In this document: positions 1-39,788 of the stretch, in pieces
Numbering within the stretch: position 1 is the first letter of the stretch
Layout of the letters: each line of letters opens with the position of its first letter
Source of the DNA: a virus
Direction: 5' to 3' (one strand)
DNA length: 39,788 nucleotides
IMG/VR virus record: IMGVR_UViG_3300030906_000182
Location: 1 to 39,788 of that record
Made by a program: the position numbers and the translations under genes
Notes under the pieces: model-generated
What the model saw: the letters and a program-made list of their open reading frames with translations, nothing else
Databases searched by the model: none
What the model was told of the DNA's origin: nothing

Positions 1-2052
1 GGGGAATGACAGCAACATAATGCGGCGCCAGATTGAGAAGTCCGCGCCTTTTATGACCGGCTTGTGGTTGGTAAGGAGCTCGAGTTTGTGCGTAGGGCGA
101 AACGCGAACAGCTGCCCGTACAGCCGCTTGCCGGTCAGGGTGTCGCCGCCGGTCAATTGCTTTAACTGCGCCTCCTTGAGTTTCGCGCCGTCGTCCGACT
201 CGGACGCGCTCACGAGCCGCCGACCACGTAGGGCGGCTATCTCTGCCAGTTGCGAGGTAGAGCCGCTGTTGTCCTTACCCGTGAGGAGCCCGAACGTCGC
301 GGCTGTCGAATACTCGCCGAGCACATTGTTTACCGCGATCGTGAGCGTACCCTTACCGTTGCCGCCGGGGCCGTGCTTGATTAGAATTTTCTGCTCGCGT
401 ACGTCGCCGGTCACGGCGTACCCGTACCAACGTTGCATGAAATCAACGAGGTCCAAGTCGCCTACGAATATCTCGGCGAGGAACTTTTTAAAGCGCGGGC
501 ATTTGGCGGCGGGGTCGTAGGCAATCGGCGCAAGCTTCGTGATGAGTTGCCCCGAATCGTGCGGCATGAGATGCCCGGTTTTTAAATTGATTGTGCCGTT
601 GATACAATTGAGTAGCCACGGGTTTGCGTCTAGCGATTCTATCTTTACGTCGAGGAGATCGCGCAGGATGGCAAGCGCACTATTCTGCGTGGCGACGTTC
701 TCGCATTTCGATGCCCATTTACCGAGCATCTCTATCTCGGTTTGAGCCTTGAGAATCGCATCGCCGAGCCCCTCGGTTGCTTGCGCTTGCAGCGCGTCGA
801 GCTCACGCTTTATTTCGTTTCGCTCGGCGAGCACCATTTGTGAGAGATGACACGCGAAATCGCGCGGCTTGCCCTCATTGGATGCCCAACGCCGCCCGTC
901 CCACGAGTAGAAGTCCCCCGCGACGCTGATTAACTGCGCGCCGTATCTGTCCTGCAATCGCTTCGCGTTCGCCTGGTCCGTGCAGCTAAAAAACGATTCC
1001 GGTACGGCTGCCGGCATCGCCGACGGCGGGGGCGGGGCTAGCGGTACGGGCGGCGGGTGCGGTGTTTCGGTGAGCGCAGGAGCGGGAGCCACAGCCGCGG
1101 GAAGACCCGGGGCGGTGCGCCGCGCCGTGACCCGCCACCGTTTCGGTAGCGCCACGGCTTTGAGTATGGTTGAGCGTAGATAATCTTCGCGTTCCCATTT
1201 TTCTCGGCGTAGCTTGCAGTCCGGGTGCTCGAGGGCAACGCGCTGCATTGTGTCGCAATTATTGCCGAACACAAAAGCGAGCGTATTAAAGAGCGATTGA
1301 TCAGCGCTCGATGCATCATAATCCTTCCCTCCGTTTCCCGGCCACGTGGCGGCGAGCACGTCGGCGTTAGCGTTCCATAGGTCGGCGAACGTCGCCTTAC
1401 CGTTGCCGAGCTTCGCGCCGATGCTGCGCATCTTGAGGGCTTGCGCAATGCGTTCATCGACGGTGCCACGGACGGTGCAAGCCGGGTCGTCGGTCGTCGT
1501 CCATTCCGCCGTTTCCTCGCGGACTTTGGGGCGAAAGTATGTGAACGCGGTAGCCCACAGAGAATTAGTCGCGTCCTTGAGCGGGTCGCCCTCGCCCTGC
1601 GTGAGCGCGATAAACCGCCGCCGCGTGTAGAGCTCAATGTGCAAATCGATGTTTTTCGTTGAGTGCGCCGGGGGCTCGCCGACGTAGGAAGCGATAATGT
1701 GCAGACCCTTGCCGGACTGCGAGCGCTCGACGTAGCACCCGGCGTAATCTGACACGAGTTTGGCCGCAAGCACTGACAGACTGCCGTCGGCGTCAATGCC
1801 ATTATCAATATCGATGCAGAAAAGACCGCAGCCCTCGAAAATCACGATACCTACACCGTGACCCGCGCCGAGGGCAAGCGCACCTGCCTGCGCAACGACT
1901 GGCGTTAGCCATGTCGCGGGATTCTGCGCGTCCGAGTTTCGCCCGGCTGCCGGGTCTACCGGCACCTTATCTGTACGCCCGTCCGGCAGCGGGACGAGCT
2001 TATAGACGACGAACTGTCGGCGCGCACCGAGCGCGGCGAGGAGTGGATTCAC
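1..2052 (-). CDS. Primase-polymerase / D5-P4 family primase-helicase (partial, runs off left edge)
   Basis: This is the likely replicative primase-helicase; 684 codons are visible and the C-terminus lies beyond base 1. The N-terminal third looks like an archaeo-eukaryotic prim-pol: FCIDIDNG gives D81 and D83, SQSGKGLHII gives the conserved His near 118, and a third motif lies near 140-150. A proline-rich linker (about 325-350) leads to a D5_N-like segment and then an SF3 helicase with Walker A GPGGNGKGT near 561-569, followed by the SASESDD and LLTNHKP stretches expected for Walker B and sensor regions. The GTG start at 2052 overlaps the stop of the upstream HTH gene (GTGA), so the two are translationally coupled. 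Family membership is clear. The exact division of priming and unwinding is inferred from related phage and plasmid proteins. Confidence 0.9.
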   Translation of the reverse strand, partial: MNPLLAALGARRQFVVYKLVPLPDGRTDKVPVDPAAGRNSDAQNPATWLTPVVAQAGALALGAGHGVGIVIFEGCGLFCIDIDNGIDADGSLSVLAAKLVSDYAGCYVERSQSGKGLHIIASYVGEPPAHSTKNIDLHIELYTRRRFIALTQGEGDPLKDATNSLWATAFTYFRPKVREETAEWTTTDDPACTVRGTVDERIAQALKMRSIGAKLGNGKATFADLWNANADVLAATWPGNGGKDYDASSADQSLFNTLAFVFGNNCDTMQRVALEHPDCKLRREKWEREDYLRSTILKAVALPKRWRVTARRTAPGLPAAVAPAPALTETPHPPPVPLAPPPPSAMPAAVPESFFSCTDQANAKRLQDRYGAQLISVAGDFYSWDGRRWASNEGKPRDFACHLSQMVLAERNEIKRELDALQAQATEGLGDAILKAQTEIEMLGKWASKCENVATQNSALAILRDLLDVKIESLDANPWLLNCINGTINLKTGHLMPHDSGQLITKLAPIAYDPAAKCPRFKKFLAEIFVGDLDLVDFMQRWYGYAVTGDVREQKILIKHGPGGNGKGTLTIAVNNVLGEYSTAATFGLLTGKDNSGSTSQLAEIAALRGRRLVSASESDDGAKLKEAQLKQLTGGDTLTGKRLYGQLFAFRPTHKLELLTNHKPVIKGADFSIWRRIMLLSFP

Positions 2053-2282
2053 TTGCGGCGCGCGCGACCAGTAAAGATGCTTGTATCGTTTATATCGGTA
2101 TCGTCGACCACGGCGTCACGCAGTGCTTGCATGGTGCCGAAATGCGTGTTAATGGTGCCGGTCGCGCAGCCGAGATGCTCTGCCACGTGGCGTTTGAGCA
2201 CGCGGTCAATGCCGTGCCGGCGTGCGAGGGTCCGCGCCGCGCGCAGTATCTTTGCCCGCGTGAAGGTATAGGGGTTGTTCAT
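2049..2282 (-). CDS. Small TetR-type helix-turn-helix protein
   Basis: This 77-residue protein is almost only a DNA-binding head. Residues 10-60 follow the TetR_N pattern: ILRAARTLARRHG, then the HTH with EHLGCATGTINTHF, then a MQALRDAVV helix. The ligand-binding domain of full TetR proteins (about 200 residues) is missing, so it may act as a stand-alone regulator or replication accessory factor. AAGGAG lies ten bases before the ATG. It overlaps the primase-helicase start by four bases, which suggests linked expression. No target site can be assigned from the sequence. Confidence 0.72.
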   Translation of the reverse strand: MNNPYTFTRAKILRAARTLARRHGIDRVLKRHVAEHLGCATGTINTHFGTMQALRDAVVDDTDINDTSIFTGRARRK

Positions 2283-2312
2283 TTGTAGAAACTCCTTGAT
2301 GCGCGCGTTAGC

Positions 2313-2678
2313 CTATAGTTTTTCGGGCTCGGACACAAATACCGCATAACCGCCTTCCCTATTCACGAGGTCCGCCCAATGCTGTTGAGCCTCGAGCCGG
2401 CCGCGGTCGGTGCGACTGTCGGTCCCTTTACACTCGACCGACACAAACTGAGCTAGACACTTCCCGACCATATCCGGGGTAATGACCACGGGGCGCCAGC
2501 CGATGAGGTCGCCCGATTTGAGCACGTCGCCGAGTTGCTTGGAGTCATTCGCGAGTCCGTATCTCACGTGGTTGCCGCTCGCCATTTGCCCGGCGCCCCG
2601 GTTGTTGCGCCACAGCCGCCAGCCGCGGGACTGTGCTTCTAGGCGAACACGGCTCTGTACGTTACTCTCGCTACTCAT
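2313..2678 (-). CDS. VRR-NUC domain nuclease
   Basis: This 121-residue protein matches stand-alone phage VRR-NUC nucleases of the PD-(D/E)XK fold. The visible core is GDLIGWRPV, then QFVSVECKGTDSRTDRGRLE with the E-x-K catalytic element (VECKG), then QQHWADLVNREGGYAVFV. The length fits the single-domain phage form. Its ATG overlaps the stop of the 42-residue gene upstream (ATGA). In phages this family usually sits next to an SF2 helicase and a family A polymerase, as here. It probably cuts branched or structured DNA during replication or recombination; the precise substrate is not visible. Confidence 0.85.
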   Translation of the reverse strand: MSSESNVQSRVRLEAQSRGWRLWRNNRGAGQMASGNHVRYGLANDSKQLGDVLKSGDLIGWRPVVITPDMVGKCLAQFVSVECKGTDSRTDRGRLEAQQHWADLVNREGGYAVFVSEPEKL

Positions 2679-2803
2679 TTCCGTTTCCCCCTAGCAGATT
2701 TGAGAGGCGCCGTACAGCCCGGCGGGAATCGGTCGCTGCGCGAGCCCGCGCGGTGCGGAAACCAAAACCCATCACAGCGGCACATTCGCTTGCGGTTTAT
2801 CAT
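2675..2803 (-). CDS. Small Cys-rich peptide between helicase and nuclease
   Basis: This 42-codon reading frame starts with ATG one base after the helicase stop codon and ends in an ATGA overlap with the VRR-NUC start, so it fits the operon exactly. The peptide has a short CRCDGFWFPHRAGS core followed by a basic tail ending SARGKRK. A C-x-C...FPHR pattern of this kind recurs, to my recollection, in small proteins at this place in related replication modules; that is memory, not a search. The two cysteines and the His could belong to a metal site or an oligomer. A longer frame to 2914 would overlap the helicase and is less likely. No function is assigned. Confidence 0.55.
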   Translation of the reverse strand: MINRKRMCRCDGFWFPHRAGSRSDRFPPGCTAPLKSARGKRK

Positions 2804-2804
2804 T

Positions 2805-4520
2805 TTACGGGTTACTCGCTTCAACGATACCGCTCTCCGTATTCGCGGCGGCAATCCTATCACGCAAGTCGTCCGCCTCTCGCGTGCCGAGCAGACCCGC
2901 GTGGACGGTATCAATGCCGAACTTGTAGAAAAACCGGCGGCGGGCCTCCGCGGCGTCGCGCCCGAGCGATAGCTGATGGCTCATCCACAGCCCGAGCGCG
3001 CGGCGCATTTCTTGCTGCGAGTCGAAGCGCTCATTGTGCCGTTTATGAATTGACAGCATCATTACCCGGTCGGCGCCGGGCGGTATCTTGGCGGGACCAT
3101 CAATGCGCGCCTGCTCTTTGCGCATCTCGGCGAGCAATTCGGGGTCGAGTTCCATGCAGTCGCCGTCGACCTCTTCGGCGGTCGAGCGGCGCATGGGCGG
3201 GGGTTTCGGGGCGCCGCACTCGGGGCAGGCTGACAGTGCCGCCTCGTACGCCGCGTAGCACTCGGGATTGACGCAATAGCGCATCGGGATTTCGTCCGAC
3301 GGTTTCTTGCGGCTGCGGCGTTCGGCGCGGTTCAAGCTGTACTCGCGCTCGACGTCGGGCAGCCCGTGCCGTACATAGTTTTGTACGTGGTCGATTATGA
3401 TGGCTTTCGGTTTCACACTCGCGGCAATCTCGGCGAGTCGCTGCCCGTCGGTGCGTTCGTTCCAGGTGCGGTTCTGTTCGTCGGTCAGCATGAGCCGCAA
3501 CGCCCGTCCGAACTGTTGCCCGTATAGCTGAAACGATGCGGTCGGACGCGCCATGCTGACGACCTCGACGGCGGGCACGTCCACGCCTTCGCCGAGTACG
3601 TCGACGCTGACAAGCTGCAAAATCTGCCGCGCACGAAACTGGCGCATGAGATTGCTGCGAACGGCGAGCGGTGTTTTCGCCGTGATAACCTCGGCTACTA
3701 CGCCGCTCGCCCGGTACTTCGCCGCGATTTCCGTGGCAGCCTCGATGTCGACAGCGAACGTGATACCGAGCTTGCCGCCGGCGAATTTGAGGTAATGCGC
3801 TACCACGTCACCAACGATAGTCTTGGACGAGTGGACCGCAGCCCGCACCTGCTTGTAGTTGTACTCTCCCGCGGCGCCTATCTCGATATCCTCAACGTGA
3901 ATGTCGGACGGCGGCGCGATCAGCCGATAGTCGCAGAGAAATCCCCGCGAGATGAGCTCGCGCCCGCACGGACCTACGATTAGCTCGTCCACGAGCCCGT
4001 CGGCTTGCCGCCCGAGCCCCTTGCCGTCGGCGCGGATACAGTGTGCAGTGACGAGCAGCCCGCGCGCGTTCGGAAACATCGCTTGTGCCTGCCCCCATTT
4101 ATTCTCGCGCAAGACATGGTGCCCTTCATCCTGCACGACGATTTCGACCTGCCGCAGCCATGGGTCATTTGCATTGTGCCCGACGAGCGTATCTACGCCC
4201 GCCACGCGGGTATGCGCAGCGGGACTGTAGAAACTGCGCCCGTGCGTCTCTTGCTCGAGCGTGACTATCTGGCGCTGGATGGCTTTAGGGGCAATGATGC
4301 CGTGGGGTACCTGCTCGCGGTTTAGGGCTAGCGCGGCTTGCCCGACGAGCTCTTGCCGGTGGCTGTTGATAATGGTGGGACGGTCGAGTTCGGCGACGAT
4401 GTTACAGAATAAGACGGTCTTGCCGCCCCCCGTGGCTGTGACAACCATCACGTTGCGGGCGCCTCGCCCCCACGCGGCATAGACGCGCTGTTTAAGCGAT
4501 AGTTGGAAGTCTCTAAGCAT
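2805..4520 (-). CDS. SF2 DEAD/DEAH-like helicase with C-terminal zinc ribbon
   Basis: This is a superfamily 2 helicase of 571 residues from the ATG at 4520. Walker A is ATGGGKT (K34), motif II is DEGHH (131-135), and a GQQFGRALR stretch forms motif VI. A Cys4 element, CVNPEC...CPEC, sits after the helicase core. Motif III reads TAHC, where relatives normally have TATP. The frame stays open to a TTG at 4556, but that TTG forms part of a TTGACA hexamer and the family usually begins at MLRDFQ, so I prefer 4520. It heads the leftward replication operon. It probably unwinds DNA during replication or recombination with the VRR-NUC protein. Confidence 0.88.
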   Translation of the reverse strand: MLRDFQLSLKQRVYAAWGRGARNVMVVTATGGGKTVLFCNIVAELDRPTIINSHRQELVGQAALALNREQVPHGIIAPKAIQRQIVTLEQETHGRSFYSPAAHTRVAGVDTLVGHNANDPWLRQVEIVVQDEGHHVLRENKWGQAQAMFPNARGLLVTAHCIRADGKGLGRQADGLVDELIVGPCGRELISRGFLCDYRLIAPPSDIHVEDIEIGAAGEYNYKQVRAAVHSSKTIVGDVVAHYLKFAGGKLGITFAVDIEAATEIAAKYRASGVVAEVITAKTPLAVRSNLMRQFRARQILQLVSVDVLGEGVDVPAVEVVSMARPTASFQLYGQQFGRALRLMLTDEQNRTWNERTDGQRLAEIAASVKPKAIIIDHVQNYVRHGLPDVEREYSLNRAERRSRKKPSDEIPMRYCVNPECYAAYEAALSACPECGAPKPPPMRRSTAEEVDGDCMELDPELLAEMRKEQARIDGPAKIPPGADRVMMLSIHKRHNERFDSQQEMRRALGLWMSHQLSLGRDAAEARRRFFYKFGIDTVHAGLLGTREADDLRDRIAAANTESGIVEASNP

Positions 4521-4587
4521 GGCGCGTAACTTGACGGACTCTGACGGCTGTGTCAACCTCTCGCCACCACGCTAATGGAGTCCGCAC
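4521..4587. promoter_or_regulatory. Divergent control region between the two replication operons
   Basis: The helicase operon leaves leftward from 4520 and the next operon leaves rightward from 4588, so both transcripts must start in or near this gap or inside the flanking genes. It contains TTGAC at 4531-4535 and GTCAA at 4552-4556 as inverted arms. The right arm reads TTGACA on the minus strand, a perfect -35 hexamer, but the -10 at 17-18 bases (CAAGTT/AAGTTA) is poor. The element may need a phage-encoded activator, or the TTGAC arms may form an operator. Confidence 0.4.
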
Positions 4588-5484
4588 GTGCATATTACCC
4601 TCGTTATTGACACCACGAAAGATGACTTGCAAGAGGTCGCGCAGTCGCTCTTGCGCATGGCCGGCGTCGTTGACGCCGAGCAGACCGTTAAGGTTAGCGT
4701 CGACACGAGCGACCTACAAAGAATCATTGACAATCTGGGCGAGGTTAGCAGCGAGCCGAGCCCCGTCGCCGCCCCGCCGCCCCCGCCGCCATCCCGGGCT
4801 CCAATCGTGCTGCCCCCTGAGTTCGACCAGAACGACGGCGGCGCGCCAGACCTCGACGTAGAAACCGACGACGCAGGCAACGTGACGTCCCTCACGACTG
4901 CGGTGTCGCTTCCCCTCGCCCCGCCCCCGCCGCCCCCCGTTCCATACAGCGTGCCCGTGTCTAGCGTGCCGCCTGCGACGCCTGCCCCGCCTGGCCCGGC
5001 AGTGGTGGCAGAGTTAGACGCGCGCCGTCTGCCGTGGGATGGTCGCATTCACGCGGCGAACCGCGCGAAAACCATCGGCGGTCAATGGAAGTACAAGCGC
5101 GGCGTTGAAAAGGAAACCGTAGCAGCGGTCGAAGCTGAGCACGGTTTCGTGCCCGCGGCGGGGTCGCCCGCCCCTTTAGCGTCGACGCCGCCGGCAGCGA
5201 CTCCCGCCCCGACGGCTGCCGCTACTGCGCCAACCGCCCCGCCCCGGCCCGCCCCTACGGCTGGAATTGCTGCCCCGGCTGCGGTCGTGCCGTCGGCGAT
5301 TGATTTCCGCGGGCTCATGCAAAAGATTGTGACCGCCACTAATGCGAAGAAACTCACCGACGATCAGACCGCTGCAGCGATGGCAGCGGTCGGGCTCGGC
5401 GTGCAGGACTTCGCCGCGCTCATCGACAAGCCTACGATGATTGAGACGGTCAACGCGGCAATCGACCGGGTGCTAGCAACGTGA
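4588..5484 (+). CDS. Proline-rich protein with an LPWDxRIH motif, first gene of the rightward replication operon
   Basis: This 298-residue protein has three small ordered parts separated by Pro/Ala-rich linkers. Residues 1-52 look like an alpha/beta unit (HITLVIDTT). Residues 147-185 hold LPWDGRIHAANRAK followed by WKYKRGVEK, a motif I associate with phage proteins encoded next to DUF2815/DUF2800 genes. The C-terminal 70 residues are predicted helical. Linkers include runs of six prolines. It starts with GTG and its stop overlaps the next gene (GTGA). The position suggests a replication or recombination accessory, perhaps bridging DNA or protein partners, but no enzymatic motif is visible. 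Confidence 0.75.
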   Translation: MHITLVIDTTKDDLQEVAQSLLRMAGVVDAEQTVKVSVDTSDLQRIIDNLGEVSSEPSPVAAPPPPPPSRAPIVLPPEFDQNDGGAPDLDVETDDAGNVTSLTTAVSLPLAPPPPPPVPYSVPVSSVPPATPAPPGPAVVAELDARRLPWDGRIHAANRAKTIGGQWKYKRGVEKETVAAVEAEHGFVPAAGSPAPLASTPPAATPAPTAAATAPTAPPRPAPTAGIAAPAAVVPSAIDFRGLMQKIVTATNAKKLTDDQTAAAMAAVGLGVQDFAALIDKPTMIETVNAAIDRVLAT

Positions 5485-6599
5485 GCGGCAGTCACGCGCG
5501 GTTCGCGCCGTCCTCGATGTATTTAACCGTGAACTGCCCAGGGTGGCTGAGGCAATCCAGCCTCTTGCCGCCCGAGCCCGAAACCGAGGCGTCGAAAGAG
5601 GGCGAGGCGGGACACGAGATAGCCGCGTTGGCTGCGTCCTGCCACGGGTGGACGCCTGCCGGGCGGAACATCGCATCCAATGGCGTCGAGATAACTCAAG
5701 ACATGCTCGACGGCGCGGCGCGATGGGTCGAGGCGCTCGAGGGCTTCCCGGCGCATATCGAGACACCCGTGCAAATCCGTCGACTGCACCCGACCGATTG
5801 TTGGGGCACGCCCGACGCGCGGCAATGGAGCCCGGACACCCTCACGCTGCGGCTCGCCGATTATAAATTCGGGTTTGAGTACGTCGATGAATTCGAGAAT
5901 TGGCAGTTGCTCGCGTACGCCATTGGCGCACTCGACGAACTATTCCCCGAGGGCTCATGGGTTGACCGACCAGGCATTACCGTCGAAATGACCGTCGTAC
6001 AGCCGCGCTTCTATTCGGCGTCGCCGATTCGCACGTGGACGATACGAACCGCCGGGCTCTTGCATTATACAGAACGCATGCGTGAGGCGATTAGGCAAGC
6101 CGACAGTGCTGAGCCGCCGCTCAAAACCGGCCCGCACTGCACGCACTGCCCGGCGCGCACGCACTGCCCGGCGTACGACAAGGCGTTTTACCACGCGATA
6201 GACTTCGCCGGGCGGGCGGACCCGATGGTGGCGACGCCCGAACAGGTAGGGCGCGAGCTCTCCCTAGTGCGTGAGTTCGTGAAACGCCTGGAAGCACGCG
6301 AAACCGGACTCGCCGCCGTAGCCGAGTCGATGATTCGCACGGGTAAAAACGTTCCGGGTTGGGCGCTCGAGCAGAGTGCCGGCCGCCTCGCGTGGACGCA
6401 GCCGCTCGAGGTTGTCGAGGGTACGGCGCGTATGCTCGGTAAGTCGCTTCTCAAACCGCCCGAGCTCATTACGCCGACGCAAGCGAAGGACCGCAAATTG
6501 CTTGACGCCAAGGTCATCGACCAATATGCTGCCCGACCGAACGGCGCCTTTAAGTTGACGCCTCACACCAACAAATCAGTACGGAGTAAATTCGCATGA
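5481..6599 (+). CDS. DUF2800 protein (Cas4/RecB-like PD-(D/E)XK nuclease family)
   Basis: This 372-residue protein fits DUF2800. The N-terminus has SHARFAPSSMYLTVNCPGW, then the KEGEAGHEIAA segment. The central part carries a TLRLADYKFGFEYVDE stretch, which supplies the D...K-type acidic and basic catalytic residues of the nuclease fold. A C-terminal Cys cluster, CTHCPARTHCPAY, could bind an iron-sulfur cluster or zinc, as in Cas4-like nucleases. The GTG start overlaps the previous stop. It is translationally coupled to both neighbours. A role in processing DNA ends with the DUF2815 protein and the polymerase is inferred from the conserved module. Confidence 0.85.
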   Translation: MSGSHARFAPSSMYLTVNCPGWLRQSSLLPPEPETEASKEGEAGHEIAALAASCHGWTPAGRNIASNGVEITQDMLDGAARWVEALEGFPAHIETPVQIRRLHPTDCWGTPDARQWSPDTLTLRLADYKFGFEYVDEFENWQLLAYAIGALDELFPEGSWVDRPGITVEMTVVQPRFYSASPIRTWTIRTAGLLHYTERMREAIRQADSAEPPLKTGPHCTHCPARTHCPAYDKAFYHAIDFAGRADPMVATPEQVGRELSLVREFVKRLEARETGLAAVAESMIRTGKNVPGWALEQSAGRLAWTQPLEVVEGTARMLGKSLLKPPELITPTQAKDRKLLDAKVIDQYAARPNGAFKLTPHTNKSVRSKFA

Positions 6600-6955
6600 A
6601 GCCCATCAGCCCACAGCGGCAAATAAAAGCAGCCGAGGTTGCGTCAGTTTTCAATCCGATTCACGCATACTTGGAAACGTTGCAGCCGATTAACCCGACA
6701 ACGGGCGAACCGGGGCTTACTGAGGCGTTGCGCCAGGCGCATTGCAAAATCGAGGAGGCATCGTTTTGGGCGGTTCAGTCGGTGCTGAAATTCGGCACGG
6801 CGCCCGCTACCACGCACGCGCCGGCCGACGACGAGAACCCGGGCAAAGAGGCTGCACCGGCCGCACCGCCGCCCGACGCGCCCGACGGCACGGAGAGCAA
6901 CGCCACGGCGGGCAATATCGACCCCGTGCCTGCCGACAGCGTGACGGCGATATAA
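6596..6955 (+). CDS. Small protein with Acb2/Tad1-like helical hairpin (possible anti-CBASS)
   Basis: This 119-residue protein overlaps the DUF2800 stop (ATGA). The segment around residues 41-66 (EALRQAHCKIEEASFWAVQS, then VLKFG) resembles the amphipathic hairpin seen in Acb2/Tad1-type proteins, where an A..KIEEA..WAV pattern is typical. Acb2 sponges cyclic nucleotides made by CBASS; Tad1 sequesters signals of Thoeris. The residues after 70 are a disordered-looking Ala/Pro/Asp tail. The likeness is pattern recognition from one helix pair, so the counter-defence role is inference. Alternatively it is a replication accessory with a similar coiled segment. Confidence 0.6.
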   Translation: MKPISPQRQIKAAEVASVFNPIHAYLETLQPINPTTGEPGLTEALRQAHCKIEEASFWAVQSVLKFGTAPATTHAPADDENPGKEAAPAAPPPDAPDGTESNATAGNIDPVPADSVTAI

Positions 6956-7081
6956 GTTTTTGGGAGGGGTAGCGAATAGCTGGCCGGTCACGTGGCAACG
7001 CCCAGTGAATAGCGATCAAATTAACGCGGGAGAGTTGCCCGCCCCCTTCCTCCTATTTTCACCAATCGAGGAGTCTTGTAA
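6956..7081 (+). other. Intergenic leader before the DUF2815 gene
   Basis: This 126-base gap has no convincing reading frame. It ends with a strong GAGGAG ribosome binding site eight bases before the ATG at 7082, which fits a protein needed in large amounts. A small GCGGG/CCCGC hairpin at 7026-7042 precedes a pyrimidine-rich stretch but lacks a proper T run. No recognised promoter is seen. Confidence 0.4.
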
Positions 7082-8011
7082 ATGACGACAGCACAGAGAA
7101 ACGATTTCACAAGCCCGGTTGGGCGGTTCGTGTGGGGCTCGCTATACGAGCCGCAGACGAAGGATTTTGACGGCAACCCCATGACCGTCAAGAGCGGACC
7201 GGATACGGGTAAGCCGACGCAACGGTACGAGTTCGGCGTTGCCGTCCCGAAGACGCAAGCGCACTTCGCCAACGAGCCGGGGTGGGGTCAGCTTGCGTGG
7301 GCGACCGCACACGCCGCGTTCCCGGGCGGCGACAGGTCGGCGGCGATGGCTCCCGATTTCTCGTGGAAGATTGTCGACGGCGATTCAACCGTCGTATCCA
7401 CGAAAAGCAAGAGCAAGACTCGCCCGTGCGACCGCGAGGGCTTCAAGGGCTGTTGGGTGATTAAATTCTCCTCCTCGTTCGCCCCCAAAGTGTACGACGC
7501 GATAGCGAACGCCGAGAACCCGCCGCTACTCGAGGCGAAGGGTGCCGTGCTGCCAGGCGACTATATCCAGGTACTCGGCTCGATGGCGGGCAATACCGGC
7601 AAGAGCCCCGGCATTTACATAAACCACAATGCAGTGGGCTTGAAAGGGTACGGCACGAAGATTGTTTCGGCGGGCATCGATGTAGCGGGCAAATTCGGCG
7701 GCGCCGTGCCCGCTGGCGCGTCCGCGGCGCCGGTCGGTGGTTTTGCACCGCCTGCCGCCCCCGCCGCTCCTGCGCCGTCTACGGGGCAGCTACCGCCCCC
7801 TGCCGCTGCGCCTGCCCCCGTGGCTGTCGCCCCGGGACTGGCAGCCGCCGGGCTACCGCCGCTCGCCGCCGCGCCGCCTCCCCCGGCTGCCGCCCCTGCC
7901 GCCCCGCCGGCACCCGTCGGACGCCCGCCGCACAAGGGTGTCGCGTATGATGAGTATATCAAGGCGGGTTGGACGCTCGAGCAGCTACGGTCGGACGGGT
8001 ATCTAGGCTGA
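7082..8011 (+). CDS. DUF2815 single-stranded DNA-binding-like protein with long Ala/Pro tail
   Basis: Residues 1-200 of this 309-residue protein follow the DUF2815 pattern: SPVGRFVWGSLYEPQ near the start, KPTQRYEFGVAV, a Cys-containing KTRPCDREGFKGCW region, and PGDYIQVLGSMAGN, all consistent with an OB-like ssDNA-binding fold. Residues about 207-283 are an Ala/Pro/Gly linker. The last 25 residues (GVAYDEYIKAGWTLEQLRSDGYL) are ordered again and may be a partner-binding tip like that of bacterial SSB. It has the best ribosome binding site in the operon. It probably coats ssDNA for the polymerase encoded next. Confidence 0.85.
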   Translation: MTTAQRNDFTSPVGRFVWGSLYEPQTKDFDGNPMTVKSGPDTGKPTQRYEFGVAVPKTQAHFANEPGWGQLAWATAHAAFPGGDRSAAMAPDFSWKIVDGDSTVVSTKSKSKTRPCDREGFKGCWVIKFSSSFAPKVYDAIANAENPPLLEAKGAVLPGDYIQVLGSMAGNTGKSPGIYINHNAVGLKGYGTKIVSAGIDVAGKFGGAVPAGASAAPVGGFAPPAAPAAPAPSTGQLPPPAAAPAPVAVAPGLAAAGLPPLAAAPPPPAAAPAAPPAPVGRPPHKGVAYDEYIKAGWTLEQLRSDGYLG

Positions 8012-8122
8012 CTGGACGACCGGCAATGCGTCGCGGGGCACCGCGCGGTACGGAACCCGCGCGGGGTTTACGCAGGCAGGGAAACCAGCCGCCATATGGC
8101 AGTGGCCTGACTGCACAGAGGA

Positions 8123-10339
8123 TTGCATACCATTCTGACGTTACCTGTTCTCGACCTCGAGACGCTATCGGCTGCCGGGTTCGCATGGGACCACGACGCA
8201 GGGAAATGGACTTCCCTACCCGGCTTCTCCTCGCAGAAACGTGGGCTGCCCGCTGTCGGCGTGTGGCCGTACGTGCAACACCCGACATTTAGAATCGTCC
8301 TTCTCGGGTACGACCTTACGCCGCAGTTCGGCGGGATAACGGCGATACAATGGGAGTACGGGCAACCCCTCGATTGCGTGGCGCCGCTGCTCGCCTACGT
8401 CGCGGCGGGCGGCATACTTGAGTCCCACAATGCCGAATTTGAGCGCGTGAGCTGGAATGAATGGGCGGTGCCGGTACTCGGCTTCCCGCCGCTGTCCATC
8501 CGCCAACAGCGCTGCTCGGCTGTGAAAGCGCGAGCCGCCGGCTTCCCGGGCTCTCTCGGTCCATTGGGAGAGGTGCTCGACGTACCTACGAAGAAGGACG
8601 CCGACGGCTCGCGGCTCATGAAAATGTTCTCGATTCCGCGCAATCCCACGAAGAAAGACCCGCGCACAATCACACTCCCCCACGAGGAGCCCGCCGAATG
8701 GGCGAAGTACAAAGCGTACAACTTAGGCGACCTCGTGACCGAGCATCAAGTCTCGTCCCGCGTGTGCGACCTCTCCCCGCCCGAGCAAGAGCTATGGTTT
8801 CTCGACCAGGAAATAAACGACCGCGGGCATGCTGTCGACCTTGCCGGCGTTGAGAACTGCATTGCGATTGTCGAGCAGGCGTACGACAAATTCGGCCCCG
8901 AGTTCCGCGCGCTGACGGGCGGTATCGAGCCGACCGAGCTTAAGCAGCTACAAGGCTGGCTCGCCGGGCGCGGCGTGCATATGCCGGACATGACCGAGAA
9001 ATCTATCGATGGCGAGATTAAACGCCTCGAAACAGCGGCTAGACTCGCAGCCGAGATTGCAGGGCGAGCTTTCATGGTCGACCCGTCTTTACGTGCCCTG
9101 CAACTACGGCAGATGCTCGGCAGCGCAAGCGTCAAGAAACTGTATGCCCTGGACGCGATGGCGGCGAAAGACGGGCGCGTTCACGGGATGTACCAGATGC
9201 ATGCCACCCACCACGGGCGGACGGGCGGGTACGGTCCGCAGCCGGCGAATCTATACAAGGGCGAGTGGCATACGCTCGAGGAGGTCGAGGCGGCGCTCGC
9301 GGTCATTGCGACACGTTCGCTCGATGCCGTGCAGGCAGCGTACCCGAGCCTCGGTCCGCTCGATGTCGTGAACAATTGCCTGCGCTCGCTGTTCGTGGCG
9401 GCGCCGGGGCACACGCTGATATCGTCCGACTACTCCGCAATTGAGGGTGTCGTGCTCGCAGCGCTCGCGGGCGAACAATGGATACTCGACGTATTCAACG
9501 GTCACGGGATGCTGTACGAGGAACAGATATCGCGCATGACCGGCGTCCCGTTTGAGGAGTTCGTGCGCCATAAGCGCGAGACAGGCAAGCACCATCCGCT
9601 GCGCCAGCAAGGCAAGCTTGCCGTGTTGTCCGGGGGGTACGCCTCGTGGATCGGCGGTTGGAAAAAGTTCGGCGCCGATGAGTACTATCAGGACGATGCA
9701 GCGATTAAGGCGGCGATTCTCGCATACCGGGACAGCGTGCCGCGCATCGTTGAATTTTGGGGCGGACAGACACGCGACAAGTTCCGACCCGGCGAGCGGC
9801 AAGAGCTATACGGGCTTGAAGGCGCCGCCATTAAAGCCGTGATGTACCCTGGCACGTGGCACCACGTCGGTCTAATTGGCTTCTGCGTGGCGAACGACTG
9901 CCTGTATATGCGCCTGCCGAGCGGGCGAGATATCCAGTACCACGCGCCGCGGCTGATGGCGTCCACGCGCCCGTATGCAAGCCCGTGGGAGGAAGCCCTA
10001 TCCTATATGGGCTGGAACACGAACCCCGATAAAGGACCGCCCGCGTGGATACGAATGGACCTTTACGGCGGGGTGCTCACGCAGAACGCGGTTGGTGGCG
10101 TGGCGCGCGACATCATGCAGCACGGAATGCTAAATGCAGACCGCGCCGGGTACCCGATTGTAATGCAGACATACGATGAAGCCTCCGCGGAGGTCCGGCT
10201 GTGCGACACGGCTCCGCTCGGTAACAAGAGCGTCGCGGGGCTCGAGGAGTGCCTTAACGATTTGCCCGCGTACGCCCGCGGCTGGCCGGTCCGGGCGAAG
10301 GGCGGATGGCGCGGACCGCGATACGGGAAATGGGACTAA
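8123..10339 (+). CDS. Family A DNA polymerase with 3'-5' exonuclease domain
   Basis: This 738-residue enzyme has an intact-looking proofreading domain: exo I DLET (D11, E13), exo II ESHNAEF (about 100-106) and exo III YNLGD (Y199, D203). The polymerase domain shows motif A DYSAIEG (D436), motif B RQQGKLAVLSGGY (494-506) and motif C TYDEASAEV with Y684-D685-E686. Most family A enzymes have HDE in motif C, so the Tyr is notable. No ATG is available upstream: an in-frame stop lies at 8108, and TTG at 8123, directly after AGAGGA, is the best start, with CTG at 8111 as the alternative. It is presumably the phage replicative polymerase. Confidence 0.93.
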   Translation: MHTILTLPVLDLETLSAAGFAWDHDAGKWTSLPGFSSQKRGLPAVGVWPYVQHPTFRIVLLGYDLTPQFGGITAIQWEYGQPLDCVAPLLAYVAAGGILESHNAEFERVSWNEWAVPVLGFPPLSIRQQRCSAVKARAAGFPGSLGPLGEVLDVPTKKDADGSRLMKMFSIPRNPTKKDPRTITLPHEEPAEWAKYKAYNLGDLVTEHQVSSRVCDLSPPEQELWFLDQEINDRGHAVDLAGVENCIAIVEQAYDKFGPEFRALTGGIEPTELKQLQGWLAGRGVHMPDMTEKSIDGEIKRLETAARLAAEIAGRAFMVDPSLRALQLRQMLGSASVKKLYALDAMAAKDGRVHGMYQMHATHHGRTGGYGPQPANLYKGEWHTLEEVEAALAVIATRSLDAVQAAYPSLGPLDVVNNCLRSLFVAAPGHTLISSDYSAIEGVVLAALAGEQWILDVFNGHGMLYEEQISRMTGVPFEEFVRHKRETGKHHPLRQQGKLAVLSGGYASWIGGWKKFGADEYYQDDAAIKAAILAYRDSVPRIVEFWGGQTRDKFRPGERQELYGLEGAAIKAVMYPGTWHHVGLIGFCVANDCLYMRLPSGRDIQYHAPRLMASTRPYASPWEEALSYMGWNTNPDKGPPAWIRMDLYGGVLTQNAVGGVARDIMQHGMLNADRAGYPIVMQTYDEASAEVRLCDTAPLGNKSVAGLEECLNDLPAYARGWPVRAKGGWRGPRYGKWD

Positions 10340-10815
10340 GGCGCGTCGTTCATCTGCTTTTCAAGCTCGGCGATACGACCCTGCAGATAAAGTATCTGCG
10401 CGTCCGCATCGTGAGCCCGGGTTAAAATAGCTCCTGAAATATCTTTTCCTGGTCCGACTGTACTGTCGGCGGCTGCGTTTCCAGCGCTGGCAGTTTTGCC
10501 GGCGTCGGGCGCGGACAGTGGAACACGACCGCGGGCGGTGCGCTGGCACAAGACGCCAATATCGCCAACGGCAGGCACAGCAACAGCCTTTTCGTAAATG
10601 ATTGCATTGTGGGACTCCTCAGTTGCAGCGGTAGCATCGTCCTTTGCTACGGCGGTGTTGGCGTGGGTGACGGCGCGTGCATCGACCGTAGCATCCTTCG
10701 CGTGCTCGATGTTGCGCTCGTGGACGATGAGCCACGTCAGGAACCCGCCGACGAGCAGCGCGCCCGCCAGCGGTTTCCAGAACTTCTCGAGCAGCGGCAG
10801 TATCAGGGCTAACAT
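10336..10815 (-). CDS. Rz: Rz-like inner-membrane spanin
   Basis: This 159-residue protein has one N-terminal transmembrane segment (about residues 14-31, PLAGALLVGGFLTWLIV) followed by an Ala-rich helical periplasmic region and a final coiled-coil-like QGRIAELEKQ stretch, the normal plan of an i-spanin. The lipoprotein partner is nested in another frame inside it. The pair fuses inner and outer membranes in the last step of lysis. Its stop codon overlaps the polymerase stop on the other strand, so the two converging operons leave no room for a terminator. Confidence 0.88.
   Translation of the reverse strand: MLALILPLLEKFWKPLAGALLVGGFLTWLIVHERNIEHAKDATVDARAVTHANTAVAKDDATAATEESHNAIIYEKAVAVPAVGDIGVLCQRTARGRVPLSAPDAGKTASAGNAAADSTVGPGKDISGAILTRAHDADAQILYLQGRIAELEKQMNDAP
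10422..10607 (-). CDS. Rz1: Rz1-like outer-membrane spanin lipoprotein, nested in Rz
   Basis: Starting from the ATG at 10607, a 61-residue product has a basic N-terminus and a hydrophobic signal (KRLLLCLPLAILASC) with a lipobox whose Cys would be lipidated. The rest is proline-rich (APPAVVFHCPRPTPAKLPAL), as expected for Rz1. The frame lies wholly inside Rz in a different register, the classic embedded arrangement. It would be sorted to the outer membrane and bind the Rz periplasmic domain. The frame extends upstream to 10637, but that start would add residues before the signal peptide. Confidence 0.85.
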   Translation of the reverse strand: MQSFTKRLLLCLPLAILASCASAPPAVVFHCPRPTPAKLPALETQPPTVQSDQEKIFQELF

Positions 10816-10857
10816 ATGGGTATTAAAACAACGATTTGAGCCAAGCCCACAACCTGC

Positions 10858-11175
10858 TCAAGAAACTTTTAAACCTGTCGGCGCGCTCGGCGGCACAGCG
10901 TATACGAACGTGTCGACCGCCGTCGGTGCGGACACGCCGCTCGCATCGGTCGCGGTCACTTCGACGTAGTAGGTCGTGCCGTTGACGGGCACGAAGCCAA
11001 GCTGCGCGAACGTCACGGTAACGACTCCCGCCACGGGGGCGACAGTCGCGGGAACCGCGTACGACTTGATGGGTGGGTTGACCGTATCAATGAGCGCTGT
11101 GAATGTCAGCGCCTCGGTGAGCGGCGTGCCGTCGGCGTTCGTTGTCGGGGCGGTAAAACTAATTTCGGTTTGCAC
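10858..11175 (-). CDS. Fibronectin type III-like domain protein
   Basis: This 105-residue protein looks like one Ig/FN3-type beta sandwich. Typical features are the GTTYYVEVTATDASGVS strand region and the final PPSAPTGLKVS linker, which normally leads into a following FN3 repeat but here ends the protein. The GTG start follows the previous stop directly, with GGAG about nine bases upstream. It lies between holin-like and spanin genes, an odd place for a structural domain. It might decorate the virion or bind carbohydrate; no signal peptide is seen. Confidence 0.65.
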   Translation of the reverse strand: MQTEISFTAPTTNADGTPLTEALTFTALIDTVNPPIKSYAVPATVAPVAGVVTVTFAQLGFVPVNGTTYYVEVTATDASGVSAPTAVDTFVYAVPPSAPTGLKVS

Positions 11176-11481
11176 TTACTTTTGCTCCGTTGTGATAGAT
11201 ACCGTTTTGCTGACGGTAGGTTGCTGCGCCGTCCAATCGTTCGCGGCGTCCGAGTAAATTCGATACACCCACGGGAGGAGTCCCGTAACTGCCGTGATAA
11301 TGGTTGCCCCGAACCCCGAGGCTTCTAGCGTCCGCTCGGCTGCCGGTAGGTGCATGTACCATCGGAGCAGTGAGTCAGTGACGTACGCCACCCATGCGGC
11401 GTACCCGAATAAAATGAACCGGGGGACGACGCGCCAGGTATCGAATACTTGTGCCGCGTCGAGCCACCGTGTTTTGTTCAC
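11176..11481 (-). CDS. Holin candidate, two transmembrane segments
   Basis: From the GTG at 11481, which overlaps the upstream stop in GTGA, this gives a 101-residue protein. Two hydrophobic segments are evident: about residues 20-42 (RFILFGYAAWVAYVTDSLLR) and 56-76 (GFGATIITAVTGLLPWVYR). The C-terminal tail is polar. Size, topology and location between the lysozyme and the spanins make it the best holin candidate, since the lysozyme lacks a signal or anchor and needs a membrane hole. The open frame extends upstream to 11559, but that part overlaps the neighbour and is Arg-rich noise. Confidence 0.65.
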   Translation of the reverse strand: MNKTRWLDAAQVFDTWRVVPRFILFGYAAWVAYVTDSLLRWYMHLPAAERTLEASGFGATIITAVTGLLPWVYRIYSDAANDWTAQQPTVSKTVSITTEQK

Positions 11482-11729
11482 AGAATCTTGTGCAGGATGT
11501 ACAACACCGCGACCACGAGGGCGCCGGTCACGAACGCATGAGCGTGCGATTCGAGCCACGACGTCGCTTGAGCGTCGAGCGCTGCAAGCTTCGCTTTGAC
11601 CGCTTCAAGGTCGGCTTTCACTTTCGCGAGGTCGGACACGGCGACAGGCGCCGGGGTAACAGGGGGAACTGAAGACATTTGGTCGCTCCTTAAGTGCGGC
11701 GCAACAGCCGGGGGTATTACGTGTGTCAT
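11478..11729 (-). CDS. Small tail-anchored membrane protein, holin or antiholin candidate
   Basis: This 83-residue protein has a proline-rich N-terminus, a short coiled-coil (LAKVKADLEAVKAKLAAL, residues 34-51) and a single C-terminal transmembrane helix (AFVTGALVVAVLYILHKIL). It is coupled to the two-segment holin candidate by a GTGA overlap and lies just downstream of the lysozyme. It could modulate holin timing. An internal ATG at residue 18 (MSSVPPV) would give a 66-residue form; both forms are possible, and a dual start is a familiar way for holin genes to make holin and antiholin. Confidence 0.65.
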   Translation of the reverse strand: MTHVIPPAVAPHLRSDQMSSVPPVTPAPVAVSDLAKVKADLEAVKAKLAALDAQATSWLESHAHAFVTGALVVAVLYILHKIL

Positions 11730-11741
11730 AACCGGGGCGGA

Positions 11742-12197
11742 TTATACAGCGGTCGCCGCCTCAATCATAGCCGCCTCGTCCTCGCGGCGCGTCACGAGGC
11801 CGCCTAGGCGCTTACCGCCGGCAAACTCCCAGTCGAGTAGGTGAACCCTGACCCCCACCCAGTCGCCCGCCTCAACGCATTTGCGGACCGTCGACACGTT
11901 GTAATTGCCGATCCCCTCGTTATATACGAAGTCGGTAAGCGCATCCTCGCCGCCGGGCGGCCATGCGACGCCGGGCGACGCGGCGAGCAACTGCGCACGG
12001 GCAGTGTCTAAGCGCGCCACGAGCGCGGCGTCGCACTCCGCGTACGTCCACAAGACGCCCTCGCAAATTAGCAGACCGGTCGTCCCGTATCCTATCGTCC
12101 ATTTGCACCCGGCGGCGTCCCAATACGCCGACACCGTACCGTCGCCGTTATCCTTGGCGCGACCCTCTCGGGCTTTTACAAAGTCTAGAAGCGTCAA
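11742..12197 (-). CDS. GH24 lysozyme (endolysin)
   Basis: From the TTG at 12197, which overlaps the upstream stop in TTGA, this is a 151-residue soluble lysozyme. The catalytic triad of the T4/lambdoid GH24 class is visible: E11 (KAREG), D27 (YWDAAG) and T34 (KWTIGYGTTG). The spacing between Glu and Asp is longer than in T4 lysozyme. The second half (EDALTDFVYNEGIGNY, then LVTRREDEAAM) matches the helical lobe. There is no signal peptide or SAR segment, so release depends on a holin. The longer upstream frame to 12335 is Arg-rich and overlaps the previous gene. Confidence 0.9.
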   Translation of the reverse strand: MTLLDFVKAREGRAKDNGDGTVSAYWDAAGCKWTIGYGTTGLLICEGVLWTYAECDAALVARLDTARAQLLAASPGVAWPPGGEDALTDFVYNEGIGNYNVSTVRKCVEAGDWVGVRVHLLDWEFAGGKRLGGLVTRREDEAAMIEAATAV

Positions 12198-12469
12198 TGA
12201 TTTCCCCCGCCGCGAGCTAGGTAGTCGGCGGCAATACCTATGCCGGTGCCAATCAGCCCGCCCACAACGGATACGGCGGCGACAAAACCGCGCTGTTTGG
12301 CTTGAGACAATTGGAGCTTGCGCACGTCCGCGCACATTTCCTTATCGCTTATCACGTGAACGGCGAACGTCTCGATGTGAGCATTTAGCTTGCCTTTGAG
12401 CTCGCCTACGTCCTGCTTGATGTCGAGCAGTACGCCCATGAGGGCCTCATTACTTACGTCGTTACTCAC
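12194..12469 (-). CDS. Small coiled-coil membrane protein, holin/XhlA-like candidate
   Basis: This 91-residue protein begins with a helical, heptad-rich region (LLDIKQDVGELKGKLNAHIE, residues 14-33), continues with a KLQLSQAKQR helix, and ends with one glycine-rich hydrophobic segment (about 62-85, GFVAAVSVVGGLIGTGIGI). That plan recalls XhlA-type holin partners. It directly precedes the lysozyme and is coupled to it. With the two other small membrane proteins downstream, three candidates share the lysis cassette, and the sequence does not say which forms the lethal hole. Confidence 0.65.
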   Translation of the reverse strand: MSNDVSNEALMGVLLDIKQDVGELKGKLNAHIETFAVHVISDKEMCADVRKLQLSQAKQRGFVAAVSVVGGLIGTGIGIAADYLARGGGNH

Positions 12470-12470
12470 G

Positions 12471-13649
12471 CTAGGCCACCGTCGCGAACCAATCGCACGT
12501 CCCGGCGTTGCCGTTCTGGTATTGAAATCCCGTGGTCGTGATGCTGCCCGGTACGACCCATCCCGTGTCAGGGCTCGCGTAATTCCATTGCACGAACACG
12601 CGCGGCACTGACGGGAATGTGATGCCGAACGATACCGAGACTACGCCATTGGCGCACGTGAACGTGCCTGATTTTGATTTCGGCACGGTCGCAAGCGCCG
12701 CAGTGACGAACGCTGTTGAGGCAATCTGTAGCGTGTTGGTGCCTGGCGCCGCCGTCGGCACTGTCGGCACGCCCGAGAATATCGGGGACGCGAGGTTGGC
12801 TTTCGCCGCTATGGCTGCGGCAATCGCCGCCTGCACAAACGCGGTTGTCGCAATCTGCGTCGTGTTGGTCGTCGCGGGCGACGCGGTCGGCGCGGTCGGC
12901 GTGCCGGTCAGCACGGGCGAATTGATGGGCGCGAGCCCGGCGGTGCTGACGCCAGTGTTCTGTATATTCGTCCCATCGCAATAAATCGACGTGGGTGCAG
13001 CGGCCCCCGTCTGAGGTATCAGGACGCCGGAACCCGAGGCGGTTTTTACCGTCACGGTAAAGGCGCCCGTGCAAGTATTCGCGACAACCCATTGCGTACC
13101 GACCCATACCGGCAAAATTACGTTGACGTTAGCCGTCAGAGTTCCCGAAAATTCTATGAACGGCGCCGCGGCTTGAAGCGCCGTCAGGGTGACGTTCGAC
13201 CCGCCTAGCGTCACGTCGGTGAAACTTGAGCAAGCAATCGGAAGCCACCCGGTTCCGGCCGTAGTATCCGGGTCAACCGTGTTGCCGTCTACCAAGCTAA
13301 TCCACGCGCCCGTACCGTTCGCGTTCACGAGCACGGCGCCCGCCGGGTACCCGCTGATATCGCTCGAAAGTGTCGAGTTGTACACGCTCAGCGCACCCGC
13401 GGCGAAGTTCGCGCAGTACGCCGTAATCATGTACAGGATACCGTTCATATCCTGCCCGAAGAACGGCAGACCGCCCGAGGCTTCCGGGGTCATCGTGGAC
13501 GGCGGGAACCCGTCGGTAAAGCTCGCCGCGTTGACCGTTGTGGCAATTTGTGACGGGACCGGAATGGGCAAATTGATGTACGTCGGGTCGCTCGCGCCGA
13601 ATCCGAACGGTTCCGAAATGAGCAGCGGGGCGACTAGGGTGCTTGACAT
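12471..13649 (-). CDS. Tail fibre protein with repeated TPTAPTA-type motifs
   Basis: This is a 392-residue predicted fibre. Residues about 250-330 carry two copies of a fibre repeat: TGTPTAPTASPATTNTTQIA-TTAFVQAAIAA, then SGVPTVPTAAPGTNTLQIA-STAFVTAAL. The last 60 residues (SGTFTCANGVVSVSFGITFP to the end) look like a beta-rich tip domain ending in CDWFATVA. The N-terminal 60 residues should attach it to the particle. It is the last structural gene before lysis, the usual place for host-recognition fibres. The receptor is unknown. Confidence 0.85.
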   Translation of the reverse strand: MSSTLVAPLLISEPFGFGASDPTYINLPIPVPSQIATTVNAASFTDGFPPSTMTPEASGGLPFFGQDMNGILYMITAYCANFAAGALSVYNSTLSSDISGYPAGAVLVNANGTGAWISLVDGNTVDPDTTAGTGWLPIACSSFTDVTLGGSNVTLTALQAAAPFIEFSGTLTANVNVILPVWVGTQWVVANTCTGAFTVTVKTASGSGVLIPQTGAAAPTSIYCDGTNIQNTGVSTAGLAPINSPVLTGTPTAPTASPATTNTTQIATTAFVQAAIAAAIAAKANLASPIFSGVPTVPTAAPGTNTLQIASTAFVTAALATVPKSKSGTFTCANGVVSVSFGITFPSVPRVFVQWNYASPDTGWVVPGSITTTGFQYQNGNAGTCDWFATVA

Positions 13650-13662
13650 ATCCGATACTCTA

Positions 13663-15567
13663 TCAAACGTCGGTGTTAATTACGAACGACACGCCCGGCG
13701 GGGTCGGAATGACGCCCGATTGCTGCAAAATCGCTAATTGAATGGCTGATGGCGTGAACGTCAGGTTATAGCTGATTGACATCGGTCCGGTGTTCAGGAC
13801 AAACGCCGTGCCGGGACCGTACAGGTTTTGCAAAATCTGATTGATTGCCGGCGCCGTCGTCGTGCAGATATTCGCGAACGCTTTCGCGAGAATCAATTGG
13901 CGGTAGGCGTCGTCCGGCAGCAAGTACGCTTCCGTCGCGTTGTAGCCCGTATACATCGCGCCGCCCACAGCGGGCTGCGGCGGCTGGTCGCTGCCCATTG
14001 TTTGCCAATCGGGCGGGGGCGTCGCGCTGTTGTCGAAGCCGACGTAATCCGTCGATGTCGGGATGCGCAGCAAGCGCGACACGTTCACGATAACGCCCCA
14101 GATATCGAGCCCAAAGCCGACAGCCGTGTCGACGTTCCATACGAAGTTAAAAAAGTTCGCGAAGTTCGTTGACTGGTCGACGTACTGGTTGAGGTTGTTG
14201 ACCAGCTGCAAAATTGTCGGGCTGTTCGCATACTGCGAAATGACGGTCGCCTCGATGTCGAACAGCGTGCCAACGGCGGCCTCGCCAGTCGACAGCACAA
14301 ACGAAACGATGGCGCCCACGGCGACCGCCGCGCCCGCGCCGGGGTTCTGCGCCATGACCTCGCCCGCCGGCACGAACTGGGACGGCGCCGAGCCGATGGC
14401 GCCCGGTACGAGCCCCGCCTCGAGGAGTGCCGTGATGGCTTCCGACTGCGAGAGCCCGAATAGGTCGGGGACGGTCAGTTGCGGTAAACCGCCGGACACT
14501 ACGACGTTGACAGCCGCGCCACCCGCGGCGAACGCACCCGCCGCGGGCGACTGGCTGATAATATTGCCCGTCAGCACGACGCCGCTCGGTTCGATGGTCT
14601 GCGCGCCGAGCGTGAGCCCCGCCGCCGTGAGAATTCCGGTTGCTACCAGGACCGACGTGTCAACTACGTCCGGAACGGCGATACCCTGCGATTCTGTGAG
14701 GTCGACCGACGCGGGCAGCGTGACGACCGTCCCGCCCACGGGAGATTGCGATAGTACCGTCGTGGGAGCGCTAGCGTCGGGCACCTCGACAACGGTGCCG
14801 ACGGTCAAACCTACTGCCGTGATTGCAGCCTCGGCGGCAGCGTCAAGCAGCCCCACGACGTTGGGCACCGTGGCGCCGCAATCGTTATCGGCAAACGGGC
14901 CCGACGGCGTATAACTCGCGGTGTAGCGCGCGAGTCCTTGCGTAACCCTAAGCTCATCGACGAAAAACTCTTGACCGTTAGGCGGCCCGCCCATCTGAAA
15001 CGTCGTATAAGTCGCCGTTATCGTTTCGGTGAACAGGTACGGCGCGGGGACCAATTGCGCCCCGTTTAGATAGGCGTAATACTGTTGGTTGAAACGGACG
15101 AAAGCGAGCGCGTACCACGTACCGGGGGTTAGCCCGGAGGGCAGGGTCCAGTTAACATCCCCGCCGGGCTGCCCTGCGCCCGAGCTCATAATCAACGAGG
15201 TGCCCCCGTTAATGTACAGAAACAGATTAGGGAAACCCCCGCCATCGTTCCACTGAACGATATTGGCCGGTCCCGTGCCCGTCGGGTTGTACCAAAACTC
15301 AATCGTGAAATCGCCTAGCGTATTCCAAATATCCAGCGACGGACCGGGGCCGCCCCCAGAATAATTTATTTGCAGGAAATCTGAGCTCGACGGAATATTC
15401 AGGCAAGCCGTGCCGAATTCGGGGTCGGTGGTGGTGAGTGCCGCCGCACCCGTGCACACGGCCGTAGTGAACCCGTTTAACGACGAGTCCACAATCGTGG
15501 TCGACCCGTTCGTTCCGTCAAAATGTAGGAGGAGCGCTACATCCGCGAAATTAGGATCACACGACAT
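13663..15567 (-). CDS. LamG - PASTA x3 - DUF2612 tail/baseplate fusion protein
   Basis: This 634-residue protein appears to be a fusion of three parts. Residues 8-225 resemble a LamG/concanavalin lectin fold (ALLLHFDGTNGST, GDFTIEFWYNP, WYALAFVRFN, YLNGA, FFVDELRV). Residues 234-292, 298-358 and 365-427 are three PASTA-like repeats, each starting VPxxxG and ending after a SQSPxxG or AQNPGAG motif. Residues 433-634 (TLFDIEATVISQYANSPTI onward, AYRQLILAKAFANIC) fit DUF2612, a phage baseplate family normally found alone. The DUF2612 part probably anchors it to the baseplate while the first parts reach the cell surface. Domain calls rest on motif patterns. Confidence 0.8.
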   Translation of the reverse strand: MSCDPNFADVALLLHFDGTNGSTTIVDSSLNGFTTAVCTGAAALTTTDPEFGTACLNIPSSSDFLQINYSGGGPGPSLDIWNTLGDFTIEFWYNPTGTGPANIVQWNDGGGFPNLFLYINGGTSLIMSSGAGQPGGDVNWTLPSGLTPGTWYALAFVRFNQQYYAYLNGAQLVPAPYLFTETITATYTTFQMGGPPNGQEFFVDELRVTQGLARYTASYTPSGPFADNDCGATVPNVVGLLDAAAEAAITAVGLTVGTVVEVPDASAPTTVLSQSPVGGTVVTLPASVDLTESQGIAVPDVVDTSVLVATGILTAAGLTLGAQTIEPSGVVLTGNIISQSPAAGAFAAGGAAVNVVVSGGLPQLTVPDLFGLSQSEAITALLEAGLVPGAIGSAPSQFVPAGEVMAQNPGAGAAVAVGAIVSFVLSTGEAAVGTLFDIEATVISQYANSPTILQLVNNLNQYVDQSTNFANFFNFVWNVDTAVGFGLDIWGVIVNVSRLLRIPTSTDYVGFDNSATPPPDWQTMGSDQPPQPAVGGAMYTGYNATEAYLLPDDAYRQLILAKAFANICTTTAPAINQILQNLYGPGTAFVLNTGPMSISYNLTFTPSAIQLAILQQSGVIPTPPGVSFVINTDV

Positions 15568-15581
15568 GGGTACGGTCTACC

Positions 15582-16016
15582 TTAATGCCCTATGGCGAAC
15601 GCTGAAAAATACTGGTAGTTGAACGAGCCCGCCACGAGACATGTCATGCGGATTGTAATGGTATCTGCCGCCGAGACCCACGCGACCCACACGAAGCCAT
15701 CGCCTAGGTCGTTCTCCGGGTTGGCGACTGCGCACATACCTTGCACTGCGCCGGGGCAGCTAATGTTCCATTGCTGCGATTGAAACGCGACCATTGGCGA
15801 CCCGGACGGAGGCGGCGCCGCGTGAGCCGAGCTACCGAAAACTTGGCTGTCCGACGACCACGTGGGCGCCCCGCTTGACGCGCCTGTCAAAACCTGACCC
15901 GCCGTCGGCGCGGCTATGCCGCCGAACGAGCCCGCGTTGTTGTATTGGACCGTCCCGCTCGCGCCGCCTGGCGTAACTGGCGCCCCGCCCCCGCCGCCAC
16001 CTGCTGATTTAAGCAC
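15582..16016 (-). CDS. Short fibre/tip protein sharing its N-terminus with the upstream fibre
   Basis: This gives 144 residues from the GTG at 16016, set by the shared AACTAACGTG start context. The first 34 residues (VLKSAGGGGGGAPVTPGG, then ASGTVQYNNAGSFGG) are identical to those of the next fibre gene because of a 109-bp DNA repeat. The remainder (PTWSSDSQVFGSS, WNISCPGAVQGMCAVANPEN, and a beta-rich end) is unique and contains two cysteines. A Gly-rich arm followed by a small tip domain suggests a fibre tip or adhesin. It is not similar to the long fibre beyond the repeat. Confidence 0.72.
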   Translation of the reverse strand: MLKSAGGGGGGAPVTPGGASGTVQYNNAGSFGGIAAPTAGQVLTGASSGAPTWSSDSQVFGSSAHAAPPPSGSPMVAFQSQQWNISCPGAVQGMCAVANPENDLGDGFVWVAWVSAADTITIRMTCLVAGSFNYQYFSAFAIGH

Positions 16017-16025
16017 GTTAGTTCC
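15917..16025 (-). repeat. 109-bp perfect direct repeat, copy 1
   Basis: Bases 15917-16025 are identical to 17437-17545, 1520 bases apart and in the same orientation. The copy includes the translation start region and the first 34 codons of the short fibre gene. Homologous recombination between the copies would delete the long fibre and connect the upstream gene to the short one without breaking the frame. Confidence 0.95.
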
Positions 16026-16030
16026 TATCC

Positions 16031-17536
16031 TTAGTTGCCGAGAAAGCCGACGGCCGTCAATATTGCGATTATTTCCGCGACGGCTGCACTCGTGGCGGCG
16101 AGCGATGCGCTGCCGCCTGCGAAATTGTTCGCTACCGACCCGCCCGTGGGAGTGCCCCACCCGGTAGATTGCGCGGGCGGCGAAGTGATTCCGTTTACGC
16201 CTATCGGGCCGGCAAAGAAGCTGTAGTTATCCGCCCAAGCCTGAATAGGGATACCTTGAGTGTAAAGCGCGACGTTGTTAGAACTCGCGGGGTTGATGAA
16301 ATACCACGCATTCTGTCCGGCCTGCTGCAATGACCATGCGGCGAATTGCGTTGCGGCAACTCCCGTGTATATCGTGCCGGTCGAATTCCCGCCTAGGTTT
16401 ACGTTCTGCCCCGGGGTTCCCCCCAGGGGGTTAACCGTAAGATTGCCGTCAACGGTTACGGACCCAAGCGGGAAACTCACGGCGACTGACGACACTCCAG
16501 TTCGAACTGCGGTCATCCAATCTGTCGAGAATGTTTGGCTGTCATTCTCTACGCTGAAGTGACACGTGGTAGTGTCGGCGTAAAAATTCCACAGTTTATA
16601 GTCGGTCGCGGCGCTCGCGTTGCCCCACGCCAAGCCGGGACCGCCGCCCCCGGTAACGCCCGGGCTGATGTACGTTTCTGACGTGGAAATCGCTGGACTG
16701 CCTGTAAAAGCATGCGAGCCCGCCCACGTCGGACTAATCGACTGGTTGAGCGCCGGAGCCGCATCCGAGCGCATCCACGTTGACGCCGATCCGTTGACGG
16801 CCGAGAGGCCGACCGACGCCGACGGGTTCGCGGCGGCCGTGTCGACGTACCAGCCCTTAACGCCGCTGCCGTTGGTTCCATAGTAATAATTATTGCCGGG
16901 CGAGGCGGAATCACCCGACAGTTTCAGCGGCGAGCCGGCCGTGCCGTTGCCCGTGACTGAATTGGTAACGCTAGCCGACTGCAACGCCGTGCCGCCAGCC
17001 CCGATGTTGGTGACTTGAGTCGAGGACAGGTCCACCGTCGGGACGGTAGTCGTTCCGCCAATCGTCAGATTTGAACTGCCGATCGAGGTCACCCCCGCTG
17101 TGCCCCATGAGACGCCCCCGGCGCCGTTGCTAACGAGCGCTTGCCCGGTCACGCCGGTCTGGCCGCCAATCGAGGCGATAAGAGCCGCGTTCGTGAACAG
17201 CGTGAGATTTGCGGCAGCTAACAGAAAAATCTCGCCGGGATTCGGCGTGTCCCCGCCGGCCGAACTAATCAGCACGTACCCGTTCGAAATGTCCCCGATG
17301 CCGGACCCGATAGTGACGCTACCACCTTGCCCGCCCGTATCGTTGCCTCCGGCTTGCATTGTGATGCTGCCACCCGTGGTTGAAACTTCCGTTGCGGCGA
17401 GCAACGTTAGATTAGTCCCGTCCCACGTGGACAGAGTGCCGCCGAACGAGCCCGCGTTGTTGTATTGGACCGTCCCGCTCGCGCCGCCTGGCGTAACTGG
17501 CGCCCCGCCCCCGCCGCCACCTGCTGATTTAAGCAC
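16031..17536 (-). CDS. Long tail fibre protein
   Basis: This is a 501-residue fibre starting at the GTG at 17536, directly after the upstream stop, with GGGGA as ribosome binding site; an ATG at 17569 in the same frame would overlap the upstream gene by 32 bases. The N-terminal 34 residues are the duplicated Gly-rich arm. The rest is Ser/Thr/Gly-rich and beta-prone, with typical fibre phrases (GGTTTVPTVDLSSTQVTNIG, NGTAGSPLKLSG, GLSAVNGSASTWMRSDAAP). It ends in a hydrophobic Ala-rich helix (AATSAAVAEIIAILTAVGF), a possible trimerisation element. It is probably the main receptor-binding fibre. Confidence 0.82.
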   Translation of the reverse strand: MLKSAGGGGGGAPVTPGGASGTVQYNNAGSFGGTLSTWDGTNLTLLAATEVSTTGGSITMQAGGNDTGGQGGSVTIGSGIGDISNGYVLISSAGGDTPNPGEIFLLAAANLTLFTNAALIASIGGQTGVTGQALVSNGAGGVSWGTAGVTSIGSSNLTIGGTTTVPTVDLSSTQVTNIGAGGTALQSASVTNSVTGNGTAGSPLKLSGDSASPGNNYYYGTNGSGVKGWYVDTAAANPSASVGLSAVNGSASTWMRSDAAPALNQSISPTWAGSHAFTGSPAISTSETYISPGVTGGGGPGLAWGNASAATDYKLWNFYADTTTCHFSVENDSQTFSTDWMTAVRTGVSSVAVSFPLGSVTVDGNLTVNPLGGTPGQNVNLGGNSTGTIYTGVAATQFAAWSLQQAGQNAWYFINPASSNNVALYTQGIPIQAWADNYSFFAGPIGVNGITSPPAQSTGWGTPTGGSVANNFAGGSASLAATSAAVAEIIAILTAVGFLGN

Positions 17537-17545
17537 GTTAGTTCC
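17437..17545 (-). repeat. 109-bp perfect direct repeat, copy 2
   Basis: This is the second copy of the repeat at 15917-16025. It covers the stop of the small upstream gene, the GTG start and the first 34 codons of the long fibre. No mismatch was found in a base-by-base comparison, which points to a recent duplication or to gene conversion that keeps the copies equal. Confidence 0.95.
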
Positions 17546-17882
17546 CCAAACCAGGAGTGAAGTAGACATCACCCGTGCCGCCAATGCTGGCCGCGTAGGT
17601 CGTGCCGAGCGGCACGGTGCAGACAATCACGGCGCCCGGTGCGACCGGGTAGCTGCCTGGCGTCGAGCCGTTCGGTGTAGCCGCTGTAACGGACACAGAG
17701 TTACCGAACGCGACAAAAGCAACGGTTGTGCCGCCGTTGTATACCTGTACTTGCTCGTTCGCCATCACTGCGAGTTCGACCGACTGCGACGAACCGTTGC
17801 TGTCGATATCGACCGTTCCGCCTTGCGGAAAAAACGGCGTGCCCGCCGACACCCACGAGCCGGGATTACCATAAGCGCTCAT
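17538..17882 (-). CDS. Small beta-rich structural protein, paralogue of the 34485 gene
   Basis: This 114-residue protein starts at the ATG at 17882; the longer open frame is Arg-rich overlap with the gpJ gene. It looks beta-rich (GTVDIDSNGSSQSVELAVMA, TVAFVAFGNSVSVTAA, PVAPGAVIVCTVPLG) and ends VYFTPGLGN. The protein at 34485-34862 ends MYVTPGLGNFQG after a similar series of strands, so the two look like distant paralogues. It sits between the gpJ gene and the fibres and may be a fibre adaptor. Its final codons overlap the 109-bp repeat. Confidence 0.7.
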   Translation of the reverse strand: MSAYGNPGSWVSAGTPFFPQGGTVDIDSNGSSQSVELAVMANEQVQVYNGGTTVAFVAFGNSVSVTAATPNGSTPGSYPVAPGAVIVCTVPLGTTYAASIGGTGDVYFTPGLGN

Positions 17883-17901
17883 AAATTTAATTCCTTGAAT
17901 G

Positions 17902-19374
17902 TCATACCGTAACGGAAATGTTGCCCGCCGAAATGGTCGGCTCCTGATCAATGCCCATTTGCAAACTGTTCGACGCGGGCGTGCTGGTGAAGCCGATGAA
18001 AATCGACAATATCTCGACCTCTGCGCCGATCGCCGACACCACGCCATAGAACTGCGAGGCGAGAATGAGCGCCCCGCACCGCGCGCGTAGATTCCCGTTC
18101 GTGCCGTTGAACTGCGCAATGATGGCTTGTTGCACTAGCGGCACTATGTTCGACGGTAGCAATATATTCGACTGCAGCGTTACCGCGAAATAAATCGGCG
18201 TGTCCGCCGGATTGATGTACGTGACTTCATACGAGGGTATCGGATTGCTGTAGCCGCTCGTGTCCTGCACGGTTTCGCTGACGAGCGTCGCGCCCGCCGT
18301 GCCTTGCTGCGCGCCGGCAATGGCGCCGGACGCCACAGTCCCCGAGGTTGATACGTTCAGGGTGCCGGTGCCCGTCGCGGGCGTGTAGGTGCCGTAAGAT
18401 GTCACCGTGGCTGTGCCCGTATCGACAGCGCCGGTTAGCGTCATACCAGGCAGAATGTAGCCGCTCGTGGTCGCACTGATTGTGACGACGCCCGCCGCCT
18501 GCGAGCCCGTGCCGACGAAAGACGGCTGATAGGCGCACCCTACGTTGGTTGCCGCCCATATGGCGTTCGCGACCGCTTGCGCCGCGCCGCCCACAACGGC
18601 GATATAAACCGAGTTCGGCGCGACGGGAAACGATGTCGCATTCGGGTTGCCGGCAATGGTGCCGGTGACAACCGACCCCGTATTGTTTTGCGTCACGAAA
18701 ACGTCGATAACGCCCGGCACGTCGAAACACGCGGCGTAAATCGCCGGTAGCGAGCCTTGACTGTTCAAGCCTACCGACTGCTTGCGGCGGTACTCGAATG
18801 CTTGCGGCGACTCGACGGCGGCGCCTGTGACGCCCGCCCCTGAATTGTTGACCGATTCCCACCCGGGGATAGCCTGGTAAATCTGCGTGACCGTATTCGC
18901 GGGGCACGGGGTTGGACCCGCCGTGACGTTCGCGAATGCGAGCGTAATCGAGCCGCCGATGGGGATGCTGCCCGCCTGCGTACAGGCGTAGACGTTTCCG
19001 CTCGTATCCTGAACGAGCGCGCCCACGGGGATGGGTGTCCCGAACACGCCGACGCACTGGCAATTGACCGTCGTGGCGATTGCGGGGTTGCGCGTCAGGA
19101 AGTAAATGCGTGCGATGGCGTCTTGCATAAACCCCGTGGCGGTGTCCGGGTCTACCTGATTGACGAACGTCGCGAACACGGTGTCAGCATTCGCGATAGC
19201 CGCCGCGGTACTCGAGCACAACTGACCTTGCGGCGTGTTGAGCGCCGGATTCAAATTGCCGCCGAACGCCGCGTTATAGTCCTCTTGCACGCCCGCGAGA
19301 ATCGCCGCCTCGGTCGGGATGACTAGCCCCGTTGGAGTGAATACCGGCGTAGGTACGTTGGTCGTGTCGGTCAT
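17902..19374 (-). CDS. Baseplate J-like protein with an inserted beta domain
   Basis: This 490-residue protein matches the gpJ/gp47-like baseplate family. The N-terminus has PTEAAILAGVQEDYNAAFGG and NTPQGQLCSSTAAAIANAD, then RNPAIATTV, and the central part has ESPQAFEYRRKQSVGLNSQG with PGVIDVFVTQN. Between about residues 283 and 352 there is an insert (GVVTISATTSGYILPGMTL, VTSYGTYTPATGTGTLNVST) closely resembling an insert in the sheath. The usual C-terminal part resumes with YEVTYINPADTPIYFAVTL. Its start overlaps the gp25-like gene stop (ATGA). In the particle it links the wedge to the fibres. Confidence 0.88.
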   Translation of the reverse strand: MTDTTNVPTPVFTPTGLVIPTEAAILAGVQEDYNAAFGGNLNPALNTPQGQLCSSTAAAIANADTVFATFVNQVDPDTATGFMQDAIARIYFLTRNPAIATTVNCQCVGVFGTPIPVGALVQDTSGNVYACTQAGSIPIGGSITLAFANVTAGPTPCPANTVTQIYQAIPGWESVNNSGAGVTGAAVESPQAFEYRRKQSVGLNSQGSLPAIYAACFDVPGVIDVFVTQNNTGSVVTGTIAGNPNATSFPVAPNSVYIAVVGGAAQAVANAIWAATNVGCAYQPSFVGTGSQAAGVVTISATTSGYILPGMTLTGAVDTGTATVTSYGTYTPATGTGTLNVSTSGTVASGAIAGAQQGTAGATLVSETVQDTSGYSNPIPSYEVTYINPADTPIYFAVTLQSNILLPSNIVPLVQQAIIAQFNGTNGNLRARCGALILASQFYGVVSAIGAEVEILSIFIGFTSTPASNSLQMGIDQEPTISAGNISVTV

Positions 19375-19727
19375 ATAGAAACCGTCTGCGTCTGATGGCT
19401 CGAATCTGTAAAGAGCACCTGCCCGGTTGTCTCACGTGTCGTCGCCGAATACGCCTCGATGATGCACGTCGCCGAAACGACATCAGGCACCGTCAACGCA
19501 GCGGCAACAAACTGCTCTTGAAATATCGCAGCCGGCGGCGTCTTGCCGAACAACTGCCCAAAATAGTCTACTCCAAGCGAGACATTGTAGTATACCTCGC
19601 CCAGAACCGTACGGCAGGCAGATGCCACGTCCTGCGCGAGCGCGTAAGGCTCGGCTGCGACAGCGATGTTACCGTCCGCGTCAAGCGTCAAATCCCACAG
19701 CCCAACGTCTAAAAGTAGTGTGTTCAT
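19371..19727 (-). CDS. Baseplate wedge protein, GPW/gp25-like
   Basis: This 118-residue protein has the pattern of small wedge subunits: LLDVGLWDLTLDADGNIAVA, then AYALAQDVASACRTVLGEV-type helices (AEPYALAQDVASACRTV) and YYNVSLGVDYFGQLFG. It lies directly before the gpJ-like gene, to which it is coupled by an ATGA overlap, and directly after the spike gene, the same order as in other contractile-tail phages. It would help form the baseplate ring that triggers sheath contraction. Confidence 0.8.
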   Translation of the reverse strand: MNTLLLDVGLWDLTLDADGNIAVAAEPYALAQDVASACRTVLGEVYYNVSLGVDYFGQLFGKTPPAAIFQEQFVAAALTVPDVVSATCIIEAYSATTRETTGQVLFTDSSHQTQTVSI

Positions 19728-20449
19728 ACTGGAGGCCCTGTATCGCCGCCGCCGGTTGCGACGCCCGAGTGTACGTGTGTTCCGAGTTCGACGGCGCCCT
19801 GTTTCACGGTGCCGCCGGTAAGATCGCCCGTGACGGCCAGCGAGCCCGAGAACGACCCCGCGCCGCCGCCCGTCTGCGTGACCGTGCCGGCTATGCTCAC
19901 GTCACCATCGAGGATGATTTCCGGGGCTGTAATCGTGACCGTGGTCGTCGCCGTGATGGCGACCGCGAACGGGCTCATAACGGTAATTCCCGTGGCGTTG
20001 AACTGTACATACTGGGCCGGTGCGCCGTTCAACATCCCGCCGATATAAACGGCGTCCGCCCAGTCGAATGTCCGCGCGCTGCCCGGGTTCGCTTGCGCCT
20101 TTGAGTTTTTGACGTTCGTTATATCGCGCGAGCAGAACCCGCACAGCCCGATATCGCCCGCCACGGGGTCGATAATGATGGCGTTCGTGCCGCCCTGCAC
20201 GCGCAGGTACGGCACCTGATAGATGTCGCCGTGCTGTACTGCCTGCCCGTTGCCGGTCAGTAGATTCACGAGAACTTTCACCGTCACGGTGCCTACGGGC
20301 GCGACGCCGCCGTCGTTTGAGCACGACTGAATCTCGACAATCGAGAGCGTCTGCACGCGCGCGAGCGCCGCATTGATTTGTAGCTGGACTGTGTTGTAAT
20401 CCGTCGTGTCTGCGACGGCCGACGCGAGCCCATACCCCGGAACATTCAT
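19724..20449 (-). CDS. Baseplate spike protein, gp138/gpV-like
   Basis: This is 241 residues from the ATG at 20449, which overlaps the upstream stop; the extra 19 codons upstream are not needed. Residues about 25-120 fit the OB-fold domain of gp138/gpV-like spikes (VEIQSCSNDGG, HGDIYQVPYLRVQGG, IIIDPVAGDIGLCGF). The C-terminus is a beta-helical shaft (AVAITATTTVTITAPEIILD, SIAGTVTQTGGGAGSF) that ends with LGTHVHSGVATGGGDTGPP, a typical tip whose HVHSG sequence could coordinate a metal. It would pierce the outer membrane. Confidence 0.85.
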   Translation of the reverse strand: MNVPGYGLASAVADTTDYNTVQLQINAALARVQTLSIVEIQSCSNDGGVAPVGTVTVKVLVNLLTGNGQAVQHGDIYQVPYLRVQGGTNAIIIDPVAGDIGLCGFCSRDITNVKNSKAQANPGSARTFDWADAVYIGGMLNGAPAQYVQFNATGITVMSPFAVAITATTTVTITAPEIILDGDVSIAGTVTQTGGGAGSFSGSLAVTGDLTGGTVKQGAVELGTHVHSGVATGGGDTGPPV

Positions 20450-21387
20450 TGCGCCCCCGTGGCTACAGCGAGCGATGGCGGCGAGAGCAGCAAATCTGAA
20501 AACCATGCGCCGTTCGGTGTTAGCGCCTCAATCGTATTCGTGACCGACGACACGAACCACTCACCGTTAGCCGTGGAATTTAGCGACGTAGGCACACCGT
20601 TGTTATCGATGACCGACGTACTGCCTTGAATCGTCACGGGGGATTTCACGTGATAGGCAGGGTTATACAACGCCCGCGCAGTGAGTCGCCCGTTAGCTTG
20701 CGGGACGGGATTCGCCACGAGCCCGGTTTGAGGCGTCAGGATGATAGGCGCATCGGAATCCGGTTGCCCTTTCGGGGACACGGTAATGCCCGTATTGGTG
20801 CCGTTCGGGGTCGGGTCCAAGTTGTACGCCGCGCAGACCGCGCGCAACTGGTCTGTGAGGCTGCCGGAATAGTAGACCGCGCCGCCTGTCGAGCCCGTCA
20901 CGCCGTTATTAATGAACGCTTGCCCCATCTTGCCGATGATGACCGACAGCACGTCGGCAACTGCCGCGCTCGAGGGGAAGTTGGTAATCGTGGCGGGGGC
21001 GACCGAATCGTACACGCCCCACATGGACGTAACCACGAGGGGGACATCCGGCTGCGCAGAGTAATCCGTCGCCGCTGTCAGGATGTTGCCGGCGTACGCC
21101 GCCGCCCATCCGTCGCCCCCGTTCGCCTCAACCAGCACGCTGTTCGGCAGGTAGCCGGTCTTGCCGAACTCCACGACTTGCACCGCCAGGGCGTTCATGT
21201 CCTTGAGCGCCATGCCATATATTTTGATGGTTGCGGACGGCCACGCAGGATACCCGCCGCCGACAATCGTAGCGGACATGCGCAGCCCCGTAAGCTGCAA
21301 CTGATTCGCGGTCGTACCCGGGAACACGGCGTTGCTGCCGTTCAGCGTGAACGTCACCCGCATTTGTTTGTTGAGATTAAGGGCCAC
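20446..21387 (-). CDS. Baseplate hub protein, gp27/gpD-like
   Basis: This 313-residue protein precedes the spike gene and matches the expected hub in size and place. It opens MALNLNKQMRVTFTLNGS, has LRMSATIVGGGYPAWPSATI and IKIYGMALKDMNAL segments that suggest a tube-like barrel, and a later SLTDQLRAVCAAYNLDP helix followed by strands. The last 20 residues are variable. It overlaps the plug gene at its 5' end. The hub joins the tail tube to the spike. The assignment rests on gene order and beta-barrel-like patterns. Confidence 0.7.
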   Translation of the reverse strand: MALNLNKQMRVTFTLNGSNAVFPGTTANQLQLTGLRMSATIVGGGYPAWPSATIKIYGMALKDMNALAVQVVEFGKTGYLPNSVLVEANGGDGWAAAYAGNILTAATDYSAQPDVPLVVTSMWGVYDSVAPATITNFPSSAAVADVLSVIIGKMGQAFINNGVTGSTGGAVYYSGSLTDQLRAVCAAYNLDPTPNGTNTGITVSPKGQPDSDAPIILTPQTGLVANPVPQANGRLTARALYNPAYHVKSPVTIQGSTSVIDNNGVPTSLNSTANGEWFVSSVTNTIEALTPNGAWFSDLLLSPPSLAVATGAQ

Positions 21388-21760
21388 TGGTATACCCGAT
21401 TGCCGCTAAGTCGGACTGCCCGAGATAGAGCAACACGAACTGCGCGCCGAGCCCCGTGTAATACGGCGGCGCCCCGTTGAACGTGGGCGGGCCGCCCTGC
21501 GTCGCGAGGGTGTCGAGAAACATAAATTCGCCCGCCACGCCGAGGTATTGCCGGTCCTGCAGGATGGGCGTCCTATCCAGGCACCGCGCCGTATTGATGA
21601 TGAGCACGCCGTTTACGGTTAAATCGAAAAAAAGCCCCGCTGCGACGCCATACTCGTCAACGATGGGTTCCCTTTGGTAGACCGCTATTTGGCAATTCTG
21701 CCCGTCAAGTGTTATTGAAAGCGTCTGTGAGGGAACGGCGTTTAGTGGAATTTGCAGCAC
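21377..21760 (-). CDS. Baseplate plug protein (DUF6983-like)
   Basis: This is a 127-residue protein. It begins MLQIPLNAVPSQTLSITLDG followed by QNCQIAVYQRE, then FFDLTVNGVLIINTARCLDR, RQYLGVAGEFMFLDT and YYTGLGAQFVLLYLGQSDL. The NAVPSQTL and YTGLG...LLYL elements match my memory of the phage baseplate plug family. It lies between the Dit-like and hub genes, where the plug is expected. It would help close the central channel of the baseplate before infection. Confidence 0.75.
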   Translation of the reverse strand: MLQIPLNAVPSQTLSITLDGQNCQIAVYQREPIVDEYGVAAGLFFDLTVNGVLIINTARCLDRTPILQDRQYLGVAGEFMFLDTLATQGGPPTFNGAPPYYTGLGAQFVLLYLGQSDLAAIGYTSGP

Positions 21761-21764
21761 GGGG

Positions 21765-22520
21765 TTAACCTGTCGGCACGGGCGGCGCGATAGCCGCGAG
21801 CGCGGATGACTGGACGGCGCTCGAGGGCACGGACGGCGCGGTCTGTCCGTTGTTCGCCGTCGGTATCGCGGAGGGCACGGACGAATTAGACAGATTCGTG
21901 GACGTGCTGGAATAGACCGCCGTCGCGTCGATGACCTCTACGAAAAACAACTCGACGTCGAAATACGCGAAGTTCCCGGCGCCGCGGCGCGAGAGTTCCG
22001 CGCGCGTGCATACGACGTTGGGGTACGATTTCTCCGGTGTGCGGATGGTGTACATCGTGGACAAATCGTTAACGACTGCATCGACCGTCTGTAGGAACGC
22101 GGTGCGCTCGGACAGCGAGCCGCCCTTCGTGAGCGTCACGGAGTTTTCAAACGGCACAATAACCTTGTTGTAGCTGGCGAACTGCCCTTGCTGAATCTGG
22201 TAATTCGAAACGCGGTACTCTTGCCGCCAGCCAAAATCCGTCACGCTGTCGGGGATTATCGCCTGCACGCCCGGCGATGCACCGAACCCAAAATCGGGTG
22301 TCGCCTGGGTGAACACGCCCCATACGGGCGCCGCTTGCGTAGATTGCCACAAGGCGCCGCTGGTCGCCTGCGTGCCGATTGTAGGCGGCGCGCTCGTGGG
22401 GGCCAGCAACGAGCGGGCAAGCTGCGGCACGCCGAGAAGCGCGGGCACGTTCGGGAACGGCGGGGTAGCCACGGTTATGGGAATGCCGAGCCCTGCGCCC
22501 CACCCTTGAGTGATTATCAC
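21765..22520 (-). CDS. Dit-like baseplate/distal tail protein
   Basis: This 251-residue protein starts with GTG in a GTGA overlap with the tape measure stop. The core is residues 92-205: DSVTDFGWRQEYRVSNYQIQ, ASYNKVIVPFENSVTLTKGG, AFLQTVDAVVNDLSTMYTI, VVCTRAELSRRGAGNFAYFD and VELFFVEV. This pattern is that of Dit-like proteins next to tape measures of contractile tails. Both ends are Pro/Ser-rich and probably flexible. It would form the ring on which the hub and tape measure end. Confidence 0.72.
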   Translation of the reverse strand: MIITQGWGAGLGIPITVATPPFPNVPALLGVPQLARSLLAPTSAPPTIGTQATSGALWQSTQAAPVWGVFTQATPDFGFGASPGVQAIIPDSVTDFGWRQEYRVSNYQIQQGQFASYNKVIVPFENSVTLTKGGSLSERTAFLQTVDAVVNDLSTMYTIRTPEKSYPNVVCTRAELSRRGAGNFAYFDVELFFVEVIDATAVYSSTSTNLSNSSVPSAIPTANNGQTAPSVPSSAVQSSALAAIAPPVPTG

Positions 22521-24013
22521 GACTGCCCCGCATTGGCTTGCGCGACCGTCACTTTACGCTGTATCGCGTCCGCCGCTTGGTCCGCAACGGCTGCCGGGTC
22601 GGCGCGCGAGGAATTAACCGTTATCTGGTCTACCCGCACGTTCACGGTGCCGCCGCCCGCACCGCCCGCCCCCGTGCCGTTGCTGCCCGTGCGTGGCGGC
22701 AGTGAGGGTGTCGCGCCGTTCGGCGTGATAGCGCGAAGCTGCCGGTCGGATACGCCCGCCTCCTGCGCGCTCATGGCCGTAATGAGCGCCGGTATGTCAG
22801 CCGCGGTAAGCTTTGCGTTCCGGTCCTTGCCTAGCGACTTCGCGACGCGCGCGATGTACGCCTCAGTATCGGCGGGATGCTTCATGGCGTCGGTGCCTTC
22901 GTACGCCGTAATTAACTTCGATATCGTGTCATTGCCTCGCTTAAGCTTGCGCTCGACGTTCCCTTGCATCGCCTCGAGTCCTTCCGCCGCGGTCGCAAAT
23001 ATGCGGAACCCGTTGATATCACTCCGTTGACCGGGCAGCGCTTTGATGTTGCCTGGGTTGTTATTTTTCGCCGCGAGGCTCTTTGGTTTCTGCGAGAAAA
23101 TGAAACTGATAATCTTGCCTAGGTCGCGGCCAAACGTCCCGTTCACGAGGCTCTCGGACAGTTCCCCCGACCCCTCGATGATGGTCTGTTCGATGGGGCG
23201 AACGAAGTCGCCAATTTTAGCGCCGAGCTTATCGCGCCGCCCCGCCGCTTCCGCCTTTACGCGCTCTAAATCTTCTGCCGCTTTCACACGCGCCAAGTCT
23301 GCGATGACTAGCTTTTGCGCAATGTCGAGTTCCTCTTTTTGCTTCTCGAGCGACTCGTTAAATAGATTGATGAGCCCTTCGGCAATTCCCCCGCGCGCGA
23401 GCGTGGCTGAGCGTGTCTGCTCATCCAAGCCCGCCACGCGGGCGGATAGACCCCGGAATATCGTACCGATATCGAGGAGGTTCCCTTTCAAGTCGCGATA
23501 GGGCACGCTGAATTGCTGTAGGAGGGTGAGCAACGGACCGGGCGTCCCGCCCACGGTCTTAAGCTGCTGGAACTCCTTGACTAGCTCGCTTACCGTGGCT
23601 GTGACATCCTCAGCCTTGCCGCCGGCAAGCTCGGCGGCTTTACCCCACGTGTCGAGCGCGGCAGGGTCGACGCCTAAGCGGGTCGCTGTGCGCCCCTTCG
23701 CGGCGAGGGCTTCGTTCATATGCGACAGGTACTCGAGGCCGCCCTTAATCGTCTCAAAGCCGATGACGGCGCCTATCAGCGTGCGCCCGAGATTCGCTAT
23801 CGCGCCCGTCGTGCCGTCGATGGATTTCTTGCGGTCCTGCTCCTCGAGTTTGAGTTTGCGGGCGCGCTCGCGCTGCTCTGCGTCATTTTTCTTGTTGACC
23901 GTATCGCGCTTTTTCTGCGCTTGCTGGTCGAATTGCTCAACGTCTTTCCACGAACGTTTGTAGTCGTCCGGGTTAAGACCGAGTTCTACTACGAGGGCAT
24001 CAATTACGGTCAT
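22517..24013 (-). CDS. Tape measure protein with C-terminal muralytic-like domain
   Basis: This 498-residue protein is helical and charged near its start (QQAQKKRDTVNKKNDAEQRE) with one hydrophobic stretch (NLGRTLIGAVIGFETIKGGL), both normal in tape measures. It follows the tail chaperones. Residues about 308-415 look like a lysozyme/transglycosylase-related module: NNNPGNIKAL, GFRIFATAAEGLEAMQ, ISKLITAYEGTDAM, TEAYIARVAKSLG, PALITAMSAQEAG. Such modules cut peptidoglycan while the tail tube passes. It is short for a tape measure, implying a short tail. The ATG overlaps the end of the frameshifted chaperone. Confidence 0.83.
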   Translation of the reverse strand: MTVIDALVVELGLNPDDYKRSWKDVEQFDQQAQKKRDTVNKKNDAEQRERARKLKLEEQDRKKSIDGTTGAIANLGRTLIGAVIGFETIKGGLEYLSHMNEALAAKGRTATRLGVDPAALDTWGKAAELAGGKAEDVTATVSELVKEFQQLKTVGGTPGPLLTLLQQFSVPYRDLKGNLLDIGTIFRGLSARVAGLDEQTRSATLARGGIAEGLINLFNESLEKQKEELDIAQKLVIADLARVKAAEDLERVKAEAAGRRDKLGAKIGDFVRPIEQTIIEGSGELSESLVNGTFGRDLGKIISFIFSQKPKSLAAKNNNPGNIKALPGQRSDINGFRIFATAAEGLEAMQGNVERKLKRGNDTISKLITAYEGTDAMKHPADTEAYIARVAKSLGKDRNAKLTAADIPALITAMSAQEAGVSDRQLRAITPNGATPSLPPRTGSNGTGAGGAGGGTVNVRVDQITVNSSRADPAAVADQAADAIQRKVTVAQANAGQS

Positions 24014-24640
24014 GTCGGGTTATCTCGCGCCTGTTGAAAGCGTCGACCGAGATAACTTCTACGAGGTCGAAGGCGTCTCTTACGCCATAATCGGATTGTA
24101 ATTCCGCGAGCGTCGCGAGTCCACCGCTAATAATCATCCCGCAAAGAGGCGGCAGATTTACGTAATTGAGCAGCCCGCGAGGGCGGTCGAGGAACAGGCT
24201 TACCCCGTAGTCGGGGAACTCGCGGGCAACGTAAAACCCGTGTGGAGCGTCCACGCAGCCTTGTAGAGCGTCAGAAACGTAGTGATTTCCTCGACCGGAC
24301 CGTTGCCGGCTGAATCGGGTATCACGTCCGCGAGCGGCAGCTTCGGCTTGTGCTCGTACTTGACGGTCGCTAAGAGCTCGTCGAGCAGGGGCTTTAAATC
24401 CACGTGGGAAGCCCCCAGAAGGGCGCCAAACGCGAACGATGCCAGGGCGCCCCATCCGGCGCCGAGCGCGCCCACGGGTAACTGCGCGCCGCTGCGGGAC
24501 AAGGCGAGCAGGGCACGGAGCGCCCAGTCCTGCCCGGCATAGGCGGACATCTCGGTCAAGATGAATACCTTGCCGTTATCGCGCTCGCCGAGGGTTTCCG
24601 AGCGCACGCCCGGAATAGTCAGCCGTTCAGTACGACGCAT
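24000..24640 (-). CDS. Tail assembly chaperone fusion made by -1 frameshift
   Basis: The predicted product joins codons 24640-24233 to the -1 frame from 24233 to 24000, 213 residues in all. The extra 77 residues (YVAREFPDYGVSLFLDRPRG, PPLCGMIISGGLATLAELQS, DYGVRDAFDLVEVISVDAFN) show the G-ATL-EL-DYG-DAFDL pattern expected of the second chaperone. They have no start codon of their own in a suitable place. This gpG/gpGT-type pair occurs in most long-tailed phages. The end overlaps the tape measure ATG. Confidence 0.82.
24173..24239 (-). promoter_or_regulatory. Programmed -1 ribosomal frameshift signal
   Basis: The slippery site GGGTTTT occupies 24239-24233 and is in the correct phase (G GGT TTT). 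After a 5-base spacer there is a 9-bp perfect stem, GCCCGCGAG at 24227-24219 pairing with CTCGCGGGC at 24181-24173. Inside its loop is a second hairpin, CCCCG (24216-24212) with CGGGG (24207-24203). Heptamer, spacer and structure all match known -1 signals. Confidence 0.88.
24200..24640 (-). CDS. Tail assembly chaperone, frame-0 product
   Basis: This is 146 residues from the ATG at 24640 (GGAG about eight bases upstream); the frame open to 24793 is not used. It carries RRTERLTIPGVRSETLGERD, then KVFILTEMSAYAGQDWALRA, an Ala/Gly-rich helical region, and KPLLDELLATVKYEH. The ERDNGKVFILTEM phrase is typical of phage tail chaperones that lie between tube and tape measure genes. It should bind the tape measure during tail assembly. 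Near its end the gene carries a GGGTTTT slippery heptamer that allows part of the ribosomes to make the longer fusion listed separately. Confidence 0.85.
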   Translation of the reverse strand: MRRTERLTIPGVRSETLGERDNGKVFILTEMSAYAGQDWALRALLALSRSGAQLPVGALGAGWGALASFAFGALLGASHVDLKPLLDELLATVKYEHKPKLPLADVIPDSAGNGPVEEITTFLTLYKAAWTLHTGFTLPASSPTTG

Positions 24641-24706
24641 TCGGGAAACTCCAATTTTGAGACGTGGTTCGCGGAGTGTAGCGCAGTGGCGCGGTATCGT
24701 ACAGGA

Positions 24707-24937
24707 ATGGTGAACAAACCCGGCTTTTACGTCACGTGCATAGACCCGGAAACCGATAGGCGCGCAGCGCTCGCGGGACCGTTCGATACTCACGACGAGG
24801 CGTTAGCGCGCGTTGACGAGTGCCGACGGTCGGCCTGCGAGAAGTATCCGGCGGCTCATTGGTATCAGTTCGGAACCGCGCGGCTCACATTCTGCCAACG
24901 CGAGTCTGAGCCTTGCCGCCGAGAATCTGCGGCGTGA
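24707..24937 (+). CDS. Small protein on the opposite strand of the tail operon
   Basis: This gives 76 residues from the ATG at 24707 (or the GTG at 24710, better spaced from ACAGGA). The protein reads like a compact alpha/beta domain: KPGFYVTCIDPETDRR, LAGPFDTHDEALARVDECRR and HWYQFGTARL. I recall a family of short phage proteins with the PGFYVT...GPF-TH-EAL...H-Y-FGTAR pattern. It is the only rightward gene inside the 29-kb leftward late block and fills a gap that has no minus-strand gene. Its end overlaps the tail gene at 24885-24937. It may be a separately expressed moron; the function is unknown. Confidence 0.6.
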   Translation: MVNKPGFYVTCIDPETDRRAALAGPFDTHDEALARVDECRRSACEKYPAAHWYQFGTARLTFCQRESEPCRRESAA

Positions 24938-25088
24938 CTTTGATTACGCTAGCGCCGCTTTTGCGGTCGGCAATCTCTTGCATCATTTCGGGCGTACCGC
25001 GGCCGGCGGCAACGGCTTTTTCCAAATCGGCAAGCGTGTAGGAGGGGTACCTACGGTCCATAGCCAACTCGTAATCCCGGGCAATCAT
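24885..25088 (-). CDS. Small helical protein between tube and chaperone genes
   Basis: This 67-residue protein is coupled to the tube gene by an ATGA overlap. It contains YPSYTLADLEKAVAAGRGTP and EMMQEIADRKSGAS, a helix pair common in short phage proteins preceding tail chaperones, and a basic C-terminus (KAQTRVGRM). It overlaps the plus-strand gene by 53 bases in a convergent arrangement. A role in tail assembly is likely from the place alone; no motif supports more. Confidence 0.6.
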   Translation of the reverse strand: MIARDYELAMDRRYPSYTLADLEKAVAAGRGTPEMMQEIADRKSGASVIKVTPQILGGKAQTRVGRM

Positions 25089-25516
25089 ATGTTCGTGACC
25101 GGCACCGACTCGAAGGTAATCTCGTACGTCTGCGCCTCGAAAATCTTTTTCGCATCCGGTATCGGCTTGAAGCGGGTCAGCGAGCCATTGTTAAGGGTCC
25201 ACGCCTTACCGAGCGACGGCGACATGATGGAACCCGAGCATTGCAGGTCATCGCGAGCTGCGTACAGCGCGCCGTTCCACTGGTCGAAAATGTCGATGGA
25301 CGGCGAGTCCGCTTGAATGTGAATCAGCATCTTGACGAGGTACGGTGTGAAGCCGGACGACTTGCGACCATCGACGCCAATCTTGGCTTCCACGGGGTTC
25401 ACGTCCTCGGTGCCGAAGGCGTCGTCGGTCGCGTAGCCCTGGATGATGACCGGACCCGCGAACACGTCGGGGATGACCAGAACAAATTCGCTGTTGGCGG
25501 AAGTGAGGGTAGCCAT
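25085..25516 (-). CDS. Tail tube protein
   Basis: This 143-residue protein directly follows the sheath gene, as tube genes do. The sequence is beta-rich with the phrases SEFVLVIPDVFAGPVIIQGY, VEAKIGVDGRKSSGFTPYLV and LIHIQADSPSIDIFDQW, fitting phage structural proteins of the DUF3277-like tube group. The length is normal for the stacked hexameric tube. It would form the channel for the DNA. Confidence 0.82.
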   Translation of the reverse strand: MATLTSANSEFVLVIPDVFAGPVIIQGYATDDAFGTEDVNPVEAKIGVDGRKSSGFTPYLVKMLIHIQADSPSIDIFDQWNGALYAARDDLQCSGSIMSPSLGKAWTLNNGSLTRFKPIPDAKKIFEAQTYEITFESVPVTNI

Positions 25517-25524
25517 GATTTTCC

Positions 25525-27285
25525 TTAGAGAACGTCAACAGACGACATTGAGATTTTCTGCACGCTGCCGCCGTCCGTGTACCACAGATTGATGGTCGGC
25601 GAGCCGCGTCCGCCGCGCACGATGGCGCCCGGGTCGAGAATCTGTAGATACCATCCGGTGTTCTGAATCGTCGCCGTCGCGCCCGCGTCGCCCGTCGCGG
25701 TGTTGAGCGCTGCCGACTGAGTGCCGGAAAGCGTCACGCCCGCCACGATGGTGCCGAAGTAGAGCGCCGCCGAGATGGGTCCGGTCGGCGGACTGTTGCC
25801 GCTCGCCGCGCTGCCCACGAGAGCCGAGCGAATCAGGTTGTAACCGCGGGTCACGTACGGCACCGCCGGCACGGTCTGCAAGAGCGTCATTAGCGCAAGC
25901 TGTAGGCTCGCGTTCAATTGAATCTGCCCTATGTACGTATCCGCCCATTCGAACGGTCCGGAAATCTGTCCGGGCTGGTTCTGCGTGAATTGCTGGTTCG
26001 CCGTGGCGAACGCGGCGTAGCAGTTGTACCCGTTCGCAATCAGGTTGTCGTAAACGGTCTGGTTCGTGACTTGCGCGGCTAGCCCGGACTGCCCGCGGAA
26101 CGCGAACATCGTGCGCCCGTTCTGTTGCTGGTAATTGACACTCGCCGCGATGGCGCATTGGAACGCCGCCAGCACGCCCGTGCCGCTGATGTCGTACACG
26201 GGCATTACGCCCGTGTCGTTCGCGGCGTTCACGATGTTGCCGAACGATCCGGTAGCGTCCGGGCTCGTCGTCGGGCTCGAATCGCTGTCCTGACACACGT
26301 ACAGGTAACGCTGATTCGTGGTCTGCACCCACGCGGCGAATGCTTCCTTGTTGCCGAGCGTCTGCTCGGAAACGGTCATGAAGGTAGCCCAGTTCTGCGT
26401 GGCAGCCACGACGGCGCCCATGACGCCCGCCGGGGTATTCGCTGCGGCGCCCTGCGACGTGACCGCGCCAGCGGCGGCGGTAAGCTTGAGCCCCGTCGCA
26501 AAGCTGTCCGTTGTCGGGAAACCAATGGTTGACACGACGCCCGTTCCGAGCCCGTCGGTAATCACGAAAGCATCCCGCAGCGTGTCGTATGTCACGAGCG
26601 CCGAGCCCGCAACGGTGGCGGTACCACTCGAAACGGTCGCCGACGTGCTCACGTTCACGGTGCCGGTGCCGGCGACCGTAGTGTAGGTGCCGAACGACGT
26701 GATAGTCGCCGGACCGCTAACGCCCGTACCCTCGAGCACGTTGCCGACGGCGAGTTCACCTGACGCGGTAGCCGAGATTGTCACGACGCCCGCAGATTGC
26801 GACGCGGTGCCCGAGAATACCGCCGTGCTCGACTGCAGTCCGGCTTGAATCAGCGAAGCGGCGTTCGTGAACGACGTGGCGCCAGAAAGGTTAATTGCCG
26901 CCGAAGTATTCGGCTGCCCCTCAATCGACAGCGTGAGGGTGCCCGACAGCGCTTGAAGTTGCGCCAGGGAGAGACTAGCGACACTCGCGCCACGCAGGTA
27001 CGCCGCCACGGGGGCGGTGTTGAACTGCACGAAATAGAGCGTGCCCGGCAGGGTGGTGCAATTGTTGTAGCCTGCGAAATAGACGTTCGCCAGGACCGTT
27101 TCCGGCGCCGCGGGTCCGAACCAATCCGACACGTCGACGGCGTTCGCGAAAGGCTGCGCCACGCCGATGGGAATCGAGGGGTCGCCGGTCAAGAAAACCG
27201 CATTGAGCGATAGCGGATTTCCGCCCGCGCCTAGCACGCCGGGAATGACATTGGCAAGAGCCGAGGCGGGTATTGATGGCGGCAT
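25525..27285 (-). CDS. Tail sheath protein (DUF3383-like) with inserted beta domain
   Basis: This 586-residue protein matches the DUF3383 sheath family. Visible parts are the N-terminal LSLNAVFLTGDPSIPIG, TVLANVYFAGYNNCTTLPGT, the middle WATFMTVSEQTLGNKEAFAA, then FAFRGQSGLAAQVTNQTVYD and NLIANGYNCYAAFATANQQF, and a conserved C-terminus (GWYLQILDPGAIVRGGRGSP). At about residues 155-222 lies an insert (GVVTISATASGELAVGNVLE, TITSFGTYTTVAGTGTVNVS) also found in the gpJ-like protein. The insert probably sits on the outer face of the contractile tail. This gene shows that the phage is a myovirus. Confidence 0.92.
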   Translation of the reverse strand: MPPSIPASALANVIPGVLGAGGNPLSLNAVFLTGDPSIPIGVAQPFANAVDVSDWFGPAAPETVLANVYFAGYNNCTTLPGTLYFVQFNTAPVAAYLRGASVASLSLAQLQALSGTLTLSIEGQPNTSAAINLSGATSFTNAASLIQAGLQSSTAVFSGTASQSAGVVTISATASGELAVGNVLEGTGVSGPATITSFGTYTTVAGTGTVNVSTSATVSSGTATVAGSALVTYDTLRDAFVITDGLGTGVVSTIGFPTTDSFATGLKLTAAAGAVTSQGAAANTPAGVMGAVVAATQNWATFMTVSEQTLGNKEAFAAWVQTTNQRYLYVCQDSDSSPTTSPDATGSFGNIVNAANDTGVMPVYDISGTGVLAAFQCAIAASVNYQQQNGRTMFAFRGQSGLAAQVTNQTVYDNLIANGYNCYAAFATANQQFTQNQPGQISGPFEWADTYIGQIQLNASLQLALMTLLQTVPAVPYVTRGYNLIRSALVGSAASGNSPPTGPISAALYFGTIVAGVTLSGTQSAALNTATGDAGATATIQNTGWYLQILDPGAIVRGGRGSPTINLWYTDGGSVQKISMSSVDVL

Positions 27286-27351
27286 AATTACGGATTCCGT
27301 TGAAAGTGCGACCTACGTCACGCTGATGATACGATTATGACCGGGGATAGT

Positions 27352-27921
27352 CTAGCCCGGCGGGGCGAACCCGCCGCCCGGGGTAACGTCCACGAGGTCG
27401 ACCGGACCGAGCTCTACGGCGTATTCCTGCGCGGTCGTAACTTGCGGGTTGTATTGGATACGAGCCGTCACTATCCAGCGGTCCTCGTACTGAGCCTCGG
27501 CGTTCGTGAGCGGCGCGCGAATGGGGTCGTCCGCATAGAGCGGCTGGCAGTGCGGCGCCAAGGCGAGGCACCCGACGTTATCACGCAGCAACGTCGTCAA
27601 GATGTCTGCCCAATTCGAGGATATCGGGCCGTAGCAATCTAGCTGCACGTCGACTTGCTGCCCCTGCTCGCTGACGACGGGGCCGGGCGCGGGCGGGTCG
27701 CTGACCGTCGCCGAGTAGGTGTCGACGTTGGTACGGAGCCGTTTCTTGCTGATGGCGTACATGACCACGAAGCCCGCCGCGGCGTTCGCGGGCATCGCCA
27801 CGCGGTTCGGGTATCCCTGAATAACCTGCCCGCTCGCTAGCCCGAGTTGCGTCGTGATGAACGTGCCGAGCGCCGTGTAGACATCGGTCAGGGTGTTAAT
27901 GATTGTGGCGGGAACGCTCAT
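27352..27921 (-). CDS. Tail terminator / neck protein (gp12-like)
   Basis: This 189-residue protein precedes the sheath gene. It opens with ATIINTLTDVYTALGTFITT and has ASGQVIQGYPNRVAMPANAA, VVMYAISKKRLRTNVDTYS, QQVDVQLDCYGPISSNWADI and EDRWIVTARIQYNPQVTTAQ. This set fits the neck/tail terminator proteins I recall as LIC_12616 or gp12-like. It would cap the tail and meet the head connector. A CGGCGGG/CCCGCCG stem at the gene end has no T run and is part of the GGGFAPPG coding region. Confidence 0.75.
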   Translation of the reverse strand: MSVPATIINTLTDVYTALGTFITTQLGLASGQVIQGYPNRVAMPANAAAGFVVMYAISKKRLRTNVDTYSATVSDPPAPGPVVSEQGQQVDVQLDCYGPISSNWADILTTLLRDNVGCLALAPHCQPLYADDPIRAPLTNAEAQYEDRWIVTARIQYNPQVTTAQEYAVELGPVDLVDVTPGGGFAPPG

Positions 27922-28322
27922 GGCGTGTCGGTCTGCAGGACGACAATCAGTTTTGTCCAGCCCTTGTATTCAACGTTCCACGGTCCCGCGACGTAAATCA
28001 CTTTCCAGTTCTGCACCGCCTCGCCCTGGAATGTCACGAATTGCAGCAAGTCGCCGCCCTTCGCCTGCACGCGGACGATAGCTTGCGGGTTCTGGAATAG
28101 GAACACGGTGCGGAAAACGCCCTGCAGGTTGAGGGCGTCAACGTGCTTCAACTCCTCTTTACCGAGCGGCTGCGCTTGGATGCGTACCTGCACGGGCGCG
28201 GCATACTGCGGCGTCTGCGAGTAATCGGCGTTCACGGTGGCGCCGAGGCTCGACAGGTACGTCGCAACTATGTCGGGGTTCACGTAGTTGATTGCCCCGC
28301 GGACGATGCCGTGCAGATTCAT
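27918..28322 (-). CDS. Head completion or neck protein, unassigned family
   Basis: This 134-residue protein sits between the gp10-like gene and the tail terminator and overlaps both (ATGA). It appears beta-rich: AINYVNPDIVATYLSSLG, YAAPVQVRIQAQPLGKEELK, FLFQNPQAIVRVQAKGGDLL and EYKGWTKLIVVLQTD. Position and size suggest a stopper or head-tail connector component. No strong family motif allows a finer name. Confidence 0.65.
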   Translation of the reverse strand: MNLHGIVRGAINYVNPDIVATYLSSLGATVNADYSQTPQYAAPVQVRIQAQPLGKEELKHVDALNLQGVFRTVFLFQNPQAIVRVQAKGGDLLQFVTFQGEAVQNWKVIYVAGPWNVEYKGWTKLIVVLQTDTP

Positions 28323-28762
28323 TTCTTGACCTCGTAATCCACGGCGCGTTGCATGTCGCCTTTGTCCACGAGAGGCTTATCGAATCCTTTACGCTTCACC
28401 GTCGACGGCGCGTTACCAGGCGTCGACCATTGCGCGATGCTGTTCTCTACGTCGTCGCGCATGGATTGTCCGAGCAGCCCGAGCGCTTGCGGTCCGTCGT
28501 AGTTCGTGGCTTTCAGCGCGGCGCCGAGTTTCTTCCCCCAGTCCTTCGACTGCTGCGCTATGGTCGTCCGGAAGAACGGACGCGGCGGTGCCGAGCGGGT
28601 GCCGAACTCGTTCCAAAAAGCTTTCTGCGCGTTCGATGTTCCCGTCGGGTCTTTCGACCCCTCGAGGAATCCCACGCGCAGCACGCCGCCGCTCGTGATT
28701 TTCTGCTCGAGCGCGCCGAGCGCGAGGTGCATTTTCTTACCGCCGATGATTTTAGAACCCAT
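28319..28762 (-). CDS. HK97 gp10-like neck protein
   Basis: This is 147 residues from the ATG at 28762, which overlaps the adaptor gene end by 11 bases; the longer frame to 28840 is Arg-rich. Features are KKMHLALGALEQKITSGGVL, RVGFLEGSKDPTG, FWNEFGTRSAPPRPFFRTTI and DGPQALGLLGQSMRDDVENS. The NEFGT...PPRPFFR pattern is diagnostic of gp10-like minor tail/neck proteins. It likely helps join head and tail. Confidence 0.82.
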   Translation of the reverse strand: MGSKIIGGKKMHLALGALEQKITSGGVLRVGFLEGSKDPTGTSNAQKAFWNEFGTRSAPPRPFFRTTIAQQSKDWGKKLGAALKATNYDGPQALGLLGQSMRDDVENSIAQWSTPGNAPSTVKRKGFDKPLVDKGDMQRAVDYEVKK

Positions 28763-29531
28763 ACGGTCCGCCGCCCGGCGTGAAGGGACCGAACCCCGCG
28801 CCGCCAAACGGCGAATAGGAGGCGGGCGGCGCCGGCACAAAAACCGCCGTGCGGAACTTCGCGGTCATCGTATAGTACTGCGCGCCATACTTCGTTTGAA
28901 TGTAATACGCCTGACCGGCGTTCGGCGGGGCTTCCCACGCTGCCGACACCGAAACATCGCCCTCGCTCGCGTCCGAGATGCGCCCGACCACGCCGAGCGG
29001 CTGTACGATGTTCGGCGTCCCGGTGACAATCATCGGCTCGAGCGTGACGGGCGACCCGTACGTCGTGCTGAGCGTGTACGTACCGACGCCGCCCGTACCC
29101 GTCCCGAGCGCGGTAATGATGGCGCCGCCCGGCACGAGCAGCGAGCCGCCCACGCTAGGACCGTCGTATAGCGATGAGCCGACGGCGAGCGCGCCGAGCA
29201 GCACGGACGCGACGGTCAGGGTCGCCCCCGTGACCGAGCCCGAACCGCTGAATACTGGCGAGCCGATGCCGTAGTCGTTCGACCCTTGCGCGATAGCCGT
29301 AATGTGCGCCGTGAGCAGATACAGCAATTGCAGCCGTGTGTTTGCATCCTGCACGCGCGAGCAGCACGAATTATTGAGCAGCAACGTCGCGCTCGCGAAG
29401 TTATTGGCGAGCGCGGACGGCGCCGCGATATTGATGCCCGTAAATTCCGGGTACGATGATAGGAACTCGGCGGCGCTGAATTGCACCAAACCGAAGACCG
29501 GATTAATCGTCGCACACGGAACTACGGGCAC
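28752..29531 (-). CDS. DUF4054-like head-tail adaptor with inserted beta domain
   Basis: This 259-residue protein starts with GTG, with GAGGAG about eight bases upstream. The first 90 residues (VQFSAAEFLSSYPEFTGINI, LQLLYLLTAHITAIAQG) and residues 178-235 (GVVGRISDASEGDVSVSAAW, YIQTKYGAQYYTMTAKFRTA) fit DUF4054, the all-helical connector adaptor. Between them, about 95-170, is a beta-rich insert (LTVASVLLGALAVGSSLYDG, ALGTGTGGVGTYTLSTTYG) like those of the sheath and cement proteins. DUF4054 proteins are usually about 130-150 residues, so the insert explains the extra length. The end is Gly/Pro-rich. Confidence 0.8.
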   Translation of the reverse strand: MPVVPCATINPVFGLVQFSAAEFLSSYPEFTGINIAAPSALANNFASATLLLNNSCCSRVQDANTRLQLLYLLTAHITAIAQGSNDYGIGSPVFSGSGSVTGATLTVASVLLGALAVGSSLYDGPSVGGSLLVPGGAIITALGTGTGGVGTYTLSTTYGSPVTLEPMIVTGTPNIVQPLGVVGRISDASEGDVSVSAAWEAPPNAGQAYYIQTKYGAQYYTMTAKFRTAVFVPAPPASYSPFGGAGFGPFTPGGGPYGF

Positions 29532-29536
29532 GCTGG

Positions 29537-30010
29537 TTACTCCTCAGTCTCGGTCTTTTTCTTGAAGTCAGCTTCGGTAATCCCTTTCACGCGAGGGTCC
29601 GACTTGCTGAGCGGCGCGAGCACGGCGGGCGTTTTCTCGCTGTCCTTGATTTGAACTGCCGCGCTCGGCTCGTCCTCCGCTTCAAACAGGATGCCGTTCC
29701 GTAGCAGCCATGAACGCGGATGCTCCTTTTTCCACTGCTCCCAGAACGCGCGCGGCACGCCCCGGTTCAGGTACGGTCGCGTGTCCATGCCGTGCGGCAC
29801 GTCCGGCGCATTGCCGGATTTCAGCATCGCCACCCGCATGGGATATGAGTGCTGGTTCCACCCGTGCATGGTGTATGTCTCATAAGCCGCCGTCTTCTCG
29901 AGGTGGGTCACAGTCTTGCCGTCCTCGTTTTTGCGGGTCGTCAATTGCCCGATTTCGAGCTTCATTCCCGCGGGCGCCTTACACCCGATTATCAAAAAAT
30001 CCTTAGCCAT
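29537..30010 (-). CDS. Conserved-looking head region protein of unknown function
   Basis: This 157-residue protein has a good GAGGAG ribosome binding site. It begins KDFLIIGCKAPAGMKLEIG, has a MHGWNQHSYPMRVAMLKSG segment, and a DTRPYLNRGVPRAFWEQWKK stretch with many aromatic residues, then an acidic-basic C-terminal tail (DFKKKTETEE). It lies between the second cement-like gene and the adaptor. A role in the head or neck is inferred from place only. Confidence 0.65.
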   Translation of the reverse strand: MAKDFLIIGCKAPAGMKLEIGQLTTRKNEDGKTVTHLEKTAAYETYTMHGWNQHSYPMRVAMLKSGNAPDVPHGMDTRPYLNRGVPRAFWEQWKKEHPRSWLLRNGILFEAEDEPSAAVQIKDSEKTPAVLAPLSKSDPRVKGITEADFKKKTETEE

Positions 30011-30027
30011 TGTCGTTACTCCTCAAG

Positions 30028-30627
30028 TCAAGTGGTGAAAATCGCCGCCGATGAAACCAAAGCAAGTTGCCCGGGCGGTGAGGTCGAGCATACCAAAAAC
30101 GGCGTCAGTTCGGCGTTTGATGCCGCATTGCTGATCGCCGAGCCGTCCACGAGGGACGCATAGACGGGCTGCCCGTACAGCGCGCCGCCGGGGAATCGCA
30201 GCCAGAAATTACCGCGCGAGTGCAGCGTCACGACAAGCCCGGGGCGCACGCGCAGCCCGCCGCACGGCGTGACGGTCGGGTCCCAGAACTGCCACGTCCA
30301 CGCGGACTGCGGACCCGCGAGCGCGCGCGGACCGCCTACTACACCTCCGTTCGCGCCATTGAGCGAACGGAGCGGGATGACCACGCCGAGGGCGTCGGAG
30401 GCGTCCACGCGGGTGTTATTGACCAGCCCCGACGCAGAGTTCAGCCAGCCGAACCGACCTTGAATTGTGCCGGGTGAGTTTGAGCGCGGCGCACCGGGAC
30501 CGCCCGTGACCGAACGGAACGGGGCGCGCGCCTCGAGGTTTTGCGCGATGGGCGGCGATGCGAAAGCGCCCTCGTAAGCTCCGGAGAGACTGACGAGGGC
30601 GCCGTTTGCGGAAGGACAACAGCCCAT
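30028..30627 (-). CDS. Head decoration/cement-like protein, paralogue of the 31703 gene
   Basis: This 199-residue protein shares a core with the cement protein two genes upstream: GRFGWLNSASGLVNN, LGVVIPLRS, then GLVVTLHSRGNFWLRFPGGA and VYASLVDGSA, against NFAWVGPAGQ, IGFLGRNEQ, GFMVTLFNGGDFWAYFAGGA and VYADEDTGA there. It lacks the added beta domains. Flanking the capsid gene on both sides, the pair looks like two versions of the gp24-type structural cement. The ATG has no strong ribosome binding site. Confidence 0.68.
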   Translation of the reverse strand: MGCCPSANGALVSLSGAYEGAFASPPIAQNLEARAPFRSVTGGPGAPRSNSPGTIQGRFGWLNSASGLVNNTRVDASDALGVVIPLRSLNGANGGVVGGPRALAGPQSAWTWQFWDPTVTPCGGLRVRPGLVVTLHSRGNFWLRFPGGALYGQPVYASLVDGSAISNAASNAELTPFLVCSTSPPGQLALVSSAAIFTT

Positions 30628-30640
30628 GGCGGGCGGGCGA

Positions 30641-31675
30641 TTAGGCCCCCAGGAAAGACGACACGCCGACGGGCATGTAGTAGATGGTGCCCCAGGTGCC
30701 CTGCGACTTCTTCTGCTCCCACGAGCTGGTCTTCGTCACGATGGCGTGAGCGCGCATCTTCTCGGTGAAAGCCGCCTCGACAACCTTCTGTCCCTCGATG
30801 CTCTCCACGATGAGCTGCACGAACTCGGTGCCGTCCGCGTTGCCGCCGCCGTTAATGGCGAACTCCGGCACCTGAACAATCTTCAGGTTGGGGAAGTTCG
30901 TCTTAATCTGCGTATACACGTTCACGTTGTAGGTGTTCGTGTTGTTCAGATTCACGGCATTGCCGGGCGAGATGCCGAGCGAAAACGCGCTCTCGGCGTT
31001 CACGAGACCCTGCGTGTTGATAATAATTTCCTGCACGAGTCGCAGGATGTCCGCGTAAATCACGGCGCCATCGGCACCGAACCATGTGGACGTCGGCGCC
31101 AAGCTGGCGGGCAGCGACGGGTCGTTCGTGCCGCCGTAGCACTGCAGCCCGCTGATGCCGTACAGATACGTGAAGTTCTGGTACTTCTTGAGGGTCAGCG
31201 CGGAAGCCATGTTGACTTGGTTCGCCCAATCGACCTTCGCCTCGCTGGCACGCGCGAGCTCGCGCTCGCCCCAACGGGTGTTTGTCTGGTAGTGGTAGCT
31301 CTGCCGCTGCGGGAAATTGATGTTCGCATTGGACATTCCGTCCTGCGAGAAATCGCCGTAGCTCGACACTTCGCCGGTACGTTCCGCTTGGATGAACATG
31401 GCGGTATCGGACACCCATGTGCCTTTCTTCGTCTCGCCGTAGAGCTCCGCAGCCTTGACCGGCGCAATCACAATTTCGATGATTGCCGGGTCGACGTAGG
31501 TCGTGAACAGCGAAGGAATGCCCGCGTTCGCCTGGGTGATCAGCGTCGGCTGCGCATCGTACGCAATCTCGCGATCCATGAGGACCATTCCGCGGGCTTC
31601 CTGAGCCAACCCCGACATGAAATGGATTCCCCATTTACGGCCGAGTGCGGCGTGATCGATAGCAATGCGCTTCAT
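30641..31675 (-). CDS. Major capsid protein (DUF2184-like)
   Basis: This 344-residue protein matches DUF2184 capsids in length and motifs: GRKWGIHFMSGLAQEARGMV, DREIAYDAQPTLITQANAGI, PSLFTTYVDPAIIEIVIAP, GETKKGTWVSDTAMFIQAER, YGDFSQDGMSNANINFPQRQ and NTRWGERELARASEAK. AGGA lies six bases before the ATG. It should adopt the HK97 fold and form the icosahedral shell. It follows the protease, scaffold and cement genes in the usual order. Confidence 0.93.
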   Translation of the reverse strand: MKRIAIDHAALGRKWGIHFMSGLAQEARGMVLMDREIAYDAQPTLITQANAGIPSLFTTYVDPAIIEIVIAPVKAAELYGETKKGTWVSDTAMFIQAERTGEVSSYGDFSQDGMSNANINFPQRQSYHYQTNTRWGERELARASEAKVDWANQVNMASALTLKKYQNFTYLYGISGLQCYGGTNDPSLPASLAPTSTWFGADGAVIYADILRLVQEIIINTQGLVNAESAFSLGISPGNAVNLNNTNTYNVNVYTQIKTNFPNLKIVQVPEFAINGGGNADGTEFVQLIVESIEGQKVVEAAFTEKMRAHAIVTKTSSWEQKKSQGTWGTIYYMPVGVSSFLGA

Positions 31676-31702
31676 GTTCGTGTGTCCTGTTTCGTCGAAA
31701 AA

Positions 31703-32620
31703 TTAAGCAACCGCGTGGGTGATTTTGGCAACGCCCGCCCCGGTCAGCGAGACGGGTCCGACCGTCCAACCGCTCGAGATGTTCGTAGGTCCGGTAATCG
31801 TCTCGGACGCAGTGTTGACCGGGACGCTGCCGGGAATCAGCAGCCCGTAGGTGCCGATACCGCCGGTTCCGGTGATGAAACTGGCAATCTGCGTCCCCGC
31901 GGTCACGTTGGTACCCGAGATGGTGTCGCCAATCGACAATCCGCCGTCGGCAACCGCCGTGATGTTCAACACGCTGGAGGCGGTCGTAATCGCCTCGGTC
32001 GACTCCGTGGTCGGAACTGCGCTCAAGCTGTAGACCGCGCCGATGGCGCTCGGCGTGCCGCTCACGAGGCCCGTGATGGTCGTTCCCGACACAACGCCGG
32101 TGCCGCTCACAACATCGCCAATCGTGACAATGCTCGCGCCGGTCACGGTGACGAGGGTCAGTTGACCCTGCCCGCCGACGGTCGCCAGCGACCCGGTGCC
32201 GGTGAAGCCAATCGACCCGGTGAAACTGTTGGTCGCCTGCATCTGCGGGGCACCAGTATCTTCGTCAGCGTAGACCGTGGCGAGCGCCGTTGCGCCGCCC
32301 GCGAAGTACGCCCAGAAGTCGCCGCCGTTGAATAGCGTGACCATGAACCCCTCGGGCACTACGAGCGAATACTCGCCGAGATATTCGGTAATGAGCGCCT
32401 GCTCATTGCGTCCCAAAAAGCCGATTTGCCAACCGCTCACGTAAGACTGCGACACCTGTCCGGCGGGCCCTACCCATGCGAAGTTTCCGACCGTGAGGCC
32501 GCCCGCGGGGGCGACTAGGCCGCCCGGCGCAGTCAGGACCGAAGAGAACGGGTTCGTGCTCGCGAAGTCGCCGGCAACGCCGGGAGCCTGTACGAGATTA
32601 ACTTTTGACTGAAAGGGCAT
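31703..32620 (-). CDS. Structural cement protein (gp24-like) with two added beta domains
   Basis: The first 135 residues of this 305-residue protein form the cement core (GLTVGNFAWVGPAGQVSQSY, SGWQIGFLGRNEQALITEYL, EGFMVTLFNGGDFWAYFAGG). Two tandem beta-rich domains follow, about 138-212 and 214-285, each with a GxxVSGT-type turn and the TGTGGIGTYGL or IGAVYSLS strand, like the inserts in sheath, gpJ and adaptor proteins. Its leader (CAGGACGCACGAACATG) resembles that of the capsid gene. It likely locks onto capsid hexamers and displays the extra domains outside. Confidence 0.78.
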   Translation of the reverse strand: MPFQSKVNLVQAPGVAGDFASTNPFSSVLTAPGGLVAPAGGLTVGNFAWVGPAGQVSQSYVSGWQIGFLGRNEQALITEYLGEYSLVVPEGFMVTLFNGGDFWAYFAGGATALATVYADEDTGAPQMQATNSFTGSIGFTGTGSLATVGGQGQLTLVTVTGASIVTIGDVVSGTGVVSGTTITGLVSGTPSAIGAVYSLSAVPTTESTEAITTASSVLNITAVADGGLSIGDTISGTNVTAGTQIASFITGTGGIGTYGLLIPGSVPVNTASETITGPTNISSGWTVGPVSLTGAGVAKITHAVA

Positions 32621-32651
32621 GTTCGTGCGTCCTGTTTACTGTCGTGAAAAC

Positions 32652-33341
32652 TTAGATTCGGTTGTAACCCTTGATCGCGCCAGCCATTCCCGCGACGGTC
32701 GCCGAGTCGCTCGCGAACACGGGGGTTCGCGCGGTTTCGCGGTCAACAGCCAACTGGAACATCGAGCGGTAAGCGGAAGGGTCCACGCCCGCAGTGTCGA
32801 CGCCAAGCTTTTTCAGCGCGGCGCCGTACACTTCCGCAGCGCTGTCGTACGTCACGACCCCTACGACACCCTCGACCTCACGGCGAGCCGCGTGCAGCGC
32901 GTCGCGCGCGTCGATGGCGAGCTTGATTGCCGCGTCCATCGCTTTCTTGTCCTTGGTGGGCTCGGCGCCGCCGGCACCCGAGTTTCCGGTAGCCGACTTT
33001 TTGGGCTGCACGGTTTCGTCCTCGTCCTCGGCGTCCATGTCGTCCATGTCGTCCTTCGCCTTGTCCTTCGCCTTGTCCTTGCCGCGCGTCTTGTCGCTGT
33101 CGGTTTCGTCCTCGTCCTCGGCTTTCTCCTTGGGCGGAAACTCGTCCTTGGCTTCCTCGTCCTTCTCGGCGTCCTTCGCCTTTTCAATTTCGACGTTGCC
33201 GAGCCCGCCCTCATCCTTCGCTTTGTCCTTCGCCTTGTCTGCGGCGAACGCGACGTCGATGGCGCTCTTAACCTTCAAGGTCTGAGCCGAATCGAGCCCG
33301 AGAGCGGATGCGACGGCTACTGCGAGGGCGGAAACTTTCAT
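32652..33341 (-). CDS. Charged scaffold-like protein with a DUF2213-associated C-terminus
   Basis: This is 229 residues from the ATG at 33341 (AAGG eight bases upstream); an ATG two codons earlier is too near that site. Residues about 35-130 are a low-complexity run of Lys, Asp and Glu (KDKAKDKAKDDMDDMDAED), the kind of flexible charged core used by scaffolds. Residues 135-229 (MDAAIKLAIDARDALHAAR, VTYDSAAEVYGAALKKLGVD, GVDPSAYRSMFQLAV) resemble the C-terminal tail of fused DUF2213 protease-scaffold proteins. It probably directs capsid assembly and is then cut. Confidence 0.72.
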   Translation of the reverse strand: MKVSALAVAVASALGLDSAQTLKVKSAIDVAFAADKAKDKAKDEGGLGNVEIEKAKDAEKDEEAKDEFPPKEKAEDEDETDSDKTRGKDKAKDKAKDDMDDMDAEDEDETVQPKKSATGNSGAGGAEPTKDKKAMDAAIKLAIDARDALHAARREVEGVVGVVTYDSAAEVYGAALKKLGVDTAGVDPSAYRSMFQLAVDRETARTPVFASDSATVAGMAGAIKGYNRI

Positions 33342-33416
33342 GGGCATAACCTTGGATGAAGTGTGACAGAAGTCTCAGTTGAGGCGATATTACGTGAAGT
33401 GGCGGGCGAGTTGCAA

Positions 33417-34205
33417 CTAGCTCGCCGACGCCGTGACATCCGGACCGCAGCGACCCGCCGCCACAAGCGCCACGTGATTGCATCCGAGCTCGCGCATAAC
33501 GCCGTCGTACTTCTCGCCGCTCGGCGTCGTGCCAGGCGACATGTCGGCGCGGTAGCGGTAGCCGCACGATATCTCAGCCTGCTCTCCGGACTGGATACGC
33601 GCGATGGCTTCGCCGTCCCATACAGTCACGTCGGCTTTGAGGTAGGGGAACGTAAAGCGCACGTTCGACAGCGAGCCGACAATGTAAAACTTGTTCGGGT
33701 TGTCCGCGCTGACAGCCACGTGGTCGTTCATCAGCGGCTTGTTTTCGTACGTGGACGCAGCGGAGCCGAGCTCGGCGGCGTCGCGATAGAGCATGTACGT
33801 CTTGTCGGGCTCGAGCCCGAGCGCGTCGGCGTTCGGAATCTCGCGGCCGAAGTACGGGCATACCATCGCTTTCGAGATATTGGCGCCCTCGACATGGAGA
33901 TGCCCGTCCCGGTCGAGTTCGTGAACGGCACGGTCGAGCGCGATTGAATCGTTTGCTTTCAGCGAACGGAGCGCTTTCAGTTGGTGTTTTAGCTCCTCCT
34001 CGCCCGCCTCGATGGCGGTTTCTAGCTCGACCTCCGCGGAGTCCATCTCGAGCGAGCAGTCATCGCTGTCCGGCACGAGGTCGCAGTCGCCGCGGGCTTT
34101 CGATTCGGCAATCGCGACGGACTGTTTCTCGGCGTATCCCGACGAACGTAATTCGCGGATGTTAGCCGAGATGGCAGCTTGCGATTTACCGGCTTGAAGG
34201 GGCAT
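33417..34205 (-). CDS. Prohead maturation protease (DUF2213-like)
   Basis: This is 262 residues from the ATG at 34205; a TTG at 34226 is less likely. It opens with the basic MPLQAGKSQAAISANIRELR and QSVAIAESKARG motif that often precedes prohead proteins, then an acidic linker, then DUF2213: VCPYFGREIPNADALGL, KPLMNDHVAVSADNPN, YIVGSLSNVRFTFPYLKADV, AIARIQSGEQAEISCGYRY and CNHVALVAAGRCGPDV. The NDH His and EISCGY Ser suggest a His-Ser type protease. It is followed directly by the scaffold candidate, to which relatives are often fused. Confidence 0.83.
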   Translation of the reverse strand: MPLQAGKSQAAISANIRELRSSGYAEKQSVAIAESKARGDCDLVPDSDDCSLEMDSAEVELETAIEAGEEELKHQLKALRSLKANDSIALDRAVHELDRDGHLHVEGANISKAMVCPYFGREIPNADALGLEPDKTYMLYRDAAELGSAASTYENKPLMNDHVAVSADNPNKFYIVGSLSNVRFTFPYLKADVTVWDGEAIARIQSGEQAEISCGYRYRADMSPGTTPSGEKYDGVMRELGCNHVALVAAGRCGPDVTASAS

Positions 34206-34248
34206 CGCTAGATTATGCCCGAACAAGCCGGCGGCTAGCTAGCCTCGC

Positions 34249-34428
34249 TTATTTCGGCGGGGCGCTCGGCGGGGTCGGCGGGGGCGCCGGGGGCGGCGTG
34301 CCAGGGACGCTGACGGTCGTGGTCGACACGTCCACGCAGGGCAAGCCAGAATCAGGCGGCGGGCAGACGCGCCCGGCAAACGCCGAGCCAGATACCGCGA
34401 GCAGCGCGGCCAAGTAGATGAGTTTCAT
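34249..34428 (-). CDS. Small secreted proline-rich protein
   Basis: This is 59 residues from the ATG at 34428 (GAGG five bases upstream). Residues 1-19 are a clear signal peptide (KLIYLAALLAVSGSAFA) with an AFA cleavage site. The mature part, about 40 residues, has two cysteines (RVCPPPDSGLPCVDV) that could form a disulfide, and a Pro-rich tail (PGTPPPAPPPTPPSAPPK). It lies in the head operon, where an exported product is unexpected. It could change the host periplasm or block secondary infection. This is a guess from location and export signal. Confidence 0.68.
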   Translation of the reverse strand: MKLIYLAALLAVSGSAFAGRVCPPPDSGLPCVDVSTTTVSVPGTPPPAPPPTPPSAPPK

Positions 34429-34484
34429 AGACCCTCGCAATGTGGTTGATGACGTGGGTAACTATACGCTGGTTAACGCGCGCG

Positions 34485-34862
34485 TCAACCTTGGAAGTTC
34501 CCCAGCCCCGGCGTCACGTACATGCCGCCTGCGCTTTCCCACAGAATGCACGCGAGGTACAAGTCAATGTTAACGGGGACATTCAACACGATAACGGAAA
34601 ACGGCAACATCGGATAGCTGCACGTAAGCGGGGGCGGTCCGGCCCATTTGAACGCCTCGACCGTCTCGTCGCCGAACTCGATGTACGCCATGTCATTAGC
34701 GTAGTTAATGATGCGCAGTTGGGCGGTCGGACCCGGCGCCGTGGCGGTCGGTATCAGGATGCGCCCGGATTCCGTCGGGTTCGTTTGAAAACCCACAGTC
34801 GGACCCGACTGCTGGAAGCAACTGGCAGTGTTGGAAGTAACCGCAATAACCGAGCTAGGCAT
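34485..34862 (-). CDS. Small beta-rich protein, paralogue of the 17538 gene
   Basis: This 125-residue protein starts after a region rich in inverted repeats. The sequence is beta-prone (GRILIPTATAPGPTAQLRII, MAYIEFGDETVEAFKW, MLPFSVIVLNVPVNIDLYLA) and ends GGMYVTPGLGNFQG. The end matches the VYFTPGLGN of the protein at 17538-17882, so the two look like diverged copies, one in the head block and one beside the fibres. It may be a minor structural protein. No enzymatic motif is seen. Confidence 0.68.
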   Translation of the reverse strand: MPSSVIAVTSNTASCFQQSGPTVGFQTNPTESGRILIPTATAPGPTAQLRIINYANDMAYIEFGDETVEAFKWAGPPPLTCSYPMLPFSVIVLNVPVNIDLYLACILWESAGGMYVTPGLGNFQG

Positions 34863-34900
34863 GTGAGCCGCCCTAACGCGTCCGTACGTTTAAGGGATTC

Positions 34901-34940
34901 CCGCACAGGCAGTATACGCCTGTCTGTGCGGTAACGCACA
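34901..34940. promoter_or_regulatory. Interleaved inverted repeats with a TATACT box
   Basis: In the 100-base gap before the 34485 gene, three related arms occur: CCGCACAG (34901-34908), CTGTGCGG (34924-34931) and CGCACA (34935-34940). The first and second pair over 15 bases; the second and third make a tight TGTGCG-GTAA-CGCACA hairpin (34925-34940). A third hairpin, ACAGGC/GCCTGT (34905-34910 with 34918-34923), overlaps them. On the minus strand a TATACT -10-like box lies within the main loop. No T run follows, so an operator or promoter fits better than a terminator. Confidence 0.5.
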
Positions 34941-34962
34941 TAGCGGGTTATTGCGGTGCGAT

Positions 34963-35898
34963 TTACCGCGAACGACGCTCGGCTGCTCGTAACAGCGGTG
35001 TCTCGGGCGACCGCCGCTTAGCCTGCTCGATGGTTTCAAACGCTGGAATCACGGCGCGCGAGGTGCACCTGCAGTTAATCAGCTCGCCCGGGAACACGTA
35101 CTTGTCCTCGGCTGAGTCCCACATGCCCTGCGAGAGCGGGTACGACTTGCCCGACATTGCCACGTGGGTACGCCGCGGAACTTTGCCGCCCGCGCTGTGC
35201 TGCCATACGGCGTGAGTGATGCCGAGTTCCTGCCGGCGGGTGCGCTCGATAACGGCTTTCGCCTTGTTGTTCTGGTCACGTGAAATCGTAGCGGCGCGGT
35301 CCCGCGTGATACCGTACGTCTTACGCAAATCGACCGAGAGCGCATGCATGTCCGCGCCCTTCATCACGCTTGACCAGACCTTAGACTGTACGTCTTTTAG
35401 GTACTCTTGTGGGATGCTCTTGATGAGGTTTACCTGTTCGGCGACTACCGCCTGGTACGCCGCGCGGCTCGCGGGCGTGGGCGCGAACGTGACCGTAAAC
35501 CCGGCGTCCTTGAGCGCGGCGCGCAATGCGGTCTGTGTCACGCCGAACGACTTACCGGCGAACTTCTGCGCGAGCTCGACCGACACGGCGTCAAACTTCG
35601 ATATCCATTTGAGCCCCCATTTGCGCAGCGCCGCGCGAATGAGCAGCGCGGGATTTGCCGCATCCTGCGCAAACTCGGGCTCCTCGCAAATCTCGGCATA
35701 GGCGGCGAGTAAGTCGCGCTCGGCTTCCGAGTGCATGTCGGCAAGCAACCGCTCGAGCCGCTCGTAATACCAGGCAGCCACGCCCGCGTTAGCGTGGATA
35801 GCCCGCACGGTCACGGGCTTTTTCGAGTGTTCGGGCGGGTCAGCGCGGAGGAGCGGCACGGGCGCCCGGCGCGAGCGGGGCGCCGCCATACATTTCAT
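34963..35898 (-). CDS. Mu gpF-like head morphogenesis protein
   Basis: This is 311 residues from the ATG at 35898, chosen because AGGAG lies five bases upstream. The C-terminal part carries the Mu gpF/SPP1 gp7 signature: ATISRDQNNKAKAVIERTRR, AVWQHSAGGKVPRRTHVAMS, GKSYPLSQGMWDS, and YVFPGELINCRCTSRAVIP. The N-terminal half is helical (LERLLADMHSEAERDLLAAY). Proteins of this kind follow the portal in many phages and enter the head as minor components. Its start overlaps the end of the preceding gene by 59 bases. Confidence 0.88.
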   Translation of the reverse strand: MKCMAAPRSRRAPVPLLRADPPEHSKKPVTVRAIHANAGVAAWYYERLERLLADMHSEAERDLLAAYAEICEEPEFAQDAANPALLIRAALRKWGLKWISKFDAVSVELAQKFAGKSFGVTQTALRAALKDAGFTVTFAPTPASRAAYQAVVAEQVNLIKSIPQEYLKDVQSKVWSSVMKGADMHALSVDLRKTYGITRDRAATISRDQNNKAKAVIERTRRQELGITHAVWQHSAGGKVPRRTHVAMSGKSYPLSQGMWDSAEDKYVFPGELINCRCTSRAVIPAFETIEQAKRRSPETPLLRAAERRSR

Positions 35899-36229
35899 GG
35901 AGCTCCTGCGACCACATGAGGGCACGCCAGGAGAGCGCGTTCGCCTCGGTCAAGAGCGATTCGACCAGCGCGCGGCGGTCTGCGTCGCACTCCCGCTCGA
36001 GCGCCGCCAGCATGTCAGCAAGGTCCATGACGTGCCGCACGATGCAGTCCCCGTGGTCATTCGATTTGCCGCGCGTATGGTGCATCGGCTCGCCGGGGTT
36101 GTGCTTGTCGTTCCCCGCCTTGGAGTGGCGCGCGACGCCTGCGAGCGCGGCAGGCGCGTATTTCAGGCAGCCGGTGAACACGGGCACGTTTTTACGCTCG
36201 TCGCTGTCGGTCGGCAAGGTCAGTTTCAT
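35840..36229 (-). CDS. DUF5664-like protein (dATP/dGTP pyrophosphohydrolase-related, tentative)
   Basis: This is 129 residues from the ATG at 36229 (ATGA overlap with the phosphoesterase). The phrases VPVFTGCLKYAPAALAGVAR, HSKAGNDKHNPGEPMHHT and CIVRHVMDLADMLAALERE resemble DUF5664 proteins, some of which are linked with MazG/MazZ-type hydrolysis of dATP or dGTP. The KYAP...GVARHS and RHVMDLAD helices would hold the metal-binding residues. If active it would shape the phage's nucleotide pool. The likeness is by eye, and the protein could be a distant, inactive member. Confidence 0.6.
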   Translation of the reverse strand: MKLTLPTDSDERKNVPVFTGCLKYAPAALAGVARHSKAGNDKHNPGEPMHHTRGKSNDHGDCIVRHVMDLADMLAALERECDADRRALVESLLTEANALSWRALMWSQELHEMYGGAPLAPGARAAPPR

Positions 36230-37299
36230 TTGCCGGGCACCGACACCCACGCTGCCGCTTTGGTCGCCTTTGTCGTGGTGTCCGCCCATACGGCGTTATC
36301 CCAACACAAGCCGTTGTCGGGATGCGTGACCCAAAAGTTTTGCGACGGCGGCTCAAACCCGAAGTTGTTGTCGGCAGCGTACTCGTCGTATCCCTTGAGC
36401 GTACCGTTGCCGCGCAGACGCGCCGTCAGCATCCGCTTGTGAAAGTGCCCAAATTCCATTACATCGTAATCTTGCCCGACCGCCGCGTTGCGGGTGTTTT
36501 TCTTCTGCTCGCCGCGCGTGACCGGACCAAGCGGTCCAATAATACCGTCGCCTCCCCGGAATTGGTCGCCGTGCGTAAGTAGGTAGCGGGTGCCGTATAC
36601 GCGGTAAAGCGCATCCGAACCGTCTGGGATATAGAAAGTAACTCGCCTGTCGTTCTCGAAATGCGCAGCGAGGAACTGGTAGAGCAGCCACCCGAACGAC
36701 GTGTGATTGCGGTCCTTAGACCAAATCTTTTTGGTGTCGCGGTCGTGGTTGCCGCTCACGCAGGGTAAGAAGACGTGTCCGAACGTATCAGCCATCAATG
36801 TGATTGCCGGCACGAGATGCTTGTACAAATCCATGAGCGTCGGCATTGTGTTGAGTTCATTCGACGCCGACAGTTCGTCGTGAATGTTCCCGCTAATCAT
36901 GTCGCCGCCTAAGGGCATAACGATGCCGGGGTAACGCATTTCCGGGTCAATAATCTTGCAGAGAAAAATCGTTGACTCGACCACGGTGCGCAGCCGGCGG
37001 CGCGCGATAGCGAGGTTGTACGAATTGACCTCGCCGATTTGCGAGGCGCGTACCTGCTCGCCCCAATGCAAGTCTGACAGCATGAGCTTAGGCACGCCGG
37101 GGGCTTTCGCCTTTTTCGGTTCGTACGCCCACGAAGGCAGCTGCAATTCGTTGACGGCAAGCTTGGCGGTGCCGAGAAATTCGCGCAACGCCTCGGCGGT
37201 GCTCGCCTCGGTATTCGCCTCCTCAAGCTGGCGCTTGAGGTCCGCAATGATGAGTTGCGGGTCATGTACCTTGCGGAAATCGGCTAATTTCTTCGCCAT
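36226..37299 (-). CDS. Calcineurin-like metallophosphoesterase
   Basis: This 357-residue protein shows the full motif set of the superfamily: SDLHWG (D76, H78), GGDMISGN (D133), SGNHDRD (N184, H185), LTHGDQ near 240 and FGHFH near 283. These bind two metal ions. The N-terminal 60 residues form a coiled-coil-like helix (LIIADLKRQLEEANTEASTA). Relatives include nucleases and phosphatases; the phage group is often thought to act on DNA ends, but the substrate here is not visible. It is coupled to the DUF5664-like gene. Confidence 0.87.
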   Translation of the reverse strand: MAKKLADFRKVHDPQLIIADLKRQLEEANTEASTAEALREFLGTAKLAVNELQLPSWAYEPKKAKAPGVPKLMLSDLHWGEQVRASQIGEVNSYNLAIARRRLRTVVESTIFLCKIIDPEMRYPGIVMPLGGDMISGNIHDELSASNELNTMPTLMDLYKHLVPAITLMADTFGHVFLPCVSGNHDRDTKKIWSKDRNHTSFGWLLYQFLAAHFENDRRVTFYIPDGSDALYRVYGTRYLLTHGDQFRGGDGIIGPLGPVTRGEQKKNTRNAAVGQDYDVMEFGHFHKRMLTARLRGNGTLKGYDEYAADNNFGFEPPSQNFWVTHPDNGLCWDNAVWADTTTKATKAAAWVSVPGK

Positions 37300-37302
37300 G
37301 GC

Positions 37303-37638
37303 CTAATCCTCGTCGGGCGCCCAGTGTTTGAACGCGCGGGGTTGTTCCTTGCACAATTTCGCCGCCATCTTAGCATCAGCAAACCAGACTTTGCGCGGCG
37401 TCTTCTTGTGGGCGCCCGGCACGATAACGATATGCGCGGCGAACGACGGGCGTGCTTCGGGCAGTTGATTGACAGATAAGTCAGCCCGCTTGGCAAGGTC
37501 TATCTCGTACTCCCAATCATCCCCGTCCCGGGCCATCGCCGCGAACGCCTTGCGGACGGCGGACGGGATCTTAACCGTCGGGTCGTGCGCGGCGCGGAGG
37601 TCGTCAAGGGTTTTGCGGGGTCGTTTTGGTGTCGTCAA
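37303..37638 (-). CDS. Unknown small protein coupled to the phosphoesterase
   Basis: This gives 111 residues from the TTG at 37638 (AGGAG six bases upstream). It begins RKTLDDLRAAHDPTVKIPSA, similar in shape to the phosphoesterase N-terminus (KLADFRKVHDPQLIIADLK). The middle, AKRADLSVNQLPEARPSFAA, continues to HIVIVPGAHKKTPRKVWFAD and ends with KEQPRAFKHWAPDED. It looks like a small helical domain that could bind the phosphoesterase or DNA. No known family is recognised. Confidence 0.65.
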   Translation of the reverse strand: MTTPKRPRKTLDDLRAAHDPTVKIPSAVRKAFAAMARDGDDWEYEIDLAKRADLSVNQLPEARPSFAAHIVIVPGAHKKTPRKVWFADAKMAAKLCKEQPRAFKHWAPDED

Positions 37639-37641
37639 AGT

Positions 37642-37791
37642 CTACTCCTTACGTGGTTTAATCAATGCTCCGCGAAACCATCGCGGCTTGCTGTCAACAG
37701 TCGGGCGAGCTTCCGCGGGTTTATCTGTCGCTTTGCGTTCAATAATCGCCGCGTCCATTACCTGACGGGCGCTCGTTTTCTTCAATCGCAT
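37642..37791 (-). CDS. Very small basic protein
   Basis: This 49-residue frame starts at the ATG at 37791, ten bases inside the end of the cupin-like gene, with GAGG about ten bases upstream. It ends three bases before the TTG of the next gene and carries that gene's ribosome binding site in its last codons (AAG GAG TAG). The product (RLKKTSARQVMDAAIIERKA, KPRWFRGALIKPRKE) is basic and may bind nucleic acid. Its exact fit in the operon argues that it is translated. Confidence 0.5.
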   Translation of the reverse strand: MRLKKTSARQVMDAAIIERKATDKPAEARPTVDSKPRWFRGALIKPRKE

Positions 37792-38348
37792 CCGCGCCCT
37801 ACCTCGCTGACGCCGGTCGAGTAGTAATCATCGACGCCGCCCTGTCGGTTCGTGTTGTATGTGTCGGCGTCGCGCCAGCCTTGCGGGCACATATAGCCCC
37901 ATCGGCGGCGTTGCGGCCAGCGAAGCCATAGCGTCCACACGGGGCGGGAATCGATGAGCTCGATTCGGTGCAGCGTCTCGGCTTTGCGAAACAGCGGGCG
38001 CCATGCGCGCCGGTAGTATTTACGGTCCTTGAACCATCTGCCGTCGGCTTGACGCGAGCGTACGCCTGCGTCCCATCCTGATGGCCACCGCCGCAATGGT
38101 GGCTGCATGCCGTCTGGGTAATACTCGCGCACGACCTCGACGAACCCTTGCCGGCTAAGAATCAGCGAGATGCTATCGCCCTTGTGATCGTGCAGCGCGC
38201 GGTCGTCGTCGCTCCGCAGCCATTTATGCAGGCTCAGCTGCCATCCACGCAACACGAATAGATGCCAGCGTATAGTCTGCGGGTTGTTTCGCGGCCCAAT
38301 AATCAAATCAGGCTTTCGCAATTTGGCGTTCCCATGTTTTGATTGCAT
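37782..38348 (-). CDS. Cupin-like phage protein
   Basis: This is about 188 residues; the start is uncertain (ATG at 38348 or 38360, both overlapping the HNH gene). The pattern fits a phage cupin-like group: WQLSLHKWLRSDDDRALHDH, then GDSISLILSRQGFVEVV, later FRKAETLHRIELI and VWTLWLRWPQRRRWGYMCPQ. The HDH and LHRIEL segments hold His and Glu residues at positions suitable for a metal site. In relatives a PW usually follows HDH, here replaced by KG. The function is unknown; it might modify a small molecule or a surface group. Confidence 0.65.
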   Translation of the reverse strand: MQSKHGNAKLRKPDLIIGPRNNPQTIRWHLFVLRGWQLSLHKWLRSDDDRALHDHKGDSISLILSRQGFVEVVREYYPDGMQPPLRRWPSGWDAGVRSRQADGRWFKDRKYYRRAWRPLFRKAETLHRIELIDSRPVWTLWLRWPQRRRWGYMCPQGWRDADTYNTNRQGGVDDYYSTGVSEVGRGCD

Positions 38349-38763
38349 GACAGTTGGCACACCGAACTTTGCATTGACCCATTTCGATTTCCGCCATCAG
38401 TCCCTTGATATTTCCGATACGGCCTATCTCGGCAGACTTAGGCCCTTCGTGGTCAAACTCCAATGCGGCGAAATGTCCTCGATAACCGCAATCAATACAG
38501 CCTTTGGATAGCTTAAATTCCTGTCTCCAAAGTCTCACGGCCTTGCGGCTATTACGACAATTTTTCAAATGTACGGCGTATCGCGCGGGGTATTCTTTGG
38601 TTTTGATGTAGCTTCGCGCGCGAGATTGCGTCAGTTGATTCGGATTGTCCCGTTTAAGTCGAGCGCGTTGCGCGCGACGCTTGCATTTGTCCGAACAGTA
38701 ACGCGCGTTATAGCCCATAGGTTTAGGCTGAAACGGCGTCGAGCACTGCAGGCAAGTCATCAT
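38308..38763 (-). CDS. HNH endonuclease, likely homing-type mobile gene
   Basis: This 151-residue protein has an N-terminal zinc element (CLQCSTPF, then YCSDKCKRRAQRARLKRDN), a basic middle, and an HNH domain: CIDCGYRGHFAALEFDHEG with the catalytic DH, and CKVRCANCHAIKTWERQ with the second Cys pair and final His. Four sampled 60-base lines of the gene average about 48 percent G+C, far below a neighbouring portal line (70 percent), so it is probably acquired. It is inserted between the portal and the late genes and has its own promoter-like site. Confidence 0.88.
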   Translation of the reverse strand: MMTCLQCSTPFQPKPMGYNARYCSDKCKRRAQRARLKRDNPNQLTQSRARSYIKTKEYPARYAVHLKNCRNSRKAVRLWRQEFKLSKGCIDCGYRGHFAALEFDHEGPKSAEIGRIGNIKGLMAEIEMGQCKVRCANCHAIKTWERQIAKA

Positions 38764-38766
38764 TTG

Positions 38767-38802
38767 AGGACCGATCCTATAGGACCGATCCTAGCGTGTC
38801 AA
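38767..38802 (-). promoter_or_regulatory. Promoter-like site with tandem 12-mers upstream of the HNH gene
   Basis: On the minus strand TTGACA (38802-38797) is a perfect -35 box, and TAGGAT (38779-38774) follows at 17 bases. Two identical 12-mers, AGGATCGGTCCT, lie at 38792-38781 and 38778-38767, separated by two bases; one fills the spacer, the other covers the -10. Their junction makes the palindrome TCCTATAGGA. This suggests a promoter with two binding sites for a regulator. Confidence 0.6.
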
Positions 38803-39788
38803 CTAAGGTCCGGTCTTCGCCTTTATCGGGACCGCCGGCTGCGCACGAGCCTTTGCCGCAGCCGCCGCCGTCTTGAGCGCCGCCTGTCCCGTCTCGTGCT
38901 GGCGCTGCTTGTCCGCTTCGCTCGCCTCGTGCTCGCGCGTGGCGTCGCCCTCGGGGTCGGTCGTTGGTTCCTCGGGCTCGGGCGGCTCGGGCGGCCCGCC
39001 GGTCAGATTCGAGTAACCGCTGTCCGGGTCGGACTGCAGCCGCACGCGCGCCTCGTCGGGCGATATAACGCCCGCATTGATGTAGCCCGTGTCCATATCG
39101 GCGTCGCTCTTGCGAATCTCCGAGAGCTCCTTTTGCGTCGGCTCATCGAGCGTCACCCAATGGATAACGATATCGTCGTCGATTTTGCCGAGTAACGAGC
39201 ACTGAATCGCGTTCAAGAGCTTCTGCAAATTCGGCTGGTATAGATGCACGCACTGCGCCATTATCCAGTCGTACCAAACCTGAATTTCACCCTCGCTGGT
39301 CGCGTTCAAGCCGGTAGGCACGACGCCGAAAATCTTAACTAGCGGCGTGTGCCACACGGCTGCCATGTGTTCTTGTGACTGAGCCTGCAGCTTGTCGAGC
39401 GAGGCAAGCGACGCCTCGGCAAAAGCCATTTCCTCGGTGTCTTTGTTGATAGCGTTCACGCCCTGGTTATTGCGTGTCGCGGTCAAGATGTTGAGCCGGG
39501 CGAGCAGCCCGGAGCCGTCGGGCGCGCCATCCTCGAGGGTCGCTTGCAAGTCGGTCGACAATACGAGCATCGAGAAATTGTTGATAAGGTCGTTTACGCT
39601 CTTGCGCGTGCGAAGCCACATGTTGACCGCCATCTCGCCGAGTTGAATTAGCGAGATGCCCGAGAAGTTATACATCGGCTTCAGGAGGTCGGGCACTTCG
39701 TGGCTGATAAACGTCAAGATGCGATCGGCGTGGGTCTTGCGCCCCATGATGTACCAGGATGTCGGCTTGTAAAAATCCTCGCGTTCCA
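38803..39788 (-). CDS. Portal protein, DUF1073-like (partial, runs off right edge)
   Basis: The frame is open to the right edge, with EREDFYKPTSWYIMGRK before the internal Met at 39747, so the start lies outside the window. It matches DUF1073 portals: ADRILTFISHEVPDLLKPMY, SGISLIQLGEMAVNMWLRTR, ATRNNQGVNAINKDTEE, SLASLDKLQAQSQEHMAAVW, and HTPLVKIFGVVPTGLNATSE. The C-terminal 70 residues are Pro/Glu and Ala/Lys-rich. The portal forms the dodecameric DNA gate. The terminase is expected upstream, beyond the window. Confidence 0.9.
   Translation of the reverse strand, partial: EREDFYKPTSWYIMGRKTHADRILTFISHEVPDLLKPMYNFSGISLIQLGEMAVNMWLRTRKSVNDLINNFSMLVLSTDLQATLEDGAPDGSGLLARLNILTATRNNQGVNAINKDTEEMAFAEASLASLDKLQAQSQEHMAAVWHTPLVKIFGVVPTGLNATSEGEIQVWYDWIMAQCVHLYQPNLQKLLNAIQCSLLGKIDDDIVIHWVTLDEPTQKELSEIRKSDADMDTGYINAGVISPDEARVRLQSDPDSGYSNLTGGPPEPPEPEEPTTDPEGDATREHEASEADKQRQHETGQAALKTAAAAAKARAQPAVPIKAKTGP

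What the first reader, a model, noticed from the sequence alone, without database searches (positions are those of the whole stretch)
17902..32620. One beta-rich domain inserted in four different virion proteins
Similar 65-75 residue segments occur in the gpJ-like protein (about 283-352), sheath (155-222), DUF4054 adaptor (95-170) and twice in the cement protein. The sheath and gpJ copies share GVVTISAT, SFGTY/SYGTY and GTGTVNVST/GTGTLNVST, and are similar in DNA too. The host proteins are unrelated, so the domain seems to spread within the genome, perhaps giving the whole particle a common surface that binds glycans or mucus.
Basis: partly seen in the sequence, partly recalled or inferred. 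Interest (0 to 1): 0.65.

Follow-up and report, generated by a model that had tools for sequence, protein, structure and literature searches.

The report
Mobile barrel domain coating phage particles
One small, uncatalogued barrel-shaped protein module has been inserted again and again into the outward-facing proteins of an environmental bacterial virus and many of its relatives, so that much of the virus particle probably displays the same module, perhaps to help it stick to surfaces.

Summary
The same ~65-residue domain occurs once in the sheath, gpJ-like wedge and DUF4054 adaptor and twice in the cement protein (first cement copy weak alone). A profile built only from unrelated proteins of other phages recovers four of the five copies. 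The domain folds with high confidence (pLDDT 92) into a small beta-barrel. It has no Pfam, NCBIfam or PDB sequence match and is known only as a segment of two large PHROGs. At homologous sites relatives carry 0, 1, 2 or 3 copies; cultured relatives have insert-free sheaths, and the insert falls exactly in a short loop of the E217 sheath. Relatives carry it also in the neck terminator and a head protein, where the window lacks it; unrelated phages have it in adaptors, head-closure proteins and fibres. Among relatives it is confined to outward-facing virion proteins (0 of 75 tail-tube, 0 of 55 capsid homologues) and is under purifying selection. A fully supported clade mixes sheath, gpJ and cement copies, so it has moved between genes, but not recently: DNA similarity is only what protein identity predicts. 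Best reading: a horizontally mobile virion-surface module, working like phage Ig-like domains but with another fold. Adhesion is plausible and untested.

The parts
26602..26832 (-). barrel domain copy in the tail sheath (DUF3383), sheath residues about 152-228
   Evidence: family profile 60 bits, independent profile 24.5 bits; AF2 model pLDDT 92 alone and above 90 within the sheath; lies in the loop between residues 150 and 157 of E217 gp31
18307..18534 (-). barrel domain copy in the gpJ-like baseplate wedge, residues about 281-356
   Evidence: 54% identity to the sheath copy over 87 residues, E 3e-16; 61% over the profile columns; E217 gp44 homology stops where it starts
29049..29267 (-). barrel domain copy in the DUF4054 adaptor, residues about 89-161
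   Evidence: 46.6 bits, 35.8 bits with the independent profile; splits the DUF4054 Pfam match in two
31796..32008 (-). barrel domain copy 2 in the cement protein
   Evidence: 59.5 bits, 40.6 bits independent
31985..32170 (-). barrel domain copy 1 in the cement protein (divergent)
   Evidence: 21.4 bits, E 1.2e-4 with the family profile; 5.8 bits with the independent profile
25525..27285 (-). host protein: tail sheath
   Evidence: Pfam DUF3383 E 7e-107, PHROG 205 tail sheath
17902..19374 (-). host protein: baseplate wedge, gpJ-like
   Evidence: Pfam Baseplate_J, PHROG 6, E217 gp44
28752..29531 (-). host protein: DUF4054 adaptor
   Evidence: Pfam DUF4054, PHROG 302
31703..32620 (-). host protein: capsid cement (XM1 gp53 / E217 gp24 type)
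   Evidence: Pfam XM1_gp53_minor_capsid E 4e-18 and Phage_cement E 1e-8
27352..27921 (-). neck terminator: lacks the domain here, carries 1-2 copies in 30 of 76 relatives
   Evidence: family from NCBIfam LIC_12616_fam
27918..28322 (-). head/neck protein (phrog_1912 type): lacks the domain here, carries it in one relative (L055)

Best explanation
A horizontally mobile, independently folding beta-barrel domain of about 65 residues has been inserted into surface loops of several unrelated outward-facing virion proteins (cement, sheath, baseplate wedge, neck adaptor; in relatives also neck terminator and a head protein), so the outside of the particle displays the same module, perhaps several hundred to over a thousand times if E217-like copy numbers apply (inference). 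It has moved between genes of the same phage lineage and between phages, and purifying selection keeps it. Most likely it works like the phage Ig-like domains: weak, many-valued contact with cell-surface or matrix polymers that keeps particles near hosts. Shown: homology, predicted fold, gain and loss at fixed sites, confinement to outward-facing proteins by gene identity, purifying selection. Inferred: actual surface display and adhesion.
For: Independent profile recovers the copies. High-confidence barrel model, pLDDT 92.4. Same site with 0-3 copies in sheath relatives. Presence: sheath 69/80, gpJ 32/46, neck terminator 30/76, adaptor 16/57, cement 45/46; none in tube (75), capsid (55), hub (58), spike (54), tape-measure (54) homologues. 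Insert maps to the six-residue loop of the E217 sheath. SH-aLRT 100 clade of 26 copies mixing sheath 16, gpJ 8, cement 2; 27 host changes, minimum 7. Sheath and gpJ copies are more alike within a genome, 0.50 against 0.42, none of 5,000 permutations. Insert dN/dS 0.09-0.25, close to the core. Other phages carry it in adaptor and Hc3 together, 57 loci; a bacterial GH5 cellulase and a secreted Bacteroidota protein carry it too.
Against: No binding data. Few charged residues (about 2.7 per copy) and almost no Trp; the near-invariant residues are four turn-type glycines and a threonine, so no conserved binding site is evident. Surface position rests on homologous structures and a single-chain model, not on this virion. 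The domain tree has only 67 columns and many unresolved forks. No different-gene pair in one genome reaches 75% DNA identity, so no transfer is caught in the act.
Confidence: 0.55

Rival explanations
1. Structural role: the barrels contact neighbouring subunits and stiffen the sheath, capsid lattice and neck, rather than contacting the environment.
For: Additional sheath domains have been proposed to stabilise the tail (PMC9230969); cement proteins are stabilisers; the neck is a mechanical weak point; purifying selection.
Against: Clean absence at the same site in sheath relatives, including L048 nested among carriers, and copy number varying 0-3 do not suit a geometric lattice contact; the same module in unrelated symmetries and in a bacterial cellulase argues against one interface.
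Confidence: 0.2
2. Passive coat: a low-charge, hydroxyl-rich shell that lowers non-specific sticking or shields the particle, without a ligand.
For: Inserts hold 3-5% charged residues against 9-20% in the host cores, and 66-74% Gly/Ser/Thr/Ala/Val; no conserved surface site is evident.
Against: Low copy number sites (wedge, adaptor, terminator) would add little to a shield.
Confidence: 0.18
3. Neutral or selfish passenger: loops that tolerate a compact domain accumulate it by recombination with no benefit to the phage.
For: Repeated gain and loss, tandem copies, entry into many unrelated proteins.
Against: dN/dS 0.09-0.25 within inserts, close to the core; confinement to outward-facing virion proteins.
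Confidence: 0.05
4. Convergence: Gly/Thr/Ser-rich beta segments that only look alike.
For: Strong compositional bias; cement copy 1 and gpJ are weak against the independent profile.
Against: Scores above 2,000 shuffles of the same proteins for four copies, aligned motif order, one high-confidence fold from the mixed alignment, E 3e-16 between sheath and gpJ.
Confidence: 0.02

Closest known systems
Ig-like / FN3 domains on phage virions (Hoc, T5 pb6, lambda gpV, SPP1 gp17.1*)
   Same: Small beta domains added to capsid, tail and sheath proteins, horizontally exchanged, often dispensable, proposed to bind surface carbohydrates weakly (PMC8718954; PMC10385173; PMC9230969)
   Different: No curated Ig-like Pfam match above cut-off; predicted small barrel whose listed structural neighbours are elongation-factor, F1-ATPase and OB-type barrels; here inserted into up to five virion proteins of one genome
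Segments of PHROG 21413 (unknown function) and PHROG 38233 (tail fiber)
   Same: The consensus domain matches positions 402-465 and 558-622 at about 67 bits, i.e. the same domain
   Different: There it is an unnamed piece of one large protein family; not recognised as a mobile module
Insertion domain (InD) of the XM1 sheath, resembling the FliD D3 domain
   Same: A domain inserted into the sheath N-terminal domain and directed outward (PMC10457771)
   Different: XM1's insert resembles FliD D3; the barrel here appears to be a second insertion within that region (inference from sequence)
E1_FCCH (PF16190) and other small barrels
   Same: Similar barrel arrangement, Z about 5.9 to Uba1; an adjacent PF16190 domain in one bacterial carrier, L178
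   Different: PF16190 does not match the window at E <= 10; Z values are in the range of common arrangements
T5 Dit protein pb9 (its OB-fold domain, from memory) and phage Bridgette capsid chain 8eci_1
   Same: Virion proteins with a similar barrel, Z 5.6-5.7; Foldseek probability 0.93 for 8eci_1
   Different: No sequence support: the profile finds no phage chain in the PDB

Membership tests
The barrel-domain family defined here (includes segments of PHROG 21413 / 38233) | Significant profile match over the ~65-residue domain | tested here: met
   Four of five window copies with an independent profile; PHROG match of the DUF4054 copy and of the consensus
Phage Ig-like domains (Big, fn3, I-set) | Match to a curated Ig-like Pfam model above cut-off | tested here: not met
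   No hit above cut-off in window proteins or 50 copies; best is Big_6, E 0.16, in one copy
Phage Ig-like domains (Big, fn3, I-set) | Ig-like beta-sandwich fold | tested here: inconclusive
   Listed PDB neighbours are barrels, none named as Ig, but absence from that list excludes nothing
Phage Ig-like domains (Big, fn3, I-set) | Modular occurrence across unrelated virion surface proteins | tested here: met
E1_FCCH (PF16190) | Match to the Pfam model | tested here: not met
   No match in the window at E <= 10; none of 50 copies
Carbohydrate-binding module / OB-fold lectin | Demonstrated glycan binding or a conserved binding surface | not testable with these tools
   Sequence only: few aromatic residues, and the near-invariant positions are Gly and Thr
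DUF3383 tail sheath (host protein) | Pfam match and sheath fold | tested here: met
   E 7e-107; Z 32 to E217 and Pa193 sheaths

The most novel reading that the evidence does not exclude
A non-Ig mobile barrel domain serves as a common outer coat of whole virions: the same module on capsid cement, sheath, neck and baseplate of one particle, spread by gene-to-gene transfer within phage lineages, widespread in uncultured phages and so far missing from curated domain libraries because cultured relatives lack it.
Probability: 0.4. Interest if true: 0.75.

Novelty: new variant of a known kind. Interest (0 to 1): 0.6.

Why it matters
A common domain family of environmental phages is absent from Pfam, NCBIfam and the PDB by sequence, yet sits in most of the outward-facing protein families of these virions. 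Naming it would annotate many 'unknown' insertions, and the natural with/without pairs at one site (L048 against its neighbours) make the long-standing question of what decorative virion domains do directly testable.

Tried and rejected
Recent intragenomic DNA duplication: rejected (codon identity 19 against 17.1 expected; no different-gene pair at 75% or more DNA identity among 571). Native part of each family: rejected (cultured relatives' sheaths span about 480-505 codons). Neutral passenger: disfavoured. PF16190 membership: rejected by sequence for the window. BLAST census in cultured phages: uninformative, because the low-complexity filter masks half of the domain; only a spring-water myovirus 'portal protein' and a Sinorhizobium phage tail fibre appeared; plasmids gave nothing. 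Alignment-based collection scans failed for lack of conserved 7-mers; a consensus query was used instead. No paper with the motif or the domain was found. Relatives of the record could not be drawn by the genome search.

Full report
What was checked. The window is a 39,788-base virus record coding mainly on the minus strand for a contractile-tailed phage. The four proteins of the finding are a gpJ-like baseplate wedge (Baseplate_J), a DUF3383 tail sheath, a DUF4054 adaptor and a cement protein of the XM1 gp53 / E217 gp24 type. Outside the inserted segments they belong to unrelated families.

The copies are homologous. Sheath and gpJ copies align at 54% over 87 residues, E 3e-16. Because the domain is Gly/Thr/Ser-rich, I built a profile only from 165 copies in two other host families (SU10-type adaptors and Hc3 head-closure proteins of other phages). 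It recovers cement copy 2, DUF4054, sheath and gpJ at 40.6, 35.8, 24.5 and 13.2 bits; the best of 2,000 shuffles of the same proteins is 10.6 bits. Cement copy 1 scores only 5.8 bits there and rests on the family profile (21 bits), which includes window and cement copies.

What the domain is. Consensus (profile): [67 protein letters not shown]. AlphaFold2 on 50 copies gives pLDDT 92.4, pTM 0.81, all-beta. PDB neighbours are small barrels: elongation-factor type, F1-ATPase N-terminal, E1 FCCH, T5 pb9, Bridgette capsid chain; Z 5-7, so only a shared arrangement. In BFVD it matches many uncultured Caudovirales proteins at probability 1.00, including an HK97 major capsid protein, a Stf-like fibre, a P22 gp10-like protein and a protein J. 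No Pfam or NCBIfam model covers it; the PDB has no sequence relative; PHROGs holds it only inside phrog_21413 and phrog_38233.

It is an insertion, gained and lost. Among 79 related loci, sheath homologues carry 0, 1, 2 or 3 copies at one site. Two of the 11 apparent absences are a truncated (L031) and a split (L071) gene; nine are real. The sheath profile aligns to E217 gp31 residues 22-150 and 157-498, leaving the insert in a six-residue loop. L048, nested among carriers, lacks it. Cultured relatives (Acinetobacter, Klebsiella, Xanthomonas, Burkholderia phages and others) have sheaths of about 480-505 codons, i.e. without insert (the Helicobacter pametensis prophage's is 491 residues). E217 gp44 homology to gpJ ends where the insert begins, and the DUF4054 Pfam match is split around the insert.

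It is confined to the outside. Using each window gene as query over the relatives, carriers are sheath 69/80, cement 45/46, gpJ 32/46, neck terminator 30/76, adaptor 16/57 and one head protein, 1/74. None is found in homologues of the tail tube (75), major capsid protein (55), hub (58), spike (54), tape measure (54), scaffold (25) or protease (40); these last names are assigned partly by gene order. The window's own neck terminator and phrog_1912-type protein lack it, so the pattern differs from phage to phage. Published structures place the extra sheath domains away from the tube and the cement trimers on the capsid surface (PMC9230969, PMC10457771, PMC10329688).

It moves, but not recently. 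Domain copies cluster mainly by host protein (27 changes, shuffled mean 104), yet more than the minimum of 7 are needed, and a 26-copy clade with SH-aLRT 100 mixes 16 sheath, 8 gpJ and 2 cement copies and holds both window copies. Copies in different genes of one genome are more alike than between genomes for sheath/gpJ (0.50 against 0.42, none of 5,000 permutations) and sheath/cement (0.46 against 0.42), but not for sheath/adaptor or sheath/terminator. Part of this reflects clade structure. At DNA level nothing is recent. Presence changes at least 6 times for sheath, 5 for gpJ, 3 for adaptor and once for the neck terminator on the sheath-core tree.

It is kept by selection. dN/dS in inserts is 0.09-0.25, close to the host core.

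How wide it is. In the best 80, SU10-type adaptors carry mostly one copy and Hc3 proteins mostly two, in 57 loci together. In one genome per species, 34 loci were found, among them a Sulfuritalea contig with sheath, neck terminator and two other carriers, a Roseicella GH5 cellulase with two copies, and a Bacteroidota secreted protein with GEVED and sorting domains. So the module is not strictly viral.

What it does. The best-supported reading is a mobile virion-surface module that works like phage Ig-like domains, whose favoured role is weak carbohydrate contact, itself unverified (PMC8718954). Against a classical lectin stand the low charge and aromatic content and the lack of an evident conserved site. 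A passive coat or a stabiliser remain open. If E217-like numbers applied (204 sheath subunits and 180 cement trimers, PMC10329688), a particle could show over a thousand barrels; this is inference.

Relation to known work. Phage domain mosaicism has been surveyed systematically (PMC10684548), with tail fibres, tail spikes and endolysins as hotspots; sheath was not mentioned there. Additional, often Ig-like, sheath domains are described in PMC9230969. I found no description of this barrel family, but the paper library is incomplete.

Verdict. Observation confirmed; interpretation partly supported; a new variant of a known kind (promiscuous domains on virions), with a domain family that curated libraries lack.

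Noticed in passing
13663-15567 (-): A DUF2612 phage protein fused to an N-terminal Laminin_G_3 (ConA-like lectin) domain and three PASTA domains: an unusual mix of possible glycan- and peptidoglycan-binding modules on a baseplate protein.
   Followed up: no
15917-16025 and 17437-17545: A 109-base perfect direct repeat shared by two neighbouring fibre-like genes, encoding NVLKSAGGGGGGAPVTPGGASGTVQYNNAGSFGG; a recombination seam, recent duplication or assembly artefact.
   Followed up: partly
30028-30627 (-): A short cement-like segment (33 residues, 48% identity, E 2e-5) shared with the cement protein at 31703-32620, without the barrel domain; possibly a second, insert-free decoration protein.
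   Followed up: partly
17538-17864 (-) and 34485-34862 (-): Two paralogous small proteins at opposite ends of the structural region, 38% identity over 76 residues, both ending in TPGLGN.
   Followed up: partly
L165 6001-6195 (Roseicella) and L186 (Bacteroidota): The same domain in bacterial secreted proteins, including two copies C-terminal to a GH5 cellulase.
   Followed up: partly
L178 ORF 3208-8922, residues 859-918: An E1_FCCH (PF16190) domain directly before the barrel domain, ending in a similar FGTYTSGGT motif; a possible remote relative.
   Followed up: partly
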